The translations under genes and the position numbers were made by a program. A DNA stretch of 64,000 bases, from positions 124,001 through 188,000 of IMG/VR virus record IMGVR_UViG_3300028592_000004; one strand, written 5' to 3'. Source of the stretch: a virus. The notes beneath the pieces are model-generated. The model was not told the DNA's origin, searched no databases, and saw only the letters and a program-made list of their open reading frames with translations. How positions within the stretch are numbered: position 1 is the first letter of the stretch; each line of letters starts with the position of its first letter. This document shows, in pieces, positions 1-64,000 of this stretch.

Positions 1-96
1 TGACACGCCTTCGATGGGAAGTCCCAGATCCAGGAGGTGCCGGTGAAGGTCCTGAAGGCGTCCACCCAGTTTTTCCAACTCAGCTGAGATGCTCAC
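1..96 (-). CDS. Hypothetical protein, 3' end outside window (partial)
   Basis: An open frame of 32 codons runs off the left edge. Its GTG start at 96 overlaps the TGA stop of the collagen-like fibre gene (GTGA), the same coupled stop-start seen elsewhere in this window. The visible residues begin [17 protein letters not shown] and look amphipathic and helical. A further tail or fibre-assembly protein is possible from position alone; nothing identifies it. Confidence 0.5.
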
Positions 97-1967
97 ACCC
101 ACACCAGTCCTTTGACATCGTAGTAGTAGAAGGTCGAGTTATTCGTTCCGGTCGCAGACTCGCTGACGTAGTAGATTACATAACCCGTGCTGGGTGCGAG
201 TGGCAGCGCAAAGCCGTCTCCAACAGCGGCGGCAGCGCTATGGTCAATGACCAGGGCCGGCGTAGTCGACGTCGAGGTTCCGAGACCCAGACGAGCGCCC
301 TGAGTACCAGCACCGGACGGCAACATCGCGCCGACGAGCGACAACATTGGAGCTCGGGACGGGAAAGTGGATACCCACTCCAAAGTCGCTCCGCTGCCGT
401 TATTCCATCCGCGAATGGTCGTGGAGCTGTATGTGTGACTGTTCACATAGTCCGATCGAGCCAGCAACTTCGGCACAGGATTCAGCGCGTTCGACACGAA
501 CCGCTTTGTCACAGAGTCTTCGGTCGTGGTCGTGCTGGTCGTACGAATCGTACCGAGCAGGATGGCTTGATTCGCACTAACGACGTTTCCGCTGATCACG
601 CCGGTGATCTGGGACGCGTTGGTCTGTATACCGTGGAGCCATTCGATTGAAATGGCCCGGTCGGTATCGTTGGTCCACGCAACGTAGTCCAGGGTGAAGC
701 TACCGCTGTTCACGTAGCCGTAGACGTCGTAGTTCTTGCCGCTCGTCAGGCCGGTCAGCGTTCGGCCGATCTGCGAAAAGACGTATGGCACCCACATGGT
801 GCCGTTCCAGATGGTGACAAGGTTGCCGTTGTAGGGCGTGAAGAAGACGCTCGATGAGCCGGTGACGTCGCTCGTTGTGACGGGCACGCCGGTGGTCAGC
901 GTCAGCCGTCCGGACATCGGAACGTTGGCCGCGTATCCCGCCACGGTCGAGTTGTTGGCGAACAGCCAGCCGGTGAGATTCGTCGTTGTCGATGACGTCA
1001 CCTGGTTCGGACCAACGGCGCCCTGAGCACCCTGGTTTCCCTGGGTGCCTTGCGGACCTTGAGTTCCTTGCGGACCGGCAGCGCCTTGGGCTCCCTGGTT
1101 TCCCTGGGGACCCTGTGCTCCGGCTGCTCCCTGGTTGCCTTGCGGACCTTGTGCTCCAGCCGCACCCTGATTCCCCTGGGGACCCTGCGCCCCAGCGGCA
1201 CCCTGATTGCCCTGATTGCCTTGGGTGCCCTGATTCCCCTGCGGTCCCTGCGGGCCAGCGGGTCCCTGGGGACCGGTCGCACCTACGGCCCCGGGTTCAC
1301 CCTGTGGGCCAATATCGCCCTGGGGTCCGACATCACCCTGCGGGCCGGTGTTGCCGGTCGCACCGGTAGCACCTTGCGGTCCCTGCGGGCCGGCAGGTCC
1401 CTGTGGACCAACCATCGACACAACGACGGCGTCGTTCCAGTTGTAGTCGACCAGCTTGGGGCCGAACATTACGTTGAGGTCGGTCCGGATGTAGAAGTCG
1501 CCGGTCTTGCCGTACAACGCGTCGGGATCGCCTACGCCACTGAGAACCGTGTTGCCGTCAGCGCCGGCTGCCCCGTTGGATCCTGCAGCCCCCTGGGGTC
1601 CGGTCGCACCCTGCGGACCCTGAGCGCCCGTTCCGCCGGCCGCGCCGGCAGCTCCCTGAGGTCCCTGCGGACCCGTGGCCCCTTGCGGACCCGTGTCCCC
1701 ATCATCCCCGTCGTTGCCGGCCGGACCTTCCGGACCTTGTGCACCAGTGGCGCCCTGAGGACCCGCCCCGCCAGTAGCACCGGCGGCACCCTGGGCGCCT
1801 TGGGCTCCCTGCGCTCCCTGTGGCCCGGAGAGGCCTTCTGCGATCTTGGCTTCGATCGTGACCACCAGGTCACGCATCGACTGCGCCTTGATCCACTTTC
1901 GGGTGCCATCCTTGAAGATCCCGTCCGGACCCAGGAAGTCATCCCATTCGCGAATTGTGTCAGGCAT
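93..1967 (-). CDS. Collagen-like tail fibre protein
   Basis: A 624-aa protein. A short N-terminal region (about 1-47) probably attaches to the baseplate or a neighbouring fibre. Two Gly-X-Y collagen-like blocks follow, at about 48-135 and 188-336, rich in GPQG, GAAG and GNQG triplets and separated by a non-repetitive segment of about 50 residues. The C-terminal 280 residues are Ser/Thr/Gly/Asn-rich and beta-like, as expected of a trimeric receptor-binding head. Collagen-like blocks are common in phage fibres and form rigid trimeric rods. The ATG at 1967 has AGAGG/AAGG upstream. It is the last complete gene of the tail cluster, downstream of the baseplate genes, which fits a host-recognition role; this is inferred from composition and position. 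Confidence 0.8.
1015..1410 (-). repeat. Collagen-type Gly-X-Y coding repeat, block 2
   Basis: Degenerate 9-base units encode GPQG/GNQG/GAAG triplets over about 130 codons. The units vary at third positions, so selection is probably on the protein, although recombination between units could change fibre length. Confidence 0.85.
1563..1830 (-). repeat. Collagen-type Gly-X-Y coding repeat, block 1
   Basis: About 88 codons of Gly-X-Y triplets, including a short acidic stretch ([10 protein letters not shown]), lie directly after the N-terminal domain of the fibre protein. Confidence 0.85.
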
Positions 1968-1976
1968 CCTTGCCTC

Positions 1977-2924
1977 TCAACAGGAAACGCACCCCCGATC
2001 CCCGAGCGTGCTTGCCAAGATTGTATTCTCGAACTGAGAAACACGCCCACTTAGAGTGTTGACCAGGGTTTGTAGCGAGCGAGCCTGTTCGCCCAGCCTG
2101 TTGACGTCTTCAGTGATCTGTTCCAGGGTTGGACAGCCGCAGCACGGTTCCGCACAGCGATCTGTCAGTTTGAGCCCGTTCGTTGCAGGCTCCAGGTTGA
2201 GGCAGCCGACGCCGACGAGAGTGAACTCTCCTTCTGGTGTCGGCGGCACGTCATTGATGGTTCGAATCGGCGGTGCCTCGGCGTCGCTGTCGTCGCAGAT
2301 GCACTCGTTGTTGAGTCCCTCACCTTCGATTGCGTCCCACCGAATCCGGGTGGGCTGGTTCGTGACGACGATCGGCGTCAGTCGTGTGTTGTTGCCGGCG
2401 GCGAACTCCAAGTCCCCGTAGTACCGCGGCGATGTTTCGCTTCCATTCACCACGCGGAACGAGGAGATGCTCCGGATCATCGGCCGGATGCAGTCCTGGT
2501 CGAGGCAGGCTCCCTCAAAGGTGAACAGGTACTGCCCGGCCGGCAGCGCGTCGATCTCGTTCGTTTTCCCGATCGCGATCTTGCCGATCGTGTCTTCGAA
2601 GTCGCCGGTCCCGATAAGGGAGTAGCTGGCGTTCTCGGTGTGCGTGGAGCGTGGTACGGTGACCGAGGCAACAACCGGATTCGTCGCCCCGTCGTAGTAG
2701 GAGACCGTGATCCCATATCCGGTCCCGAAGAGCACGATCGAGCTGATGAAGAACTGATCTGGCTCGACGGCCAGTCCGGCGTGAACAGGCAGGTACAACG
2801 CCACGAGGAACGTGTTCGGGATCATGAAGTCCCCGGACGTGTCCAGACGCGTTGCGTGGCTGGCAATGGGATAGGGCCGGAGTCCATTGACGTCCGGCCA
2901 GCCAGCTCCCCAGTATCGGGCCAT
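1977..2924 (-). CDS. Probable tail fibre or baseplate-attached protein with Cys-rich coiled-coil end
   Basis: A 315-aa protein of unknown family. Residues 1-200 look like beta-sandwich or fibre-shaft sequence (MARYWGAGWPDVNGLRPYP at the start). The C-terminal third carries a CICDD motif and a dense cysteine cluster (CAEPCCGC). A predicted coiled coil follows (LEQITEDVNRLGEQARSL), and the protein ends GCVSC. Such a Cys cluster beside a coiled coil could crosslink or bind metal in a trimer. The ATG has AAGGAGA seven bases upstream. It sits between two fibre-like genes, so an appendage role is the best guess. Confidence 0.6.
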   Translation of the reverse strand: MARYWGAGWPDVNGLRPYPIASHATRLDTSGDFMIPNTFLVALYLPVHAGLAVEPDQFFISSIVLFGTGYGITVSYYDGATNPVVASVTVPRSTHTENASYSLIGTGDFEDTIGKIAIGKTNEIDALPAGQYLFTFEGACLDQDCIRPMIRSISSFRVVNGSETSPRYYGDLEFAAGNNTRLTPIVVTNQPTRIRWDAIEGEGLNNECICDDSDAEAPPIRTINDVPPTPEGEFTLVGVGCLNLEPATNGLKLTDRCAEPCCGCPTLEQITEDVNRLGEQARSLQTLVNTLSGRVSQFENTILASTLGDRGCVSC

Positions 2925-2933
2925 GATGTCTCC

Positions 2934-4706
2934 TTACGAGCCCGAGATGATCAGGCGTCCGCGGATGATGCCGATCTCGCCCGCAAACGCGTCCAGCGAA
3001 GACCGCTCCACGGTGATGTAGACGGCATCGCCAGCCGCGACGGCGAAAGCCGCACTGTCTACGTCGAAGTAGGAATCGGCCGTGACGGCGATCTCGGTAT
3101 CGATCGTCATGGACGTGTCCGCGGTGGGCAGGGCGGTGGCCGTCGTTTCCCGAGGTAGCCGGCGATAGGCCGCAGCCAGCTCCGGGAACGTCCCTGCCGA
3201 CTTGGAAAGGCACGTCAGTCGCAGGATCGCCGTGGGCGTGTTGGGCAGCCCCGCACTCGGCACCGAGAACTGCATGCGGATGGCGGAGTCTCGCCCTGCG
3301 CGGAAGCCGATGAACGGAATGTCGTCGTCCGACCGTTCGACAGCGTCGCCCAACCGGGTGATCTGCGGATGCAGGTCCCGTGCGAAGGCGTCAAGATCGG
3401 CGTTGATCGTGACCGTCCCCTGATGCCCGCCGTTATTCGCGATCGGGTTCGTGGAGGAAAGGGTGATGTTGGCGCCGGCAACCAGCTTCTCAACGACCAA
3501 TCCGCGGCTGAACGTAACGCCGTCCAGGGACTTGAACACGGTAGCCCCGGACACGAGCGTGTTTGAGACCAGGAACTCCAGGTCCAGGTCGATGACCAGG
3601 GCACCCGTATCGGCCTCTTCACCGTCGCAGTTCAGGATCCGTAGCGGCGAGCCATCTGCCGCCTTCAGGCTCGTCACGACACTCCGACTCGTGGCGAAGG
3701 TCATGGTCGTGTAGACCAGGACCAACTTCATCTTCTCCGTTCGCGGGCATTCGATCGAGCCCAGGCTGCTCTCGGAGAGGCTTTCTCCACTGATGAAATC
3801 GGTCGGCCACGGTACATCCCCGTAGCAGTCGCTCATCCACCAGATTCCGTTCCGGTCCATAACGACCAGACCGTCGAGACCCTGGGGAACGAGCGTGCCG
3901 CCAACGCGGTCCGCGCCCTTGTCCCAGAAAAGGGCGGCACTTTCGACAGGGATCGGAGGCCAGATCCGGCTGAGCGCAGGGTGTGCGGCGAGGTTGTAGC
4001 CGAAGGCGGCTCCCGCCGGGGCGAGCCCGTTGAAGGAGTCGTCGCTGGCCGGCAGCCAGCCGGGGACCGCTTCGTCCGCGTTCGTGATTTCGTGCCGCTG
4101 CCCTTCGGCCGGCGGGGCGTGGTCGCCCGCGGGCTCCGCGACCAGCTCCACACGAAAGTGGATGTGGTCCTCCATGAAGTCCTTCAGCGTTGGAAGGACC
4201 GAGACCTGTCCGTTGCCCAGGTTGTAGGCGACAGGAACGGAAACCGCGGGTCGCTGCGGCGTCAGTTTCCCGGGCGTCTGCGTGGAGAGGTAGAGCCGGC
4301 CGGCAGTGTCCGGGTCATCGACCGTTGCTGAGAGATCGATGGCGCTGAGACCCAGCGCGACGATGTCCGCCAGCTGCGAATTGTGCTTTTTCCGGACGAT
4401 GCCGATCACGTCAGCGCTGGGGCTGATCACGAAGGCTCCGGTCTCTTCGTCCAGAACCGCCTGAGCCAACGCCAACTCGAACTGCTGCGTCTCGCTGTTG
4501 TAGTAGACCGCGGAGCCGATCAGTACGTCGGACTTGACCGTCTTCTCGTACAGAATGACGTTCTCGCCAAGCTCCGCAGCATCTTGCCGGTACCGCAAAT
4601 AGGCAGACCGGGACTCGTTATCCCGGTCCGGTCGACTGACAACGCTGGCATTGACCGCCTCGCCGTCCCGGACGTGGCGGACATTGCCCGGCCATGTGTT
4701 TGCCAT
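2934..4706 (-). CDS. Probable tail fibre or baseplate appendage protein
   Basis: A 590-aa protein with no recognised catalytic motif. It starts MANTWPGNVRHVRDGEAV and has a centre rich in beta-strand-like, Gly/Pro/Thr segments, including a HIHFRVELV stretch. The ATG at 4706 is chosen because GAGG lies eight bases upstream; a GTG three codons earlier is also open. Neighbours on both sides are appendage-like. I infer a structural role only. Confidence 0.55.
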   Translation of the reverse strand: MANTWPGNVRHVRDGEAVNASVVSRPDRDNESRSAYLRYRQDAAELGENVILYEKTVKSDVLIGSAVYYNSETQQFELALAQAVLDEETGAFVISPSADVIGIVRKKHNSQLADIVALGLSAIDLSATVDDPDTAGRLYLSTQTPGKLTPQRPAVSVPVAYNLGNGQVSVLPTLKDFMEDHIHFRVELVAEPAGDHAPPAEGQRHEITNADEAVPGWLPASDDSFNGLAPAGAAFGYNLAAHPALSRIWPPIPVESAALFWDKGADRVGGTLVPQGLDGLVVMDRNGIWWMSDCYGDVPWPTDFISGESLSESSLGSIECPRTEKMKLVLVYTTMTFATSRSVVTSLKAADGSPLRILNCDGEEADTGALVIDLDLEFLVSNTLVSGATVFKSLDGVTFSRGLVVEKLVAGANITLSSTNPIANNGGHQGTVTINADLDAFARDLHPQITRLGDAVERSDDDIPFIGFRAGRDSAIRMQFSVPSAGLPNTPTAILRLTCLSKSAGTFPELAAAYRRLPRETTATALPTADTSMTIDTEIAVTADSYFDVDSAAFAVAAGDAVYITVERSSLDAFAGEIGIIRGRLIISGS

Positions 4707-4722
4707 CCTTGGCACCTCAGAG

Positions 4723-5316
4723 TTAGAGTTCGCGAGCGAACTTCAGGCGATAGGTGATCGTGTGCTGGGCGTTCGGTTGCTTCAGGGCCTGATCCGCAAC
4801 CTCGAAGTAGCTGCGGGCGAAGATCAGGTCCTGGGTCTGATCGGCCCAGACCGGCGCCGCGACGATGGCAACCCCGCAGATCTTGCTGTTGACGGCGTCG
4901 GAGAACTCCTTGCCGTGAACGCCGGTCGTGCCGGACGTCGTCGCGTACAGCAGGGCACCATTCCCGTGGTCTGCCGGCATCTCGAAGCCGTCCACGACAA
5001 ACAGGGAGGGTTCGACGTCCAGGGCGATCCGCAGGAAGTCGCGGTTCGGGCTGCCGGAGAGGTTGGCGAAGTACTCCAGGCCGCTCGTCTCGTCGAACTC
5101 CGGAACGGTAACTTCGTCCTCCGGAGCGTCGACGTTTTCGAATTCGATGTAGGCGGCATTGATGACGTAGTCGGTGTCACCAAGGCCCAGCACGCGGGCC
5201 GCGATGGCACCCCACGTGTCGAGCCAGATGTTCTTGCCGCTGAACAGGTAATCCCGTCGACCGGTGAGGTCGCATCGCCGGAAGACGTCGTAATCGCCCT
5301 GGCCGATCCGCTTCAT
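4723..5316 (-). CDS. Hypothetical tail or baseplate protein
   Basis: A 197-aa protein beginning MKRIGQGDYDVFRRCDL, mixed alpha/beta with no recognised domain. The ATG at 5316 is preferred over a GTG at 5346 because GAGG stands six bases upstream, inside a hairpin loop (5318-5335). It follows a putative baseplate gene and precedes appendage genes, so it may join fibre to baseplate. Confidence 0.55.
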   Translation of the reverse strand: MKRIGQGDYDVFRRCDLTGRRDYLFSGKNIWLDTWGAIAARVLGLGDTDYVINAAYIEFENVDAPEDEVTVPEFDETSGLEYFANLSGSPNRDFLRIALDVEPSLFVVDGFEMPADHGNGALLYATTSGTTGVHGKEFSDAVNSKICGVAIVAAPVWADQTQDLIFARSYFEVADQALKQPNAQHTITYRLKFAREL

Positions 5317-5317
5317 T

Positions 5318-5335
5318 TCAATCCTCGGGTATTGA
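5318..5335 (-). promoter_or_regulatory. Shine-Dalgarno in hairpin loop
   Basis: On the minus strand, TCAAT-ACCCGAGG-ATTGA forms a 5-bp stem. The 8-base loop carries GAGG, and the ATG follows one base after the stem. Confidence 0.55.
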
Positions 5336-5336
5336 C

Positions 5337-6818
5337 CTACTGACACTCGATTCCGACCGTCCGGATGCCCACGATGTCGTCCGCAGCGAGAGCGGGAGCG
5401 GAATCCGCCAACGGCTCTTGTGCCGGCCCGATATCGAGCTCGTCGTTGTCAGCAATCGTAGCAGAGTCGCTGAGTTCGGGCATCTCGATGATCACGAGCA
5501 GGTAGTTGTGCGGTGGAACGATCCGTCGCAACGATTTCGTCCATTGCAGTCCCACCCCGGCGCCGAGGCTGCCACAGCGAACCTTCAGCAGCAGCGCGTT
5601 GTTGGTCAAGACGTTCTGGACCAGGAACTCCAGTGGATTGACCGTTGCCGGCAGCGTCAGGGCACTGGGCGGAGTCGTGGGTTCTTCCCGTGTATCGAGG
5701 AGGCCGGCCAGGGTGTAGCCGTAAGCGTCTTCCTTGGATTCCAGATGTCGCCAGAAGCGGTCCACATCCAGCGGGTGACCTCCCAGGTGGAACCTGACCC
5801 GCACGGTCTCCTCGGAGTCGTCGATGAGCAGCGGCACGTTCCGGTTGAAGAACAGCAGCGAGTCGTTGTAGCCGCCCGGTAGCAGATTCCTGTCCAGGCT
5901 GATGCAGGTGACGTCCGGAACGGCCTTTCGGTTCAGCTCGAACAGCTGGACCGTGTCAACCAGGAAGCTCCCCGCCGGCAGGACATCCCCGACCGAAACG
6001 GCGGGTGTCGCGTTTTTGGGGAGCCTGTAGGCATGTGCGGTTGTCGCGATCACGAGGTGATCCGTCATCACTTTGACGACTTCCACCGTCTCTTCCGGTT
6101 CCCGGGTGACCGGGACGCCCGTGATGGCGCTAACCGTCTCCCGCAGGGTCTGGCTGGAGGAGCCGCCGGTCAGGGAGTCCATCAGACCGTTCACGAGGCC
6201 CTTGTAGGCGTCGCTGGAGGGGGCCTGGACGCCCAAGACGTAGCCGTAGTGGCTGTAGAGCGTCTGGACGTCTTCCTGGGCCGCGTAAGCCCACAGGACG
6301 ATCTGCCAGTCGGTCTGCTCGCCGGCCTCGTTGTAGATCGGCAGCCGCGGGATCCGGTCGTCGTCGAAGGGGTCTGTACGGAAGGTCAGCAGGGACCCGT
6401 CGTAGGTGTAGTCCAGCCCGGAGGTCCAGAGGACGGTCGGATTGACCTGCTGGGTCGTCAGGAACGGAAGCGCGGCCCACCGTCCGACGCTGAACGTCAG
6501 TGGGTTGCCCGTGGTTGCTCCCAGGAGCCCGGGAGCGTTCCCTAGCTCTCCGGCCGCACCAAGGAGGTAGGGCACAGCTCCAGCGTCGCTCTGACGTAGC
6601 CGGATCGGAGTCCAGTTCTGACGCCGCAAGACCGGGCAGGTGAGCCGGCTCTGGGTGTCGAACATCTCCTTCGAAGCCTGGGCCGTCTGCAGGTAGGCTT
6701 CTGCGACAGCGGTGGCGTAGGCCAACACCTCGCCCCGACCTTGGAAGGTATGGGACCAGAAGCTGCCGATCAGGCCCGGGAGGATCTCCGGAGTCTGCAG
6801 TTGATTCTCGGGATACAC
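5337..6818 (-). CDS. Putative baseplate/tail protein
   Basis: A 493-aa protein that begins with GTG at 6818 (GGAG six bases upstream). It lies two bases from the end of the baseplate J-like gene, as baseplate wedge partners of J often do. The start MYPENQLQTPEILPGLIGSF and the following alpha-helical region resemble tail-end proteins that pack against J, but no specific family motif is visible. The C-terminus overlaps no other gene once the downstream start at 5316 is used. Confidence 0.55.
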   Translation of the reverse strand: MYPENQLQTPEILPGLIGSFWSHTFQGRGEVLAYATAVAEAYLQTAQASKEMFDTQSRLTCPVLRRQNWTPIRLRQSDAGAVPYLLGAAGELGNAPGLLGATTGNPLTFSVGRWAALPFLTTQQVNPTVLWTSGLDYTYDGSLLTFRTDPFDDDRIPRLPIYNEAGEQTDWQIVLWAYAAQEDVQTLYSHYGYVLGVQAPSSDAYKGLVNGLMDSLTGGSSSQTLRETVSAITGVPVTREPEETVEVVKVMTDHLVIATTAHAYRLPKNATPAVSVGDVLPAGSFLVDTVQLFELNRKAVPDVTCISLDRNLLPGGYNDSLLFFNRNVPLLIDDSEETVRVRFHLGGHPLDVDRFWRHLESKEDAYGYTLAGLLDTREEPTTPPSALTLPATVNPLEFLVQNVLTNNALLLKVRCGSLGAGVGLQWTKSLRRIVPPHNYLLVIIEMPELSDSATIADNDELDIGPAQEPLADSAPALAADDIVGIRTVGIECQ

Positions 6819-6819
6819 G

Positions 6820-8469
6820 TCAGTCTCCGATCAGGGCGACGTTCTTGACCGTGATGGCGATGTCCTGCGGATCGAGGAGGATCGCCGTCGTGCGGCCGGT
6901 GATGTACTCCGCAGGAAGATCCGGAATCCACATCTGGTCCCGGTTGCGGGTGAAGACCGTCCGCCCGATCGGCGAAAGGATCCGACCGAACATGTCCATG
7001 TTCGAAATCGCCATTTCGCCGGACAGGAACGGGGCCGCGGTGCTGACGATCGTTGATGCGTGCAGCACATTGACGAAGCCCAGGTTGTTCACCTTGTCGG
7101 CGATGGCGTTAGCGATCGCCGCGGTGTCCGGGGTCTCCTGAGTCGTCGACTTGCTGATGTCGAACTGGACGGTCAGCAGGCAAGGGATAGCGGCCTTCAC
7201 CAGTACGTCTCCGGCCGGTCCGCGGACTGCGCGGCCGCTGATGTACTCCTGCAGTTCCGCCACCAGCGGCATGTGCCGAACGATGACGATGTACTCGGCT
7301 GTGCTGCTGTTCACCGTCAGACTGTCGGTGTTGGTCACCGTGTCCGTGAACCGGACGACCGCGGTCTGGAAGGGGCTGAACGCCGCCTCGTAGTCCTGCT
7401 CGATGTCCGGCTGCCATCCTGATCCCAGCGCGAAGCCCCGCGTAACGCTGTCAGCGTCGAAGCGGTTGGTCTCGCTCACGTCGCTCTGCTGGGTGATCTG
7501 GACGACCTCATAGAAGCCAGGCGCATCGTCGACGTCGATCTCGAACTGCCAGACACCGCCGACTGCCTTCTTCTCGATGAGGGTGGCCATCTTCGTGATG
7601 GCCGTCAGTCGGGCAATGTTCTGCGAACGCATGTAGATGTCGCAGCGTCCGCCCAGCGAGGACGGCCAGATCGTGTGCCGGTCGCGATTCATCTCCGGGT
7701 CGCCCATGCCGATGATGGAGATCCCCTTGATGTCGGCGAACTCTTCCTGGGCGCGAATCATCGCCGACGTTGTGGTCCGGTTGGACCAGGCTTTGACGGC
7801 TGCTCCCTCGTTCAGGCGGGTCAGCAGGTCTGCGTTCGTTTCGGCATCGACGCCGTTGACGAAGTCCGACTCTGCGTACGCAGTGACGAAGTTCGGGATG
7901 TTGATCGCCGGAACGAGCGTGGCAGCCCGCCGCAGCATTCCCTCTTCTCCGACCGTCTGGGCCGTGATCGGGACACTGAAGGCGTACCGGCCGTTCCCGA
8001 GATCCGTCAGCGCCCGGTCAGTCGGAAGCGTGATCGCCGCCTCGGTCGTTCGGATGGCGTGGACAGCCTGGGTGGCGAACGAAATCCCGTTCGCGTTGAA
8101 GATCGCTCCGTTGGGGATCGTCAACGGCAGGAGCTTGCTGACGACGACGGTGACGTTTCCCGTGGCCTGCGAGCCGGTGTTCCGCGCAACACGGTAGTTG
8201 CTGAGGATCGCGTCGACCGTGTCTTCGTCCGCCAGGGACGGGTCTTCCGAGATCTTCAGCAAGCTGCCGGAGTCGGTGTATCGGCGGATATTCGTGTTGG
8301 CGACACCCTCATTGAGGATGCCGGCCATCAGGAGCACCGCGTCTCCGATGAAACCGCCGCGGGTGTGGATCTGCGGATACAGGTCCCCCAGCATCTGCGC
8401 CAGGAGATCCCGCGTGGCGAGGACGTCGTCGGTTGGAAGGGAGTTCAGATCCGAGACAGCAGTCGGCAT
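6820..8469 (-). CDS. Baseplate J-like protein (gpJ/gp6 family)
   Basis: A 549-aa protein. Early helices (LLAQMLGDLYPQIHTRGG) are followed by a beta region of the form TIPNGAIFNANGISFATQ. The distinctive middle segment reads NADLLTRLNEGAAVKAW then EFADIKGISIIGMGDPEMNR. This is the layout of baseplate J-like wedge proteins, in which an acidic N-terminal region precedes the '(E)TD..LR.R....' segment. The product would form the inner baseplate wedge ring that triggers sheath contraction. The W-like gene lies just upstream and a further baseplate gene just downstream, as in P2 and related phages. The ATG at 8469 lacks a strong Shine-Dalgarno. Confidence 0.75.
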   Translation of the reverse strand: MPTAVSDLNSLPTDDVLATRDLLAQMLGDLYPQIHTRGGFIGDAVLLMAGILNEGVANTNIRRYTDSGSLLKISEDPSLADEDTVDAILSNYRVARNTGSQATGNVTVVVSKLLPLTIPNGAIFNANGISFATQAVHAIRTTEAAITLPTDRALTDLGNGRYAFSVPITAQTVGEEGMLRRAATLVPAINIPNFVTAYAESDFVNGVDAETNADLLTRLNEGAAVKAWSNRTTTSAMIRAQEEFADIKGISIIGMGDPEMNRDRHTIWPSSLGGRCDIYMRSQNIARLTAITKMATLIEKKAVGGVWQFEIDVDDAPGFYEVVQITQQSDVSETNRFDADSVTRGFALGSGWQPDIEQDYEAAFSPFQTAVVRFTDTVTNTDSLTVNSSTAEYIVIVRHMPLVAELQEYISGRAVRGPAGDVLVKAAIPCLLTVQFDISKSTTQETPDTAAIANAIADKVNNLGFVNVLHASTIVSTAAPFLSGEMAISNMDMFGRILSPIGRTVFTRNRDQMWIPDLPAEYITGRTTAILLDPQDIAITVKNVALIGD

Positions 8470-8472
8470 GGA

Positions 8473-8919
8473 TCACACCAGGGTCTGAATCGTCGGCTGC
8501 AGCTGGTAGCTGGACCCGGCGAGGGAAGTGACGTGGAAGAAAAGCTGAACGTATCCAGGCAGGATAGCGACCCGGTCGAGAACGATCTCGTCGAGGCGTT
8601 CGTCCAACTCGTCAGTATCAAGCTCGCGACCCTGCAACGTCTGCGTAGTCCGAGCGGCGGCGAAGCCGAAGGCCTGGAAGACATCCAGATCACTCTGGAC
8701 CTCTCCGCGGGCAAAAGCCCCGATCAGGTTCGTCCCACCCTCGACGTACGGCGAGGAGGCCTGCTCATTCAACAGGTCCGTCAGGACCAGCTGTGCGAGC
8801 TTCTGGATCCCTGTGCAGCCGAGCCCGCCGTCACCGGGCAAAGCAAGCGCCTGCACAGTCGGCTTCATCACGCCGGGTACGAGATCGCGCTGGAAGATGA
8901 GTAGATCGTAGGTTCTCAC
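8473..8919 (-). CDS. Putative baseplate wedge protein, W/gp25-like
   Basis: A 148-aa protein with a small alpha/beta layout. The segment KLAQLVLTDLLNEQASSPYVEGG resembles the 'LlT..GERpy.PefG' region of gp25/W proteins, but the match is loose. It lies immediately upstream of the J-like gene, the usual W-J order. The GTG start at 8919 overlaps the preceding stop (GTGA). Family assignment is moderate; the baseplate role is mainly from order. Confidence 0.5.
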   Translation of the reverse strand: MRTYDLLIFQRDLVPGVMKPTVQALALPGDGGLGCTGIQKLAQLVLTDLLNEQASSPYVEGGTNLIGAFARGEVQSDLDVFQAFGFAAARTTQTLQGRELDTDELDERLDEIVLDRVAILPGYVQLFFHVTSLAGSSYQLQPTIQTLV

Positions 8920-9356
8920 GAGGACCCCGCCTGAATTGTGTCTTCGACGTACTTGAGGACGCCGCCTTCAAAGATCCCCTTCGCATTGGCGTGCCCACGA
9001 CGGGCTGAGGCCGCGTGAGCCAGGGCTCGGACCGGCGTCAGCCGGCTGGCGCGAAAGGCACGCTCGGCGTGGGCCACGTAGCCGTTCTGCTCGGCCAAGG
9101 CGATCTCGTCACCAACCGTTCCCGGAGAGGCATCATCCGCGATGACCTCTTCGTAGTTGGCGCCAATCTCGGAGCGATCGAAGGGAGTCGTGATGCTGCC
9201 CAGGTCCAGCGGGTTGCCTTCCCACTCGCCCGGGTTCTGCCAGACCCGCTGCTCCTGATTGCGCAAGGCTCCCGAGATCTTGCCGGCCTGTTCAACCAGG
9301 TCGGTGATCAGGTTCGAGAAGACCTCGGAAACGCGTGCAACGCTCTTCGCTTTCAT
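8916..9356 (-). CDS. Hypothetical baseplate-region protein
   Basis: A 146-aa protein, helical at the start (SEVFSNLITDLVEQAGKIS), with no recognised motif. The ATG overlaps the stop of the sigma-like gene upstream (ATGA) and its own stop overlaps the W-like start. This tight coupling places it with the baseplate genes. Confidence 0.5.
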   Translation of the reverse strand: MKAKSVARVSEVFSNLITDLVEQAGKISGALRNQEQRVWQNPGEWEGNPLDLGSITTPFDRSEIGANYEEVIADDASPGTVGDEIALAEQNGYVAHAERAFRASRLTPVRALAHAASARRGHANAKGIFEGGVLKYVEDTIQAGSS

Positions 9357-10099
9357 ACGACCCCCAATCCGTCCAGTTCATCGACCTGAGCCTGGATGCG
9401 AGCCATACGCTGGCTGATCGCACCCGGAGAAAGATTCAGCTTTCGCGCCAGCTGCTTGCCGGACATCTTCTGCTGACCGTTCAGTCCGACCGAGTGCTCG
9501 ACCAGAACCTGATCGACCGGATCCAGATCGTCGTAGATGAACTGGATCCGATGCAAGAACGCGTCCGGCCCCATCACGCCAGGCTCGAAGCCGAAGCCTT
9601 CGTCGTCTTGTCCGGATTCGGAGATCTGCCCTTCTGTCACAGCGGGCCGGGTTGAACGGACGTAGGCGATCCGCTTCGGAGAGAAGCCGGTAAAGTCGGC
9701 CAGCTCCGAAATGGACGGCGAGCGGGAAAGCTGATCGAACAGCTCGTTCTCCGCTGCCGCTAGGGCTGCACCCTCCTGGGCGACTCGCTCTGGAACGTGA
9801 ATCAGTTGATTCTGCTGCGCAGCGTAGCGCTGAAGCCCCTGTAGCGAGGCCATGAGGTGCGTCCGGAGCGAGCCCCGGCCTGGATCGTAGGAGTCGACAG
9901 CGTTGGCGGCGATCAGACGCGCCCGCCCTTTGAGCTGAGGGCTGTTTGCACCACCGCCAAAGGTCCGCATGCCTGTCTGGATGATCGGGTCGACGGCCTT
10001 GACCATCGCTGTCCGCCTGGACGGGGACTGGTTCAGCTTGTAGGCCCGATACGGCTCACGGAACTCATCCTCCAGGTTCCCAAAGTCGAAGTTGCTCAT
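9353..10099 (-). CDS. Sigma-70 family factor-like protein
   Basis: A 248-aa protein. The segment around residues 55-100 (ARLIAANAVDSYDPGRGSL, then LQGLQRY and a VPERV turn) matches sigma region 2. LSRSPSISELADFTGFS matches the region 3 helix-turn-helix. Near the C-terminus LDPVDQVLVEHSVGL and KQLARKLNLSPGAISQR match region 4. It could direct host RNAP, or the phage RNAP subunits encoded at 41-49 kb, to phage promoters. Its place between hub and baseplate genes is odd and could also mean it is a structural protein that has kept the fold. The ATG at 10099 follows AGGAGG in a hairpin loop. Confidence 0.75.
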   Translation of the reverse strand: MSNFDFGNLEDEFREPYRAYKLNQSPSRRTAMVKAVDPIIQTGMRTFGGGANSPQLKGRARLIAANAVDSYDPGRGSLRTHLMASLQGLQRYAAQQNQLIHVPERVAQEGAALAAAENELFDQLSRSPSISELADFTGFSPKRIAYVRSTRPAVTEGQISESGQDDEGFGFEPGVMGPDAFLHRIQFIYDDLDPVDQVLVEHSVGLNGQQKMSGKQLARKLNLSPGAISQRMARIQAQVDELDGLGVV

Positions 10100-10100
10100 C

Positions 10101-10113
10101 ACGCCTCCTACGT
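10101..10113 (-). promoter_or_regulatory. Shine-Dalgarno in hairpin loop (sigma-like gene)
   Basis: ACGT-AGGAG-GCGT is a 4-bp stem with one G-U pair and AGGAG in the loop; the ATG follows after one base. Confidence 0.45.
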
Positions 10114-11727
10114 TTCTACGAGCTTGCAGCCTGAGAAGGTCTCATTGTACAGCGGATGCTTCTCGATTGAGGTCTCGTCGGAGGTGTTCTCCTCCTCATT
10201 CCGCATGTAGCCGATATGGTAGGCGGTGCCGGCCATACCGCTCTCGGCATCGAGATAGACGGACACCCGCAGCACCGTCCCGAAGTAGTTTGCACCGAGT
10301 GCGTCATTGGCGATGAACGCTTCCGACGAACCTTCGATCTTCACCGTTGAGCCTGGGGCGATGTCCAGGCGGAAGGGACAGCTGATGCTGGCCTGCCGGT
10401 CGCGGAGTGTCTCGATCGCATAGGCCGTCTTGGCGTACTCGTCCAGGAACCGCTTGACCAGCCTGACGCGGTCGTTTGCCTTGTCCCTCGGAAGATCGGC
10501 AGGAGCGGTGCCGGCGCCAGGACTGTCGGTCGTTCCACGGAGCTTCTGCTTGCCGCCGGACGACTCCCCGGCAAACCGCGAAGCGGACAGAAGGCTGCCC
10601 ATCCAGCGGGGACCCTGCCGGATCTGCACCATGCCCTTCTCCCGCGGCTCGAACCAGCCGCCGACACCCAGCAGGCCCATGTCGACGATCGCGTCCATGC
10701 TCTGGTCGACGACCCCAAGCCGAGAGCTGATCTGCGAGAGGATTCCCATCGCCCGGAACGGTCGCTCGGACAGGAGCTGAGACTGGTTGACGTTGTAGGT
10801 GCCGGCCGGGATGTAGTCGAACTCCTTCCGGTAGCCCGGCACGAACGGCACGATCAGTCCACCCTTCGTGCGGGTGACGACCGAGAACATGTAGTCCTGA
10901 GCGAACCGGCCGACGATCAAATCCCAGAACGTGAAGCTCCCGATGTCGTCCGGGCTGGCCACCGTCAGGCTGATGTCCTGCATGATCTTCGATGCCAGGT
11001 CGTTGTCGAAGTCGATCCCGACGCCCAGCTTCTTGTAGTCGTCTCCGGTCGGCGCCAGCAGTGCAAGGCCCGCCGCGGCTCCGTCGTTCTTGCCGCTGCC
11101 TTTGAGACCCACCTCGTCGACGAAGATGGCATCGACTTCTGTCAGGTTCTGGAAGAAGGGATAGAGGCAGGAGCCCCACAGGTCCTCTTTGAGTTTGCCT
11201 TGGTCCACGTACGGCGCGGCGAGCGTGGATCCCGTCCAGTGGCGGGCACCGGTCCGGGTGTCCGGCATCAGAGCCCCGTAGGAGTAATGGGTGGGGTTCC
11301 GCGGATGGGACGAGTCACTGAAACAGGACGAGTTGTTCAGCTCGGACAGCTTATGCGTCAACTGAAGCGTGAACTCGGCGTGCGAGGCTTCGATCGCCAT
11401 CGTGTCGCCGACGCCGGCCGTCAGACCGTCGAACAGAAGGAACTCTCCCTCCGGGATGCCCAGGTCGACCTTACCGCCCGGGGAGAATGCCAGCCGGTCG
11501 AGCCGAGCATAGACCTTCGCTGGCAGCTGATCCCGGAGAGCAGTCGCGATGAGATGGACTTCGGACGGCTTGAGGCTTTGAGTGTCTCGACCAAGCGGCA
11601 GAGACACCGACGCGACCGGGATCCCGTTAAGGTCCCAGGACGCACGGACTCCTACGATCGGCAGGCTCTTGCCGTCGATCTCCATCCGACATTCGACCTT
11701 GCGGTAGACCCAATCTGTACTAGGCAC
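10108..11727 (-). CDS. Putative baseplate hub / tail late-control-like protein
   Basis: A 539-aa protein. The N-terminus reads as a beta barrel (RKVECRMEIDGKSLPIVG, then VASVSLPLG). A long mid-region may be a gp27/gpD-like barrel pair, and a late FRLDIAPGSTVKIEG segment has the form typical of hub proteins. No enzyme motif is present. The GTG at 11727 is taken as start because AGGAG is ten bases upstream and the residues that follow look genuine. It lies among the baseplate genes; hub identity is an inference. Confidence 0.5.
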   Translation of the reverse strand: MPSTDWVYRKVECRMEIDGKSLPIVGVRASWDLNGIPVASVSLPLGRDTQSLKPSEVHLIATALRDQLPAKVYARLDRLAFSPGGKVDLGIPEGEFLLFDGLTAGVGDTMAIEASHAEFTLQLTHKLSELNNSSCFSDSSHPRNPTHYSYGALMPDTRTGARHWTGSTLAAPYVDQGKLKEDLWGSCLYPFFQNLTEVDAIFVDEVGLKGSGKNDGAAAGLALLAPTGDDYKKLGVGIDFDNDLASKIMQDISLTVASPDDIGSFTFWDLIVGRFAQDYMFSVVTRTKGGLIVPFVPGYRKEFDYIPAGTYNVNQSQLLSERPFRAMGILSQISSRLGVVDQSMDAIVDMGLLGVGGWFEPREKGMVQIRQGPRWMGSLLSASRFAGESSGGKQKLRGTTDSPGAGTAPADLPRDKANDRVRLVKRFLDEYAKTAYAIETLRDRQASISCPFRLDIAPGSTVKIEGSSEAFIANDALGANYFGTVLRVSVYLDAESGMAGTAYHIGYMRNEEENTSDETSIEKHPLYNETFSGCKLVET

Positions 11728-12490
11728 GCGTGCGGCGCTCCTCAAGACGATAGGCGTACGCCAGGATGAATCCGCTCAGCGCCACGACATCCACAGGGGA
11801 CTGAGACGCGTTGCGGAGTGACTCCCAAGGCTCATCATGTCCGACTCCGAACAGCTCCAGCTGCACGGGCTCCGGCACCTGCCGCATGATGCGGGAGATC
11901 TCGGAAAGGTCCACTTCGGGCCGAACGAGCTGCGACAGGACCCAGCTATCCCCCGTTGAGGCATTCTCGCTGATCCGAATGAACGTGGGCGACAGTGGTA
12001 GCTGAACCGGAGTTGACCAGCCATCTGGCTGAATGACTGTCAGGGTGGAGTCTCCGTCGATCTCGATCTCGAACAGGCCGGGCGTATCGTCCAGCAGACG
12101 GACGATCCACTGAAAGTCCATCTTGCCGCCGGTCTGCGTGTACGTCGGCGGCTCTCCATAGACCGTCAGCTTGGTGGCGTCTCCAACGTCGACCGCGGGA
12201 AGCGGCGAATCCCAGGTAGTCGAGATCTGCGTCGGGTCGTACGACACCCGGCTGTCCAGCTCTGCGACCAGGTCTCGCAGCGGACTGTAGTGGAGCAGCG
12301 ACATGAACTGCTGCAGCCGATAGTTCCGTGCGGCGCGATCGGCCTGACGTCCGAACAGGATCGAATCGACCGTTCGGAGAGCCGAGGAGCGAGTCACCGG
12401 CCGGAAGTCGACCGGAACGTACTCCTCTCCGTAACGACTCTGAGTCGTTCCCGGCAGGTTCAGCAGCAGCGTGCGAATGTGGTTGATCAT
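11720..12490 (-). CDS. Hypothetical baseplate protein
   Basis: A 256-aa protein starting MINHIRTLLLNLPGTT; the ATG overlaps the upstream stop (ATGA). The early part is alpha-helical and the later part beta-rich. The frame stays open further upstream (to 13255) but those residues are out-of-frame readings of the next two genes. Likely a wedge or hub component by position. Confidence 0.55.
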   Translation of the reverse strand: MINHIRTLLLNLPGTTQSRYGEEYVPVDFRPVTRSSALRTVDSILFGRQADRAARNYRLQQFMSLLHYSPLRDLVAELDSRVSYDPTQISTTWDSPLPAVDVGDATKLTVYGEPPTYTQTGGKMDFQWIVRLLDDTPGLFEIEIDGDSTLTVIQPDGWSTPVQLPLSPTFIRISENASTGDSWVLSQLVRPEVDLSEISRIMRQVPEPVQLELFGVGHDEPWESLRNASQSPVDVVALSGFILAYAYRLEERRTRA

Positions 12491-12987
12491 GTTCCGGTCC
12501 CGCCTCCCGACGAGCGACGCTGCGGCATCGCGCTGAATTCCAACCCGAACTGCGCGATCCGGCTCTCGGGCTGGATGATGTTCACGCTGAGTCGGGTCAG
12601 GAAGCTCACGAAGTTGCCAGACGGCGTGGTGCCAATCTGGATGTTGATCGGGGTCGGGCGGCGGGCAATCGAGTTCCGGTCGTAGTATTCTGCCACCCGC
12701 TCGATGCCGGTCTTCGTGCCGTTTCCGGGACAGATGTCCGAGAAGGAGAGGCCCGCCACCCGGATCCGGCCGATCTTCTCTCCGAAGACGTAGAGATGGA
12801 TCAGGTCCTTGAGGGTATGAACGAACTTGAAGTTCCCCTCGCGCTCGATGGCCATCTGGGTGATGATGCTCTTCTGGACGAAGAACTGCCGACCACTCCA
12901 GCCGTCGAACGAGACAGGAACGGGGATGTCGCCCTCCGTGCGGAAAGCGACAGCTACCCCGGGCTGCGTTTGAAAGATCATCGCCAT
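12487..12987 (-). CDS. Putative tail-tube-like / baseplate tube protein
   Basis: A 166-aa protein, mostly beta, with FDGWSGRQFFVQKSIITQ and a GNFKFVHTLKDLIHLYVFG strand-helix segment. Size and strand density are similar to tube-initiator or tube-like proteins between tape measure and hub genes (role of T4 gp48/gp54). It ends in a Gly/Ser tail. There is almost no Shine-Dalgarno; the ATG lies just after the tape measure stop, so coupling is likely. Confidence 0.45.
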   Translation of the reverse strand: MAMIFQTQPGVAVAFRTEGDIPVPVSFDGWSGRQFFVQKSIITQMAIEREGNFKFVHTLKDLIHLYVFGEKIGRIRVAGLSFSDICPGNGTKTGIERVAEYYDRNSIARRPTPINIQIGTTPSGNFVSFLTRLSVNIIQPESRIAQFGLEFSAMPQRRSSGGGTGT

Positions 12988-12989
12988 AG

Positions 12990-15900
12990 TTACTTGATCG
13001 GCTCGTAGCCGACGCCTCCTGTGACCCGTCCTGGGTAACGCTGACCGTTGATCTCGACCGTGATCGTCGTACCTTGAGCCAGCCGCACCGTCTGCGGCCG
13101 GGCAGTCTGGGAGTCGACGTTTTCCTCGTCTTTCGGACGAAGCGATTTGACTGTCTCGGAGATGTAGGAGCTGACGACCTGCTCGCCAGTTCCTTCACCG
13201 CCCTTGCCGACTTCGCGGATGCGGAGGAGCCCGGAGGCTTTCCGCCGGAGCTCATCGGCTTCTCGTCCCTGGACTTTGTCGACGCTGACGCCCTGGTCCT
13301 TGGCCATCTTGTCGAGGCGTTCCTTTGCTTCGACCGCCTGGTCCAGTTCGCGACGGGCTGCAGCGGCGTCTTCTCCGGATCCCAGCGAGTCAGCCAGCCG
13401 CTTCGCTTCCTCGTCGCTCATTCGCGATCCGGTGGTCTTCACGACACGCTCGATCGCTTCCGCGTTCAAGTCGTCGTCCGATCGCCGGTTCTTCGACTGG
13501 TAGTCCTTGAAGCGATTCCGCTCCTCTTCGGTCATCTTCGGTCGGGCCGAGGGATCGAGCTTCATCTTTTCCTTGACGGCTCGCATTCCGCTCGTGATTC
13601 GCTCCTGGATCGCGAGTGCCTCCTTGTCGCCAGAGGCCAACAGATCCTGCACCGAGTTGAAGCCCTTCTTGCGGGCCATCAGTTCCAGCTCCGAGTAGCC
13701 CTCGTATGCCTTCTGAACGAGATCGAAGCCACCGGCACCAAGCTGCTCAATGGACGCCTCGTCGTTGAGCATCTGGCTGACGAGCTTCTTGCCGGACACG
13801 AACTGATCCGCGGACCGGGTGAAGATGTCCTTCCCCTCTTCTGTGTCCTTGGACCCGGAGCGGACCCCGTCGAGCGTCCGCTCGCTTGCCGCCATGATCT
13901 CTTCGATGTCCTGCTCTCCGACTTTGACCTTGGTGTTGTAGCCAAGATTGCCGGCGCGATCGTCGTACCCGCCTCCACCGGCGAGCTTGAGAGCCAACAG
14001 GCGGCTCTTGAGTTCGGGCGGCGTGGTGGGGTTGCGGAGCAGGTCGTCGATCGAGTCCGTTCGCTTGGAGCCGTTCGCGTTCGGGTTCGCGGCGAGGTAC
14101 TCCTCCCGGACTCGCTCCGCTTCGGTCTTGGCAGCCTCGCCGCCGGCCCGCAGCGCCGACACCGAGCGGGAGATCGACTCCTGACGCTGGGCTCGCTTGG
14201 CGGGATCCTTCTCGGTGGCCGCAATGTTCTCGTACTCCTTCTGCAGGGCCGTCATCTCGTAGGCCTGCAGAGCCAGAGCCTCCCGGTCGCCAACCTTGCC
14301 TAGCTCCTTCGGGTCGATCTTCGCGATCCGCTTCATGATCTCGACAGGGTCCTGGACGTTCAGGATCTCCGCGATCGCACTGCCGAAGTCCTCAGTTGGA
14401 TTCTGGATGACGTCCGACAGCCGACGAAGCGGACCGGACTGTCCGAGCCCGGCGAGCGCCTTGCGCATTGTTGCGTCGACGCGAGCCTGCTGTGTCTGCA
14501 CCTGCTGCCGCTTCATGACTTCTGGATCCATCAGGTCCAGCATGTTCTGAGCGGAGTCGGCCCACTTGTAGGCCGGATCCTGACGAATCCGCTGCTCGAA
14601 GTCGCCCCATCCAGTGATCGCCGCGTCGAGGGCCTGCTGGTCCGTGATGGTGATGCCACGTTCAGCGAAGGACGTCTTGATCTTGTCGGCAAGGATCTTG
14701 TTGCGGCGCCCGGCCACACGGCGGTCCTCGGCCGACATCTCCTGCAGCGTCTTGGCGACAAGCGGCGAGACAGCACCGGCAGCGTTCCGGGCATCCTCGG
14801 TCGAGGCTCCCGCAGCTGTCGCGGCTCCGACGAGCCCAGCGTTCATCTCCTGAGCAATCAGCCGCTGGATGTCGCGACCTTGGAGCTGCCGGACAATGTC
14901 CGAACCGCCGAACTTGAACGTGTACTCCTGGTTGGAGTACTTGTCCATCAGAACGGAGTTTGCCGTCCGCGGATCGAGGCCAGACTGCTCAGCCAGGGCC
15001 ATCCACTTGGCGTTGTCCATGTCGACGGACATCTTCTCGCCGGTGATCGGATTCACGAACTCCGTCTGACCGTTGCGGATGGCGTCGGCCAGAGCCGCCA
15101 GCGGGGAGCCTTCCTTGAAGCCGCGCTCCTCGGCGAGCCGCATCGTGGCTCCGATCTGGTTGCCGACTGTGGAGTTGGCCCCGCGCAGCCGTAGCTCCTG
15201 ATCACGCATGGTGATCTCTTCGAGTGACTTCCGGCCCCAGGCCGAGATGTCCCCACGGCCGACGTCGCGGAAGGCCGCACCGAAGGCCGCGGCGCCCTGG
15301 GTGGCCGTCACGGCGAAGACACGGTCCAGGCCGATCTGGCTGGCCAGGGCTGCACCCTGAGCGGTCAGGCCGGTCATCGCCTGAATACCCATTCCGGTCT
15401 GCGTCGCCAGCGACTGCGTGGTTCGAACGATTCGCTCCATCTCGCCCGGGGCCATCGTCGCCAGCCCGCCCTGGGTGAGCATGTTCAGCCCTTCAATGAT
15501 CTCCTTCATGGGGGCGTTCGGGCGTCCCATGTCGCCAAAGATGTCCCGCATAGCGGAAACGACGCCGGCCATGCTCTTGAGCCGGTCAGTGTTGCGGCGG
15601 ACGTCGAACATTCGGAGGTTCGCGTCGAACTCAGTGGGTGAATCCCGCCGCAGCTGCTCGATCGTCTCGATCGGCTTCTTTTCCGAATCGGCCATCAACC
15701 GATTCTGCTCTTCGTTCGAGTACGTGCCGATCGACCGGCCCATCAGTCCACGGGTTTGCATCTCGTCGTAGAGCTGACCAACCTGCCCGCCGCTAAGACC
15801 CCGCCAGCTTGTGATGTCGGCGCCCGGTCCAAAGAACCGGGACTGGATCTCGCGGGCCATGAAGCCGGCGGACTCACCCGACATCCCGATCCGTCCGGTG

Positions 15901-16406
15901 ACCGGATCGACCGCGTACCGCCCACCTTGGCTCAGGTAGTGGGCCATGACCATCGCCGAACCGCGGCTACCGTGGAGCTGATCGGCCAAGTCTGGGGCGA
16001 ACTGCACCATGAATGGCATCAGCCCGCCGATGTCGCGGGCGACACCGGACGCGAGCCGTTCCTCCTCCAGACCCATGCGGGTGCCCGTCATCTGGGCTAT
16101 CCCGCGGATCATCTGGATGTAGGTCTGCTCGTCCGCCCCGCGGGCCATCTGGACAGCCTGGTTCCGCTGATTCCAGAAGTCTTTGACCCGCCACTGGTCA
16201 AAGACGTTCTGCATCGGCATGAACTGCGTTGGCATTCCGCCGCCGGTGAACGGCGACGCCAGCATCTGGGCAAGAATGCCCAGCAGCGGGTTACTTTGGA
16301 GGGCCGGAATGTTGAGGTCGAACGGCATCCCGGGCGCGTTGACCCGACCGAACATTGGCCCGACCGCCGACCGCGCCATGATCTCCTGCAGGAGCTGCTC
16401 GTCCAT
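12990..16406 (-). CDS. Tail tape measure-like protein
   Basis: A 1138-aa, strongly alpha-helical protein, the longest in the tail cluster apart from the RNAP fusion. It lies after the chaperone-like genes and before the hub/baseplate genes, which is where a tape measure belongs. It has charged coiled-coil stretches (for example EERNRFKDYQSKNRRSDDD) and ends in a small beta domain (VEINGQRYPGRVTGG). No hydrolase motif and no clear transmembrane segment is seen, which is somewhat unusual. The ATG at 16406 is supported by a purine-rich AAGGAAGGAAGAGG leader and overlaps the preceding gene by 116 bases. Confidence 0.65.
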   Translation of the reverse strand: MDEQLLQEIMARSAVGPMFGRVNAPGMPFDLNIPALQSNPLLGILAQMLASPFTGGGMPTQFMPMQNVFDQWRVKDFWNQRNQAVQMARGADEQTYIQMIRGIAQMTGTRMGLEEERLASGVARDIGGLMPFMVQFAPDLADQLHGSRGSAMVMAHYLSQGGRYAVDPVTGRIGMSGESAGFMAREIQSRFFGPGADITSWRGLSGGQVGQLYDEMQTRGLMGRSIGTYSNEEQNRLMADSEKKPIETIEQLRRDSPTEFDANLRMFDVRRNTDRLKSMAGVVSAMRDIFGDMGRPNAPMKEIIEGLNMLTQGGLATMAPGEMERIVRTTQSLATQTGMGIQAMTGLTAQGAALASQIGLDRVFAVTATQGAAAFGAAFRDVGRGDISAWGRKSLEEITMRDQELRLRGANSTVGNQIGATMRLAEERGFKEGSPLAALADAIRNGQTEFVNPITGEKMSVDMDNAKWMALAEQSGLDPRTANSVLMDKYSNQEYTFKFGGSDIVRQLQGRDIQRLIAQEMNAGLVGAATAAGASTEDARNAAGAVSPLVAKTLQEMSAEDRRVAGRRNKILADKIKTSFAERGITITDQQALDAAITGWGDFEQRIRQDPAYKWADSAQNMLDLMDPEVMKRQQVQTQQARVDATMRKALAGLGQSGPLRRLSDVIQNPTEDFGSAIAEILNVQDPVEIMKRIAKIDPKELGKVGDREALALQAYEMTALQKEYENIAATEKDPAKRAQRQESISRSVSALRAGGEAAKTEAERVREEYLAANPNANGSKRTDSIDDLLRNPTTPPELKSRLLALKLAGGGGYDDRAGNLGYNTKVKVGEQDIEEIMAASERTLDGVRSGSKDTEEGKDIFTRSADQFVSGKKLVSQMLNDEASIEQLGAGGFDLVQKAYEGYSELELMARKKGFNSVQDLLASGDKEALAIQERITSGMRAVKEKMKLDPSARPKMTEEERNRFKDYQSKNRRSDDDLNAEAIERVVKTTGSRMSDEEAKRLADSLGSGEDAAAARRELDQAVEAKERLDKMAKDQGVSVDKVQGREADELRRKASGLLRIREVGKGGEGTGEQVVSSYISETVKSLRPKDEENVDSQTARPQTVRLAQGTTITVEINGQRYPGRVTGGVGYEPIK

Positions 16407-16830
16407 TCCTCTTCCTTCCTTGGTCGCGGGATGCGTCGTTGTCGACGAGCCACTGCGCCGTCTGCTCGATCTTTCGCTGGACCTCCGGATCTTCCGGGTC
16501 GCCCCAGGCGGCTACCCAGGCATCGTACAGCCGCTTGTTGGCGGATTCTTGAGCCTGATCCGGAGACTCGAATGTATTCCAAGGGAAAAGAAGCTGCAGT
16601 ATCTGCTGCAACAGACGGTAGGACTCCTGATTCAGCTTCTCGACCGATTCCTCGGTCAGATTGTCCCGGCTGAGCAGGTTTCCGTTGCGGCGATGCAACA
16701 GGTCGTACATGAAGAGTCGTTGAGCTCGGGACTTCTCCGAGATCATCAACGACACCCTCGTGTACCAGCGTCGGTCTTGGGGATCGGCTTTTGTGAAGTC
16801 CAGTGTGCCATCGGCGGCACACTGGCACAT
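16291..16830 (-). CDS. Putative tail assembly chaperone, second part (T-like)
   Basis: A 179-aa frame if started at the ATG at 16830, only eight bases after the stop of the preceding gene and without a Shine-Dalgarno. The frame is also open upstream through the end of that gene (to at least 16920), in the -1 phase. It may therefore be made as a -1 frameshift extension, as in the lambda G/GT arrangement. The core is helical and charged (SEKSRAQRLFMYDLLHRR). The last 38 codons are overlapped by the tape measure start. Confidence 0.55.
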   Translation of the reverse strand: MCQCAADGTLDFTKADPQDRRWYTRVSLMISEKSRAQRLFMYDLLHRRNGNLLSRDNLTEESVEKLNQESYRLLQQILQLLFPWNTFESPDQAQESANKRLYDAWVAAWGDPEDPEVQRKIEQTAQWLVDNDASRDQGRKRNGRAAPAGDHGAVGGRANVRSGQRARDAVRPQHSGPPK

Positions 16831-16838
16831 CAGAGCGG

Positions 16839-18089
16839 CTACACGATCCCCTGCCAAAAATCCGGATCCTCCATGCGAGCCTCCAGCTTCTCGCACAGCC
16901 GCTGGAACCGGTGGAAGCACGCCCCGACAGTCCGGCGGATCGACTCGGACGTGAGGTAGTGCTCGTACATCGCCTTCGCCTGCTGAGGAGCCTTCGTCTC
17001 CTTGCTGGGATCGATCTCGTCGAACTCGTTCTCAGCGATCGGTGGCAGCTTCTGCAGGCCGGTCCCGCGGAGCGAGATCGAGTCGAGCGCCATCGCCATC
17101 CGGTAGTCGGTGACCTTCTGCAGCCACTCGGCCTGGGTCGCGATCCGGCCCTGACGGGCGTCGAAGGCGATCTGCTGCAGTGCCATGTCAGATTCGGTCG
17201 ACATGAGCGTGCGGAAGGTGACCTTCACAGCCCCGCCGAGCAGCGTGAAGGTCTTGAAGAACCGGACGCCACCGAGGACCGTCTGCAGAAAGTCCCGCTT
17301 CTCGTCGACCGTGGGCTCCGTTTCGTCCGGACGGGTGCTGTCCCAGCCGCAGTGCGGACAGAGCGGATTCTTGATACCGGTGCGGTTGGCAGCGTCTTCC
17401 GCCTCCTTGAGAACAGCAACGTCCTCTTCGACCGCCACCTGGGCGTGGGCCTTCGCCGCAGCGACCTGCTGCTGTACCGGCTCTCGCACTTCCGCGACTT
17501 CAGGAACGGCTCGCGGCTTGGCCTGTGCCCGACGAACAGGTTGCGGCGGGGGCTCCTCTTCCTCGTCTTCGACGACAACGATCTCCTGGAGCTCCATGTC
17601 CAGTCCAGCCTGAATCGCTTCGTTGACCCCGGTGCCGGCCGCTTCGACGAACTTCGCACCGCGGATTGCGGCGTCCTGCTGTTTTGCGAGGTTGACGAAC
17701 TGACGAAGTTCCTTCTGCTTGTCCGGTGTCAGTCGGCGGATATCGACCGGTGCCAGTTCACTGAGGTCGTCTGCTTCAGCCGATTCCGCAGACAGGATCG
17801 GCGGCGTGTCCGGCGCAACCGGCAGATGCGAGTCGTCGTCAGCGTCGGCGATCGCTTCACTCTGCAGCTGCTGAATCATGCTGGGCAAGTTACCGGGAAC
17901 GATGTCCCCTTCCTTGATGCCCAGCTTGGCCAGCTGCTCCAGTTCAAAAGGTGTGCGGCTCTTAGCCCGCACAACCCGGCCGGGCTGCATAGGCAGGCCC
18001 TTAACCGGGCCGGGAGCCTTCTGCGTCCGGCGGATCTGACCGGCTTGAGGTGTGGTCGATTCGGGAGGTTTGCTCTTCCGGAAATCCAT
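16839..18089 (-). CDS. Putative tail assembly chaperone (G-like) with long linker and CxxC motif
   Basis: A 416-aa protein. Residues 1-220 are low-complexity, acidic and Pro/Ala-rich (DEEEEPPPQPVRRAQAKPR). A CPHCGWD motif follows (a single CxxC, perhaps half a zinc site). The C-terminal 170 residues are a helical domain (ALQQIAFDARQGRIATQAEW) comparable in size to tail chaperones. Immediately downstream come the T-like frame and the tape measure. AGGAG stands six bases before the second of two adjacent ATGs, used here. The long disordered half is unusual for a chaperone. Confidence 0.5.
   Translation of the reverse strand: MDFRKSKPPESTTPQAGQIRRTQKAPGPVKGLPMQPGRVVRAKSRTPFELEQLAKLGIKEGDIVPGNLPSMIQQLQSEAIADADDDSHLPVAPDTPPILSAESAEADDLSELAPVDIRRLTPDKQKELRQFVNLAKQQDAAIRGAKFVEAAGTGVNEAIQAGLDMELQEIVVVEDEEEEPPPQPVRRAQAKPRAVPEVAEVREPVQQQVAAAKAHAQVAVEEDVAVLKEAEDAANRTGIKNPLCPHCGWDSTRPDETEPTVDEKRDFLQTVLGGVRFFKTFTLLGGAVKVTFRTLMSTESDMALQQIAFDARQGRIATQAEWLQKVTDYRMAMALDSISLRGTGLQKLPPIAENEFDEIDPSKETKAPQQAKAMYEHYLTSESIRRTVGACFHRFQRLCEKLEARMEDPDFWQGIV
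16854..16862 (-). other. Candidate -1 ribosomal slip site
   Basis: On the minus strand the codons GAT TTT TGG give a run of five T near the 3' end of the chaperone gene. A -1 slip of Phe-tRNA on TTT would enter the next frame, which is open for about 190 codons. This is not one of the classic perfect heptamers, so it is only a candidate. Confidence 0.35.
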
Positions 18090-18098
18090 CATGGTCTC

Positions 18099-20693
18099 CT
18101 AAGTCAAAACGCGGTAATTGGAATTGAGGGGCTGCGCGGTGGGCGCAGGGAACTTCGGTTCTTCGTACTGAGTCTGGTTCGATTCTCGGTCTTTGGACCG
18201 GCCGTTCTGCAGATCAAACAGTGTGATGTCCTGGGTGTAGAACACCGGTTTGCTCGTGAGATTCAGGGTCCCCGGGTACGGATACTCGCCGCCGGACGGC
18301 TTCTCTGTCCAGACTGTTCCGATGCCGTTCCCGAGCCGAGCCATCTGCTGCCAACGGGACTCGAACATGACGAAGTCGCTCGTCATGTACTGTTCGACGG
18401 TTCGGCAGGTGAACTTCGTTGCGGAGATCGCACCGTCGTTTCCGGCCTGATTGTCGCCGTACCACTTCTGGTCGAGGTCCTTCTGCCGAGCTGCGTTTCC
18501 GCTCGTGACCTGCTGCTGCTCGACTTGATCGACCTGCTGCAGGATGTCGCGAACCTGCTGCAGCCCCTGGTTCTTGAGGATCCCGACCGGCGGATCAACC
18601 TCGGCGCCGAAAGCCCCTTCGATCGTCGACATCCCGCCGCGGTTCGCTACCGGGCCGTCGAAGAAGGCTCCTCCGTCCACGTACATCAGACTGCCGATGA
18701 CAGTGGCCGCGGACGAATAGAAGTTGACCTTCTCGACCGAGCCAGACCCGAACCGGTCCTCCGCGCTGATCCCGATGTACCGGGTGAACGTGCCGGAGTG
18801 AGTGACGATCTGCCCGTCGCCCCGAGCGGCGTCCAGAACGATCGAGCCCGACTGAACGTCTCCTCCGCCCGTTCGCAGGTAGATGTCTCCGCCCAGGAAG
18901 ACGATCTGACTTGACTTGGCCTTGAAGTGGATCCCGCCGGCTGAAACGTCTTCACCAACACCCTGGTAGTTCATGCTTCCGGAGGCGTTGTTCTCGACAA
19001 GGAAGCTACCCGAGCCGCTCTGACCGCTGGCGACGTGCACATTCCTCCAGCCGCGGAGCCGGACGTCGTTCTCAGTCGAAGAGACGTCGACCGAGTACTT
19101 CGCTCGCTGGATGATGTCGTGGCCTGCCAGCAGGTTCACGTTCCGCCCGGCTTCGAGCGAGATGTCTCCCGGGCAGGACAGCCGGATGTTGCCGCCAACC
19201 ATGCGGATCTCAGCGCCGTAGCCGTCCGCGTAGACCTGCCCGCCGTCGTCGAAGAGGTTGATCGACGATTCGTTTGGGAAGAACTCAGCCTGCTGCTTAC
19301 GGTGGTCGAGCCGAACCTGGACTGGAGACGGCCGGCTGATGTAGCTCTTACCGAGGAGTTCGCTGAAGTCGATGCTCTCCGTGACCTTGTTGAACTCGCC
19401 GTTATCGCTCTCTTCCGGAATGAAGAAGTCTTTCCGGTGGTAGTAGACGCCGTTGAGGTTCAGCCAGTTGAACAGGTGTGCGTGGACATCGAACAACCCG
19501 GCTGCCTGCTGCAGGTGCGGGTAGTCCCCCTCGTTCGCAACCCGATTGGTAACCTTGTGGTCCGGTCCCTCACCGTTCTGACCTGCAGCCTTGTAGTTGG
19601 AGGCCGTATCGCCGCTCGGATCGTGCGGCAGCCGGAGCCGTTTTGGAGCCGGGATTGGCAGACGCTTCGAGAGGAAGATGCCGCCGGCCGCGCGGACGCT
19701 GTAGTGGCCGTAGAGCCCCTCCTGCACCTCCAGCAGACCAAGCGGTGCGGACCGCTCTTCGTACTTGAACAGATCCCCCTGCTGCGGAGGGGCCTGGACG
19801 AGATGCTTTTGACCCTGGCCGATGTAGCCCTTCAGCTCAACGTGCCGGTGGAACGGCTGTTGCTTCTGATCGACTGGCTCCACGGAGGCAAAGTGGCCGG
19901 GGTCGAGCTGAACCTCTCGATCGGTCTTCTCTGTGGTCGTGGCCGTCTCCGGACGCAGCGCACCCATCTGCTCCCAGGGATAGGGCGTCACCCCGTGGTA
20001 GTAGAGGATCTCACTCTCGTCGTCGAGCATCTCCCGCACGTGGCCGGCGGACCACTCCTGAGAGTTCACGCCGCCCCAGCGCACGAGCTGGTCGTGATAG
20101 AACAGGAAGAAACCGCTCGATTCGTCGATCGCGAGTTGACCCATGAAGGAGTCGACGGTCAGACGCAGGCCGGTCTCCGTCATGACGCCGTATTCGTTGC
20201 CAACGACGTCTACAGGCCGGTTCGAACCCCAGTCGACGATCGCGCCTTCCTGGGTGTCGAGGACTGCGTTGATGCTTCGGTCGACCTGCACGCCGCAGCG
20301 GGAAGCGCGGGTGACCCAGCCCGCGAGCGATCGCGTGGGATCTGTCGCCGCCTCGGGCTCGACGCACACGATGACCCCGTACGTGATCTGCGGGTGCACG
20401 ATGCACCACACCATCGAGTTCGGCGGGATCGTCGTGATTTCTTTCGCGCCGAAGGGGAGCAGCCCTGTCGAGGCTCCCAGCACGCAAGGACGAATGCCAC
20501 GGCCGTTTTCAAGTGCGACCCGGTAGCAGTAGAGGCCACCGACCGAGCCCAGCACACGGCCAAACAGAAGCTCGGCTGTCCCGCTTCGAGCGGACTGGCC
20601 GACATTGAGCGGGTCACGGGCGGACTTGCCAGCAGCGCTCGGCCGCGACAAAAGACCAGCCCACTCCATCTCCACGGAGTGCTTGTCAGACAT
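18099..20693 (-). CDS. Tail spike / VgrG-gp5-like protein
   Basis: An 864-aa protein. The N-terminal third holds a likely OB-fold barrel. Around residues 530-640 strand repeats (GGNIRLSCPGDISLEAG, RNVNLLAGHDI) are typical of the triple-stranded beta-helix needle of gp5/VgrG spikes. A helical or mixed C-terminal region of about 170 residues follows (a DILQQVDQVEQQQ coiled coil). No lysozyme motif is visible. The product would form the membrane-piercing tip under the tube. It is encoded between tube and chaperones rather than with the hub. The ATG has only a weak GGATGG upstream, just after a CACCC/GGGTG stem. Confidence 0.65.
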   Translation of the reverse strand: MSDKHSVEMEWAGLLSRPSAAGKSARDPLNVGQSARSGTAELLFGRVLGSVGGLYCYRVALENGRGIRPCVLGASTGLLPFGAKEITTIPPNSMVWCIVHPQITYGVIVCVEPEAATDPTRSLAGWVTRASRCGVQVDRSINAVLDTQEGAIVDWGSNRPVDVVGNEYGVMTETGLRLTVDSFMGQLAIDESSGFFLFYHDQLVRWGGVNSQEWSAGHVREMLDDESEILYYHGVTPYPWEQMGALRPETATTTEKTDREVQLDPGHFASVEPVDQKQQPFHRHVELKGYIGQGQKHLVQAPPQQGDLFKYEERSAPLGLLEVQEGLYGHYSVRAAGGIFLSKRLPIPAPKRLRLPHDPSGDTASNYKAAGQNGEGPDHKVTNRVANEGDYPHLQQAAGLFDVHAHLFNWLNLNGVYYHRKDFFIPEESDNGEFNKVTESIDFSELLGKSYISRPSPVQVRLDHRKQQAEFFPNESSINLFDDGGQVYADGYGAEIRMVGGNIRLSCPGDISLEAGRNVNLLAGHDIIQRAKYSVDVSSTENDVRLRGWRNVHVASGQSGSGSFLVENNASGSMNYQGVGEDVSAGGIHFKAKSSQIVFLGGDIYLRTGGGDVQSGSIVLDAARGDGQIVTHSGTFTRYIGISAEDRFGSGSVEKVNFYSSAATVIGSLMYVDGGAFFDGPVANRGGMSTIEGAFGAEVDPPVGILKNQGLQQVRDILQQVDQVEQQQVTSGNAARQKDLDQKWYGDNQAGNDGAISATKFTCRTVEQYMTSDFVMFESRWQQMARLGNGIGTVWTEKPSGGEYPYPGTLNLTSKPVFYTQDITLFDLQNGRSKDRESNQTQYEEPKFPAPTAQPLNSNYRVLT

Positions 20694-20743
20694 TGTCGAT
20701 CCATCCCACCCAGAGGGTGACTTTTAGAGGGCACAAAGGCCCC

Positions 20744-20775
20744 AGCCAGCGGGTCCGATAATGAACCCGCTGGCT
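20744..20775 (-). terminator. Hairpin after tail tube gene (possible terminator)
   Basis: An 11-bp perfect stem (AGCCAGCGGGT with its complement) and a 10-base loop lie about 30 bases past the tube stop. The downstream tract is GGGGCCTTTG, so termination would be weak or partial. Confidence 0.5.
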
Positions 20776-20806
20776 GAAGATATCTCGTCGCTACCGCGAC
20801 GGCAAA

Positions 20807-21319
20807 CTAAGCACCGGCGCCGGCGCCACCAGCGATGTTCCCGGCCGCGGCTGCACCGTTCAGGTCGAGGCTGACGAACATCATGGTCAGCGTCTCGTTG
20901 ATGAGCATGTTCATGGCTTCGACCGTGACGGCGATCGAGGTGATCACCGCGTTCTTGATCGAGAACCGCATGCCCTGGAATTCACCCTGCGAGTTACAGC
21001 CGGCGTCCACCTCGAAGTTGAGGTTGTTCGTGGCAGCGTTACAGACATTGCCGAACTTCGTGTAGAACCCGACCTGGATGGCCCGGGGGCCGAGCACGCG
21101 TCCAAGCTGGATGTTCCCCTGCGTACGGCCGGCGACCAGATAGGTGAACTGGGTGCCGATTTCGTACAGCCGGGTGATGTTCTGCACGTAGTTGACGGAG
21201 ATCTGCTGGGTGAGCAGACCAACGCCGGTCACGTTGTTGTTGCCGCCGAAGACGACACGGGCCGCGTCCGCTGCGAACGAGCCCTTGTAGTCGTTCCCCT
21301 GACGACCGTAGATGTCCAT
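20807..21319 (-). CDS. Tail tube protein
   Basis: A 170-aa protein directly downstream of the sheath, the normal sheath-tube order. It has the size and beta content of gp19-like tubes, with the strand-rich GVGLLTQQISVNYVQNITRL and the later MLINETLTMMFVSLDL. A Gly/Ala tail (NIAGGAGAGA) ends it. It has its own hairpin-loop Shine-Dalgarno and lies between two terminator hairpins, so it is probably expressed at high level as a separate unit. Confidence 0.8.
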   Translation of the reverse strand: MDIYGRQGNDYKGSFAADAARVVFGGNNNVTGVGLLTQQISVNYVQNITRLYEIGTQFTYLVAGRTQGNIQLGRVLGPRAIQVGFYTKFGNVCNAATNNLNFEVDAGCNSQGEFQGMRFSIKNAVITSIAVTVEAMNMLINETLTMMFVSLDLNGAAAAGNIAGGAGAGA

Positions 21320-21326
21320 TGAGATC

Positions 21327-21340
21327 TGACCTCCGTGTCA
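21327..21340 (-). promoter_or_regulatory. Shine-Dalgarno in hairpin loop (tube gene)
   Basis: TGAC-ACGGAG-GTCA is a 4-bp stem extendable by a T-G and a T-A pair. The loop is ACGGAG and the ATG lies seven bases after the stem. Confidence 0.6.
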
Positions 21341-21370
21341 AAACGCAAGTTGCCAGACTTGCGAAGGGTT

Positions 21371-21403
21371 AAGAGAGAAACCCGGCGGGATCTTCCCGCC
21401 GGG
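21371..21403 (-). terminator. Intrinsic terminator after tail sheath gene
   Basis: A 10-bp GC-rich stem (CCCGGCGGGA and complement) with a 3-base loop is followed on the minus strand by TTTCTCTCTT. It lies about 20 bases past the sheath stop. Confidence 0.75.
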
Positions 21404-21420
21404 CGGCTACCGGCACCGGA

Positions 21421-24207
21421 TCAGATGACCAGGTACGTTTCGATGTTGTTCAGCGGGTAACCGATCGTGAGGTTGATCACGATCACGACGCGGTCCGGAA
21501 GGATGTCGTGGGCTTCGAGCCGGACGATTTCCCCTTCGATCAACTGACCGCCGAGCCGCTCGACGAACCCGTTCGCCTTGAGGAACTCGATGCAGTTCAG
21601 GACTTCCACCCGCAGGAGGGACAGGGTCCCCGGAGTGACGTTGCTGATCCCGATGTACGGCGAGAGCCGACGCCGGAACAGGTAGGAGATCGAGTCGACG
21701 TTCGAGACGACCTGCTCTTCCCGGGTGTTGACGTCGGTGTTGTCCGTCGTCAGCGCGTGCCGGGTGTAGACCGTGCCGTCCCGGCCGGCGGTGACCACCC
21801 ACGTGCCGGCTTCCGCCATCGTGTTGAGCTGCGTGCTGTTGAAGTAGCTCGTCGACCGCGGAACCGAGTCGAATCCGGTCACGGGCAGGTTCGTCAGGCC
21901 CTGGTGCGGCACGACGCCCGACCGGAGGCCGGCGAGCGCGGCTGCCAGGTAGTACCCGGCGACTTCCAGGCCACCCGAGATGACCGTATCCGGCCAGACC
22001 ACCTTGACCCGGCGGTTGCCGAAGGAACCAGCCTGCTCGCCGACGTTGGCAGCAATCTCGTTCTTGGTCATGGGGTGCCAGATCTCGATCTTCTCCGGCG
22101 AGTTGATGGCCGAGGTGTGTCCGGAGACGAGCTTGATCGTCTCTTCGTTCGGGATCGAGTCGATCACGAACTCCTCGTACGTCTGCTCGCCGAACGACGT
22201 GCCGAACAGCATCCGGACGATGTCGCCCGGGCGGGCTCCCAGTTCGAGCACCGACGCGTTGCCGGAGCTGACCTGGAGGAGCGTGTACTGGGTGCCGTCC
22301 GAATCCGGGTCGTCCACCAGGGTCGCCAGGACCTCTTCTTCGTCGCTGGACGTCGCGGCGCTGACCTTGACGGTTTCCGTCACGGCGGCGACGTTGAAGA
22401 ACGCCGCCCGCCACCGGCCGGCTTCGGCCGACGACTGCGAGTTGACGTGCCCAGCGAACAGGTTCTGGACCGACCGCGACTGCGTCATCGGGGCGAGGTT
22501 GTAGACGTCTTCCCGGCCGACGAGCAGTTCCAGGGCTTCCGCCCAGCTGTCGTCTTCGTCCGGCTCGGCGATCCCGACGCCCTTGACGGCAGTGCCGTTG
22601 GCGTTGGCGAGGGCCTTGTACATCCCGTACTTGAGCGGGTTGTCCGGGTGGATCGGGCCGGAAACCTGATCGTTCAGCTCGTCTTCGTCGACGGCCGAAA
22701 CGACGTCGCTCGCAAGTTCCGAGCGCCAGGCCCGGTACTCGACGAACAGGTCCCCGGAGGTGATCACGACGGGGATCAGTTCCCCACCGTCCGTCCAGGT
22801 GGTGTCGTAAGCGACGATCCCCGAGTTGACGGTCAGCTGGCTCTGGGAGACTTCCCAGTTGACGAGCGGATCGTACCCGGCGCGGTTCTTGTCGATTTCC
22901 AGGTCCTTCAGCAGGTAGATCTGGAGGTCGAGGTCTTCCGCTTCATCCATTTCGCCCGGCAGGTTGTGGCCGAGGACGAGCGTGCTCATCCGGCCTTCCG
23001 CCTGCGCGGTGACGTCGATGAAGTAGATGTCCCCCTTACGGAGGCCGACGACCGGATCCAGGAGCTGGGTGTCTTCGTCGACGCTGGAGCTCTCGGCGCC
23101 GCCACCGTAGAAGGTGATCGTGACGCCCTTCGTTCCCACCGCCACAGCCACGTTGTCACCGGTGACGTTGACCGGACCGTTGCTGGCGTCGACACCGTGG
23201 ACCGTGCGGACCGTGACCTGGGGCCGCTTGTCTTCGTCTTCGTCGTCGAACTCGCCGCCGCGGGTGACTTCCACGATGTAGGTCGTGTCCCGCGCACCGC
23301 TGTAGGTCCCGCCGGAGACCGCGAGGGCCTGCTCGAAGGCGGACTGAACGACGACGCGGTAGACCGTCCCGACAACGAGGTCGGCGGCACCGGTGAAGCT
23401 GATCCGCAGACCGCGCTCACCGACGTCGAACAGCGAACCGTTCGTACCGGGGATCAGCTCGTCGTCTTCGTCCAGCCCACTGGCGGTCGTGACCTTCAGC
23501 TTGGCGGTCGTGTGGTCGTCATCGACCGAGCTGGCGGTGACCGTGATCGTGTAGGTGTCGTTGATGTATCCGTCGACAAGCCCGTTGTAGTTCGCGGCGT
23601 TCGCGGCGAACGTGACACCCGGCGAGCTGCCGGAGACCGTGCTCGTGGTAGCCGAAACGTTCTGGTCTTCGGGGTTGGCTTCCGCCAGCTCGACTTCACC
23701 GACCGTCGCCGCAACGGCTTCGCCGACGATGTCGAGGACGTAGGTGTTGAGTTCGAACTCGTCACCATCGGCCACGCCGCGGAGGTAGACCCGGTCACCA
23801 CGACGAACGTCGCGGTCGTAGAGCTCGGTGATACGGGCGTAGTCGCCGTTCTGGGCGAAACCACCCGACCCCGCCCGGCGGATCCGGTTGCGATAGCCTT
23901 CGACCGGCGCGACGATCTCGTCGGCGGCGATCAGGTCCTCGAACAGGACCAGCTTCGCGTCTTCCATGAAGAGCTTGACGTACGACTCGTCGATCGTGGA
24001 TCCCACCGGCTTTGTGGGCCAGGCGTAGGATTGGTCATCGTCAGCGTCGTACGCACCCAGCGCACCCAGGCCCTTTTCGTCGGCCTCGGCGTACCGAAGG
24101 AGATACGCGTGCGGCCCTGCGATGAGAGCGCGCAGCGGATCAGTGATTTCGGCCGGAACCAGGTTGAATTCCTGGAACACCAGGGCCTGCGGAACGATAT
24201 AGGGCAT
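21421..24207 (-). CDS. Tail sheath protein
   Basis: A 928-aa protein. The N-terminus (MPYIVPQALVFQEFNLVP) and the C-terminus (RLEAHDILPDRVVIVINL, then YPLNNIETYLVI) match the strands contractile sheath subunits use to link neighbours. A long acidic beta-rich insertion (about residues 150-450, with a DEDEDKRP stretch) makes it longer than T4 gp18 and probably forms surface domains. It is followed by the tube gene. The start has ACGGAGG in a hairpin loop. A terminator follows the gene, consistent with high separate expression. Confidence 0.85.
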   Translation of the reverse strand: MPYIVPQALVFQEFNLVPAEITDPLRALIAGPHAYLLRYAEADEKGLGALGAYDADDDQSYAWPTKPVGSTIDESYVKLFMEDAKLVLFEDLIAADEIVAPVEGYRNRIRRAGSGGFAQNGDYARITELYDRDVRRGDRVYLRGVADGDEFELNTYVLDIVGEAVAATVGEVELAEANPEDQNVSATTSTVSGSSPGVTFAANAANYNGLVDGYINDTYTITVTASSVDDDHTTAKLKVTTASGLDEDDELIPGTNGSLFDVGERGLRISFTGAADLVVGTVYRVVVQSAFEQALAVSGGTYSGARDTTYIVEVTRGGEFDDEDEDKRPQVTVRTVHGVDASNGPVNVTGDNVAVAVGTKGVTITFYGGGAESSSVDEDTQLLDPVVGLRKGDIYFIDVTAQAEGRMSTLVLGHNLPGEMDEAEDLDLQIYLLKDLEIDKNRAGYDPLVNWEVSQSQLTVNSGIVAYDTTWTDGGELIPVVITSGDLFVEYRAWRSELASDVVSAVDEDELNDQVSGPIHPDNPLKYGMYKALANANGTAVKGVGIAEPDEDDSWAEALELLVGREDVYNLAPMTQSRSVQNLFAGHVNSQSSAEAGRWRAAFFNVAAVTETVKVSAATSSDEEEVLATLVDDPDSDGTQYTLLQVSSGNASVLELGARPGDIVRMLFGTSFGEQTYEEFVIDSIPNEETIKLVSGHTSAINSPEKIEIWHPMTKNEIAANVGEQAGSFGNRRVKVVWPDTVISGGLEVAGYYLAAALAGLRSGVVPHQGLTNLPVTGFDSVPRSTSYFNSTQLNTMAEAGTWVVTAGRDGTVYTRHALTTDNTDVNTREEQVVSNVDSISYLFRRRLSPYIGISNVTPGTLSLLRVEVLNCIEFLKANGFVERLGGQLIEGEIVRLEAHDILPDRVVIVINLTIGYPLNNIETYLVI

Positions 24208-24211
24208 CCCA

Positions 24212-24227
24212 AATGCCTCCGTGCATT
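24212..24227 (-). promoter_or_regulatory. Shine-Dalgarno in hairpin loop (sheath gene)
   Basis: AATGC-ACGGAG-GCATT is a perfect 5-bp stem with the Shine-Dalgarno in the loop. The ATG lies four bases past the stem. Confidence 0.65.
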
Positions 24228-24261
24228 GAATGTGAGATCCGTCTCAGCGGCAGTCTGTAAT

Positions 24262-24864
24262 CTACGGCCTGAGCAGATTCGTGGAAATAGTTATCCGTCG
24301 CAGCCTCGGAACGTCCTGCGTCAGGACCCAGGCCACTTCATGAGCGTACGCGATCGAAACGGGCACAACGAACCGTTCCGTCGCCTCTTCGGCCATCAGC
24401 ATGACGGAGTCCACTTCCATCACCAGAAACTGGTGTAGGTCGAGGTTCCGCCGGATGACCGGTCCGAAGCTGATGAGGGTCGTGTAGACCTCCTGCGCCA
24501 GCAATTCCGCTTCGCCGGCTTCGTCGGCGACGCAAAAGATCGTGTGGGAGCCGGACATGAACGTGGCGTACCGGTCAAAACCGTCTGCCGCGAGCGTTCC
24601 CTGCATCATGTCGTTGATGCCGCGGCGCTGGACGGCCCACTTGTTTCGCTTGACGATCAGCGCCGGCGACCAGTTCGACTCCTTCGGGCGCCACTTGTTG
24701 ATCGACTCGATCTTGATCCCGGTCCGATCGGTCGGGCGCCAGCGGTAGCTGCTCCAGGGCGTGTCCGGGATGGCCTCGTAGGGGTTCTCCCGGAACGTAT
24801 CCTGCTCGAAGTTCCGCTCGTCAGCGAAATGCTGGCGAAGAATGTGAACCACTATCCCCGTCAT
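24262..24864 (-). CDS. Putative tail terminator / tail completion protein
   Basis: A 200-aa protein starting MTGIVVHILRQHFADERNF, alpha/beta, with strands such as FVVPVSIAYAHEVAW near the end. It lies just before the sheath, a common place for the tail terminator or connector. The ATG at 24864 overlaps the upstream small gene by 44 bases. The frame is open further upstream, but those residues read as an out-of-frame copy of that gene. Function is from position only. Confidence 0.5.
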   Translation of the reverse strand: MTGIVVHILRQHFADERNFEQDTFRENPYEAIPDTPWSSYRWRPTDRTGIKIESINKWRPKESNWSPALIVKRNKWAVQRRGINDMMQGTLAADGFDRYATFMSGSHTIFCVADEAGEAELLAQEVYTTLISFGPVIRRNLDLHQFLVMEVDSVMLMAEEATERFVVPVSIAYAHEVAWVLTQDVPRLRRITISTNLLRP

Positions 24865-25036
24865 CAACAGAGGCCGAAGGCCCAAACTGCAGAGGGAACT
24901 TGGTCGATGAATTCGACTTTCCGGCAGCAGCGGGTTTTTCATTGGCATCCATGCCTAGCGCTTGAAGCACGTCGCGCTGTGACGGGGCGTAGTCGAAAAG
25001 GCGGATCTTCCGCATCAGGAGCTTAGGATACGACAT
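24821..25036 (-). CDS. Small hypothetical protein
   Basis: A 71-aa protein with a helical start (MSYPKLLMRKIRLFDYAPSQ) and a Ser/Gly-rich tail. GAGG is 11 bases upstream. It overlaps the following gene and follows a neck-region gene by 18 bases. It reads as a genuine short gene of the connector region, with no recognised domain. Confidence 0.5.
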   Translation of the reverse strand: MSYPKLLMRKIRLFDYAPSQRDVLQALGMDANEKPAAAGKSNSSTKFPLQFGPSASVDDGDSGSHSSPAFR

Positions 25037-25054
25037 CGGATTCGAGACCTCAAA

Positions 25055-25894
25055 TTACGGCATCGGGATCTGGTACACCGGGTCCGCGGTATCGACCTGC
25101 CGCAGCTCGACTTGCAGCAAAATGTCGACACCCCGCATGGCTGCCAGGGTTTTGACCGGACGGACGACGTACCGGCGGTCCGAGCCAGCATGGATGAACA
25201 CGTCTCCGTGCGTCAGGGGCGGAAAGGCGATCATAACGCCTTGCTGGACGTTCACGTCCTGCTGTCCGACCGGTTTGTCGCCCCGCTGCGGGTAGTGCGT
25301 CTGCTCGGTGAGCTGGATGAAGGCCGGGTGTGGGGCGAAGAACCCGCCCTTGAAGTCTGTGCCGGCCGTCTCAGGTCGTTTCGTGCTGATGACTTCACCC
25401 GTCAGGGGATCCCGGGCGCGGCGTCCCGCCGGAACGTTGATGTCGGCCTTGTCGCCAACCCGCTTCCGCTTGAGGATGAACCCCTCCCACCCGGTGAACT
25501 TATTGAGCAGGAGCCGGTTCTGCCGGACGGTTTCCCGGGCCTCCAGCCAGTCGGACCGGTTGAGAACGCCTGTCGCAGGGCATGGCTCGGAGTAATACGT
25601 GCCATCTGGGGTGACGAGCTTGATCCGGTAGTGGACCTCCCACTCCTTCCCGCCGTACCGTCGATTCGTGTCCGCAGCGGCAACAGCGTTGACCTGCGGT
25701 GCTCCGACATCGCGCCAGTCGTCAGCGAGATTGCTGCCGGTGAAGCCGACCTGCAGTTGCGTCGTGTACGGCTCCGGATCGACAAAGTTCGTGTGGTAGG
25801 ACCAGGCGATCTGTGTGTTGCCGGAGATGGCGAAGCTCACGACGACCCGGGAGAAGACCAGGTCGCGAGTCATCGTCTGGGTCGGATTGGTCAT
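25055..25894 (-). CDS. Putative neck/connector or tail completion protein
   Basis: A 279-aa protein, beta-rich (MTRDLVFSRVVVSFAISG), with repeated strand motifs and a central basic loop (FILKRKRVGDK). AGGGA is eight bases before the ATG at 25894. It lies between membrane-protein genes and the tail completion candidate. No family recognised. Confidence 0.5.
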   Translation of the reverse strand: MTNPTQTMTRDLVFSRVVVSFAISGNTQIAWSYHTNFVDPEPYTTQLQVGFTGSNLADDWRDVGAPQVNAVAAADTNRRYGGKEWEVHYRIKLVTPDGTYYSEPCPATGVLNRSDWLEARETVRQNRLLLNKFTGWEGFILKRKRVGDKADINVPAGRRARDPLTGEVISTKRPETAGTDFKGGFFAPHPAFIQLTEQTHYPQRGDKPVGQQDVNVQQGVMIAFPPLTHGDVFIHAGSDRRYVVRPVKTLAAMRGVDILLQVELRQVDTADPVYQIPMP

Positions 25895-25928
25895 GAGTTC
25901 GTCCCTGATAGCTAAAGAAAGGGCAGGT

Positions 25929-25957
25929 CGCCGGCAGACCCTCCTGGCCTGCCGGCG
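25929..25957 (-). terminator. Hairpin, possible terminator
   Basis: A 9-bp perfect stem (CGCCGGCAG and complement) with an 11-base loop lies 15 bases past the 171-aa gene. The T-tract (CCCTTTCTTT) starts six bases after the stem, so efficiency is doubtful. Confidence 0.5.
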
Positions 25958-25971
25958 TTCCCACACCAAAC

Positions 25972-26487
25972 TCAAATGATGATCGACTCTTCGCCGGCTT
26001 GCGCACACACGTTCTGGATGAAGGTCGACAGGTCACGCTGCATGAACCTGTGAGCCCTCATCATCATAGTGTGGATGTCCAGGTTCGACATTCTTTGAAC
26101 GTCGTTCGGAGAGTACCCCGCCCGGCCGCAGAAGTCGGCGTACCAGCGAATCGACCATTCATATATGGCCCTCCGCCCGAGGGGTCCTTCCGGACCGGTC
26201 AGGCGGGCAATGATTTCCTTTTGTGTGGGTGTCATCTCTTCCCCTCCGTTATCGAACGTGAGGGTGTATTCCACCTGGAAAACCGTGATCGGCAGCCTCT
26301 TGTGAAAGGAGTCGACCATCGCCTCTTTCAACTGCGCTTCGATTGGCTGACCTTCGGGGATCGGCTTGCCGCTCGGACCCGAGAATGCGGGTTGAAGCAT
26401 GAGAGCCCGATACTGAAGAATCCCGAGGGCCGCGAACATCGTAACCGTGATCAGATACGCCGCGATGAGTGTCCGAACTCGAAACAT
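25972..26487 (-). CDS. Small membrane-anchored protein
   Basis: A 171-aa protein with a single N-terminal membrane segment (TLIAAYLITVTMFAALGI, residues 6-23) and a soluble remainder with a helical end. The predicted topology is N-in with the rest outside the membrane. It neighbours a second single-pass protein. The pair could be lysis-related, or envelope-facing proteins placed in the neck region; no decisive motif. Confidence 0.5.
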   Translation of the reverse strand: MFRVRTLIAAYLITVTMFAALGILQYRALMLQPAFSGPSGKPIPEGQPIEAQLKEAMVDSFHKRLPITVFQVEYTLTFDNGGEEMTPTQKEIIARLTGPEGPLGRRAIYEWSIRWYADFCGRAGYSPNDVQRMSNLDIHTMMMRAHRFMQRDLSTFIQNVCAQAGEESIII

Positions 26488-26538
26488 AATGTCTCTCTCG
26501 TGGGTGGTGTGGGATGTCGCCCGGCGACCTTGCCGGGG

Positions 26539-26862
26539 CTACTTGCAACGCTGTTCCAGTTCCTTGATTTTTTCCGCGGACTGGATCATGAGCTCGGTGT
26601 GCTGAAACCGAAGTTCAACCAGTTGCGCGTGCGTGCTGGTATATCTTGCCAGCAGCTCTTCGTAATCTCGCTGAAACTTTTCCGTGCGAGACGTCATGAT
26701 CGCCTGAATGCTTCTGACCGACACATCGCCTTCCCCGCTGGCTTCTCTGCCGCCCATCACGTGGCCGAAAGCGAAGACAAGCGTGAGCAGAATAAGCAGC
26801 AGGCTGTATCGCACAAAGTTTGACATCGCAAGCAGCACGCGGGCTAACGCGAGACGTGACAT
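26539..26862 (-). CDS. Small membrane protein with coiled coil (spanin-like layout)
   Basis: A 107-aa protein with one membrane segment (VRYSLLLILLTLVFAFGHV) and then a long coiled coil (EKFQRDYEELLARYTSTHAQ) ending near the C-terminus. This is the layout of inner-membrane spanins, but no partner lipoprotein overlaps it. GAGGAA is six bases upstream of the ATG at 26862; a second ATG sits 12 codons in. Confidence 0.5.
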   Translation of the reverse strand: MSRLALARVLLAMSNFVRYSLLLILLTLVFAFGHVMGGREASGEGDVSVRSIQAIMTSRTEKFQRDYEELLARYTSTHAQLVELRFQHTELMIQSAEKIKELEQRCK

Positions 26863-26897
26863 GGACGGTTCCTCAAATAGGGGTGTGGAAAGAGATC

Positions 26898-26914
26898 GCG
26901 GCAGTCTTTGCCGC
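26898..26914 (-). terminator. Short hairpin after the 135-aa gene
   Basis: A GCGGCA/TGCCGC 6-bp stem with a 5-base loop touches the stop codon. The following GATCTCTTTCC is only partly T-rich. Confidence 0.3.
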
Positions 26915-27322
26915 CTACAGAGACGTACTGACGTTGACAGGAAAGCCGAACTGCTCGGTGAACCAGACCGTACGAGCCCCGATGAGCGAGCTGTAGGGAG
27001 CCTCGCCCACGTGGCTGACAAAGACCAGGCGCTCACCGACCGCCAGTTTGCCGAGCCATTCGAAGGTCCGCCGGAGTTTCGCCCGGTTGTGGTTCCACTG
27101 GATCGACTTCAGATCCAGGCGAAGCAGCGCCCAGAGACGGCGCCGCAAGTGGCACTGATCGACCGCGTCCAGCCGCTCCATGTCGTAATAGAGAACGGCC
27201 GAGACCCATTTTCCCTCATTGATTCTGCGTTCGATCTCCTCCTTCGTCGGGCACTTCGCCTGCGGAAAGAGGGCTTCCACTTCAAACAGAAAACCTTCGA
27301 ACATCCGGGTCAGAAACTTCAT
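26915..27322 (-). CDS. Hypothetical protein
   Basis: A 135-aa protein (MKFLTRMFEGFLFEVEALF), mixed alpha/beta with many Arg/Leu in the middle. GGAG is five bases before the ATG at 27322. It lies in the neck region with a 97-base gap upstream, one of the larger gaps here and a possible promoter site, although I cannot identify -35/-10 elements. Confidence 0.45.
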   Translation of the reverse strand: MKFLTRMFEGFLFEVEALFPQAKCPTKEEIERRINEGKWVSAVLYYDMERLDAVDQCHLRRRLWALLRLDLKSIQWNHNRAKLRRTFEWLGKLAVGERLVFVSHVGEAPYSSLIGARTVWFTEQFGFPVNVSTSL

Positions 27323-27419
27323 GTTGTCTCCGTGCACTAAGGTTGCAACAAGCCCAGCCTGAGCTCTGCTGCCACTACTAGGAAGTAGCTACTGTTAGTG
27401 ACGCGAATCGGAGACGGAT

Positions 27420-28268
27420 TTAGTACCCGTAGGGCGATCCGAACGTGCTGTACCCCATCTGGATGTTGATCGACACCTTCTTGTTGGCGACCCACTTCTT
27501 GTACTCTTCCCACCGCCGCTGGCCCTCCAGCAAGTAGGGCTGCTCGCGGCCGAGATCGTTGACGACGATCCCGCCGGCTGCGCGGTTTTGCGTGTTCCGC
27601 CGGTAATGCTCCGCGGCCATGAAGCACAGGTTCGCGACGATCCCTTCCAGCCAGTGATAGCGGTACGGGAAGTTCGTCGTGTCGTAGGTGCCGATCGGCG
27701 GAAGCGATTCATTCCAGTACATGACCGGCCGGCCGATGGCCGCGCCGATTTCGGCCAGGTCGAAGTCCAGCTCGTCGATCAGATAGTTCTCGTCCGGCAT
27801 GCTGTCGCGCATGTGCAGCCGGATCTCCGCTTCAGTCGGCGGACCGGTCATGTCGCCAGAGCCAGGCGTCGGGTCGACGTGCAGGTAGAACTGATAGCCG
27901 GCGACCGTGTCCTCGTCGTTCTGGATGAGGATCTCACCCATGAAGACACCGGCGTCACGGGTGTGGGTGGCGTCCAGATCAAACTGAACGACGCCGTTCG
28001 CCGCATCCGTGACCCAGGCATCTAGGGTCGCGATGGTGCATTTGCCGACGCTCTCAACGATCGCGACCTGCAAGCTGGCGTACTCGGCGACCGAGATGGA
28101 CTCTTCCGACAGTCCGTACTCGGTCAGATCTTGGGGGTTCCCCTCGTCGTCGCGAACGACAACCTCGACGGTCACCTTGTGACGCTGACCGACCTTGATG
28201 GCCGGGATGCGGCCGACGAGAGGAACTCCGTGACGGGTGACGCTCGTCCGTGTGCGTCGAGTGGGCAT
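27420..28268 (-). CDS. Putative head-tail adaptor / neck protein
   Basis: A 282-aa protein. The N-terminal half looks like a beta sandwich (RHKVTVEVVVRDDEGNPQDL). The C-terminal half is helical (NYLIDELDFDLAEIGAAIG, then WLEGIVANLCFMAAEHYRR), resembling head-completion adaptors. It lies between capsid and tail genes. The Shine-Dalgarno AGGAG is in a hairpin loop. Role inferred from order. Confidence 0.5.
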   Translation of the reverse strand: MPTRRTRTSVTRHGVPLVGRIPAIKVGQRHKVTVEVVVRDDEGNPQDLTEYGLSEESISVAEYASLQVAIVESVGKCTIATLDAWVTDAANGVVQFDLDATHTRDAGVFMGEILIQNDEDTVAGYQFYLHVDPTPGSGDMTGPPTEAEIRLHMRDSMPDENYLIDELDFDLAEIGAAIGRPVMYWNESLPPIGTYDTTNFPYRYHWLEGIVANLCFMAAEHYRRNTQNRAAGGIVVNDLGREQPYLLEGQRRWEEYKKWVANKKVSINIQMGYSTFGSPYGY

Positions 28269-28269
28269 G

Positions 28270-28284
28270 CTGGTCTCCTACCAG
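28270..28284 (-). promoter_or_regulatory. Shine-Dalgarno in hairpin loop
   Basis: CTGGT-AGGAG-ACCAG is a perfect 5-bp stem with a 5-base loop; the ATG begins one base after the stem. Confidence 0.65.
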
Positions 28285-29531
28285 AAAGTCTTTCCGGGCT
28301 GCCGCTGGCCCTTCAGGGCACAGATGTCGGCGTAGGTGTGAATCATCCTGTTGTCGGAGTGCCACTTATCCAGGGCTTCGTCCCAGACCCGTGTGTCCTG
28401 GAAGCGACACACGATGTCCGGGATCTGCGCTGCCATTCCGCGGTTGCAGTAGTACTGGAACGACATCCGGTTCCACCGGCTTCGCACGCTGGGATCGGCA
28501 TCCGCCATCAGGCCGTCGCTGGATTGTAGCCGGGCGAGGAGAAAGCCGCCGGGAGCCAGGATGCGGTAGATCTCGTTCATGATCGTGACGCGGTGCATCT
28601 GATCGACCCGCGGGATCGAGTCAACAGCCCGGACTAGACCCACGGAGTCGTCGTCGACCGGCAGCACGTACCCGTTCGCCTCGAACTCCTTCAGGGTGAT
28701 GATCTCGTGACCCGGGAGTTCCTCCCCGCCGGCCCAGAACTGGATCTTCCGCAGGTTCTCCCGCCGCGCCCACTCGTCCATCAGCTTGTAGAAGTTCCGG
28801 TTCGAGAGCTTGATCGTCTCGGAGCTGATCTTCTCGCGATTCTTGGTGTAGGTATTGGCCGTATCCCCATCCTTGCCGTGCTCGCGGTAGAAGTAGAGCA
28901 CCTCGGGGATATGGACGAAGTGTCCGCCGGCCAGGTACGTCCGGATCAGAAGGTCGTGGTCATCGCAGAGCGACATCAGCGGGTCGTGGCCGCGGATCTT
29001 CTCGTAAAGCGCCCGGCGCCACACGCGAACGTGGTTCGGAGCGTACCAGACGTAGGCCAGCGAATGCGGACCCGGCGGGAAGGCCCGCACCGCGGTGTAG
29101 CCCTGCCCTTTATAGCTGAACGGGTAGTGCTCCCAGCCGTCCGTCTTCCAGTAGTTGCAGGTCTTGTCCGGGTAGAACTGGACGAAGTCGGAGTAGAGGA
29201 AGTCGGCATTCTCCCGATCGGCGGTTTCGCAGATAACGGCCAGGGCGTTTTCGACCAGGAAGTCGTCATGGTCCAGTTCGACCAGCAGCTCTCCCTTCGC
29301 ATGCTTGCAGGCGAAGCGCTTTAGGGCGCCGATTCCGGGGTTCAGCCGGCCCGGGAACGGCTTGACGACCACGCGGGTGTCTTTGAGGATCTCGTCCGGA
29401 ATGACCGCTCCGGCGTTCGGGACGATCACCCACTCGAAGTCGGGCATCGTCTGGTTCTTGAGAGACTCGTAAGCCTCCAGCAGGTAGACGGGGTTGTGAG
29501 TGGGAGTGAAGACACTGACCTTCGGGGACAT
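28278..29531 (-). CDS. GT2 glycosyltransferase fused to a methyltransferase-like domain
   Basis: A 417-aa protein. Residues 1-240 are a GT-A fold family 2 glycosyltransferase: VSVFTPTHNP start, catalytic metal motif LDHDD at 86-90, and a late DDHDLLIR segment. Residues from about 255 look like the distal half of a class I methyltransferase (IYRILAPGGFLLARLQ) without a glycine-rich SAM motif I. This half may be degenerate, or it may serve as a scaffold. It sits in the neck region behind a terminator, so it may be an acquired gene that modifies virion or host surface glycans. GGAGG is seven bases from the ATG. Confidence 0.75.
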   Translation of the reverse strand: MSPKVSVFTPTHNPVYLLEAYESLKNQTMPDFEWVIVPNAGAVIPDEILKDTRVVVKPFPGRLNPGIGALKRFACKHAKGELLVELDHDDFLVENALAVICETADRENADFLYSDFVQFYPDKTCNYWKTDGWEHYPFSYKGQGYTAVRAFPPGPHSLAYVWYAPNHVRVWRRALYEKIRGHDPLMSLCDDHDLLIRTYLAGGHFVHIPEVLYFYREHGKDGDTANTYTKNREKISSETIKLSNRNFYKLMDEWARRENLRKIQFWAGGEELPGHEIITLKEFEANGYVLPVDDDSVGLVRAVDSIPRVDQMHRVTIMNEIYRILAPGGFLLARLQSSDGLMADADPSVRSRWNRMSFQYYCNRGMAAQIPDIVCRFQDTRVWDEALDKWHSDNRMIHTYADICALKGQRQPGKTFW

Positions 29532-29543
29532 CCGTAACCCTCC

Positions 29544-29587
29544 AAAAGAAAACGCCGCTACACCGGGCGGACCCAGTATAGCGGCGT
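29544..29587 (-). terminator. Intrinsic terminator upstream of GT2 gene
   Basis: A 9-bp perfect stem (ACGCCGCTA and complement) with an 18-base loop is followed on the minus strand by TTTTCTTTT. It ends the transcript coming from the capsid side. Confidence 0.75.
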
Positions 29588-29611
29588 GGAAGATCAGTGC
29601 GACTCGAACTG

Positions 29612-29929
29612 CTACTCGCTGACGTAGGAGCCCCAGCAGGGATCCTGTGCGGACAGCGAGTTGTTGTTGAGTTCGAGCACCTTGGCAACGTCGAGGGTGT
29701 CGTCGTACAGGTGCACGGACGGCGTGCTCAGGATCGCGAGGCGACCTTCGTCGAGGTCCCGCTCCAGGGAGTGGAACTTCCGCAGGTTGTCGCGGAGCTT
29801 GTCGGGCAGGTGACCGGGTTCGGAGAACTGTTCACCGGCCGCGAGCCGCTTGCCGTGCTTACCGAGATAACCGATGGGGCGAGTGGCCCCCGTGTTGATC
29901 ACGGTCGTGTAGAGGCAAGAAACGGTCAT
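29612..29929 (-). CDS. Hypothetical head-region protein
   Basis: A 105-aa protein, with a beta start (MTVSCLYTTVINTGATRPIG) and a helical middle (LPDKLRDNLRKFHSLERDL). AAGGAG lies 12 bases upstream. It is the last gene before the terminator at 29544. It may be a small capsid decoration or head-completion protein; no family recognised. Confidence 0.5.
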   Translation of the reverse strand: MTVSCLYTTVINTGATRPIGYLGKHGKRLAAGEQFSEPGHLPDKLRDNLRKFHSLERDLDEGRLAILSTPSVHLYDDTLDVAKVLELNNNSLSAQDPCWGSYVSE

Positions 29930-29945
29930 CGGGTCAGGCTACTCC

Positions 29946-30320
29946 TTACGCCGCGCCGTTCAGCAGGGCCTGCTGGATGGCGGCAGCGCTCTTGATGAGC
30001 TTCGGATCGGCCTTGATCGCCTGGGCGGCGAACTTTTCGGCCTCGTCGACCTGCGACTGCTGTCCGACCGCTTCGAACAGACCAGCGTAGGCTTCGTCCA
30101 GGAGGGATCCGCGAGCAGCCGCTTGCTTGGTCTGCTCGGTGACGTGCTGCTGGAACAGCATGTCGCCAATCTGGAGCAGCTTCCCACGGTCGGCACTGGA
30201 CATCTTCTCGACCGGAACACCGTGGCTGGCCAACTTCTGGAAGAAGGCCGGTTGGGCAACCGTTGCGAAGATATGGTCTCGTGCGGCCTGCTGCTCAGAT
30301 GCGGCGTTCGTATCGGCCAT
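29946..30320 (-). CDS. Hypothetical helical head-region protein
   Basis: A 124-aa, fully alpha-helical protein (ARDHIFATVAQPAFFQKLAS). The 'CTCC...GGAG' pairing upstream may cover its Shine-Dalgarno. It lies between the capsid terminator and the 105-aa gene. No identified function. Confidence 0.5.
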   Translation of the reverse strand: MADTNAASEQQAARDHIFATVAQPAFFQKLASHGVPVEKMSSADRGKLLQIGDMLFQQHVTEQTKQAAARGSLLDEAYAGLFEAVGQQSQVDEAEKFAAQAIKADPKLIKSAAAIQQALLNGAA

Positions 30321-30352
30321 TGAAGACGTCTCCGATTGGAGGATTGAAACGG

Positions 30353-30382
30353 AAGAAAACCCGGCAGCCGAAGCTGCCGGGT
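30353..30382 (-). terminator. Intrinsic terminator after major capsid gene
   Basis: A 10-bp stem (ACCCGGCAGC and complement) with a TTCG tetraloop on the minus strand is followed by TTTTCTTCC. It lies 18 bases past the capsid stop. Confidence 0.8.
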
Positions 30383-30399
30383 GTCTCGGGGAGAATCGC

Positions 30400-31326
30400 T
30401 TACGCGAAGTCGGCCCGGGCGAGACCGCCGGTGTGGCCGATCGTGGCCCCGCCGGTCTGGTAGCAGAAGAACTCGATCATCCAGTACTCACGCTTGACGT
30501 ACATGGCAACCGGTTCGAGTTCGAAGTGCTTCCCGATGAACTTCGGGTTGGCGAACATGTACATCGAGTCGTCGGGAACCAAATCCCGCTTGATCGTCAC
30601 GATGAAGTTCAGACCCATGAAGTTCCGCTCGGTCCAGCCGTTCTTCAGGATGTCCTGGGAGATATCACCCCCCATTTCATCCCGGCCCCACTTCTCCATC
30701 TCCTTCGCGGTGACCATGTTGATCAGAGCGGTCTCGGCTTCGAGCCGGGACGGCGTCCGATTCATGATCTTCTTCGCGTCCTGGACGGAGTCGCGGGTGA
30801 TACCGCCGCTGACGGTTTCCCACTGGGGGACGCCGGAAGCGTAGGTGTTCTGGTCGGCACCGACGAGCGCGGTGTTGACGGCCGCGAGGAACTTGGAGTC
30901 CTCCTCTGCCATCATGTCCTTGAGGGAGTTGTCACTCAGCACCTGCCGAATGTCCATCTCCCACGTGCGCAGTTCGTCGACGTCCTTCGAGAACCGCGGC
31001 GTCACGATACGCTGGAACGTGACCAGGTAGCGGGGACCGCGGATGTAGACGCCGATCGGGTTCGTGGCGAACGGCACGCTGATCGACATCGGCGAGCCGG
31101 GTTCCTTGTCGATGACCTTCGAGGGCTTGTCCGTGTAGACCTGCCGATCGAGCTCATCGTTGGTGATGGTGAGCGGCGGCATGATCTTGCGATAGAAGCC
31201 GTCTTCACGCATCGTCGTCCGGGTGAAGTCGTTGACCGCGTCAGCGGCCTGCTTCTCCATCCCAGGGGTCCGCAGGTGCTCGAAGAACCGTTCGTTGAGC
31301 AGCTGCGTTTCAGAACGAGTGGCCAT
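30400..31326 (-). CDS. Major capsid protein (HK97-like fold)
   Basis: A 308-aa protein. After an N-terminal helical region (MEKQAADAVNDF) it shows the strand-loop pattern of HK97-type shells, with an E-loop-like segment before the long spine helix (LRTWEMDIRQVLSDNSLKDM). It ends in an A-domain-like stretch (GLNFIVTIKRDLVPDDSMYM). It is preceded by protease and scaffold genes and followed by a strong terminator. The ATG at 31326 has GGAGG in a hairpin loop and is preferred over a GTG four codons earlier. Identity rests on pattern and order. Confidence 0.75.
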   Translation of the reverse strand: MATRSETQLLNERFFEHLRTPGMEKQAADAVNDFTRTTMREDGFYRKIMPPLTITNDELDRQVYTDKPSKVIDKEPGSPMSISVPFATNPIGVYIRGPRYLVTFQRIVTPRFSKDVDELRTWEMDIRQVLSDNSLKDMMAEEDSKFLAAVNTALVGADQNTYASGVPQWETVSGGITRDSVQDAKKIMNRTPSRLEAETALINMVTAKEMEKWGRDEMGGDISQDILKNGWTERNFMGLNFIVTIKRDLVPDDSMYMFANPKFIGKHFELEPVAMYVKREYWMIEFFCYQTGGATIGHTGGLARADFA

Positions 31327-31332
31327 GTGGAA

Positions 31333-31348
31333 ACACACCTCCGTGTGT
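31333..31348 (-). promoter_or_regulatory. Shine-Dalgarno in hairpin loop (major capsid gene)
   Basis: ACACAC-GGAG-GTGTGT is a perfect 6-bp stem with a GGAG tetraloop; the ATG is six bases past the stem. Confidence 0.65.
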
Positions 31349-31395
31349 GATTGTTGGGGATCAGGGTTTGCCCGATCGCTTATCCCGGGGCGGGA

Positions 31396-31980
31396 TTAGG
31401 CGATGGTCGGGAGCCAGGTGGGCCAGAAGCTGAGGACGCTGACGCCGTGGGCGTTCGTCGTCACAGCGCGGGAGACAACACCACAGATGTTGTCCGTGCC
31501 CGAGGCGATCGCGGCATTGCTGCCGCCGGTCCAGCTCTTCCGCTTGTACAGAAGACCGGCCTCGTCTTCGTTGCCGCCGCCGACTTCCGACTCGTCCGGC
31601 GAGTGCAGGAGGTCGTTCGGGGCATAGGCGTTGCCGCCCGATTCCGCCTTGAACTCGGTCGTCTGGAGCTCGTACGGCCCGAAGGCGACGAGACCGGACA
31701 TCTTCCCGTTCGGGGCGATCGGGAACCAGTTGTTCCCGCCCGGGTTGCTGACGTCGAAGTCGTCCGCCCGGTTGTGCAGGAAGATCGCGACCTGCTTACC
31801 GGTGGCGCCGGGCATGAACTTGCCGGCGGAGTCGAGGTGAACGACCGAGCCACCGTAGACATTTTCCTTGGTGACGTCGGCAGAGAGGAAAGCATCGAAG
31901 TCGAGCGCGGTCTCACTCGGCCACCCCTTGAGGTAGTCGAGTGCGTGCTCGTACATCTGCTCGTACATTTCGCGGGCCAT
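31396..31980 (-). CDS. Capsid accessory (decoration) protein candidate
   Basis: A 194-aa protein starting MAREMYEQMYEHALDYLKGW and then beta-rich with Gly/Asn loops. It lies immediately upstream of the capsid gene and shares its CACGGAGGTGT leader, so comparable expression is likely. A decoration or cement role is inferred from order, size and expression signal. Confidence 0.55.
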   Translation of the reverse strand: MAREMYEQMYEHALDYLKGWPSETALDFDAFLSADVTKENVYGGSVVHLDSAGKFMPGATGKQVAIFLHNRADDFDVSNPGGNNWFPIAPNGKMSGLVAFGPYELQTTEFKAESGGNAYAPNDLLHSPDESEVGGGNEDEAGLLYKRKSWTGGSNAAIASGTDNICGVVSRAVTTNAHGVSVLSFWPTWLPTIA

Positions 31981-31988
31981 GAGGAGAA

Positions 31989-32000
31989 ACACCTCCGTGT
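31989..32000 (-). promoter_or_regulatory. Shine-Dalgarno in hairpin loop (capsid accessory gene)
   Basis: ACAC-GGAG-GTGT is a 4-bp stem with a GGAG loop, nearly the same leader as the major capsid gene. Confidence 0.55.
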
Positions 32001-32039
32001 GATGTTGTTGAACAGTCCGTGTTCGTTCTCAGCAGGGCC

Positions 32040-32441
32040 TTAGCCCATGATCGCCTGAGCGAACTTGTCCCAGTGAGCGGGAACGCCCGGGGTGCGACTG
32101 GGAGCACTCCCCTGGCTGGTTCCGAGGGCCGGCTTGTTGGGAGCCGAGGCCGTCTTTTCCTGCACGGTGCGATCCGCCATCCGCACCATGACTTCGAAGG
32201 CCCGCGTCGGATCTTCCTGAAAGACCCGCGTCATGGCCTGCTTTTCGTTTTCGGCGATGAACCCGCCGCGGGCCAGGGCGTCAACCGCCCGGGGGATCTC
32301 CGCGGCGACCTTCTTCTGGAAGGTCTCCAGGTTCTGTTCGGCCGCGAGGCCCTTGCCGATCGCCTCGCTGGCGATCTGGGCCATCTTCGTGACCTTCTGT
32401 GCCGGCGACAGGTCCGCCGGCTCGGTCTTCGTTGCGCTCAT
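32040..32441 (-). CDS. Hypothetical helical head protein
   Basis: A 133-aa, helical protein (SPAQKVTKMAQIASEAIGKG) with a Pro/Ser-rich tail. It lies between the scaffold-like gene and capsid genes, so it may be a minor scaffold or head protein. GGAG is nine bases upstream. Confidence 0.5.
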   Translation of the reverse strand: MSATKTEPADLSPAQKVTKMAQIASEAIGKGLAAEQNLETFQKKVAAEIPRAVDALARGGFIAENEKQAMTRVFQEDPTRAFEVMVRMADRTVQEKTASAPNKPALGTSQGSAPSRTPGVPAHWDKFAQAIMG

Positions 32442-32504
32442 CGTGTCAGTCTCCGAGTACCGTCTGCAGTGCAGCGGGTTGGGTTGAGGTTGAGGACGGG
32501 AGGA

Positions 32505-33866
32505 TTAGGACAGTTCGGCCAGCATCCGCCGGCAGTCCGCCCGCATCTGGGCCTGCTTGTTGTTGGCCGGCGCCCGGAATTCGAACTTGCCCGCCTTCCG
32601 GAAGGCGTTGACCTGATCGGCGAGCGTGCGGAAGTCGATGCTGGCGTACTTCGTGCCAGCCGCCTTCTGCCCCATTGCACCGAGCTGATCAGCTCCCTGT
32701 CCGTTTTCCAGCAGCGCGGCGATGAGCTGCATCAGCAGTTCCTGCTGACCAGCCCCCGGACCGGCCGGAGCCATGTCGGCCAGCCCACCCATCGTGTCCG
32801 GAGCGCCGCCCATCGGGCCTCCGCCCATCCCGCCACCCATCGGAGCACCACCCATCGGGGCGCCTCCGCCAGCGGCCAGGGGATCCCCGCCACCACCGGC
32901 AGCCATCGGATCCATCGCCGGAGCGCCGCCACCAGCCATTGCCGCCAGCGGGTCACCTGCGGGGGCACCCGTTGCGGCCGGCGGGGCTCCGCTCGACGCG
33001 CCACCCTCGGCCGGGGCACCGGTTCCGCCCGAGGATCCCTTGTCCGAGCTGCCCGCTTCGCTGGCGCCCGAATCTTCATCGCCCGGCTTGTCGTGGTCTT
33101 CGCCTTCGCTCGCACCGTCGTCCGCAGCCTGCTTGGCCTTGGCGAACTCAGCGAGGTAGTTGGCGGTGAGATCCGCGGCCAGGTGAGCTTCCTTGATCGT
33201 CTGGGCGACGAACGCCTGTGCCAGGTCGTCTTCGCTCAGGTCGTTCTGCCCGAGCATCGCTGCCGCTTCGTAGCCGGCTTCAGCGGCCGACTTCGTCGAT
33301 GCGGGCGGCGACTTGCCGGGAGCCGCGGCTCCCGTGGACGTCGGGGCGGTCGAAGCCGCCTGCTTGTTGAGCCGACCGTTCGCAACGTCGGCCAGGACGT
33401 CGTTGGCGACTTCCTTGAAGGCCGAGGCGAGCTTGGTCAGCGTCCACGAGCCGTACTTTTCGCCGTCGTCGGTCTTGGCCGGATGCGAGGTGCCCGGGTC
33501 GTCCTTGTCGCCCTTGTAGTCGTCTTCGACGCTGGGGTCTTCGCCGGTGGAGGACTGGGAGGTCCCCTTGTTCGGCTGGACTTCGTCCTGACGGTCGCCG
33601 ACTTCCGGAACGCTGTCCGGCGACATGCTGCCCTGGGGCCGCTTCTTTTCGTCAGCGGAGTTCTCCGAGGAACGGAAGCCTTCCTTCGCGTCCTGGAGCC
33701 CGTCTTCCGCCTTCGCGGTCGGATGCGAGCTCTGTCCGGAGTGCTCGCCGGGTTCGCTGATCGGGTTGGCCGACTTGACCGCGGCCGACTTCGTCGTGCC
33801 GACCCGGATCTCTTCGAGCACGGCTTCGATGCCAGCGCTCAACGTACTCTTCTGGGTTTGAGCCAT
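32505..33866 (-). CDS. Scaffold-like head protein with Gly/Met/Pro repeats
   Basis: A 453-aa acidic low-complexity protein. Residues 30-140 are Ser/Asp/Lys-rich. A helical core follows (LTKLASAFKEVANDVLADV). Residues about 250-370 are Gly/Pro/Ala/Met repeats (GGAPMGGAPMGGGMGGG). The C-terminal helical domain (about 85 residues) may bind capsid. Its place between protease and capsid genes matches a scaffold. Similar Gly/Pro/Met repeats occur in the gene at 43694. The ATG at 33866 is used, with AAGGAG in a hairpin loop. Confidence 0.6.
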   Translation of the reverse strand: MAQTQKSTLSAGIEAVLEEIRVGTTKSAAVKSANPISEPGEHSGQSSHPTAKAEDGLQDAKEGFRSSENSADEKKRPQGSMSPDSVPEVGDRQDEVQPNKGTSQSSTGEDPSVEDDYKGDKDDPGTSHPAKTDDGEKYGSWTLTKLASAFKEVANDVLADVANGRLNKQAASTAPTSTGAAAPGKSPPASTKSAAEAGYEAAAMLGQNDLSEDDLAQAFVAQTIKEAHLAADLTANYLAEFAKAKQAADDGASEGEDHDKPGDEDSGASEAGSSDKGSSGGTGAPAEGGASSGAPPAATGAPAGDPLAAMAGGGAPAMDPMAAGGGGDPLAAGGGAPMGGAPMGGGMGGGPMGGAPDTMGGLADMAPAGPGAGQQELLMQLIAALLENGQGADQLGAMGQKAAGTKYASIDFRTLADQVNAFRKAGKFEFRAPANNKQAQMRADCRRMLAELS

Positions 33867-33873
33867 CGCTCGT

Positions 33874-33886
33874 GTCACTCCTTGAC
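33874..33886 (-). promoter_or_regulatory. Shine-Dalgarno in hairpin loop (scaffold-like gene)
   Basis: GTCA-AGGAG-TGAC is a perfect 4-bp stem; the ATG is seven bases past the stem. Confidence 0.55.
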
Positions 33887-33924
33887 TTGTGCTTGGTCAG
33901 CATCCTGCGCCAGACCCACAGCGA

Positions 33925-35367
33925 TCAGACTACATAATGCTGACGAATTGACGAAGTTGCAATACCCGCGAAATCGTGGGCTTCAGTTTTGATCACCGCA
34001 AGCGCGGCAATCTTGTAGAGAGCGTACTGCCGAGCCAGCATGTCATCCGTCTCGTTGGCAGCCGCTTCCTTCACCGTTGAGAGCGTATCGGGATTCACGC
34101 CGCGAATGGAAGCGCGGGTGGCGCGATCGCGCACAACGGAGGGCTCAACACCGAAGGCTTGCTTCATGCGCAGTGCCCAGCGATCCAGCTCCACGCCACA
34201 AGCGCGGGACGGGACGAAGGGATTCGAAGCGAGTTTTTCGGTGACGTCGTCCGACAGCAGCATCCGGCGGAAGATTCCGGGCAGACGCGACTGAACGGAC
34301 GAGGCGACCTCTGCAGCGATCTTCTCGTTTCCGGTGGCCAGGGTCAGGAATTCCTGAACCGGCAGCACAATCCGGTGGCGAGCGAGCGCACACAGGGCTT
34401 CTTTCATCAAGCTGCTCGAATTGCCGAGGTTCGGCATTTCGAACGGCAGGCGGACCGCGGCGGAGAATGCCAGGTCGGAACCGTGGCGCTGCCCGTTGTC
34501 GAGGTCCGCGAGGATCGAGGCAATCTTGATCTGGTCGACAGCAGCTTGCGGCGCGTCTTCCAGCAGAAGGGCCAGCGGGAGGGTCAGCCCCATCCGTTCG
34601 GCCAGCTCTGCTCCGCCAACGACGCGGCCTTCGGCAGCCTTTTCCAGGACACCGAAGGCGTAGGCGATGCGATCTGCCGGGCGCCACACGTGGCTGATGT
34701 CGAAGTGCCGGGGATTCGGGTTGTCGGCGTGGAGGATGTGACCGTCCGATGCCATCTTCGCGATGTTGTGCTGCAGCCCGCCGTACTTGCAGTTCGACTC
34801 GTCGCAGTAGTCTTCCCGGGTACGGGCCTTGTTGCCGCAGCCGGAACAGACGTCGTGATCGATCCGGCAGGCCATGCTCCAGGGGATCTCTTTCCCGCTG
34901 GCGATCTTCTCCAGCTCCTTGTCGGCAACAAGCCCGCCGTTGAGTGAAGCGACTTTCTCGTCCCCGTTCAGGCCGACCAACAGCTCGATGCGGTGCACCG
35001 GATCGTGGTAGGCCGACTTGATGACGCGGCCGTAGGACTTTTCCGGATCCTTGTTCTGGTGATCCCGGTACACCCGAGCGTACTTCTCGAAGGTGTTGTG
35101 CGTCGCCCGATTCGTGGCCTCCCGGAAGCCGTCGCCGTTGCGGTTCGGGCCGTAGTACTCCGTCGAGCCGATCGCCGCGAGATACAGCGGGATCTCGTTC
35201 TTGGCGAGCTTGACCGATCCGAGTGCGTCAACGATCTCGTGGCTCCCGAACTTTAGGAAGTCAGCGCGGTCGTTGCCGATCAGCCCGCGGCTCGACATCT
35301 TCACCATGCAGGTGACAGGCTTGCCTTGGAAGTCGAACGAATCGGGTCGAATGATCTTCAGGTGCAT
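33925..35367 (-). CDS. Prohead protease with Cys4 insertion
   Basis: A 480-aa protein. Residues 60-135 (including NRNGDGF, the His at 103 in YRDHQNKDPEKSYGRV, and HRIELLVGL) match the His region of HK97-type (S78) prohead proteases. The likely catalytic Ser is S164 in IPWSMACRI. Directly after it lies C174-x2-C177-x10-C188-x4-C193, a probable zinc knuckle not usual in the family. The remaining 280 helical residues may be a scaffold or targeting domain. The enzyme would mature capsid and internal head proteins; the scaffold and capsid genes follow. Confidence 0.7.
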   Translation of the reverse strand: MHLKIIRPDSFDFQGKPVTCMVKMSSRGLIGNDRADFLKFGSHEIVDALGSVKLAKNEIPLYLAAIGSTEYYGPNRNGDGFREATNRATHNTFEKYARVYRDHQNKDPEKSYGRVIKSAYHDPVHRIELLVGLNGDEKVASLNGGLVADKELEKIASGKEIPWSMACRIDHDVCSGCGNKARTREDYCDESNCKYGGLQHNIAKMASDGHILHADNPNPRHFDISHVWRPADRIAYAFGVLEKAAEGRVVGGAELAERMGLTLPLALLLEDAPQAAVDQIKIASILADLDNGQRHGSDLAFSAAVRLPFEMPNLGNSSSLMKEALCALARHRIVLPVQEFLTLATGNEKIAAEVASSVQSRLPGIFRRMLLSDDVTEKLASNPFVPSRACGVELDRWALRMKQAFGVEPSVVRDRATRASIRGVNPDTLSTVKEAAANETDDMLARQYALYKIAALAVIKTEAHDFAGIATSSIRQHYVV

Positions 35368-35370
35368 GGG

Positions 35371-36336
35371 TTACTGTCCTGCGGGCATTACGACGTCGGA
35401 ACCGAACATGTTGGCGGGAAGCTGCTTTTGAGCCCAGTCCCCGGCCAGCATGCCGAGGATCCCCGCGGGGGCGTTTCGCATGAGGGATCCCATCAAGCCC
35501 CGCGCTGGCAGCTGCTTGAGAACACTGCCGGCCGTCGGCGCTCCGGAAAGGATCGCCGGGTTCTGGGCCATCCGGCCGAGCCGCGCGTTGCCGACGAACG
35601 GCATTCCCTTGCCCCGTCCGATATGGTCCGCCATTTCATCGTACAGACCCATCTGGGCTGTCGAGGGACCCGGTGAGCCAGTCGGATGGTACAGGTCGCG
35701 GATGATGTTCTGGACCGCAGTCGGAGCCTGGCCCGGAGCGACGGTCTGTTTTCCGGCGACGTACGTCGACAGGTTCTCTCCGACGCGGCGATTCACCAGC
35801 GGGTTGAAGCGGCCACCGACCGTGTTTGCGGCGTGCTGGGCGACAACGCCCGCGCCGGCGCCGAGCATCGGTCCGCCGTACGCCTTCAGTTGCTTCCCAA
35901 CGCTCGGCTGCGGAAGGTTCGGGTCGAAGGAGGTCGTGACCCCCAGGGCGTTCGTGACCGGGGCAGCGACAGTTTTTGCCGCAGAGACCATGTTGTCGAC
36001 CGGGGAGAAGTTGGCGCTCTCCTCGATCGCCTTGTTGTAGAGCTCGTTCTTGCCGGAGTCCGGAACGTTGTTGCCCATCAAGGACAGACCGCCGCCAATG
36101 GCACCGCCCGCCAGGGCTCCCGTGAGCGCCGAGGCGAGCGGATTCTTGCGACGTTTCCCGAACATCCCGAGACCGAGGCCACCCAACCCGCCGACGCCCG
36201 CGCCGATGAGTGCGTTCTGGAGGAGCTGGTCGCCCTTCTTGACGAAACTCCCGACGAAGCGACTGACGACGGCCGTCTTGACGAGGAACTCGGCGGCTTC
36301 CTGGGGCGTCTTCTCAAGCAGCGAAATCGGAACCAC
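35371..36336 (-). CDS. Internal virion protein candidate with glycine-rich hydrophobic segments
   Basis: A 321-aa protein. Residues 40-85 carry glycine-zipper hydrophobic segments (ALIGAGVGGLGGLGLGMF, LTGALAGGAIGGGLSLMG), with others later (PMLGAGAGVVAQHAAN). Such segments can insert into membranes and occur in ejection proteins. The GTG start at 36336 has ACGGAGG upstream and overlaps the preceding gene by 23 bases. Similar segments recur at 48980, 50433 and in the helicase C-terminus. Confidence 0.5.
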   Translation of the reverse strand: MVPISLLEKTPQEAAEFLVKTAVVSRFVGSFVKKGDQLLQNALIGAGVGGLGGLGLGMFGKRRKNPLASALTGALAGGAIGGGLSLMGNNVPDSGKNELYNKAIEESANFSPVDNMVSAAKTVAAPVTNALGVTTSFDPNLPQPSVGKQLKAYGGPMLGAGAGVVAQHAANTVGGRFNPLVNRRVGENLSTYVAGKQTVAPGQAPTAVQNIIRDLYHPTGSPGPSTAQMGLYDEMADHIGRGKGMPFVGNARLGRMAQNPAILSGAPTAGSVLKQLPARGLMGSLMRNAPAGILGMLAGDWAQKQLPANMFGSDVVMPAGQ

Positions 36337-37603
36337 CGGAACCTCCGTTGAGCTTGCTCAGCTGACCTTCCATCTTGATCGCCTGCTCGACTTCGAAGGG
36401 GTCGAGGGAACCCTGGGAGAGCTGCTTTCGCAGCATCGCCTGGACGGCCAGCGGGTGCTGAGCGGTCCGAGGAGCGATCTGGCTGAGGTTGTTGTAGGCG
36501 TTCGTGACCTCGAACGGGTCGTAACCGCTGACGACTTCGTCATTGGCCAGCAGGTCGTGCAGCATCGACTGCGTCGAGATGTCCTGCATCTTCTGCTCGT
36601 GCTCCGGGGAGCCGATGGCCTGCATCTGCTTTTGGACGAGCTTGTCCTTGTCCGGCGGAGCGATGCCACGAGCGATCGAGCCCACGACGTCGCGGGCCAT
36701 GTTCGCTCCCATGAACGGGATGATGTTGGCGACCTTCTCCAGCGGATCGATCAGGCCGTGAGTCAGCGGAGCCTTCCCGGTCAGCGGGATCATCTCTTCA
36801 TCGGTCAGGATGACGTGCGTCTCCATCGCGAGCTTGACGGCCTCGTCCGCGGCGATGGCACTGTGTGCCGTATCGGCCAGCTTCTGGAGCGTGCGATACG
36901 GCTCACGCTTGGCGTCGAACTGCTGCCACTCCGGCAGTGCCGCAGCCTTTGCAAAGTGCGGGTGCGAGGCTGCCACACGCTTCAGCAGCAGCACCGGGGC
37001 GCCGGGCATCCGAGCCTCAGCCATTTTCACGGCCGTGGCGTAGGCCGCTGGATGAGCGCCAGCGAACCAGACTGCCAGGTCGTCCAGGCCGTGGGCGAGT
37101 GCGGTCTTGTAGCCGGACGCGTGGCGGCGGAGGAGCTCGATGTTCTGCTCCCGATTCCGGATTCGCTGCTGGGCTTGCTTGACGGTCATTCCCGTCGCCG
37201 CCGGCCGGGGCTGCAGCGGGATGTGCAGTTCGGCGGACTTTGTCATCGTCGGCGTGTCGAGCCAGGACGGGCTGCGACTGTACTCGGCGGAGACGAGGGT
37301 CTCGTACTCCCGAGCCGCGGCAGTCTTGATCTCGGGCGTCAGCCGGCGGACGATCTCTTCCGGATCGGCCATTGCGAAGACCGCGGCCTTTTCGAGAACC
37401 GAGTTCCCTTGCTGCCGGACGTAGGTCGATTCCGCGACGTTGTAGGCGTTCGCGAGGACCCGCGCATGACCGATCGGGAGCTGGAGCTCCTGAGCAATCT
37501 TCACGACAGCGTCGGTTGGGTCCGATCCCTCGCTGACGGCCGCAGTGACGCTCTGAACCGCGTCGAGAATGCGGTTCTCAGCTTCCTTGCTCATTCGCTC
37601 CAT
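36314..37603 (-). CDS. Probable virion protein, helical
   Basis: A 429-aa protein, almost all alpha-helix (RILDAVQSVTAAVSEGSDPT), with no enzyme motif and a Gly/Ser tail. Its stop overlaps the next gene and its start overlaps the upstream gene by 26 bases. GAGGAA is upstream of the ATG at 37603. Position in the head cluster suggests a minor head or internal protein. Confidence 0.5.
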   Translation of the reverse strand: MERMSKEAENRILDAVQSVTAAVSEGSDPTDAVVKIAQELQLPIGHARVLANAYNVAESTYVRQQGNSVLEKAAVFAMADPEEIVRRLTPEIKTAAAREYETLVSAEYSRSPSWLDTPTMTKSAELHIPLQPRPAATGMTVKQAQQRIRNREQNIELLRRHASGYKTALAHGLDDLAVWFAGAHPAAYATAVKMAEARMPGAPVLLLKRVAASHPHFAKAAALPEWQQFDAKREPYRTLQKLADTAHSAIAADEAVKLAMETHVILTDEEMIPLTGKAPLTHGLIDPLEKVANIIPFMGANMARDVVGSIARGIAPPDKDKLVQKQMQAIGSPEHEQKMQDISTQSMLHDLLANDEVVSGYDPFEVTNAYNNLSQIAPRTAQHPLAVQAMLRKQLSQGSLDPFEVEQAIKMEGQLSKLNGGSGGSDFAA

Positions 37604-38582
37604 CGGTGAGTTCCTCGTCCGTGAGGTCAGGGAGAGTTGCTTTTGGCTCGGGATAGGACCAGTCCTCTTCGCCGAGGGTCAGGACCGGTTTGTTTCCCGC
37701 TTGAAGTTGCATGGCTTCGTTGCCGTGCAGTTCGAATCGTTTTGTATCGTACTGCTGAAGGAGCGTCGGTTCTACGCCCGGCGCCGATGGAAGACGAGGG
37801 CCGGCCAACCACCGGACAGCCTTGAGGCATGCCTCGACGTTATCGCCCAGGCTCGTCGCGGGTCCGCCACCCCCCGCACCAGCCGCCTTTTCGACCGCCA
37901 GCAGCTTGGTGAACTGCTCGATGATCTCGGGGCTGTTGAAGTCGTTGATGCCCATTGTGTGGGCTGCAACGGCTGCTTTCCGGGTGATCGCTTTCGCCGC
38001 CAGATCCTGTACGAACTTCGACAGTTCGGACGGGGAGTTCGGACGCTGCGGGTCGACCTGCTGGTCGATCATCATGTCCAGAACAACGGGACCGCCGAAG
38101 TAGCCGAACACTTTCCACAGGAGCGGCCAGTCCGAGGGTCGCAGGTTGTCGTGGATCTGGGGACCAAGCACGCGGTGGAGGATGTAGCCGCGATTCTCAA
38201 TCCGCTCCGAAACGTTGAAGAAGACGGTCTCGTAGGCGAGGACCGTCTCCAGGGTGGCACAGCAGCGTCGAGCTGTGTTTTCGGTTGTGTCCTGAGCAAG
38301 AATCCGGGCTTCCAGTTCGTGCTTCAGAGCTTCGTAGTACTCGTCTGTCTGGTGGAAGATCTGGTGAGCCCAGAACAACCCCTCGTCATACAGCTCCAGC
38401 GCTGCAATCTGGCTGGGGACGGTGGCCTCCTCCAGACGACGTCGAAATTCAATGGCCCTGCGAACGTGTTTGTCATCCCGTCGCCGCGAGAACGGGACAC
38501 CATCCTCCAACACGTTCCTGGCCCGGTCCCAGCGCCAACTTGGTGAGCGCACGGGGTTCCGCGGCGAGAACTCGATCGACAT
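37578..38582 (-). CDS. Hypothetical head-cluster protein
   Basis: A 334-aa protein with a basic N-terminus (NPVRSPSWRWDRARNVLED), a helical middle and an acidic C-terminal tail. No domain recognised. The ATG at 38582 follows a 6-bp stem-loop whose loop has only a weak Shine-Dalgarno. Confidence 0.5.
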   Translation of the reverse strand: MSIEFSPRNPVRSPSWRWDRARNVLEDGVPFSRRRDDKHVRRAIEFRRRLEEATVPSQIAALELYDEGLFWAHQIFHQTDEYYEALKHELEARILAQDTTENTARRCCATLETVLAYETVFFNVSERIENRGYILHRVLGPQIHDNLRPSDWPLLWKVFGYFGGPVVLDMMIDQQVDPQRPNSPSELSKFVQDLAAKAITRKAAVAAHTMGINDFNSPEIIEQFTKLLAVEKAAGAGGGGPATSLGDNVEACLKAVRWLAGPRLPSAPGVEPTLLQQYDTKRFELHGNEAMQLQAGNKPVLTLGEEDWSYPEPKATLPDLTDEELTDGANEQGS

Positions 38583-38588
38583 TACGAT

Positions 38589-38608
38589 TCCAATCCGCGG
38601 GTATTGGA
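38589..38608 (-). promoter_or_regulatory. Leader hairpin at start of 334-aa gene
   Basis: TCCAAT-ACCCGCGG-ATTGGA is a perfect 6-bp stem. The loop differs at one base from the loop at 5318-5335, but GAGG has become GCGG, so it is a weak Shine-Dalgarno. Confidence 0.45.
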
Positions 38609-39022
38609 TTACGGGTGCGTAATCGTCGTGGAGTATCCGAACGTCTTCGCGTCACCGGCTCCGGCGGGCTTGATGTACAGATACAGCTTCCGCTGGTTGT
38701 CGGATTGCTTGTCGCCGGTCAGGCACATGTAGGCGTGGCCATTGGCTTCCAGCAGGATGCCAACGGCATTCGTACTCGTCACCGTGACCTTCGCACCGAT
38801 CTCAAAGAGTTCGGCCTGAGCGAATTCAGTGCCCTGCGATCCATCGGCGTTGTAGATGGTGTCCTTCTTAAACACACGGAACTCGAAGCCGTCGAGGTTG
38901 CCACTGAGCTGCTTGACGGCAACACGGTGGACATACCCGCGGCTCGGGACGCCGAGTTCGATCACTTTCCCGGCAGCCGGCACAGTCACGACTGCGGGAC
39001 GAACGTCATAGGGAACAGACAT
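38609..39022 (-). CDS. Small beta-rich virion protein candidate
   Basis: A 137-aa protein, beta-rich (VVTVPAAGKVIELGVPSRGY), of a size typical of decoration or head-fibre proteins. The ATG follows a hairpin leader, and the upstream stop lies two bases away. Function from composition only. Confidence 0.5.
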   Translation of the reverse strand: MSVPYDVRPAVVTVPAAGKVIELGVPSRGYVHRVAVKQLSGNLDGFEFRVFKKDTIYNADGSQGTEFAQAELFEIGAKVTVTSTNAVGILLEANGHAYMCLTGDKQSDNQRKLYLYIKPAGAGDAKTFGYSTTITHP

Positions 39023-39024
39023 CG

Positions 39025-41493
39025 TTATCCTTCCGTGGACAGGCTCAGATCGATGCGCTGGTCGGGCACCGCCTGGATGGCCTTCTGCTTGAGGAACAGG
39101 ACCAGCTCACCCGTCTGGTCGAAGGTGCTGGAAAACGCATTCTCCAGCTCGTTCATTTCGTTTTCGCCGTACCGCTCCTGGAACTTTTCCGGGTTCCAGT
39201 AGAACACGAGCAGCAGCCGGCCAATCCGGTCCATCCCCTTCATAATCGGACCGATATGCCGGTCGACCAGCTGGTCGTCGCGGGTCGACTTGAGCAGCGT
39301 CGAGATGACGCTGGTGTCGAAGACTTCCCGCTGACCGCTCTGGGCAGCCTGCTGCACGTACTGCATCATGCCCGGTTCGGGACCCTGAAGCTGGTACGCG
39401 TCCCGCGAAGCCTGATGATTCGGCTCCATTGAGTCAACGGGAAGCATGTCGGCCTGGGAACCATAGGTCGGCATGTTGCCGCCCATGACCCCGTCGAACC
39501 GGGCGTCCATCGGCGGAATGGACGGGGCGGTGACCGTCTGCTCGACCCCGTACGGGTTGGCGTACTTGATGCGGAGGTTCAGACCGCGGTGATGCAGGTT
39601 GAAGGCGACATCGGCGCGCTTCACCAGCTCGCGGGCCGTCGCTTCGCGGAGGCCGTGGTTGACGATCAGGTCGAAGCAAGCCTGCTTGGCCGGCATTCGC
39701 TGGTTGTTGATGACCGCTTCGCAGCCATCGCACCAGATCTTGAGCTGACTGGCTTGCTTCATCATCTCGAACTGGACGTCGAGCAGGTTCCCCGGGCGGA
39801 TCGGCGGCGGATCGCTTTCGCCTGTGTCGGCGCCGGCCATGCACGGGCTACAGTCCTTGCCATACTGCTCTTCCCAGGACTTCCGGTGCCGGACCTTGAT
39901 GATCTTCGTGTCGTTGGGGACGGTGACATCGCCCTTGTTCGACCGGAAGGTGATTCCCTTCTTGTCCGACAGGTGCAGGCGTTCCCCATCGGTGTACTTG
40001 TCGTAGCCCTCATGATCGTCGTAGGGCATGCCGGAGTAGTTGCGGCCGAGATTGAAGGCCGGATCTTCCTTCGAGCAGTACGAGTCGAAGTTGACTTCCC
40101 ACGACTTGCCGGCATCGGACGTTCCGAGGGACCGATCAACGGTGAACGGGAGCGTGGCGCTCCCGGTTGCGTTGATGGCGATGTACTCGCTGCGATCGCT
40201 CGACTCAGGCGACGAATCGCTCTGCTCTTCGACCCACTTCTCGAATTCCGACTTCGGGTAGTACTTCGTCGTGTAGAGATAGGAGGCGTGGATGTTGAGC
40301 CAGTTACGCTCGCTGGCACCACTCCCCGCGCGGATCACGGTCGCGAACCGCTTCCGGCCGTTGCCACTCATCGGGTGGATGATGACGACGCACTTCTCGA
40401 CGGAGCCTGGCTTGACCAGGACGTCATACAGCCCGGTCTCGGTCGGGGTCTCGAACGTTTCCTTTTCGCGAACTTCGTAGACCTTGGAGATCTCGTCGTC
40501 GTCGCGGTCGTCCACGACGAGGGAGCCCTCCGCGGCCAACTTCTCCCGCTGCTCTTCGGTGAGCAGGAGGGACGGCTGGGCGAAGTTGTTGAAGCGGTGG
40601 ATCGAAACCGAGCCCCGCTTGACGAGCCCGTCCAGCAGCGACTTCGGGTTGCCGCTCTGGGATTCTGAGCGAACGACCTTCGGCGAGGGCGGCGCGGAGC
40701 CGGTGACCTTGTATTCGCAGCCGGCGGTCTTCATCGGCGACCGCGACTTCGCCTCTTCGAACATGTCGTAGAGGGAGTCGTGCGTGTACTTGTCCCGGAC
40801 CGGGAAGCGATCGACGGACTGCTTGATGTGCGCGAAGGCGTCAGCGAACTCCTCCGGCGCGTAGAACTTGTCGAGCTGGGACTGCAGATCCGGGAACTTG
40901 TCTGCCGCCATCTTCAGGAGATCAAGCATCTCCAGACCGCCATCCTTGAGCAGCTCGGGCAGATGGACCGTCCCGTCGAGCGGATTGGAGGTGGCGTGCT
41001 TGTAGAGGCAGCCCACGGCGTCGAGCGCCCAGGGCGGCATCGCCGAGCCGTACTTCGAGGGTGACTGGGTGAACTGCGACAGGGAGGGGCGCAGCGTCTG
41101 CCGCGAGGCCTCGCCCTTGTCGATCCCGTTGCCGAGGATGATCGGCTTCTTGTTCAGGATGTAGTTGATCCAGTTCTCTTTCAGCGGCACGAACATGTCC
41201 TGGTTCTTCAGGTACAGGAGTTCGTGCCCCTTCAGGTCCCCGTCGATGAAGAACACCGGAGCGTAGAGCCACTGGGAGCCGACCTTAAACGCGAAAATCC
41301 CGACAGCGCGGGTATCATCTTCGTTCCGGTCGATGAGCTGGAAGCCGACCTCGTAGTCGAGGAGCTTCGGGGCCTTGTCCGTCAAGTAGGAGTGGGCCAG
41401 CGACGAAAATGCCTGCTCGAACGGGACGTCGTTCCCGGCTTCCGAGGCCCGCTTGATGTTCCGAGGCGTCAAAGTTTGAGGCATTGCACCCAT
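39025..41493 (-). CDS. Large protein of unknown function in the head/RNAP cluster
   Basis: An 822-aa protein with a mixed fold. It has a CSPCMAG and a later CDGCEAVI motif (possible zinc site) and a helical C-terminus (MDRIGRLLLVFYWNPEKF). It follows the beta'-C gene. Candidates include a virion protein or an RNAP-associated subunit, but nothing decides. The ATG at 41493 is taken as start; a second ATG at 41484 has a slightly better GGA upstream. Confidence 0.5.
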   Translation of the reverse strand: MGAMPQTLTPRNIKRASEAGNDVPFEQAFSSLAHSYLTDKAPKLLDYEVGFQLIDRNEDDTRAVGIFAFKVGSQWLYAPVFFIDGDLKGHELLYLKNQDMFVPLKENWINYILNKKPIILGNGIDKGEASRQTLRPSLSQFTQSPSKYGSAMPPWALDAVGCLYKHATSNPLDGTVHLPELLKDGGLEMLDLLKMAADKFPDLQSQLDKFYAPEEFADAFAHIKQSVDRFPVRDKYTHDSLYDMFEEAKSRSPMKTAGCEYKVTGSAPPSPKVVRSESQSGNPKSLLDGLVKRGSVSIHRFNNFAQPSLLLTEEQREKLAAEGSLVVDDRDDDEISKVYEVREKETFETPTETGLYDVLVKPGSVEKCVVIIHPMSGNGRKRFATVIRAGSGASERNWLNIHASYLYTTKYYPKSEFEKWVEEQSDSSPESSDRSEYIAINATGSATLPFTVDRSLGTSDAGKSWEVNFDSYCSKEDPAFNLGRNYSGMPYDDHEGYDKYTDGERLHLSDKKGITFRSNKGDVTVPNDTKIIKVRHRKSWEEQYGKDCSPCMAGADTGESDPPPIRPGNLLDVQFEMMKQASQLKIWCDGCEAVINNQRMPAKQACFDLIVNHGLREATARELVKRADVAFNLHHRGLNLRIKYANPYGVEQTVTAPSIPPMDARFDGVMGGNMPTYGSQADMLPVDSMEPNHQASRDAYQLQGPEPGMMQYVQQAAQSGQREVFDTSVISTLLKSTRDDQLVDRHIGPIMKGMDRIGRLLLVFYWNPEKFQERYGENEMNELENAFSSTFDQTGELVLFLKQKAIQAVPDQRIDLSLSTEG
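39026..39041 (-). promoter_or_regulatory. Shine-Dalgarno in hairpin loop
   Basis: TGTCC-ACGGAA-GGATA is a 5-bp stem with one G-U pair; it serves the gene at 38609-39022. Confidence 0.45.
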
Positions 41494-41566
41494 CCGTGGT
41501 GAATTGCGTGGCGGTCCGTGCCGTGAGGCCCATCGTATCAGTTCGACAACGACGGGCAAACATTCG

Positions 41567-43483
41567 TTAGAGCCCGTCCAAAACGGACGGGAGGGACTTC
41601 TTCGGTTTGAGAGGGTCGGCCTCCCAGCCCTGCGTCAGACCCTCTCGACCGAAGTTGAGGGGGTTCATCGCCATCGCCGAGGGGTAGCTCGTCCCAAAGG
41701 GATCGATCGTGTCGCCGCGGTGGACAGCCTTGAGCGTGCTCTTTTCTAGGTTCGAGCCGAGGTGCCGCGAGACAACGTCCTCGTCCTGTTCCAGGTTCGC
41801 CATTCCGCGGATCATCACCGGCGTGAACGGCGGCGGGTCGTCGTTGACGTCGATGTTCTGGATGCCAAACTCCTGCAGCTCCTTCACAACCGAGGGCCGG
41901 ATCTTCGTTCCAATCGTGTAGTGCAGGACCGGCTTCTCCAGGTACTTTCCCTTGGCACTGCCCGGGTGCATCCGGATCGTACTTGCCCGGGGTTGCCAGT
42001 TCCGTTCCAACTGCTGGTACGAGACGATGTCGTTCGGCACCCGGTCATCCAGTTCGTCGTCGAGCCGGACGTGGTTGATCAGCCCGCGTGCAAGAAGCTC
42101 GACGTTCCGGCGATGGGCGCCCATGCCCGCCTCCCGGTACGCCTGAGCAAAGGCCTTGGTGTAGTACCGCCGGCCCTCCCCGATCCCCTTGTGCTCAATG
42201 ATCTCAGCCGGGTTCGGGATCCCGTCGCTGAGGACGTCGCCAGCTTCGACTTCGTCACCCGGCTTGACCTTCACCTCGTGGCCGTGGCCGACGTAGTGGC
42301 GGTCATTGCCCACGGTGACGAAGAATCCACCCTGGGGCGCCGGGGTGACTTCGTTCACGCGGCCGTCGAGCTTCGAGATCGAAGCCCCGGACTTGAACGT
42401 CTTCGGGACCTGAACGAACTGGTCAATCAGCTTGAAGCCGGAGACAGCCTTGTCGGCACCGGCGACACCGCCGGAGTGCTTTGAGGAGAGCTGCCCCTGT
42501 GTCAGCTTTTCCGACAGGGCCTGGGCAGCGGCGAGTCCAACGAAGTCTCCCCGCCGCGGAAGGAATCCGCGTTCCCGGACGCCGACGTCGCGGCTCCAGA
42601 CGCCATCCCCGGGACCGCCGACAGTCGGCGATCGGACAAGGATTCGCTTGAAGCCCTGGTCCTGGATGTCGCGCAGCACCTTCGGCGTCAGGATCGTGTT
42701 CCGGTCGTAACCCGCGACCGGTGAGGCCAGGAAGGCGCCTTCGTTGTCGGCATCCTCTGTGTCGACCGGCAGCCCGCGGTTCCCGTGGTCGTAGTCGTCC
42801 GGATCGTCTGTCCCGACCGTCACCAGCCGGTGGTTGACCTGGTTGAGCTGCTTGGCAAGGTAGCCGGAGTCTTGCGTGGACCCCTTCGTATCGAGCACCC
42901 CTTTCCGGGCGCCGAACGTACCGGCGAAATACTCCACCGGCGACAGCCCTTCGGAGTACGACCGCAGCACAGGAATCGGAATCGGCCGGCCCTTGTGGTC
43001 GACGTACAGCAGGTCGGAGCCGCGGAGCGACTTCAGGTTCCCGGCGTTACCGCGGGCACCGGAGGCGATCTGCTGCCAGAAGGGATTGTTCTCCTCCCTG
43101 CTCTCGTCGAAGATCTTCTTCTCCATCGGCTCCCGGAAACCCATCGCCGCATCGACGATCTGTTGGGCTCGGTCGTCATCGTTCAGATCGCCCTTGGCAA
43201 GGATCTGATTGAGCTTGCCCTGAAGCTGTTGACGCATCTGCATCGCAGACGGCGAGACGAGCATGTCCTTCAGCCGGAAGGAGAAGCTGCCGGTGCTGGT
43301 CGCGGCGTCCCGTCCGATGTCGGAGAGACGCTTCGTGACCTCGCGGTACTGGTCGGGATACTTCTCCGCGAGTTCCTGGAAGACAGCGTTGAGGCCCTTC
43401 TTGTCGAAGACGGCGTTCCGACCGCGCATCCCTTCCGGCAGGGCTTGATCGATGAGTAGTCGGCCTAGCGTCGTCTTGAGCAT
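41567..43483 (-). CDS. RNA polymerase beta' subunit, C-terminal part
   Basis: A 638-aa protein that starts exactly at the TTxGR segment of beta' (LKTTLGRLLIDQALPEG). It then has SGARGNAGNLKSLRG (141-155), the bridge helix (VEYFAGTFGARKGVLDTKG, about 183-213) and the trigger loop (311-339, AAQALSEKLTQG to KHSGG). The trigger-loop His is kept (H336), but the Met-Arg pair before it is Leu-Ser. The second beta' zinc site is lost: GVCxxCYG has become GVWSRDVG. It pairs with the beta'-N part of the 1486-aa gene upstream. The ATG overlaps the previous stop (TGATG). Confidence 0.85.
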   Translation of the reverse strand: MLKTTLGRLLIDQALPEGMRGRNAVFDKKGLNAVFQELAEKYPDQYREVTKRLSDIGRDAATSTGSFSFRLKDMLVSPSAMQMRQQLQGKLNQILAKGDLNDDDRAQQIVDAAMGFREPMEKKIFDESREENNPFWQQIASGARGNAGNLKSLRGSDLLYVDHKGRPIPIPVLRSYSEGLSPVEYFAGTFGARKGVLDTKGSTQDSGYLAKQLNQVNHRLVTVGTDDPDDYDHGNRGLPVDTEDADNEGAFLASPVAGYDRNTILTPKVLRDIQDQGFKRILVRSPTVGGPGDGVWSRDVGVRERGFLPRRGDFVGLAAAQALSEKLTQGQLSSKHSGGVAGADKAVSGFKLIDQFVQVPKTFKSGASISKLDGRVNEVTPAPQGGFFVTVGNDRHYVGHGHEVKVKPGDEVEAGDVLSDGIPNPAEIIEHKGIGEGRRYYTKAFAQAYREAGMGAHRRNVELLARGLINHVRLDDELDDRVPNDIVSYQQLERNWQPRASTIRMHPGSAKGKYLEKPVLHYTIGTKIRPSVVKELQEFGIQNIDVNDDPPPFTPVMIRGMANLEQDEDVVSRHLGSNLEKSTLKAVHRGDTIDPFGTSYPSAMAMNPLNFGREGLTQGWEADPLKPKKSLPSVLDGL

Positions 43484-43725
43484 CAGAACCCTACGTCGGA
43501 CAGCGTGGGTGCGTCACGGTGACGGATTTGCACTTCCGATCGGTTGAGGCCCAGGTTACCCAGTACCTGCTCGAACCGAGGATCTTCAAAGGTGTAGGCC
43601 TGGACCAGGCCGTCTGCGAGTTCGATCGCAACCGCCACGATGGTTCCCTGGCGGTTGCGAATCACGACGCGACGAGCTTCTGCGACCTGGGGCTCAGCCA
43701 GCTTTTGGAAAAACTCGATCTGCAT
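43483..43725 (-). CDS. Small protein between split RNAP parts
   Basis: An 80-aa protein, beta-rich (RRVVIRNRQGTIVAVAIELA) with a short helical end. CAAGGAG is upstream of the ATG. It is coupled to beta'-C by a TGATG overlap. It could be a small RNAP-associated or assembly factor; not recognised. Confidence 0.5.
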   Translation of the reverse strand: MQIEFFQKLAEPQVAEARRVVIRNRQGTIVAVAIELADGLVQAYTFEDPRFEQVLGNLGLNRSEVQIRHRDAPTLSDVGF

Positions 43726-44494
43726 TACCGAGGCTCCTTGCGAGTGCCGCCAGGTTTGCCATCGACTGGGCCGGCGTCAAGGAGGACGCGGACTTGCTGA
43801 CCGAGGAACCGATTCCCTGGTAGTCGCTCGCCGTCTTGCCGGCAGCCATTCCAGGGGCGGCACCCTGGATCGGGTCGATGGGTGGAATCGCACTGGGCTG
43901 ACCGCCTGCGGCAGCCGCCGGGTCCATCCCCGCAGCGGCCGGATCACCGGCCGGAAGAGCTCCGGCCTGATCCTGATTGGCCATCTGCATCTGCATCGGA
44001 TCGGGCGGCGGGCCGAGGGCCACGTCCGCCGGGATCGGGATCTGCATGTGGTTCATGATCTCGGCGACCATCCGCATGATCTGCCAGAGCTTCGTGTCGA
44101 GGATGGCCGGGTCGACCTTCTTCGTGGCCGGCTTGCCCATGCCGGGCATCCCGCCGGTGCCGCCCGCTCCGCCTGCTCCGCCCATCATCTGCATGGCCTG
44201 AACGACGGCCTGGACCATCGCGGGATCCGCTTGGCCCCCTCCGCCGCCCATCGGAGGCCCGGCGAGGGGATCGGCCGGCATTCCACCGCCCGGAGGCATT
44301 CCAGGGGCTCCACCCGGCGCCGGCGCTCCACCCATCGCGGCCGGATCACCACCCGGCGGCATACCCGGGGCACCGCCCGGAGGGGCTCCACCGCCAGGCG
44401 GCACGACCGACGCCTTGAAGAACGGCTGTGCCTGACCGGGGTTGTTGGCTTCGTGCTGAGCCAGCTTGAGAATCGTCGGGTTGAGCAAGCTCAT
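43694..44494 (-). CDS. Gly/Pro/Met-rich protein between split RNAP parts
   Basis: A 266-aa protein. Residues 30-120 and 165-225 are Gly/Pro/Ala/Met low complexity (GGAPGMPPGGDPAAMGGAP). A short helical centre lies between them (LWQIMRMVAEIMNHM), with a helical C-terminus. The composition matches the scaffold-like gene at 32505, suggesting a virion or scaffold-related role although it lies inside the RNAP operon. A weak hairpin leader (44497-44510) holds AAGGAA. Confidence 0.5.
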   Translation of the reverse strand: MSLLNPTILKLAQHEANNPGQAQPFFKASVVPPGGGAPPGGAPGMPPGGDPAAMGGAPAPGGAPGMPPGGGMPADPLAGPPMGGGGGQADPAMVQAVVQAMQMMGGAGGAGGTGGMPGMGKPATKKVDPAILDTKLWQIMRMVAEIMNHMQIPIPADVALGPPPDPMQMQMANQDQAGALPAGDPAAAGMDPAAAAGGQPSAIPPIDPIQGAAPGMAAGKTASDYQGIGSSVSKSASSLTPAQSMANLAALARSLGNADRVFPKAG

Positions 44495-44496
44495 CT

Positions 44497-44510
44497 CGGC
44501 TTCCTTGCCA
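44497..44510 (-). promoter_or_regulatory. Shine-Dalgarno in hairpin loop (weak)
   Basis: TGGC-AAGGAA-GCCG is three G-C pairs and one G-U pair around AAGGAA. Confidence 0.35.
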
Positions 44511-44517
44511 GAAGTAA

Positions 44518-47500
44518 TTACCGGGGATTGATAATCTCGACGTTGTCGTCCACGCCGATCTCGCCCCGGCGGTAGGCCTGTACTGCGTCTCTCACTGTAG
44601 CGAACGTCCTAGTCCGATTCGAGGTCGGCGAAGGCTTGGACGCCCGATAGAGGCCCCCAGCATACTCCTTCCCAGGCAGCTGGTGAGCGCGGAAGTTGGA
44701 GACCGCCAGCAAATTCCGGCTGGGCAGCATCTTCTCGTAGGCATCTGCGACAGCCTCGTCGCTCTGCGGAACATGGTACTGCATCGCGTCGCCGTCGAAG
44801 TCAGCGTTGAATCCGGTGACGATCGTCGGCGAGATGTGGATCGTGTCGTCCTGGATCAGTTTCGGCCGGAACGCCATCAGGTTGTACCGGTGAAGCGTCG
44901 GTGCCCGGTTGAGCACGACCGGCCGATCTTCCATCGTCCGGAGCAGCATCGTGCGGGCGCGATCGGACCGCGACGTGACAGCTCGGGCCGCGTCCATCCG
45001 ACTCATCCCGTTGCGAACCAGTCCGCGAACGATGTGCGGCTTGTAGACCTCCCACGCCTTATCTTCCGGGATCCCCACTTCGTCCATGTCGAGATCCGGG
45101 TCTGGAATGATTGTGCCGCGACCGACCGTGTCGACCACCGAGCCGATCAGCTTCTGCTGGACGAAGCCATACTTCGGCGAACCACCGAAGATCGTCTTCA
45201 GCAGTCCCTTTACCTTGCGTTCCTGGTTCTTCGGCTGAGTCGGATCCGCCAGACCCGTGAGGGCCTTGAACGAGTTGTAGACGGCCAGGCGCTCATCACC
45301 CAGGTCGTCGAACTTGCCGGCCGCATCCTTCAGGATTCCGTTCGAATCCATGATCTCCTTGTAGAGCGCGTTGGCGTCGGCCACCATCGGTAGCTTGGAG
45401 CCCTGCATGACAGACACCGGCCGGAACACCGGCGGAATGACCGGCACCTTCGTAAGCATCCAGTCCCGCGGGTGGATCCCGTGCTGCTCCGCGCTCTTGA
45501 GGTACTTCAGCTTCCGGATGGCCTCATCCCGCCGGGTCTTCTTGCCGGACGCGATATCCGCCCGAGCGTTCTCGATCATTCGCGGGAGGTTGATCGAGTC
45601 CAGGGCGTACTTGATGGCGCTCGGCCCGGTGCGGTCGTTCAGCTTCTCGCGGCCGGCGAGGATGTCGAGGAACTTGTTCTCGGTCAGGCCGAGGACGCGA
45701 CGGATCGGTTCCTCCATGACAGGCGACGGCATCGGCTCACTGAGCTTGATGAAGCTCCACCGGTTACCGCCGTGCCCGCCGGTCAACTCTGGATCGAACA
45801 GACCGCCCTTGACCGGGTTGAGCCCGCCCTTCCAGTCGACAGTGTCGGAATTGGTGATCTCGCGGTTGCCAGCGAACTCGTCGATGTCGGCGTCGCGGAG
45901 GGCCAGGGTGTTGAACCGTGTCCCGTTCCGCACCACGTTGATCCCGGAGCCGCGGAGCGTATCCACGAACTTCTTGTAGACCATCGGGACCTTCGGCATC
46001 GGCGGAGCGTGACCGCTCATGTACTGCGTCCAGTACTCCGGATGCTGCTGTCCGCGCACGACGGCAGCGTCACGCAGGAACTCCGTGGCTCCGTGGCTCA
46101 GGAGGGCGTTGGCATCCAGGAGACTCACCCGCTTGCTTCCGGTCTGACCACCCTTCGCCGGCAGCCCCTCGCTGGTGTAGCCGCCCATGCTCCGACCCTG
46201 GCCCTTCGACTCGGCCGTGTGGTGGAGCTTCATGAAGTAGCGGTTGCCGGTGAAGATCCCCGGGATCTTCCGGTTGTTCGAACTCGGGTCGATCAGGTCT
46301 TCGGTGTCGGACAGACCATTCTTCTGCAGCTCCTGCATAGCGTACTGCACAAGGTCCGGGATGTCCTTGAAGTCCTTGACGTTGTAGTGCTTGCCGGTCA
46401 TCGCGGCGATCTTGCCAAGCGTCGCCTCAACCACCTGGGCGGGGTTGGTGCGGGTGATGATCCCCAGCGGGTTGGCGAGCACTTCGTACGGCTTACCGTC
46501 TGCACCGACAGGCATCTGGCTGTCGGGGATGATCTTCGCGATGACGCCCTTGTCCCCGTAGCGGCCGGAGATCTTGTCGCCGGTCTGGGCCTGCATCACG
46601 CTCTTGACGGTGACCACGATCCCCTTGTCCGTCTTGGCGACGTCGACAACCTCTCCGGGAGAGTGGTGGTCCCAGGTCTCCGTCTGGTCAGAGAAGGACC
46701 GATCCCGGGCCTTGTGAAGTGAGTTCTTGGCCCGCTCCTTCTGCTTGGCGCCGAGGATGATCGGGTCATCCGGCTGCAGGATCGTTCCCGGCTTGACCAC
46801 GCCATCGTCATCGATCGAGTCCAGCACCTTCCGCGGGTACTTGCTCGGGAACATGCTGATGAAGTCCCGCTTCTTCGTCCGGATGTTGTCGTCCAGGTCC
46901 AGCCCGTGCTGGTACATGTGCTGACTGCTCAGCCGCTTGGCGAAGGACTCGCTGATGGCGAAGGCATCCTCAAAGTTGATCCCCTTCCAGGCGATGTAGG
47001 CCGTCCGGGCATTCCGGCCGAGGGCCACGACTCCGTTCTTGTCGGTGTAGTTCGAGTGGGCGAGGAGCTGTCCCTGACCAACGCGATCCCCGGGCTTCAC
47101 AACGGCGGTGTTGTGGAGGTAGGTCTTTCGGTTCGAGGGGTCGTGATTCCAGAGCTCGACGACTTCCTTCTTGCCGTCCGGCGTCTGAATCGTGATCTCG
47201 TCGTTGTCGACGTGGGTGACCGTCCCGTCGACCTTGCTGCGGGATGCCCCGAACATCTCGCCGTACCGGTTCTCAAAGCTGTCGTCGACGTCCTCCGGCA
47301 CGCCGGTGCGGACAAACGGAGCTTCCCCGTCGTCGAGCGAGAGGGCCTGCGTCAGCATTCGCTGGGCCATCGCCGCCCGCTGCCCCTTCATGGCCGACTT
47401 CATGGGGACCATCGTCACCATCGGAGAGAGTGTGCTCTCCATGTTCGGCACTTCGAAGTCAACCTTGTCGCGCGGCACGAACTTCATCTTGCCGCCGACG

Positions 47501-48978
47501 AGCGCCGGGACCTGGTCCTTGTAGGTCGCCATCGCGTTCGGGAAGGCGAGGACAGCCTTGGTGATCTCCTGCGGTGACTTGAAGACGGTCTGGCCGGTCC
47601 GCGCGTCCCGGAAGGGAGCGTACATACGGCCGTCCTTCCCCTTCTCCGCAGCGTAGGCGAAGCGGGAGTCGACACCGGCCTTGAGCGATTCAGGCGTGAC
47701 CAGGCTGTCGATGAAGCCGAACTGTCCAGGCTGGACGCTCCGCGCTTCGTCGGGCACCGAGTCGACGCTCGGGATCCCGCCCTCACCCAGCCGGCTGACG
47801 CGGTACATCTGCTCAATGAGCATCCCCGGGTTGATCTCTTCCCCGGGGTTCCCCAGACCGCTGTCGGTGATGGCGCTGAGCAGGCCGCTCGTCAGGATCC
47901 CGGACGGGATATGGTCCAGGTTCTTGCGGATGGTGCCCTTCCACAGCATCCGGCGGAGCATGTTCTTGTCTCGACCGAAACGCTCTGCGAGGAGATCTTC
48001 GGGGCCGAGGAGCGTCTGGAAGGCCGGGTTGTCGCGGTCGTCCGTCTCGTCTTCGCCCTTGTTGATCGCCAGCAGCTTGCGGGTGGCCGCGAGCCACGTC
48101 GGGGCGTCGACCTTGTCGAATGCCTCGCGAAGGGTCTCCTTGTTGACCTCCGGATCGAGCTTCATCTTCCGGAAGGCTTCAGCAACGGCCTGCCCGCGCA
48201 GTCCCTCGTCCGGTTCGTTGCCGCGGACCAGCCGCCGGTAGAGCTTGTCGACCGCGCCGCGATCGTTCTTCGCCATGTTGGCGGCAGCCAGCTCGGGTCC
48301 CCACGCTTCGTTCAGCTGGGACGGCGTGACACCCATTGCCCGCAGGACCGGCCACATGGGGATCTCACCTTGGGCGATCTTGAGTTTGAAGATCCCGGAC
48401 TCCGGATCCATCATCACCCGATGCGCGAGCCCCTGGCCGGGGAGCACGTTGATGTGGGACTCCAGCTCGCCGCTCTCCTTCTGGCGGGAGAACGCTCCGG
48501 ACATGAGGCGAAGCTGGTGGCCAAGCGAGTAGCGGTTCCCGCTGAGGATGAAGGCCCCGCGGTCCCCAAAGTAGGGGACGTTCGCGATTGTAGCCCGCCG
48601 TTCGGAGATCGGCTGCTGCGTGGCCAGGTCGACCAGGCGCCAGGTCCCTTTCAGCTTCCGGGACAGCGTCTTCCCGGTGAGGATGGCGTTCTTCTGGTCC
48701 TTCTTCGAGTACCGTTCCGGCCCCTCGTACGCCGGGTCGACCAGCTCCAGCCGGTGCGTCTTGCTCTCGACCGGCTGGAACTTCATCGCGGAGTTCAGCA
48801 CGTTGTCGAAGATCGACTGCCGGATGGCTGTGACGTCCCCGAAGCCTCGACGTCCGGTCGGCTGAGCGAGCGGCGGAGGAGACCAGGGAGCGGGCGCCGG
48901 AGGGGTGCCCATTTGTGAATCCAGCCCCTGCAGCAGAGGCGAGGGGCTGGGGAGAAGGCCGTCCATGAAGTCAGGCAT
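44518..48978 (-). CDS. RNA polymerase beta fused to beta' N-terminal part
   Basis: A 1486-aa protein. Beta motifs come in order: GINFEDAFAISE (about 664), GDKISGRYGDKGVIAKI (about 800), NPLGIITR, and LHHTAESKGQGRSMGGYTS (about 917). Beta' begins near 1035 (ITNSDTVDW, then GGLFDPELTGG) with no break. It continues with the KLIGSVVDTVGRG segment, LNRAPTLHR (about 1352) and the catalytic NADFDGD at 1391-1397 (three Asp, Mg binding). It ends at the segment just before TTxGR. The beta' N-terminal zinc-binding domain is missing: GGLFDPELTGG runs straight into the RW.FIKLSEP strand. The gene starts one base after the previous stop. Confidence 0.9.
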   Translation of the reverse strand: MPDFMDGLLPSPSPLLQGLDSQMGTPPAPAPWSPPPLAQPTGRRGFGDVTAIRQSIFDNVLNSAMKFQPVESKTHRLELVDPAYEGPERYSKKDQKNAILTGKTLSRKLKGTWRLVDLATQQPISERRATIANVPYFGDRGAFILSGNRYSLGHQLRLMSGAFSRQKESGELESHINVLPGQGLAHRVMMDPESGIFKLKIAQGEIPMWPVLRAMGVTPSQLNEAWGPELAAANMAKNDRGAVDKLYRRLVRGNEPDEGLRGQAVAEAFRKMKLDPEVNKETLREAFDKVDAPTWLAATRKLLAINKGEDETDDRDNPAFQTLLGPEDLLAERFGRDKNMLRRMLWKGTIRKNLDHIPSGILTSGLLSAITDSGLGNPGEEINPGMLIEQMYRVSRLGEGGIPSVDSVPDEARSVQPGQFGFIDSLVTPESLKAGVDSRFAYAAEKGKDGRMYAPFRDARTGQTVFKSPQEITKAVLAFPNAMATYKDQVPALVGGKMKFVPRDKVDFEVPNMESTLSPMVTMVPMKSAMKGQRAAMAQRMLTQALSLDDGEAPFVRTGVPEDVDDSFENRYGEMFGASRSKVDGTVTHVDNDEITIQTPDGKKEVVELWNHDPSNRKTYLHNTAVVKPGDRVGQGQLLAHSNYTDKNGVVALGRNARTAYIAWKGINFEDAFAISESFAKRLSSQHMYQHGLDLDDNIRTKKRDFISMFPSKYPRKVLDSIDDDGVVKPGTILQPDDPIILGAKQKERAKNSLHKARDRSFSDQTETWDHHSPGEVVDVAKTDKGIVVTVKSVMQAQTGDKISGRYGDKGVIAKIIPDSQMPVGADGKPYEVLANPLGIITRTNPAQVVEATLGKIAAMTGKHYNVKDFKDIPDLVQYAMQELQKNGLSDTEDLIDPSSNNRKIPGIFTGNRYFMKLHHTAESKGQGRSMGGYTSEGLPAKGGQTGSKRVSLLDANALLSHGATEFLRDAAVVRGQQHPEYWTQYMSGHAPPMPKVPMVYKKFVDTLRGSGINVVRNGTRFNTLALRDADIDEFAGNREITNSDTVDWKGGLNPVKGGLFDPELTGGHGGNRWSFIKLSEPMPSPVMEEPIRRVLGLTENKFLDILAGREKLNDRTGPSAIKYALDSINLPRMIENARADIASGKKTRRDEAIRKLKYLKSAEQHGIHPRDWMLTKVPVIPPVFRPVSVMQGSKLPMVADANALYKEIMDSNGILKDAAGKFDDLGDERLAVYNSFKALTGLADPTQPKNQERKVKGLLKTIFGGSPKYGFVQQKLIGSVVDTVGRGTIIPDPDLDMDEVGIPEDKAWEVYKPHIVRGLVRNGMSRMDAARAVTSRSDRARTMLLRTMEDRPVVLNRAPTLHRYNLMAFRPKLIQDDTIHISPTIVTGFNADFDGDAMQYHVPQSDEAVADAYEKMLPSRNLLAVSNFRAHQLPGKEYAGGLYRASKPSPTSNRTRTFATVRDAVQAYRRGEIGVDDNVEIINPR

Positions 48979-48979
48979 G

Positions 48980-50059
48980 TTACGTTGGCGTCGTCATTCC
49001 GGAGAGATCGGTCTGGGAGAACCCACCCTGGTTCTGCTGCAGCCGCATTTGCATCGACTGCTGCATCTGCATCTTCCGCTGGTTCATCCGCTGGAGAGCG
49101 GACGAAGCGGCTTGGCTCGCGGAGACTCCCTTCGGCCGCACATTCGACTTGGCCGAAGGGAGCGCGGCAATCTTCTCTTCTTCGGGCGGCATGAGCGTCG
49201 CCGTCGTCGGAATCGCGGGCTTCTTCGGGGCCGGCGGCATGTGGTAGGGGACCGGCATCGCGATCACCGGCCGCGGGCTGCTGTCGTACAGCTGACGGTT
49301 CCGGCGACGGACGGCCTCGTTCAGGGCATCCCCTTCGCTACGGCTCCGTGCCCAGTTGTAGGTCGCGAGCCCGGCCCCGCCGGCCAGCATCGCGTTCAGC
49401 AGGCCCAGCATGCCCAGACCCTTGTTGATGATCGCACGCTTCTCGTACACGAAGTCGAGATCATCACTGGCCTGCTTACCAAGGTGCTGGGCGTTGAGAG
49501 CCTGTTCGTACTCGTTCCGGGCCGCTGCCAGCTCGCTGTCGACTTCGTTCTTCCGTGCGGAATCGAACAGGGAGTCGGTCAGCTTGTAGCCGCCATAGAG
49601 CCCGCCGCCAAGGGCTGCGGCGCTTGCTGGCCAGGCCCAGGGAATGTCGGAGAACGTCGCGGCGTTGTCGCCCATAAGCCGGCCCATGAGCGGGCCTCGC
49701 ATCTGCTCGACGCCGTTCACGACGGGAGCGAAGACGCCGGACATGTGGCCGAGGTTCTCAGCGATCCCCGAGAGCAGGCCCGGCTTGGCCGGTGCCGCCG
49801 GGGCAGCGGCGAGCTTCTCTTCCTCGGGCTGCCGGCGGACCGGCATACGAATCGGAAGAACAACCGTGCGGTTCGGAATCTTCGGCGGAGAGGTTGTGTT
49901 CCGGTCGAAGAGGTTGAGAGCTCCGCTGGCTCCGCGGAGAGCCATCCCCGCGCCGGCGCTCAGCAAACCCATCTGGAGGAGCTGCTCAATCGATCGAGCT
50001 TTCAGCTGGTTCGTCGCCCCCGGGACGGAGTAGGGGGTCGGCATCATATTCGTCGGCAT
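48980..50059 (-). CDS. Glycine-rich hydrophobic virion protein candidate
   Basis: A 359-aa protein with hydrophobic glycine-rich segments (GLLSAGAGMALRGASGAL, ASAAALGGGLYGGYKL, LGLLNAMLAGGAGLATY). It has twin acidic-basic repeats (RRQPEEEKLAA and MPPEEEKIAAL) and a Gln/Met-rich coiled C-terminus (MQMQQSMQMRLQQNQGG). It lies directly upstream of the RNAP fusion. It may be an ejected or membrane-associated virion protein. Confidence 0.5.
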   Translation of the reverse strand: MPTNMMPTPYSVPGATNQLKARSIEQLLQMGLLSAGAGMALRGASGALNLFDRNTTSPPKIPNRTVVLPIRMPVRRQPEEEKLAAAPAAPAKPGLLSGIAENLGHMSGVFAPVVNGVEQMRGPLMGRLMGDNAATFSDIPWAWPASAAALGGGLYGGYKLTDSLFDSARKNEVDSELAAARNEYEQALNAQHLGKQASDDLDFVYEKRAIINKGLGMLGLLNAMLAGGAGLATYNWARSRSEGDALNEAVRRRNRQLYDSSPRPVIAMPVPYHMPPAPKKPAIPTTATLMPPEEEKIAALPSAKSNVRPKGVSASQAASSALQRMNQRKMQMQQSMQMRLQQNQGGFSQTDLSGMTTPT

Positions 50060-50068
50060 CCATGCACC

Positions 50069-50422
50069 CTATGTGACGTCGTGGTAGTTCTGGCTCCACT
50101 CCACGTACCATACCATTTCTCCCGTTACCGGGTTGGGCATGGGGTGCCGGCTGTAGCAGGTGAACCACCCCGCCAGGACACGATCCATGATCCAGTGGTA
50201 ACGCTTCGCATCCTCCGGATTGCTCATCCGAAACGTGCCGCTGTTGAAGTCCTGCGACAGCGGCAAGGAATCAACTTCATCGTCCCGAAGCAAAGGCGCC
50301 GGCTCACTGGAGCCGGTCGGCATTCGCATCGGGATTCCGTCCGTGCCCGGTCCCCAAACAAGCCGACCGCCGTGAGCTTCCCCACCGCGGTCCTTGCGGA
50401 ACTTTGCGAGAATCGGATGCAC
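50069..50422 (-). CDS. Hypothetical small protein
   Basis: A 117-aa protein with a Trp/Tyr-rich C-terminal half (MVWYVEWSQNYHDV). It begins with GTG (AAAGG upstream). No recognised domain. Confidence 0.45.
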   Translation of the reverse strand: MHPILAKFRKDRGGEAHGGRLVWGPGTDGIPMRMPTGSSEPAPLLRDDEVDSLPLSQDFNSGTFRMSNPEDAKRYHWIMDRVLAGWFTCYSRHPMPNPVTGEMVWYVEWSQNYHDVT

Positions 50423-50432
50423 GAGGTGCCTT

Positions 50433-50816
50433 TCAGAACTGGAAGGACGGCTTGCGGCCCTTCAGCATCTGCTGTCGGAGCTGCCGCAGCGCGTTCCGCT
50501 GCTTGATCTGCGAGGTGTACATGTTGTACGCGGAGATCTCTTCCTGAGCACGGATCTCTTCGGGGTTGACGTCCGGCTCACGAAGTTTCGCGAGCGACAG
50601 ACCGCCCAAAGCTCCCGCACCCGCGGAGAGAGCCGCGGTGCCCGCGACGCCGGCCGTCCCGAGCGTCGTGAGGGCGTTCCACGCGGTCTGTAGCGGGTTG
50701 GCCTGCTTAACGAAGGCGACAGCCTGCTTGATACGAGCCCGAGTCTCTTCGACAGTCAGGCCCTCCTCCGCGCAGCGATAGAGGAATCCGAACTTGTAGG
50801 CTTGGGCGTCGGTCAT
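50433..50816 (-). CDS. Small protein with hydrophobic glycine-rich segment
   Basis: A 127-aa protein. A helical start (MTDAQAYKFGFLYRCAEEG) is followed by a hydrophobic segment (GTAGVAGTAALSAGAGALGG) and a basic coiled tail (IKQRNALRQLRQQM). GGGAG is six bases before the ATG at 50816. The layout is similar to the proteins at 35371 and 48980. Confidence 0.5.
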   Translation of the reverse strand: MTDAQAYKFGFLYRCAEEGLTVEETRARIKQAVAFVKQANPLQTAWNALTTLGTAGVAGTAALSAGAGALGGLSLAKLREPDVNPEEIRAQEEISAYNMYTSQIKQRNALRQLRQQMLKGRKPSFQF

Positions 50817-50817
50817 C

Positions 50818-51216
50818 TCAGCTCCCGGGGGTCCAAATCGGGCTCCTCGGTACGAGGCCACCCATGTAACGATTATGGTGTTTCATCTGCCTCATGACAC
50901 CAGGTTTGAACGGATCTCCCTGTGCGTCGGCCTGCTGACAGGTTAGGATCATATCCTCGACGCACTTCTGCATCTCTGCCTTTTCTTTCGGGCAGGTGGA
51001 GCGATCCCGGCTCTGCCGGATGGCGTCCGCTCGCAGCAGGAACTCAGCGCGGGACGCAGTCTTGAACTCCCCGTCCCGTTCGTCGAGTGTTCGCAGCAGG
51101 CCGCGCTCCGCGAAGAACGTGATCCACTTGTACCGGAAGATCTTTCGGTTGGCTCCGCCTCGAATCTGAAACGGAGCTGCAGCCAAAGCACGTGACAGGC
51201 GACCGCGATGGGCCAT
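50818..51216 (-). CDS. Hypothetical basic protein
   Basis: A 132-aa, very basic protein (MAHRGRLSRALAAAPFQIRG, then RKIFRYKW) with a helical centre and two Cys. The hairpin-loop AAGGA is eight bases before the ATG. The frame extends upstream but through the protease gene, so the ATG at 51216 is used. Confidence 0.5.
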   Translation of the reverse strand: MAHRGRLSRALAAAPFQIRGGANRKIFRYKWITFFAERGLLRTLDERDGEFKTASRAEFLLRADAIRQSRDRSTCPKEKAEMQKCVEDMILTCQQADAQGDPFKPGVMRQMKHHNRYMGGLVPRSPIWTPGS

Positions 51217-51219
51217 GAC

Positions 51220-51233
51220 AGCAATCCTTTGCT
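51220..51233 (-). promoter_or_regulatory. Shine-Dalgarno in hairpin loop
   Basis: AGCAA-AGGA-TTGCT is a perfect 5-bp stem with an AGGA loop. It overlaps the stop codon of the upstream protease gene. Confidence 0.55.
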
Positions 51234-52135
51234 TACCGAACGTGGAAGCGGCCTTTCCGGGACCGCTGATAAGTCGGAGGAGGGGAGTAACGTGGAGCCG
51301 CCTGGAGCTGGGGAGCCTGCGGCGGCAGTACGAACTGCGTCTGTTCGACCGGACGTGGCGCCGGCATCGGAGCCTTCTCAACCTGGGCGGGTGCAGTCTG
51401 CCCGTCCCGGATGATGACATCGGCAACTGCCCGTTCGGCCTGCCGTGTCCGGTGGCTCTTGTACTTCGCCATCGCCAGGAACTCGTTGAGCTTCGTGACC
51501 CGGGAGTACATGCCGTACTTCGGATTGGCGGGCGGCTCGCGACCGATGCAGATCCCGATCAGCGTGCCGGTCGGACTGAACAACCCGCCGCCGGACTCTC
51601 CGGACGTCGGGATGTGGTCGACGATAATCGCCGTGTCGTCCGTGACGATCTTGCCTTCGTTGTCCAGCCAGAGTGCCTTCCGGGCAAGCCATTCTTTCGG
51701 CTGGACGCCGAGCGGCGATCCAACCGCATGAACGACGTCACCGACACGGGGAACCCACTCCCGGTCGTCGACGTGGTCGACTGCTTTCAGACCGAGGTTG
51801 CCAGGCCCCGTGAGAAGCTGGGTGTCGTACTGGCTACTCTGCCCGATCACCGACATCTGTGCCTGGTTGGCGAAGTCCTTACCCCACTGGATGGTGTAGC
51901 GGGTGTCGTCCGAGGGGAGCTTCGCGGACTCGAAGTGAAAACAGGTCGAAACCAGGGTTCGCTCTGGGCTCGATTCGAGCACAGTTCCGGACCCGTAGTG
52001 CTCGTGATTCTGAGTGAGGTTCTGGTACTTCACTCGAACTGCAGCCTCGATCGGCTTGACGTCCGGAGCGATGTAGACCTGCCCACCGCAGACGGCCCCG
52101 AAGATCGACAGAATGATTGGCGCGATATGAAGCAT
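51233..52135 (-). CDS. Exported trypsin-like serine protease
   Basis: A 300-aa protein. Residues 1-18 form a hydrophobic signal sequence (HIAPIILSIFGAV). The chymotrypsin-fold triad is visible: H67 in STCFHFE after GSGTVLES, D104 in YDTQLL, and S181 in SGESGGGLFSPTG. The last 70 residues are Pro/Gln-rich and end basic. It probably acts outside the cytoplasmic membrane, perhaps cleaving host envelope or other phage proteins. GGAGG is in a hairpin loop (52140-52153). It is followed by small genes and preceded by a thioredoxin-like lipoprotein candidate. Exported trypsin-like enzymes are rare in phages. Confidence 0.8.
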   Translation of the reverse strand: MLHIAPIILSIFGAVCGGQVYIAPDVKPIEAAVRVKYQNLTQNHEHYGSGTVLESSPERTLVSTCFHFESAKLPSDDTRYTIQWGKDFANQAQMSVIGQSSQYDTQLLTGPGNLGLKAVDHVDDREWVPRVGDVVHAVGSPLGVQPKEWLARKALWLDNEGKIVTDDTAIIVDHIPTSGESGGGLFSPTGTLIGICIGREPPANPKYGMYSRVTKLNEFLAMAKYKSHRTRQAERAVADVIIRDGQTAPAQVEKAPMPAPRPVEQTQFVLPPQAPQLQAAPRYSPPPTYQRSRKGRFHVR

Positions 52136-52139
52136 CGCA

Positions 52140-52153
52140 AGTCCTCCGTGACT
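52140..52153 (-). promoter_or_regulatory. Shine-Dalgarno in hairpin loop (protease gene)
   Basis: AGTC-ACGGAG-GACT is a perfect 4-bp stem; the ATG is four bases past the stem. Confidence 0.6.
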
Positions 52154-52190
52154 GAGAAACATCCCTGTGGTCGCACTGTATCGACCGAGA

Positions 52191-53360
52191 TCAGTTGCCG
52201 ACAAGCGGGAACGTCGGTTCCAGCATCTTCGGCACGTTTGCCAAATGCACGCGGGCTTCGCGGCTGGTGACCGTGAAGCCGTCGATCGAAGTCGTGATGT
52301 TGATGAACTTCTTGACCGTGACCTTTGGCTTCGGGTCGAGGAAGCTCACCGAGAGCGTGTCGCCCTGCCGCCGAACGGAGATCCGGACCTCGGCATTCGA
52401 CGTGGCCGTGATCCCATCAGACAGCTGGATCGTCTGACCGCCCAGCAGGCTGAGCATCGTGCCGACGAAGTCCTTCTTGTTCATCGGGACCGGGTTGCCG
52501 GCCCGCGGCACGGGCTTGTTGTTGGCCTTCGCCAGACTGACGGCCACAGCCTCCCAGACCCGGGCGTCTTCGGGAGGTGGCTCGGCCGTTGGAGGTGGCC
52601 CGGACATCGCTGCCGGCGGCGCCACCTTCCAACGGTTCTTGTTCAGCTCGTCGACCATCGCGACCCGCGACTTCCATTCGGTCTTGAACGCGTCCTTGGC
52701 GATCGCGCCAATGACCGGCTCGCCGATCTGGGCTACCTGACCGTCCCGGAGCCGATACCAGAACGTGAACCGCGGCAGCCGGAAGTCGGGCTCGGAGGAA
52801 CCGTGATCGACTATTCGGATGTGGGCGGTGCCGTCCATTTGCTTTCCGGTCGTGTAGACCGGCGCAAGCGACGGGGCCGTCTGGGTGATCCAGCTCTTGC
52901 AGAAGCCACACCAGTCCGCCGTGTCGATTTCGGCCCAGAACTCAAGTCCACTGGGAGCGTGGAGGCTTTCGATCTTGATTGCTTCTTCGGGGGCGTACTG
53001 GGGGACTCGCCGGTCTTCTTCGAACGTTCCTTGGATCGGAGGGTCTTCAACCGCAGCTTGCGGAGGCGGCGGAGGCTGGACCGCTGGACCTGCTTGCACG
53101 GCGGGACCAGGTCCCACCGAATGATTCGGCACTTGAGGGTAGCCAGCTGCTCCAGCGCGGCCAGTATCTGCTGTCGTTTGTGCGGCGTCATTGACCACCT
53201 CCCGAACGTCGACGAATTCCCCGTCCGTACGGGCCAGAGCGAAACGCGCTCGGGCCAGCGAGAGATCGGCGTAGGAGGGAGCCCAATTCGACTTGTAGGA
53301 CAGGTCCAAGCCTGTGCACCCGCAGAACGCGAGGAGCACGAGCAACAGAAACTGGATCAT
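52191..53360 (-). CDS. Exported thioredoxin-like protein (lipoprotein candidate)
   Basis: A 389-aa protein. The N-terminus is a signal sequence ending in FCGCTG (residues 3-17), a near-lipobox. A Pro/Gln linker follows (PPPPPQAAVEDPP). A thioredoxin-fold domain then has W150-C-G-F-C-K155, a redox CxxC. The C-terminal region is beta-rich. It likely acts in the periplasm or on the membrane outer face, where it could reduce or form disulfides. The ATG overlaps the preceding stop (ATGA), coupling it to the papain-like gene. Confidence 0.7.
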   Translation of the reverse strand: MIQFLLLVLLAFCGCTGLDLSYKSNWAPSYADLSLARARFALARTDGEFVDVREVVNDAAQTTADTGRAGAAGYPQVPNHSVGPGPAVQAGPAVQPPPPPQAAVEDPPIQGTFEEDRRVPQYAPEEAIKIESLHAPSGLEFWAEIDTADWCGFCKSWITQTAPSLAPVYTTGKQMDGTAHIRIVDHGSSEPDFRLPRFTFWYRLRDGQVAQIGEPVIGAIAKDAFKTEWKSRVAMVDELNKNRWKVAPPAAMSGPPPTAEPPPEDARVWEAVAVSLAKANNKPVPRAGNPVPMNKKDFVGTMLSLLGGQTIQLSDGITATSNAEVRISVRRQGDTLSVSFLDPKPKVTVKKFINITTSIDGFTVTSREARVHLANVPKMLEPTFPLVGN

Positions 53361-54343
53361 GCGGCGAGACTCCATTTGAGGTGCTGCAGGGTGAAGCCCT
53401 TCGCGCCAGCACCGGTGTACGAATCGTTCTGCTTGAGCATGCGATCGACGGTCGCAAAGTCGACCGCGAAGCATCCTTCAGGCAGCTCCACTTCCTCTCC
53501 GCTTTCGCAGAAGATCTTGTTCGGGCCGATCGGCTGATTGCCCCAAGACTGCTGACAGACGAAAGCAGGCCGGTTTCCGCGGGCCAGGAAGTAACCCCGG
53601 AAGTACATGCAGTGATTCCACGTCCCGTTCGCATAGTCGAAGCCGTCGCGGTCCCGGAAGTTCCGGAAGCCGACGTTCGAGCAGACGGGGATACCACGCC
53701 AGTTGCAGATCGAGGCTCGCGCCTCCTCGGCTGAGCGAACCGGCGCGATGTAGGTGATCGGATGCTGCCGGGACTCTGTTTCCAGCTCCGCCGGAACACC
53801 GTTACGGCTCGTGCCCCAGGTCTGAGCGATGTTGTCGTCCGGCGTCCGCAGGTCGTACTGACCGTACTTCAGGCGGAAGACGACGCCCCACTGTCGGACC
53901 CACTCCGCCATCCAGGCCCCGTAGGAGCCCTGGTTCCCGCCGAGCCGGCCTTTCCCGATCTCGATCCGAGAGCCGGCGTAGAGCGGTTCGGTGGCCACAG
54001 GGGCAACCCAGCGCTCCAGGGAGCCGAACATGATCTGGATCAGGAACAGGTCCTGAGCGAAGCGGCCCCAGCCCTGCGAAACGCAGGTCCCCAGGGTCTG
54101 CTTGAAGGCCCGGAGCATTCGCCCCAGGACCTTCAGCTCAGCTCGCCACAGGAAGGTGTCCGGAAACGAAGCCGCCGCCATCATGGCGGGTGCAGCCTCG
54201 CGGAGGGACGGGAACCAGTTTGTGGCAGCGGCAGCAGTACGCCTGACCTCGCTCTGGTTGTTGATCCAGCCGAGGTTATCCGCCGTAAAGCCACGTGGGA
54301 GGGCGCGTGTTTGCTCACGCTTACCTCGACTACGAGCAGACAT
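53357..54343 (-). CDS. Papain-like cysteine protease candidate
   Basis: A 328-aa protein. C87 in LGTCVSQGWG, H244 in NHCMYFRGY and Q265-S-W-G-N269 match the Cys, His and NSWG regions of C1-type papain folds in order and spacing; the usual Asn before SWG is Gln. No signal sequence is seen. It is translationally coupled to the thioredoxin-like gene, and the lipoprotein gene is just upstream. It may be a peptidase or amidase acting on host wall or proteins. GGGAGG is six bases before the ATG. Confidence 0.55.
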   Translation of the reverse strand: MSARSRGKREQTRALPRGFTADNLGWINNQSEVRRTAAAATNWFPSLREAAPAMMAAASFPDTFLWRAELKVLGRMLRAFKQTLGTCVSQGWGRFAQDLFLIQIMFGSLERWVAPVATEPLYAGSRIEIGKGRLGGNQGSYGAWMAEWVRQWGVVFRLKYGQYDLRTPDDNIAQTWGTSRNGVPAELETESRQHPITYIAPVRSAEEARASICNWRGIPVCSNVGFRNFRDRDGFDYANGTWNHCMYFRGYFLARGNRPAFVCQQSWGNQPIGPNKIFCESGEEVELPEGCFAVDFATVDRMLKQNDSYTGAGAKGFTLQHLKWSLAA

Positions 54344-54356
54344 CCATGTCCTCCCG

Positions 54357-54833
54357 TTAGCCGGCAACGGCCTGACAGGCCGCAGCAAGCTGACGCAGTT
54401 TGAGAACGAACGCAGCCCGGCCGGCGTCATCCAAATCGCCAACAGGGAGCGTACGGAGCCAGGCGTCGACGACGACTGGCAATTTGACGATCAGACCCGT
54501 CTTCAGTCCGATCCGTTCGCGGGCAGTGGCCAGCGCGGAGAGCGCGGCGGCACCGGTCTGGATCGACTTATCCAGTTCGACCGCATCGGCCGCTGCCGTG
54601 TACAGCGAGCAATAGTCGCGGGCCTTAATCTGGTAGTCGGTGAATCCGCTGGTCTGGAAGGCATCGGCGACCTGGGCGTTGAGCGTCGGGTCCGCCGGCA
54701 CAGCCGGATTGACGGGGTTCACCGGGTTGACCGGGTTGACGGGGTTCGGAACAGGCTGCGGACCGGGGACCGGCGGGGCACACCCCACCAGCATCCCGAG
54801 GAGCAGCGCACTACCGAGCAGCTTTCGCGACAT
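54357..54833 (-). CDS. Lipoprotein with Asn-Pro-Val repeats
   Basis: A 158-aa protein with a clear lipoprotein signal (LLLGMLVGC, Cys18). A repeat linker follows (VNPVNPVNPVNP), then a helical domain (DKSIQTGAAALSALATARER). It is probably anchored to a membrane, reaching out through the Pro linker. A hairpin-loop AAGGAG leads the ATG. It overlaps the upstream membrane protein gene. Confidence 0.7.
   Translation of the reverse strand: MSRKLLGSALLLGMLVGCAPPVPGPQPVPNPVNPVNPVNPVNPAVPADPTLNAQVADAFQTSGFTDYQIKARDYCSLYTAAADAVELDKSIQTGAAALSALATARERIGLKTGLIVKLPVVVDAWLRTLPVGDLDDAGRAAFVLKLRQLAAACQAVAG
54706..54748 (-). repeat. 9-base tandem coding repeat (Asn-Pro-Val)
   Basis: Four to five near-identical 9-base units encode the NPV linker of the lipoprotein. 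Slippage here could vary linker length. Confidence 0.75.
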
Positions 54834-55179
54834 TCGACCCCTCCTTGGGTTCGTCGGTCGTTTGGCCCAGGGTCGTCACGACCACCTGGGTCACGGCCTG
54901 CGCGAAGGCAGGCGTGGATTCGCCGGACAGCACCAGGTCAACCTTACGGTCGCCGACCTGGAAGCTGAGCTTCGACTGCGGAACGCCACTCGATCCGCGG
55001 AGAAAGAGCTCCCGCGAGCCAAGGGCGCCGGCGCCGAGAAGCCCGGCAACGATCTGGGCAATGCTGTACCCGGACGTGAGGGGCACACCAGCGTTGGCCG
55101 CAGCGGTGAGGCCGTACGTGGCCTGGGCGGTGAGAGCCGTTCCCACGAGCGTGAGAACAGGCGCGAGGAATTTGAGCAT
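54811..55179 (-). CDS. Small membrane protein, holin-like layout
   Basis: A 122-aa protein with two hydrophobic segments (APVLTLVGTALTAQATYGL at 6-24 and IAQIVAGLLGAGALG at 40-54) and a charged tail with a DRKVDLVLSGE strand. The layout is compatible with a holin but not diagnostic. Neighbours are a lipoprotein and a further small membrane protein. GGAG is seven bases upstream. Confidence 0.5.
   Translation of the reverse strand: MLKFLAPVLTLVGTALTAQATYGLTAAANAGVPLTSGYSIAQIVAGLLGAGALGSRELFLRGSSGVPQSKLSFQVGDRKVDLVLSGESTPAFAQAVTQVVVTTLGQTTDEPKEGSNVAKAAR
54837..54850 (-). promoter_or_regulatory. Shine-Dalgarno in hairpin loop (lipoprotein gene)
   Basis: ACCC-AAGGAG-GGGT is a perfect 4-bp stem with AAGGAG in the loop; the ATG is three bases past the stem. 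Confidence 0.55.
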
Positions 55180-55220
55180 GAGAGGCTCCGAGAACAGTCC
55201 GTTGTCGTCGGGTTGCTGGC

Positions 55221-55718
55221 TCAGACCGCCTGAGTCAGCTTGCCGCTACGGAAGAGGTTGATCAGCTCGATCACGAGCTGGACGGCGGTGAGAACCGTCG
55301 TCGGGTTGAAGAGAAGCGAGCGCGGCCGGGCTTCCGAGTCCGGAGCGTTCGGGTCGTTCTGCAGCTCCGCCTTGACGGCGTCGACCAGGCTCTCGACGTC
55401 AGCGGCGGAGACCTGATGGTTGTCCGACCGGCGGCGGAATACGCCGTACACGACGGCCGCGGCGGCACTGACGAGCAGCGTCCGCTCCGCGACGAACTGG
55501 GCAAGCGGGCAAACCCGATCGTCCAGCGTCGTCTTGGTCATCGCCGTGAAGGGGCAGACGAGGTTCAGGGCGAGCTGAACCGCAACCTGCGTCCCTTCAT
55601 AGGAGCTGAGGTCCGCGTTGAGCAGCGGAGCCCCGGCGCTGAGGAACGCCGGGAGCTGCGACAGGTCGAGGAAGTTCTGAAGAGTGCCGACAGACTTGAT
55701 CTGTGCGAAGACGTCCAT
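55221..55718 (-). CDS. Hypothetical protein with hydrophobic segments
   Basis: A 165-aa protein with hydrophobic stretches (QVAVQLALNLVCPF, TLLVSAAAAVVYGVF, VLTAVQLVIELINLF). The central part carries a short Arg-rich RRR loop. The ATG at 55718 is chosen because AAGGA lies in a hairpin loop ahead of it (55726-55738). Role unknown; it is part of the membrane/lipoprotein block. Confidence 0.5.
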   Translation of the reverse strand: MDVFAQIKSVGTLQNFLDLSQLPAFLSAGAPLLNADLSSYEGTQVAVQLALNLVCPFTAMTKTTLDDRVCPLAQFVAERTLLVSAAAAVVYGVFRRRSDNHQVSAADVESLVDAVKAELQNDPNAPDSEARPRSLLFNPTTVLTAVQLVIELINLFRSGKLTQAV

Positions 55719-55725
55719 GTTGGGT

Positions 55726-55738
55726 CTCATTCCTTGAG
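55726..55738 (-). promoter_or_regulatory. Shine-Dalgarno in hairpin loop
   Basis: CTCA-AGGAA-TGAG is a perfect 4-bp stem; the ATG is seven bases past the stem. Confidence 0.5.
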
Positions 55739-55825
55739 TGGGAGAATCCAATTCCTTGCGGCGCTAAGCATGCCGCGACTCCCCTGTTGTACCCCGAATG
55801 GACCGGCCACGGAAGCCTCATTCCC

Positions 55826-56824
55826 TCAGCTACTTCTGATCCTCCCGTTGGACCCGATCCGGAGGTTGTCGATGTTGAATTCGCCGTCCGCGAGGACTTC
55901 CACGAAGGCGAAGCCGTGGTTCCACTTATTGATCCGCGCGTACTCCGGGTAGAGCTCGCACAGGCAGCCTGTCGACCAGGTCGCAACCTCTTGGTGCTTC
56001 CAGTTTGGCTCGGAGTGCTGACTCGACCGGTGGCCGTGACCAACCAGGACCGTGTCGTTCATCCGGAGGAACGCTCCGCGGGCCATGTTGACGGGGTTCG
56101 TCAGACCCTTCGGCAGTTCGTGCCCGTGGAAGATCGGCAGGTTGCCGGCCATGATCGGCCGCTGGTCGCCGACGATCTCGATACCGTGCTTGTCCGCGTG
56201 CAGCCAGGTTTCCAGGTCCAGCAGCGGATCATCCGCTACCTCGGCGAAGTAGTTCCAGATGTAGTGGTCCCACCGCTCGTCATGGTTCCCCTTCTTCAGG
56301 ATGATCCGCGCCTTCGGGAACTCGCTGCGGAGCCACGCCAGCCCCTGACGCTGGCAGGCGATCTCTTCCTTCAGGTTCCGATCCTTGGGGTTCTTCTGGA
56401 AGCGGGAGACCGAGTACCAGTCGCCATAGTCTCCGTTGATCAGGAGGATGTCTGGCTTCCGGTCTTTGCAGTACTTCACCGCGGCGCCGAGCGCCATCTC
56501 CGAGTGGAAGGGAAAGTGGATGTCCGACAGGACGGCCAACTGGATCCCAGTCGGGAGCACGACCGGCTCCCAGGCTTCAGCCTTGCTCGGCGGCATGGTC
56601 GGCTTCGTGCCGGCCTTTCCGTTCGGCCGTGGACTCGTTGCCTCGTCACGATGCTCCTTGCCCTTGTTGCCGCGGATGGTGCGAACGTAGTCACGGCCCT
56701 GTTCGATTGAGATGCCGTACTCCTTTGCGAGGCGCCTGGCGAGCGTTCGCGAGGCTGCATCGGGATACTCTCTACACAGCTGCTCTGCAGCCAGTCGGAT
56801 TGGCCCTTTCGGTGGTTTGCTCAT
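55826..56824 (-). CDS. Calcineurin-like metallophosphoesterase
   Basis: A 332-aa protein. An N-terminal helical segment (SRTLARRLAKEYGISIEQGR) looks like a helix-turn-helix. The phosphoesterase core has D101-I-H103, G131-D132, G179-N-H-D-E183, then FHGHEL and VGHGHRS, all the metal-binding blocks. It would hydrolyse a phosphodiester or phosphomonoester, perhaps in nucleic acid. It starts with ATGA overlap on the upstream gene and AGGAGG eight bases upstream. Family clear; substrate unknown. Confidence 0.85.
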   Translation of the reverse strand: MSKPPKGPIRLAAEQLCREYPDAASRTLARRLAKEYGISIEQGRDYVRTIRGNKGKEHRDEATSPRPNGKAGTKPTMPPSKAEAWEPVVLPTGIQLAVLSDIHFPFHSEMALGAAVKYCKDRKPDILLINGDYGDWYSVSRFQKNPKDRNLKEEIACQRQGLAWLRSEFPKARIILKKGNHDERWDHYIWNYFAEVADDPLLDLETWLHADKHGIEIVGDQRPIMAGNLPIFHGHELPKGLTNPVNMARGAFLRMNDTVLVGHGHRSSQHSEPNWKHQEVATWSTGCLCELYPEYARINKWNHGFAFVEVLADGEFNIDNLRIGSNGRIRSS

Positions 56825-57135
56825 TCGGAATCCCTCCTGTATCCGAGTCGGTACAAAATACGGGCCAGGTCGGTCGCCACAGTGGCGCACCATTCCTCCG
56901 ACCTGTGCCAGTCTGCGGCGTGCAGGACCTCATGGATGATGACGTCCAGCTCTCGCTCGCCCGAGATGGCGGTCGAGATCACGATCTCACGCTTCTTGAG
57001 ATCGGAAGAAGAGAATGGGTGCTGGGTCTTGGCCTCACCCGTCGTGAACCCATCGAGATTACGGAGATACTTGCGGACGAACCGCCAGCGCTTCCCAAAA
57101 ATGATGACCTGCTTCAGCACTCGTCCACAATCCAT
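56821..57135 (-). CDS. Small HExxH metallopeptidase-like protein
   Basis: A 104-aa protein with H68-E-V-L-H72 in VIIHEVLHAADWH and nearby acidic residues as a third ligand. This resembles short phage SprT/Wss-like zinc peptidases. The frame is open further up, but the ATG at 57135 sits 22 bases after the helicase stop. It could cleave a host or virion protein. Confidence 0.6.
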   Translation of the reverse strand: MDCGRVLKQVIIFGKRWRFVRKYLRNLDGFTTGEAKTQHPFSSSDLKKREIVISTAISGERELDVIIHEVLHAADWHRSEEWCATVATDLARILYRLGYRRDSE

Positions 57136-57157
57136 GTGTTGGAGGCAGTCGGATCGG

Positions 57158-59512
57158 TCAGTCGAAGGCGGCGCTGATGGCACCGGTCAACAACCCGCCC
57201 CAGAGGCCCGCTTGCTGCAGGCCCACCTGGGCCTCGGGATTGAGGCCCGCTAGGGCTCCCATTGTTTTACCCAGAAGCAACCCACCGAGAAATCCCCCAG
57301 CCCCGCTGAAGGCAACGGTCTTGGCGATGTCGAAAGGCGAAACGGAGGGCTTTCCACCGCTCCCCAGCGAGGCGGCGACGAGCGTACCGCTCGCGGCTGC
57401 AGCGACTTGCGCTGGCGTGCCACCGAAGTTCGAGCCGGGCCGTGCGGCGTCATTCCAGATCACACTCCCGAAGGCGTCGACGGGGATATTCGACAGGAAC
57501 ATTGTCCCCGTCATGTCCTCCGCGGCGTTGGTTTTCGTCCGACCGGACCAGCCGAAGTCGTCGGCCGGCATCTCGGAACCCATCCCAGACAGGTTCGAGT
57601 TCCACCCGTGCGGCGTCTTGAGACCCCAGTACAAACCCGGAGCAGCGCCCAGGCCGGCGCCCAGGAGCCCCAGCGTGCGTCGCATCCGCTTGCCGGAGAA
57701 GTACTGCTCCGGAAGCATGTTGTCCATCAGATAGCCGGCACCGTAGCCCAGGCCGGCTCCCAGAGCTCCACCAACCAGCGTGCTGGAGAGCGGGCTCGGC
57801 CCACCGAGCGGCTTGTTGACCTTCGACCACATGTCCGAAATCCCCTCGAACATCGCGCCCTGCTTGAACATCGTCCAGCCCGGCTCGTCGGCCGGGATCG
57901 TACTGACCAGGCCCTTCTCCGGATGGACGAACCAGCAGCCCTCTGCCTCCGCATACTTCACGACCAGCGGCGCCGCCTGCTCGTACAGAGCTCGCACCCG
58001 GGCGGGGACTTCCCGCCAACTGAGGTGTTCCAGCTCGTCGATCGCGCTCGCTTCCTTCTGGTTGCGCTGTCCGATCTCCTTCAACAGATCCCGGAACTTC
58101 ATGTTGATCTCTTCCTTCTGCTCGGCCAGACGCCGCAGGTGATAGTCCGCTCCAGACCGATCATCGGTCAGGCCGAGGAACCGTTCCAGAGAGGATGGCT
58201 CCCGAGGGCGGGACAGGAAGTTCTGGATGAGGACGTTCCGCTGGTCTGTCGGAAGGTAGCCGTGACTATCGTGACGGATCCCGCGGCCTTTGACCTGAGT
58301 ATCGCGAGCCTCGTTCCAGTGCGGATCCAGGATCTGCATCAGCCGAGTGCCACGGAGCGAGATCCCTTCCGAGCCGGCGGGACCGGCGAGCAGCACCGGA
58401 GCCAACCCGTTGTTGTAGCTCTCAATAATCCGCTTCCGCTCCAGGTCGGCGATACCGCCGTGGAAGAGGCCGTAGGGGATCTTGTCTCGCTCCAGGGCCG
58501 CGGCGTAGGGACGGAGGCCGGCGTCAATGAAGTTCGAGTAGACGAGCGCTCGGCTCTTCGGGTTCTTCGCCATCTGCTCCTTGAGGAGCTTATAGGCCAG
58601 CTGCAGCTTGGGCGAGGAATCGAACGCGGCCAACGGGTCCGGGTTCGACATGAACGGGAACATCGACAGCCCGATCTGTCGCGGTCCGGTCAGGAAGGAC
58701 GTCATCCGCTTCCGTTCGAGGGCGGAGAGCGGGAAGTTGTTCTGCAGCTTGTAGCGCAGGACCCAGGGGATCGAGTTCCAGAACGACCGATACGCGGTCG
58801 TCTGCTCGTCCGACATGTCAACTTCGTGCATCTCGTCTGTGCGATCCACGAGCGGCTTATCGGGAGCGTGGTAGTCGACGTGGCCCGCCAGCAGATCTTC
58901 CAGCCGGCCGACGTTCTTCGGCTCCATCACCTGGCCGGGCGTGACACCGAACAACGAGGCGAAGAAACCCGGGCGAACCGTCTTCTGCTTGATGAACTGG
59001 TGTGTGAACGCGTCCGGCGTGATCCGCTCGCCGGTCAGGATCGACATCGGCGCCGCGAGATCGGACGGGTGATTGACGATCGGCGAGCCCGAGAGGAGGT
59101 AAACGTGCTTGGCCTTGTTCGCCAGGTCCGTCACTGCCTGCGTCCGCTGAGACTCAGGGTTCCGGATCCGGTGAGCCTCATCGACGATCAGAGTGTCCGC
59201 GGCCGGGGCCTTGCCCGCCGTCGCGCCCTCGTAGGACACAACGTTGCCCATCAGCGAGCCGTCAGTGAACTTGGCCTGCTCCTTCGCAAAGTTGGGACGC
59301 AGTGCCGCTGGCACGATAGCCGTGTACGGCTTGCCGGCGTTCTCTGCCGCAGCGATCGAGGCCAGAGTCTTCCCGCTCCCCACGTCGTGGAAGAGGAGCA
59401 TGCGGGACTCTTCGTCCTTCCCGGTCTGGGCGATCCGCTTCTGTTGAGGCTGCAGCTCGACGCCCGGCAGGAGGGCCGCGATCTTCAACTGGTCAACGAA
59501 GTCGGCGTCCAT
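57158..59512 (-). CDS. SF2 (SNF2-like) helicase/ATPase with hydrophobic C-terminal domain
   Basis: A 784-aa protein. Walker A GSGKT (45-49), DEAH (110-113), LLSGSPI (motif III) and GRGIRHDS (motif VI) make a full superfamily 2 core. The C-terminal third (about 570-784) is glycine-rich and hydrophobic (GGALGAGLGYGAGYL, GGFLGGLLLGKTMG, AGLWGGLLTGAI), like the proposed internal virion proteins here. That suggests the ATPase may be packaged or membrane-bound. The ATG at 59512 overlaps the upstream gene by 28 bases. Confidence 0.8.
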   Translation of the reverse strand: MDADFVDQLKIAALLPGVELQPQQKRIAQTGKDEESRMLLFHDVGSGKTLASIAAAENAGKPYTAIVPAALRPNFAKEQAKFTDGSLMGNVVSYEGATAGKAPAADTLIVDEAHRIRNPESQRTQAVTDLANKAKHVYLLSGSPIVNHPSDLAAPMSILTGERITPDAFTHQFIKQKTVRPGFFASLFGVTPGQVMEPKNVGRLEDLLAGHVDYHAPDKPLVDRTDEMHEVDMSDEQTTAYRSFWNSIPWVLRYKLQNNFPLSALERKRMTSFLTGPRQIGLSMFPFMSNPDPLAAFDSSPKLQLAYKLLKEQMAKNPKSRALVYSNFIDAGLRPYAAALERDKIPYGLFHGGIADLERKRIIESYNNGLAPVLLAGPAGSEGISLRGTRLMQILDPHWNEARDTQVKGRGIRHDSHGYLPTDQRNVLIQNFLSRPREPSSLERFLGLTDDRSGADYHLRRLAEQKEEINMKFRDLLKEIGQRNQKEASAIDELEHLSWREVPARVRALYEQAAPLVVKYAEAEGCWFVHPEKGLVSTIPADEPGWTMFKQGAMFEGISDMWSKVNKPLGGPSPLSSTLVGGALGAGLGYGAGYLMDNMLPEQYFSGKRMRRTLGLLGAGLGAAPGLYWGLKTPHGWNSNLSGMGSEMPADDFGWSGRTKTNAAEDMTGTMFLSNIPVDAFGSVIWNDAARPGSNFGGTPAQVAAAASGTLVAASLGSGGKPSVSPFDIAKTVAFSGAGGFLGGLLLGKTMGALAGLNPEAQVGLQQAGLWGGLLTGAISAAFD

Positions 59513-60324
59513 GCCAGCACCCTCTCCAGCTCCATCAGAGGCTTGGCCGAGGACGTTTTCTCCGCGGCCCAAATGCAACTCGGACAGTCGTGGTCGACGA
59601 CGTGCCGCTCATTGTGGGAGCAGCGACACCGGGTCTCGTGCCCGCACTTATGTTGAAAGATCCCGTGCGCTGACGCTGCCTTCGCGACGTCGCTGTTCTC
59701 CTGCAGGATCTTCTTCTTCCGGACCGCGCAGGTGATGTGGAAATCGTACTCGTTGTTCTTGGGGCGTGCTGACAGCCCGTATGACTTGCGAAGTTTCTCC
59801 AGATCCGGAGACTTCACTTTCAGGAACCAGACCCGCGACATTTCCTTCCAGCTCGTTGGCGCGACCTCTTGCAGCGCCCCAAGCTGGTAGTGGAACTCCC
59901 TTCCCCGCTCGACGATGACGTCGATGCCGCCAATCTGCTCGATCTCTTCCGGACGCATGACGCTGATATGCGCATTCAGCGGTTCATTGTTGTGTGGCCC
60001 GGGCAATTCTGCGCCAAGGACCCGCATCGCCGAGAAGACACCCCTGACTAGATCATTCGGGACTGTCAGCAACAGCCATCCACTCTGAGACGCAATCAGC
60101 CGGCCCGCCAAAACGGGGGCATCGACCGCGTCACCCGCGGACTTCAAGAGGTAGCCGGACGCTTCGCCTAGTTGAAAGTCTGACGTCACGGACCTTTCCT
60201 CGTAGAAGTCCAGGTCACGTCTCCCCGGATCCCCTCCCGGGGTCCTGACGGAAAATGAATTTCCGCCTCGCAACGGCATCGCAGGCACATCCGTTGCTCC
60301 TCCATAGTCTCCGCAGTTTCCCAT
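59485..60324 (-). CDS. 2H phosphoesterase with C-terminal Cys/His cluster
   Basis: A 279-aa protein. The two signature motifs are H119-I-S121 (LNAHISVM) and H196-I-T198 (YDFHITCAV), in the right order and spacing for 2H phosphoesterases (RNA 2',3' or cyclic phosphate chemistry). The C-terminus adds a Cys/His cluster (KCGHETRCRCSHNERH, then CPSC), a probable zinc ribbon that may bind RNA. The ATG at 60324 has AGGAA eight bases upstream. A GTG at 60189 with GAGGAAAGG is a rival start, overlapping the stop of a 39-codon ORF. Confidence 0.7.
   Translation of the reverse strand: MGNCGDYGGATDVPAMPLRGGNSFSVRTPGGDPGRRDLDFYEERSVTSDFQLGEASGYLLKSAGDAVDAPVLAGRLIASQSGWLLLTVPNDLVRGVFSAMRVLGAELPGPHNNEPLNAHISVMRPEEIEQIGGIDVIVERGREFHYQLGALQEVAPTSWKEMSRVWFLKVKSPDLEKLRKSYGLSARPKNNEYDFHITCAVRKKKILQENSDVAKAASAHGIFQHKCGHETRCRCSHNERHVVDHDCPSCIWAAEKTSSAKPLMELERVLAWTPTSLTS
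60186..60305 (-). CDS. Possible 39-aa protein (alternative reading)
   Basis: A short frame with CLRCRC in it ends TGA exactly overlapping the GTG at 60189 (GTGA coupling, as elsewhere here). If real, the 2H protein would start at that GTG. The spacing of its own GGAG to the ATG is short (three bases), so it is uncertain. Confidence 0.3.
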   Translation of the reverse strand: MEEQRMCLRCRCEAEIHFPSGPREGIRGDVTWTSTRKGP

Positions 60325-60434
60325 GAGACCGTTCCTGGGAGCCCTCGCAATCCTCGCGTGAAGCTCCCTCCTAACCGGGCAGTGCCATGCCCAGACGTGA
60401 CGCGTCTCACCTTAACCGAAATCCGTACTGGTCA

Positions 60435-60809
60435 CTACTCATCTTCATTGAGATTGGGGACTTCCAGGAAAACACGGCTGACGGATTCAAATGTGATCCG
60501 GATCCAGGTTGGGGTCAGATCTTCGAGGACTTGTGTTCGGTGTTCGACCAACCTGTACACGCAGCGCTCAACTGCGTTGTACAGGTTGTCCTCGGACCGA
60601 ATTGCCTGCAGTCGGTTGACAACTGGGCTCAAACGTCGCATCAATCCCAGAAAGATCTTCTGCAGACGCCTGCCTTCGAGGTCCGACTCGATGGCAAGGC
60701 GGGACAGAGGCTCTCCGCGCTCAACGCATTCCATCACCGCCGCGGTGATGGACATTGCCAACGTTTGCCAGATCAGCCATTCCTGGGTGATCGGCAGCTT
60801 CCTAGCCAT
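60435..60809 (-). CDS. Hypothetical helical protein
   Basis: A 124-aa, helical protein (ARKLPITQEWLIWQTLAMS) with a middle reminiscent of a small winged-helix or sensor domain (LSRLAIESDLEGRRLQKI). The ATG overlaps the metacaspase stop. It is a possible partner or regulator of the metacaspase because of the coupling. Confidence 0.5.
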   Translation of the reverse strand: MARKLPITQEWLIWQTLAMSITAAVMECVERGEPLSRLAIESDLEGRRLQKIFLGLMRRLSPVVNRLQAIRSEDNLYNAVERCVYRLVEHRTQVLEDLTPTWIRITFESVSRVFLEVPNLNEDE

Positions 60810-61605
60810 TGGAGAAGACTTCCCACAGCTGTGCGTACTTCGGTCCCGAGAGGACCGGAGTCTGCGGGCACTCATCACTCGGCAGGTGATTTCGGACGAG
60901 ACGGAACAGATCCCGGTAGGTCGCCTGCGGAGGCAGCTTCGGGATCAGCTGCTGCAGGTAGTACGAGAAGGCACCCTTCGGGCGCCCGTCGAACTCCGTG
61001 TCGAAGGCGAACTCCTTGTCGCTGCAAGCGGACATGCAGACGACCCCCTGCGTCATCCACGCCAGGGGCATGTGCTCTTGCTTGAGGGCGGTATCGATCG
61101 ACTTCTGCAGCCCCTTGAACTGCGGCAGATCGTACGGAGGCAGGAAGCGTTTCTTCACCCGCTTGCCGGGCTTCTTCTTCGGAGCGGACCGCATGACCGT
61201 TCCGGAGTGGCAGCTGTCGGCGATCAGAGCTACCCGAGCTTCCGGCTTGCGGTTCTGGTCGAACAGGAGGTACAGCTCATCGTCCAGAATCAGCTCGTTG
61301 TCGAGGTCGTAGGGGCACCAGGCTTCGTCTCGACCGTCGATCTCATCGCCATCCAAGTCGGGCACCCAGGTCCCGTGGCCGGCGAAGGTGATGATGGCCA
61401 ACTCGTTCGGCCCGGTGGCCTGCAGGAGTTCCGTCAGACCCTTCAGGATGTTGGCGCGGGTGGCCTCCTTTTCGAGCAGAACGTTCTGAACCTGGACACC
61501 TCGCTCGACAAGCAGGGTGGCCCAGTCCTGAGCGTCGTTGACAGCCCCGTAGAGCTCCATCTCCGAGTTGGCGTAGTTGATGCCGATGCACAGTGCACGC
61601 TTCAT
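60802..61605 (-). CDS. Metacaspase (caspase-like cysteine protease, C14 clan)
   Basis: A 267-aa protein. It begins KRALCIGINYANSEMELYG, the first strand and loop of caspase folds. Catalytic H77 is in FAGHGTW and C132 in ADSCHSGT. After the Cys lies a basic stretch (KKKPGKRVKKRF, 143-154), the kind of loop at which metacaspases cleave themselves after Arg/Lys. No signal peptide. The domain is stand-alone and cytoplasmic. AAGGAG is in a 6-bp hairpin loop before the ATG. It could act on host or virion proteins or on the phage's own enzymes. Confidence 0.85.
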   Translation of the reverse strand: MKRALCIGINYANSEMELYGAVNDAQDWATLLVERGVQVQNVLLEKEATRANILKGLTELLQATGPNELAIITFAGHGTWVPDLDGDEIDGRDEAWCPYDLDNELILDDELYLLFDQNRKPEARVALIADSCHSGTVMRSAPKKKPGKRVKKRFLPPYDLPQFKGLQKSIDTALKQEHMPLAWMTQGVVCMSACSDKEFAFDTEFDGRPKGAFSYYLQQLIPKLPPQATYRDLFRLVRNHLPSDECPQTPVLSGPKYAQLWEVFSNG

Positions 61606-61606
61606 G

Positions 61607-61624
61607 ACGTTCCTCCTTGAACGT
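61607..61624 (-). promoter_or_regulatory. Shine-Dalgarno in hairpin loop (metacaspase gene)
   Basis: ACGTTC-AAGGAG-GAACGT is a perfect 6-bp stem with AAGGAG in the loop; the ATG is one base past the stem. It is the clearest example in the window. Confidence 0.7.
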
Positions 61625-62481
61625 TAGCGGACGGCCGTCAGCTGATCCGGGCTGACATAGAACCGTCCAAGGCCCCGTCGTCGCTGATCTTCGTGAAACA
61701 GGGCGTGTTCGCAGTCACCGCCACGATAGGCCGAGACTGAGAACGCGTCCATCGTGTAGACGGCCATTCCTCCGAACGCCGACAACACCGGGATCAGCGG
61801 GGCGCCACGGTGGATCCGGTAGCCGCGGACAGCCGGGTCTCCCGGCTTGTGCGGTTCTGGATGCTTGAGGCTCCGCCAGGCCCACACGTCGAAGTTGGCG
61901 AATCCTGTCGGGCTCGTCCAGCTGGGTTCTGCCTGCAGTCCAAACGAGGCACAGGCATCCCAGTCCGACTCCGCGAAGGTCCGGCAAACCCCCGGCAGTG
62001 AAAAGGCCAGGGTGTCGAAGTCGAGCACGATGACGTAGTCGAACTCGGAGAAGTGGCTGAGCACGTATTCGCGGTAGACGTTCCGGCAGGAGGCCAGGCC
62101 GCAGGAACGGGCCACGCTTCGCTTCGACGGGAACCGATGCTGACCGAGCTTGTGACACATCGTGTGCCACCGGTCATCCTCAAAGGATTCGGCCTGCAGC
62201 AGGTCCACCGTGTTGTCGTGGGAGTCGTTCTCGTAGACAACGACCGTTCCTTCCCGGAAGCATTCCAGCAGGGCCGTCACCTGCGGGATCAGCGTCGGAA
62301 GAATGTGGCCCACGTCACGAGCCAGGCCGCAGATAGCGACCCGGCTACTCCGCATCTTGTGCAGTCCGATCTGGACCCGTTCCACCAGAGAGTGCTGAAC
62401 CGGGAAGTTTCGATCCAAGATCAGACCGAACCGTTCCGCCGTCAGCGGTGCCTGCTCTGCAGGCGCAGTCTCGCTGTCCAT
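61624..62481 (-). CDS. Glycosyltransferase, GT69/CAP59-like
   Basis: A 285-aa protein. Residues 48-95 (VAICGLARDVGHILPTLIPQ, then YENDSHDNT) and D154-F-D156 match the mannosyltransferase-like family related to fungal CAP59/CMT1, which also occurs in bacteria. It likely modifies a surface polysaccharide or glycoprotein. GGAGG is five bases before the ATG at 62481. Next to a methyltransferase and a GT9-like gene it may form a sugar-modification set. Confidence 0.7.
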   Translation of the reverse strand: MDSETAPAEQAPLTAERFGLILDRNFPVQHSLVERVQIGLHKMRSSRVAICGLARDVGHILPTLIPQVTALLECFREGTVVVYENDSHDNTVDLLQAESFEDDRWHTMCHKLGQHRFPSKRSVARSCGLASCRNVYREYVLSHFSEFDYVIVLDFDTLAFSLPGVCRTFAESDWDACASFGLQAEPSWTSPTGFANFDVWAWRSLKHPEPHKPGDPAVRGYRIHRGAPLIPVLSAFGGMAVYTMDAFSVSAYRGGDCEHALFHEDQRRRGLGRFYVSPDQLTAVR

Positions 62482-62517
62482 AGCCACCTCCGCAGCAGGT
62501 ATTCAATACCCGCGGAT

Positions 62518-63225
62518 TCAATTCCGCTCGCCGACCTTCTGGAAGACATACGTCTCGATGTCTTCGCGGCCGGCCGCAGCCTCCAGGCGATGATGCACGC
62601 GGCACACCAGATCGTACCGCCGGAGCCAGGACCGCAGGCCATCGTCGGTGAAGTAGTAGTAGTGCTCGTTCGGCCGGTAGTGCTTGGACTCGCGAATCCG
62701 ATCGAGGTTCTTGAAGATCGGGATCGAGGTGACGAGATAGTCCCCGGGGCGGATCCGATCGAAGAGGAGGTGCGGCTCGGGGATGTGCTCCAGAACGTCC
62801 CACAGAGTCCAGGCGACGACGCCCTTTGGCGGCAGATGGGTGTAGATGTCGAGCCACATCCGCCGCTCTTCAAGCCATGCCTTGGCCTTGGCGTTCACGT
62901 CGTAGCCATAGAGCACAAGACCGGGGACCTTCGTGGCCTCGAACTGAGCGTGGCGCCGCTGATCCAGCGCTTCGAGGAAGGCCCCGTCGCCAATGCCGAT
63001 GTCGATCACCGTGTAGGGATTGAGACGCTCGACGGTGTTGATCCGGGCTTCCTGCAGCTTGGTGAAGATCTCCAGGTCACGGTAGACGGTGTACTTGTCG
63101 AAGTAGGCGTCGTCGTAAGGGACGCTCTTCCGCATGTCCGTCTGGTAGGCAAGGCCCGGGTAATCGCAGATCGAGAGGTCTGCACCCGACAGCCGTGCCG
63201 GGTAGTGAGCAATCACGCGATCCAT
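62518..63225 (-). CDS. SAM-dependent methyltransferase
   Basis: A 235-aa class I methyltransferase. Motif I is VIDIGIGDGAFLEAL (73-87), the acidic residue follows in YGYDVNA, and a WDVLEHIPEP segment is motif II/III-like. It is probably a small-molecule or sugar methyltransferase by its neighbours. The ATG overlaps the upstream stop (TGATG). Confidence 0.75.
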   Translation of the reverse strand: MDRVIAHYPARLSGADLSICDYPGLAYQTDMRKSVPYDDAYFDKYTVYRDLEIFTKLQEARINTVERLNPYTVIDIGIGDGAFLEALDQRRHAQFEATKVPGLVLYGYDVNAKAKAWLEERRMWLDIYTHLPPKGVVAWTLWDVLEHIPEPHLLFDRIRPGDYLVTSIPIFKNLDRIRESKHYRPNEHYYYFTDDGLRSWLRRYDLVCRVHHRLEAAAGREDIETYVFQKVGERN

Positions 63226-64000
63226 CACGTCATCCTGTTGAGAAGTCTGGCCAGGTGCTCTCCGACGAAGTCGAAGGATTGGTGAGGAGCGTAATACACG
63301 TCCTGCCACTTGTACAGATGCGTGTTCACGGATCGTATGGCCATCTGATCCGGTCGCAGGACTTTCGCCGCGGACACCGACAGCGAACTGTCGATGCCGA
63401 TGTAGTAGGAAGCCTTCCGCAAGAGCTTGATCCCCTGCAGCAAGGTTGTCTGACCGCTCAGGTCGACGAAGTTCGGATAGGGTGGGATCGCCTCGGACTT
63501 GTCATTCAGGACGTAGCCCGTGACCCCTTTGAAGTTGAGCCAGGAGGAAAGGCAGGCCCAGTCGTCCTTCGAAAAGTCACGACGACGATCGCGCTTATCT
63601 GAGGAGTAGGGGCAGATGATGGCATAGCGCTCGTGGTTGACCAGACCCTTCGTCTCAATCGAGCGGAGGCCGATCTGACTGCCAATGTACTGACGGAAGC
63701 CGCGACGAATCGCGTGAAACTGGACGAGGATGCTCCAGTCGTCTGCCGCCATGACCTCCTGCGGCACCTTGTGGCCTTGGAGACGCTGCTCAGCAACGAA
63801 GTCCGGGAGCGAGTGGTAGCACCAACGCTCGTCCCAGTTCTCCCACACGGAGCGGTGTTCGAGGACCCGCGGCAGTGCGAGCTTGAGGATCTCGCGGACT
63901 GGTTCTTCCTTGCGGGTGCAGTAGAAGACGCGACGGATTCGCTCGCGTTCGGGGTCCGTCATGAAGGCGTCGAGCGCCAGGACATCGCCGATTCCGCCGG
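63225..64000 (-). CDS. GT9-like glycosyltransferase, 5' end outside window (partial)
   Basis: At least 258 aa in this window; the frame is open to the right edge with GGIGDVLALDAF, the N-terminal motif of family 9 (ADP-heptose-type) transferases. Near the C-terminus IGIDSSLSVSAAKVL matches the sugar-binding loop. An internal ATG at 63962 is not the true start. It likely transfers a sugar to a surface glycan. Confidence 0.65.
   Translation of the reverse strand, partial: GGIGDVLALDAFMTDPERERIRRVFYCTRKEEPVREILKLALPRVLEHRSVWENWDERWCYHSLPDFVAEQRLQGHKVPQEVMAADDWSILVQFHAIRRGFRQYIGSQIGLRSIETKGLVNHERYAIICPYSSDKRDRRRDFSKDDWACLSSWLNFKGVTGYVLNDKSEAIPPYPNFVDLSGQTTLLQGIKLLRKASYYIGIDSSLSVSAAKVLRPDQMAIRSVNTHLYKWQDVYYAPHQSFDFVGEHLARLLNRMT

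Follow-up and report, generated by a model that had tools for sequence, protein, structure and literature searches.

The closest described systems are those in which proteins of the CsrA/RsmA/RsmE family repress translation at hairpins over the ribosome binding site (RBS), as at hcnA of P. fluorescens (PDB 2JPP). The high-affinity target of RsmE, defined by NMR, is A(N)GGAX, the loop being 5–6 nt long and its stem closed by a C-G pair, and the Shine-Dalgarno (SD) hairpin of hcnA carries the loop ACGGAU (PMC4005645); the motif CANGGANG has been used for Rsm targets (PMC6849547). The csrA gene is known in about 1% of phage genomes, and R44 of CsrA has the role of a conserved RNA-binding arginine (PMC7366521). 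Silencing of CRISPR or of other functions in the host has been put forward as the role of phage csrA (PMC8450108), and knock-down of csrA in phage PTXU04, in a paper which says that the role was untested before, gave smaller plaques (PMC11879866). The published proposals consider host genes only, and the PTXU04 plaque defect came without a mechanism. In the openly accessible journal papers searched, no description of phage mRNAs with CsrA-type sites was found.

The DNA analysed here is a stretch of 64,000 nucleotides (the window), positions 124001–188000 of a virus record of 229,210 bases. It has 63% GC, and the minus strand carries nearly all of the genes. The gene content is that of a myovirus virion region (tail sheath, baseplate, tail fibre and major head protein), with genes for multisubunit RNA polymerase (RNAP) subunits and a helicase in addition. 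The major capsid protein (MCP) gene (30400–31326, minus strand) matches phrog_2522 (major head protein; E=1e-5) and was aligned with relatives, while the tail sheath gene (21421–24207, minus strand) matches phrog_279 (E=5e-11). The product of the open reading frame at 51233–52135 is a trypsin-like protease with a weak Trypsin_2 match. That at 60802–61605 (minus strand) specifies a protein with a caspase domain (Peptidase_C14, PF00656; E=1e-24), whose gene lies within the phage virion-gene region behind the strongest of the window's SD hairpins. Elsewhere in the record, four tRNA matches were seen (L005 8000–16020, minus strand, near 196–204 kb of the record).

Among the 57 starts of the window, 13 have a stem of at least 4 bp round the GGA of the SD when only Watson-Crick (WC) pairs are counted and the GGA is enclosed in a loop of 4–7 nt. 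Shuffling of the flanks with the SD kept gave a mean of 3.5 and a maximum of 10, and none of 2000 shuffles reached 13, which is the outcome of the comparison with shuffled leaders that the first-pass annotation had proposed. Stems of at least 5 bp number five at the same starts, against 0.9 in the shuffles. The frequency of stems of at least 4 bp is 21% at RBS GGAs versus 7.7% at other GGAs on the same strand, and it rises to 50% (7/14) at RBSs with GGAGG. The motif CANGGANG is extended by at least two further WC pairs in 10 of its 14 copies at window RBSs versus 22 of the 127 located elsewhere (Fisher, 5e-5). When window leaders were folded in isolation, the loop-closing pair had a probability above 0.5 in only 6 of 49 (shuffles: mean 1.3, maximum 4), which counts against the hairpins as binding sites, though a protein can induce folding.

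The hairpins cluster among the virion genes: they precede those for the capsid, the sheath, the protease and the caspase-domain protein, the gene that follows the sheath gene, and others. In each, the GGA of the loop is the SD itself and the loop ends 6–12 nt from the start codon; all those listed here are on the minus strand. The hairpin before the caspase-domain gene, ACGTTC-AAGGAG-GAACGT (61607..61624), has 6 WC bp and a C-G closed hexaloop located 7 nt from the ATG. That before the MCP gene, CACAC-ACGGAG-GTGTG (31334..31349), is in the CsrA register and has a stem of 5 WC bp which covaries in relatives. The gene upstream of the capsid gene (31396–31980, minus strand) is preceded by CAC-ACGGAG-GTG (31990..32001), also in that register with 3 WC bp, or with 4 bp if the loop is taken as GGAG. 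This gene is tandemly duplicated in two relatives (L075 and L078), and both copies have their own strong SD. The tail sheath gene is preceded by AATGC-ACGGAG-GCATT (24212..24227; 5 WC bp), and the gene after it (20807–21319) by TGAC-ACGGAG-GTCA (21327..21340; 4 WC bp, 6 with G-U pairs). Further C-G closed stems of 4 WC bp are AGTC-ACGGAG-GACT (52140..52153) before the protease gene 51233–52135 and ACCC-AAGGAG-GGGT (54837..54850) before 54357–54833. AGCA-AAGGAT-TGCT (51220..51233), before 50818–51216, also has 4 WC bp and is A-T closed. Three pentaloops occur: CTGGT-AGGAG-ACCAG (28270..28284; 5 WC bp, not C-G closed) before 27420–28268, GTCA-AGGAG-TGAC (33874..33886; 4 WC bp) before 32505–33866, and CTCA-AGGAA-TGAG (55726..55738; 4 WC bp) before 55221–55718. 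TGTCC-ACGGAA-GGATA (39026..39041), before 38609–39022, is weak, with 3 WC bp or 5 including G-U pairs. TGGC-AAGGAA-GCCG (44497..44510), before 43694–44494, has 3 WC bp plus a G-U pair and a loop pair probability of 0.60.

The first-pass annotation had placed the SD in a hairpin loop at fifteen starts, and all 15 sequences are indeed present upstream of minus-strand starts. Two members of that set (10099 and 39022) are weak, having G-U pairs or short stems, and the hairpin at 44494 was absent from it. The leaders at 5316 and 38582 (TCAAT/ATTGA and CCAAT/ATTGG round ACCCGNGG) were rejected as hairpins with varied stems, being copies of a recurrent near-palindrome, TTCAATWCCCGCGGATTGAA, which occurs in either orientation and often just 5' of a start. 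It recurs in G000 at 92289, 98839, 195402, 221813, 35833, 30799, 89533 and 113059, and probably acts as an operator or promoter in the DNA or is a repeated element of another kind. A separate TTTTCTTTTG-like tract lies shortly 5' of several SDs, in the window in the leaders of 29531 and 30320, and also in L005 and L119 (G000 203740, 216901 and 226685); it may mark where transcripts start or belong to a phage promoter.

Across all loop sizes and GGA offsets, a single register is enriched in the window, namely the hexaloop with GGA at positions 3–5 (NNGGAN). Such hexaloops with stems of at least 4 bp occur at 8 of the 57 starts versus about 0.25 expected from a background of 0.48% per GGA (binomial, 1e-10), and seven of the eight have a C-G closing pair. 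The earlier estimate of fewer than one stem expected by chance therefore stands for this register but fails for the loose geometry, where the expectation is about 3.5. If G-U pairs and shorter stems are allowed, the window contains 14 CsrA-type leaders, 11 of them hexaloops and three AGGAX pentaloops; all 11 hexaloops start with A and 10 are C-G closed. One of the 11 hexaloops, before 37603, is far from its start and may be due to chance.

The same rule (stems of at least 4 bp) was applied to other parts of the record. At 188–208 kb, 3 of 19 starts had a hairpin, including TGAGC-AAGGAG-GCTCA and ACGC-AAGGAG-GCGT, and at 208–228 kb 2 of 21, including GATGC-TCGGAG-GCATC. At 24–44 kb there was one in 23 starts, which has a loop of seven bases and so is not in the CsrA register, and at 64–124 kb none in 47.

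Relatives were sought with the MCP ortholog, on which the tree was also built. Alignment of this protein led to 80 IMG/VR loci, most of them 60–71% identical; scans with single proteins (sheath, RNAP, MCP) yielded few. On the capsid tree, one well-supported clade of 72 rows holds all csrA-positive records and nearly all of the hairpins. Among the relatives in this clade the NNGGAN register accounts for 130 of 1310 sites with an ATG and an SD versus about 12 for each other register, one of these (loop of 8) being the same hairpins counted without their closing pair; outside the clade it accounts for 3 of 333 such sites versus 2.2. The closing pair is C-G in 108 of the 130. In the clade, 99% of hairpin SDs have A as the first loop base versus 48% of SDs without a hairpin, and position 2 is T in 42%, C in 36% and A in 18%, the last compared with 40% in SDs without a hairpin. 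An A at position 1 together with a position 2 other than A fits the A-N-GGA of CsrA and is the opposite of what optimisation of the SD would give. The hairpins of the window and of the clade thus have the features of a CsrA/RsmE site, with GGA in a loop of 5–6 nt, a 5' A and C-G closure, and the GGA of the loop coincides with the SD.

The hairpins recur at particular orthologous leaders: those of MCP (52/71), its upstream neighbour 31396–31980 (49/70), the tail sheath (28/42) and, less often, 32505 (18/62), with a frequency of 0–3% at most others. Their stems vary with pairing kept (GGAAC/GTTCC, AAGAC/GTCTT, AGAAC/GTTCT, GCAC/GTGC, GATC/GATC, CGATC/GATCG, AAAC/GTTT and TTTC/GAAA). The four innermost pairs are all WC in 29 of 55 distinct MCP leaders versus a mean of 7.3 and a maximum of 15 when right arms were re-dealt, a test which overstates independence since the leader sequences are related. 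The slid-partner control, which gave 0–2 on the MCP leaders, and the variety of stems are independent of that kinship. For the neighbour gene the corresponding count is 25 of 54. Compensatory change in related phages, which the first-pass annotation had named as a check, is thus present, and its view that different bases with kept pairing reflect selection for structure is now strongly supported by sequence covariation across about 70–80 related phages.

A search of the record with PF02599 gave one match (record positions 91067–91228, minus strand, outside the window; 55.9 bits with a cut-off of 27, E=1e-15). The protein has 63 aa and begins MLVLSRKK. With 45.1 bits it missed the NCBIfam csrA equivalog cut-off (TIGR00202; 70.1 bits), and judged by these profile scores it is a divergent member of the family, not an equivalog call. 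R47 is the equivalent of R44 in E. coli CsrA; R6 is also kept, and both residues are invariant in 20 viral CsrAs. The family profile also finds the chain of RsmE bound to hcnA (2JPP; E=6e-18). An alignment-based AlphaFold model had a pLDDT of 85, the single-sequence model being poor, and its 14 best PDB matches are all CsrA, RsmA or RsmE chains (probability 0.84–1.00), with Foldseek E-values of merely 0.01–0.3, the chain being short. As modelled, the phage protein has the CsrA fold. Its own leader has no CsrA-type SD hairpin, and no Rfam match to a Csr-type sponge RNA (CsrB/RsmZ-like) was found in the 124 kb of the record searched. Among bacteria, Planctomycetota and Deltaproteobacteria have the CsrAs nearest to it, but the search was pattern-biased, for which reason no host is claimed. 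In two relatives a single open frame contains two CsrA domains (G071:82054–82434 and G064:11292–11729), and five others (G069, G072, G074, G075 and G077) have a second csrA elsewhere; the regulator has been duplicated in members of the clade.

Within the clade, csrA is present in 20 of 21 records of at least 190 kb, this phage counted. Outside it, none of the nine relatives with records of at least 160 kb gave a PF02599 match, Vibrio phage D69 and Salmonella phage Arash being among the nine; their leaders are almost devoid of hairpins, the same genes having bare SDs. The independent-pairs test on the capsid tree gave no significant association of csrA with hairpins, and among records of at least 150 kb a hairpin of at least 4 bp at MCP or its neighbour was unassociated with csrA (15/26 versus 7/14; Fisher, 0.45). 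These nulls within the clade arise because fragments confuse the absence of csrA and because the origin is single; the several clade records which have hairpins and no detected csrA are probably fragments. Since csrA and hairpins coincide as one evolutionary event, they count as one coincidence and not as many, and the link need not be causal. A hairpin regulon as a general rule for csrA-bearing phages was rejected: no register spike was seen at 63 csrA loci (±10 kb; the crude ORF caller used also under-called the window) or in nine larger csrA-positive records, one of which (G021) is a relative of this phage. As csrA-bearing phages outside the clade are without the hairpin set, csrA alone does not imply the regulon.

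From these sequence comparisons, the explanation we consider clearly the most probable is that the hairpins are CsrA/RsmA-type sites over the RBSs of virion and assembly genes, with the phage CsrA as their most likely partner. With somewhat less assurance, we think it likely that throughout this clade of jumbo myoviruses the phage's own CsrA controls a dispersed regulon of virion genes via covarying A(N)GGA SD hairpins. A dimer of the phage protein would grip the A(N)GGA loops and cover the SD, and would so block or delay binding of the 30S subunit to virion mRNAs. The capsid, sheath and related messages would be held back and then released post-transcriptionally, or their output balanced or trimmed, with release when the level of CsrA falls or the sites outnumber it. 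Repression is the usual outcome where CsrA covers an SD. The hairpins with their register, covariation and choice of genes are observed, as are csrA and its clade-level co-occurrence with them; we infer binding, the identity of the CsrA that binds (phage or host) and the repressive sign; activation, or control by the host CsrA, is a possible alternative. In this giant phage, a global regulator of bacteria has probably become a translation switch of the phage's own, used in building particles. Sites on the phage's own capsid and sheath messages would make the purpose of its csrA testable with one protein and one leader.

The alternative that survives best, though we think it unlikely, is that the sites are read mainly by the CsrA/RsmA of the host, the phage protein serving host takeover (for example silencing of CRISPR or metabolism) or competing with host CsrA. 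The motif would be common to both proteins, some hairpin-bearing clade records are those without detected csrA, and it is targets in the host that have been proposed for phage RsmA/CsrA in published work (PMC8450108; PMC11879866). Against this, in outgroup relatives lacking csrA these genes have SDs without a hairpin, and csrA is nearly universal in the large records of the clade.

Considerably less probable is that no protein is involved and the loop displays the SD for faster capture of the 30S subunit at highly expressed virion genes. The genes with hairpins do encode abundant proteins and have strong SDs (GGAGG), which would be accessible in the loop. Pairing to the anti-SD, however, favours an A at position 2, the very base that is avoided there, and cannot hold the A at position 1, which lies beyond the mismatch, so that recognition by CsrA fits instead; the single register and the orthologs outside the clade that do without a hairpin also speak against display. 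The first-pass annotation had offered both presentation of the SD to raise or time translation and a phage factor that binds the loop. The second is favoured, given the encoded CsrA, the register, the closing pair and the obligatory A, while presentation to raise translation is disfavoured by the non-optimal position 2 and by the bare SDs outside the csrA clade.

Cleavage by a GGAG-reading endoribonuclease like T4 RegB, inactivating the messages, is very improbable. Although the GGAG of the SD is the RegB cleavage motif, the enzyme has a preference for GGAGRAYARAA, works less well on structured RNA and leaves late transcripts intact (PMC3014915); here the base after GGAG is mostly G, and it is virion genes that carry the sites. 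The RegB family (PF10715) had no match in the genome at E≤1, and with the gene absent and the context wrong this explanation was rejected. Chance hairpins noticed post hoc can be dismissed, for although 3–4 loose stems per 57 leaders are expected and 4-bp stems are weak, the shuffles never reach the observed number, and flanking DNA not seen before and 80 relatives repeat the register and the genes with covariation, which refutes chance provided that the leaders are correctly aligned.

The preferred reading, control of virion genes by the phage CsrA, can be set beside several known systems. T4 RegB also reads GGAG at the SDs of phage mRNAs, as GGA is placed at SDs here, but it has no homolog in this phage, and neither the context nor the structure of the sites fits. 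RegA and the gp43 repressor of T4 resemble the present proposal in that a phage protein acts where translation of the phage's own mRNAs begins, as the MS2 coat protein does at its operator. All of these are unrelated to CsrA, and RegA sites are unstructured and A+U-rich in contrast to the GGA hairpins on virion genes described here. If the proposal is true, these few phage-encoded translational repressors would be joined by a CsrA-based regulon that controls the translation of scattered virion genes, a post-transcriptional late-gene switch of a previously undescribed kind. The likeness is closest to repression by CsrA/RsmA/RsmE at RBS hairpins such as that of hcnA, with which this phage shares the SD GGA in a C-G closed ANGGAN hexaloop, several targets and a CsrA-family protein in the genome. 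It differs in that no sponge RNA was found, that the protein and its candidate targets are both in the phage genome, and that the predicted targets are capsid, sheath and assembly genes. Finally, csrA is phage-borne here as in the phage csrA/rsmA genes already described (Sobrero and Valverde 2020; Campa et al. 2021; PTXU04 gp28, CRISPRi-ART 2025); host targets were proposed in those works, whereas in this clade it is the phage mRNAs that bear conserved CsrA-type sites.

What the first reader, a model, noticed from the sequence alone, without database searches (positions are those of the whole stretch)
60802..61605. Phage-encoded stand-alone metacaspase under a strong hairpin ribosome site
Seen: caspase-fold strand 1, H77 in FAGHG and C132 in DSCHSG, and a basic loop fit for self-cleavage. 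No receptor or NTPase domain is fused. Known: metacaspases are common in bacteria, including in conflict systems, but are rarely noted in phage late regions. Inference: it may cleave host defence or envelope proteins, or process virion proteins. The small coupled helical gene at 60435 is a candidate partner.
Basis: partly seen in the sequence, partly recalled or inferred. Interest (0 to 1): 0.82.

Follow-up and report, generated by a model that had tools for sequence, protein, structure and literature searches.

The report
Stand-alone metacaspase in jumbo phage
A very large bacterial virus carries its own intact caspase-type protease, a relative of the enzymes that run cell death in plants and fungi, and over a hundred other bacterial-virus sequences turn out to carry one as well; almost none of them had been recorded.

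Summary
ORF 61605-60802 (-) encodes a 267-aa stand-alone peptidase C14 (Pfam E 1e-24). AlphaFold gives pLDDT 92.5 and the closest solved structures are metacaspases. The H77/C132 dyad and the acidic S1 residues (D24, D130) are present. The window lies in a 229-kb tailed-phage contig. Salmonella phage Arash is the closest cultured phage found, and the gene sits upstream of the RNA polymerase and capsid genes, near the helicase. The 124-aa 'partner' overlaps the stop codon by 8 nt but has no detected relatives.

Phage metacaspases prove widespread. I found 109 non-redundant IMG/VR copies, yet only 1 of 50,697 phage records has one and PHROGs has none. The catalytic Cys is kept in 106/106, and the His wherever its segment is present. 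Within this jumbo-phage family the gene is accessory (9 of 44 large contigs sampled by tail sheath), comes from several lineages, and always lies 34-76 kb upstream of the sheath. That argues against an essential virion-maturation protease and favours an active, basic-residue-specific protease aimed at the infected cell; substrate and trigger are unknown.

Side finds: metacaspases in some lysis cassettes, a metacaspase-Hsp20-ClpS operon, and metacaspases whose His-bearing strand has moved to the C-terminus.

The parts
60802..61605 (-). stand-alone metacaspase (peptidase C14), 267 aa; H77 and C132 dyad; basic p20/p10 linker 140-152
   Evidence: Pfam C14 E 1.3e-24; PDB 3bij E 9e-27; AlphaFold2 pLDDT 92.5; Foldseek metacaspases E about 1e-18
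61612..61618 (-). Shine-Dalgarno AAGGAGG, 6 nt before the ATG; lies between the arms of a 6-bp palindrome 61624-61607 (hairpin not significant)
   Evidence: sequence; fold z -0.02; genome-wide count
60435..60809 (-). 124-aa alpha-helical ORF overlapping the metacaspase stop by 8 nt; possible translational coupling; no known family
   Evidence: no Pfam, PHROG or PADLOC hit; no viral relatives, none near other metacaspases of the family
59485..60324 (-). 2H-SAK phosphoesterase, 279 aa (context)
   Evidence: Pfam PF22547 E 2e-11; relatives in two sister phages
57158..59578 (-). SNF2-type helicase (context; homologue of Arash gp217)
44518..48978 (-). phage RNA polymerase large subunit (context; homologue of Arash gp206)
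61624..62487 (-). putative glycosyltransferase immediately upstream (weak CAP59-type match, below Pfam cut-off)
   Evidence: PF11735 E 1.7e-4
62518..63309 (-). methyltransferase upstream
   Evidence: PF13489 E 1e-8, phrog_6564 E 1e-42

Best explanation
The gene encodes an active, stand-alone metacaspase: a single-chain p20-p10 cysteine protease that cuts after Arg or Lys. A jumbo phage carries it as an accessory host-interaction gene at the upstream edge of its structural/RNA-polymerase block. Most likely it is made as a zymogen, matures by cutting its own Lys/Arg-rich loop after the catalytic cysteine, possibly helped by Ca2+, and then cleaves selected proteins of the infected cell (a host regulator, stress or defence protein, or a competitor's protein) to favour the phage. 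Shown: fold, catalytic residues, phage location, long-term maintenance of the active site in many phages, and accessory distribution. Inferred: Arg/Lys preference (from the acidic S1 residues D24 and D130), self-cleavage, late expression, and action on host or competitor proteins.
For: Fold and family. Catalytic Cys in 106/106 and His in all copies whose His segment is present (101 in register, the displaced ones at the C-terminus), across phage homologues down to about 25% identity: activity is under selection. S1 aspartates D24 (102/106) and D130 (106/106) match the TbMCA2 S1 residues D95 and D211 of PMC4357240. Phage context and synteny with Arash. The window copy groups with copies in three other large phages of the same family (100/88), whose RNAP is 47-53% and sheath 43-46% identical to the window's. 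An unbiased sample by tail sheath gives 9 of 44 large contigs positive, in at least two well-separated lineages, always 34-76 kb upstream of the sheath.
Against: No substrate, expression or activity data. The Ca2+ site is incomplete (R139 where TbMCA2 has D220). The location near structural genes could equally fit a virion-associated protein. In other phages the gene keeps other company (lysis genes, Hsp20-ClpS), so one function may not hold for all. Only incomplete contigs were searched, so 9 of 44 is a lower bound.
Confidence: 0.5

Rival explanations
1. Lysis-coupled protease: it is activated late, for example by Ca2+ influx when the holin opens, and helps dismantle the cell or release virions.
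For: In a subset of other phages the metacaspase lies in the lysis cassette: Amidase_2 directly next to it in L046 and L052 (2 of the 3 Amidase_2 hits in 50 contigs), M15 lysin two genes away in L058 (the only hit over cut-off in 50 contigs), a muramidase in L031, an amidase-like gene in L028, a CHAP-type gene in L049. 16 of 106 copies have a C-terminal membrane anchor. Three of the four Ca2+-site aspartates are present (against PMC4357240).
Against: No lysin or holin relative of those types was found in the window's phage. The window copy has no membrane anchor. Most phage metacaspases are not next to lysins.
Confidence: 0.2
2. Virion or RNA-polymerase precursor processing: it matures phage structural or polymerase proteins.
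For: It sits upstream of the helicase/RNAP/capsid block, and in L062 directly before an RNAP gene that is 43% identical to window 41567-43483. phiKZ-like phages process many head proteins by proteolysis (PMC13282480).
Against: Absent from most contigs of the same family (35 of 44 large ones and 36 of 36 smaller ones lack it) and from the cultured relative Arash (one search finds no C14 there). A morphogenetic protease should be core. The phage has another, trypsin-like protease gene (51233-52204).
Confidence: 0.15
3. Proteostasis or N-degron role: it creates new N-termini that feed host or phage ClpS-ClpAP, or clears aggregates.
For: A metacaspase-Hsp20-ClpS order recurs in six contigs, with ClpS alone next to a seventh (ClpS and Hsp20 confirmed).
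Against: Neither ClpS nor Hsp20 of that type was found in the window's genome. That group is one clade of mostly tail-anchored metacaspases, distant from the window's.
Confidence: 0.1

Closest known systems
Prokaryotic stand-alone metacaspase, e.g. Geobacter sulfurreducens GSU0716 (PDB 3bij)
   Same: Same fold, similar length (about 285 aa), no accessory domain; 27% identity by Foldseek, TM about 0.73
   Different: Bacterial rather than phage; function of GSU0716 itself unknown
Type I metacaspases Yca1 and TbMCA2; type II AtMC4 and AtMCA9
   Same: Catalytic dyad, S1 aspartates, three of the four Ca2+-site aspartates
   Different: No N-terminal prodomain, no long p20/p10 linker domain; R139 replaces the fourth Ca2+ aspartate, A21 and A75 replace the S1 Cys and Ser
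Metacaspases of eukaryotic giant viruses (Fadolivirus, Clandestinovirus, Medusavirus)
   Same: Virus-encoded caspase fold, the best BFVD structural hits
   Different: Nucleocytoplasmic viruses of eukaryotes; the window is a tailed prokaryotic virus
Dactylosporangium metacaspases (L014, L015)
   Same: Closest non-viral sequences found, 41-46% identity, same WVPDLDGDE motif
   Different: Encoded beside a CHAT/TPR-like protein and a subtilase in actinobacterial genomes (read by eye); the tree places them inside a mostly phage clade
LR745208.1 uncultured 485-kb phage metacaspase (L003)
   Same: Stand-alone phage metacaspase with a 2H/LigT-type gene close by
   Different: 29% identity; different phage lineage, unannotated

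Membership tests
Metacaspase (MEROPS C14B) | Caspase-like alpha/beta fold | tested here: met
   AlphaFold2 pLDDT 92.5; Foldseek top hits all metacaspases
Metacaspase (MEROPS C14B) | His/Cys catalytic dyad | tested here: met
   H77 and C132 align with catalytic residues of 3bij and Yca1; conserved across phage copies.
Metacaspase (MEROPS C14B) | Acidic S1 pocket (TbMCA2 C92, D95, S156, D211) | tested here: met
   D24 and D130 present and conserved (residues from PMC4357240); the neutral positions differ (A21, A75)
Metacaspase (MEROPS C14B) | Ca2+ site of four Asp (TbMCA2 D173, D189, D190, D220) | tested here: inconclusive
   D93, D108 and D109 present; fourth position is R139. AtMC4 also has Arg there and is still Ca2+-dependent (PMC7206013)
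Metacaspase (MEROPS C14B) | Cleavage after Arg/Lys | not testable with these tools
   needs an enzyme assay
Type I metacaspase | N-terminal prodomain | tested here: not met
   Caspase strand 1 starts at residue 2
Type II metacaspase | Long linker domain between p20 and p10 | tested here: not met
   Only about 55 residues between strands at 124-130 and 188-192
CHAT / TPR-CHAT (type III-E CRISPR craspase) | CHAT domain with TPR | tested here: not met
   Only Peptidase_C14 hit, no TPR
EACC1-associated caspase (NF047832) | Score over NCBIfam cut-off (140 bits) | tested here: not met
   27.5 bits
Known anti-phage defence system with caspase | Defence partner genes alongside | tested here: not met
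   Of ten proteins tested around it (51-64 kb), besides the caspase itself only the phage's own SNF2 helicase matches PADLOC, generically
PHROG phage protein families | Match at E below 1e-3 | tested here: not met
   No PHROG match

The most novel reading that the evidence does not exclude
Metacaspases are a widespread, recurrently acquired and still active weapon class of tailed phages: phage-wielded caspases that cut host or competitor proteins, turning the cell's 'death protease' fold into a viral takeover or lysis tool. They include new topologies in which the His-bearing strand has moved to the C-terminus.
Probability: 0.4. Interest if true: 0.85.

Novelty: new member of a known kind. Interest (0 to 1): 0.62.

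Why it matters
Caspase-like proteases are discussed in prokaryotes as host stress, death and defence enzymes. Finding them, with intact active sites, in over a hundred non-redundant bacterial-virus sequences, including a jumbo-phage family with a cultured distant relative, raises a directly testable question: do phages use metacaspases against their hosts, against competitors, or for lysis? It also gives a set of sequences with natural variation (membrane-anchored, ClpS-linked, lysis-linked, strand-transposed) for biochemistry of the whole C14 family. Neither of the two jumbo-phage overviews read here mentions a caspase (PMC7824862, PMC13282480).

Tried and rejected
Special hairpin at the ribosome site: rejected (RNA fold z -0.02; 2 observed against about 1 expected). 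Helical 124-aa gene as conserved partner: no relatives found. Lysis link for the window itself: no lysin or holin relative of the seed types in this phage, so kept only as a rival. Window as part of a host defence island: PADLOC partners absent. First impression that the metacaspase is a core gene of the RNAP jumbo-phage family: that sample had been chosen by the metacaspase. A sample chosen by tail sheath gave 9 of 44 large and 0 of 36 smaller contigs, so it is accessory. RNAP-pattern scan for family members returned only one contig and was replaced by the sheath scan. Terminase_6N as the only phage hallmark misses this phage, so sheath, RNAP, capsid and Arash synteny were used. Strand-transposed metacaspase model has low confidence (pLDDT 60.5) but still matches metacaspases best.

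Full report
What is there. ORF 61605-60802 on the minus strand is 267 aa with an ATG start and a strong Shine-Dalgarno, AAGGAGG, 6 nt upstream. It is a peptidase C14 domain over its whole length (Pfam E 1.3e-24). The nearest solved relatives by sequence are Geobacter GSU0716 (3bij), yeast Yca1 and plant metacaspase 4. AlphaFold2 with 69 aligned relatives gives pLDDT 92.5 and pTM 0.91, and Foldseek places it among metacaspases (E about 1e-18). From PMC4357240, the S1 residues of TbMCA2 are C92, D95, S156 and D211, and its Ca2+ site is D173, D189, D190 and D220. Through the Yca1 alignment these correspond in the window to A21, D24, A75, D130 and to D93, D108, D109, R139. So the acidic S1 residues expected for Arg/Lys specificity are there, and three of the four Ca2+ aspartates. 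AtMC4 also lacks the fourth and is still Ca2+-dependent (PMC7206013). A loop with 7 Lys/Arg in 13 residues follows the catalytic cysteine motif, a plausible self-cleavage site (inference).

What is not there. The hairpin around the ribosome site is no more stable than in shuffled sequence (z -0.02), and equally long palindromes around Shine-Dalgarno sites occur in 2 of 279 genes of this phage against about 1 expected. The 124-aa ORF at 60435-60809 overlaps the metacaspase stop by 8 nt, so translational coupling is plausible, but no relative was found in viral contigs or near other metacaspases of the family.

Where it is. The window is 124001-188000 of a 229-kb IMG/VR record with tail sheath, baseplate wedge and tail-fibre genes and its own RNA polymerase. 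The closest cultured phage found is Salmonella phage Arash (RNAP 32%, helicase 34%). Homologues of Arash gp206 (RNAP), gp216 (RNAP), gp217 (helicase), gp218, gp220, gp222 and gp226 (major capsid protein) occur in the block at 30-60 kb of the window. The metacaspase lies at the upstream edge of this block, co-directional with it, downstream of a putative glycosyltransferase and a methyltransferase gene. Almost the whole genome is on one strand (273 of 282 called genes), so co-direction alone means little.

How common. In 50,697 annotated phage records the protein finds one relative, the unannotated 485-kb LR745208.1; PHROGs has no match, and predicted viral structures show metacaspases only in eukaryotic giant viruses among named hits. 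Profile-guided scans of IMG/VR, with the one phage record, give 156 loci, 109 non-redundant at 90% identity. Nearly all are stand-alone, about 230-350 aa. Of 106 aligned, Cys is present in all; His is in register in 101, sits at the C-terminus in the strand-transposed copies, and is missing only where the called start truncates the protein. A catalytic site kept over such divergence means the activity is selected. Some IMG/VR contigs could be misfiled cellular DNA; terminase genes over cut-off were found in 15 of 50 tested, and the sister contigs of the window have the window's RNAP and sheath.

Age and distribution in its own phage family. The window's copy clusters (support 100/88) with those of three other large phage lineages (contigs of 177-183, 186 and 235 kb; loci L018, L024/L022, L016/L065), whose RNAP is 47-53% and sheath 43-46% identical, while their metacaspases are 38-41% identical to the window's. 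That fits vertical inheritance among them. These relatives were found through the metacaspase, so I drew a second sample through the tail sheath: 9 of 44 contigs of at least 137 kb have a C14 gene and 0 of 36 smaller ones. Contigs are incomplete, so this is a lower bound, but the gene is clearly accessory. Four of the new positives (G068, G071, G072, G087) form a second lineage, and G013, G018 and G021 are separate again, so the gene was gained more than once. From the coordinates, all ten positioned cases (window included) put the metacaspase 34-76 kb upstream of the sheath, for two of them only if the contig is read as circular. In G068 it directly follows the homologue of the window's helicase; in G071 it is 3 kb before the RNAP. 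Suggestive of a favoured slot, but the lineages are few.

What it most likely does. An accessory gene with a preserved active site, gained repeatedly and kept near the structural/RNAP block, is best explained as a protease aimed at the infected cell or a competitor, not an essential maturation enzyme. The phage also has a trypsin-like protease gene at 51233-52204. This is inference: no substrate or timing is known. The two main rivals come from relatives. (i) Lysis: in a subset of other phages the metacaspase sits beside lysins; of three Amidase_2 genes in 50 contigs two are immediate neighbours, and the one M15 gene over cut-off is two genes away; 16 of 106 copies are tail-anchored. (ii) Proteostasis: a metacaspase-Hsp20-ClpS order recurs. 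Neither context is present in the window's phage.

Literature. The comparative overview of 224 jumbo phages (PMC7824862), a 2026 review (PMC13282480) and the huge-phage survey (PMC7162821) do not mention caspases. A 2012 survey noted eight Clostridium botulinum metacaspase operons that looked phage-related (PMC3501461), so the link to phages has been glimpsed once. Subscription journals and preprints were not searchable, so priority cannot be claimed.

Verdict. Real, well supported as a metacaspase, a new member of a known family in a replicon class where it was almost unrecorded. The function is open; confidence in host/competitor targeting is about one half.

Noticed in passing
L168:10001-10852; L058:9722-10525 (L057 94% alike); L163:9788-10573; L169 partial: Metacaspases with a transposed segment: the strand with the catalytic His (SSHG/STHG...DE...DD) is at the C-terminus, after the Cys strand, giving order b1-b2-b4(Cys)-b5-b6-b3(His). 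Seen in three diverged lineages. AlphaFold model weak (pLDDT 60.5) but best matches are metacaspases.
   Followed up: partly
L081:2216-4041 and L083, L085, L128, L138, L141; L091: Phage operon metacaspase - Hsp20 - ClpS in six contigs (L091 has ClpS directly next); most of these metacaspases have a C-terminal membrane anchor. Suggests a protease feeding an N-degron pathway.
   Followed up: partly
L046, L052, L058, L028, L031, L049, L147, L160: Metacaspase inside or next to phage lysis genes (amidase, M15, muramidase, CHAP-type, DUF5675) and a recurrent membrane protein next to it.
   Followed up: partly
L003:11944-16068; L048:9992-14255: Metacaspase two genes before an about 820-aa von Willebrand A-domain protein in two phage contigs.
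   Followed up: no
window 51233-52204 (-): Trypsin/HtrA-like protease with a signal-peptide-like start, in the same gene block (Pfam Trypsin_2 E 1e-4, below cut-off).
   Followed up: no
window 41567-48978 (-) and 57158-59578 (-): Phage RNA polymerase in at least two subunits and an SNF2-type helicase with a glycine-rich hydrophobic C-terminal part; more than 80 IMG/VR contigs of this jumbo-phage family were found by tail sheath, cultured relative Salmonella phage Arash.
   Followed up: partly
window 59485-60324; L003:9912-11405; L117 +3; L172:14499-16544: 2H/LigT-type phosphoesterases recur near metacaspases or RNAP in several large phages; in L281:12766-19140 (RNAP ORF of 2124 aa) a 2H-like stretch appears to share the reading frame.
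   Followed up: no
window 61624-63962; L018, L022, L024, L281, L284: Glycosyltransferase and methyltransferase genes lie just upstream of the metacaspase in several members of the family although the individual enzymes are mostly not homologous.
   Followed up: partly
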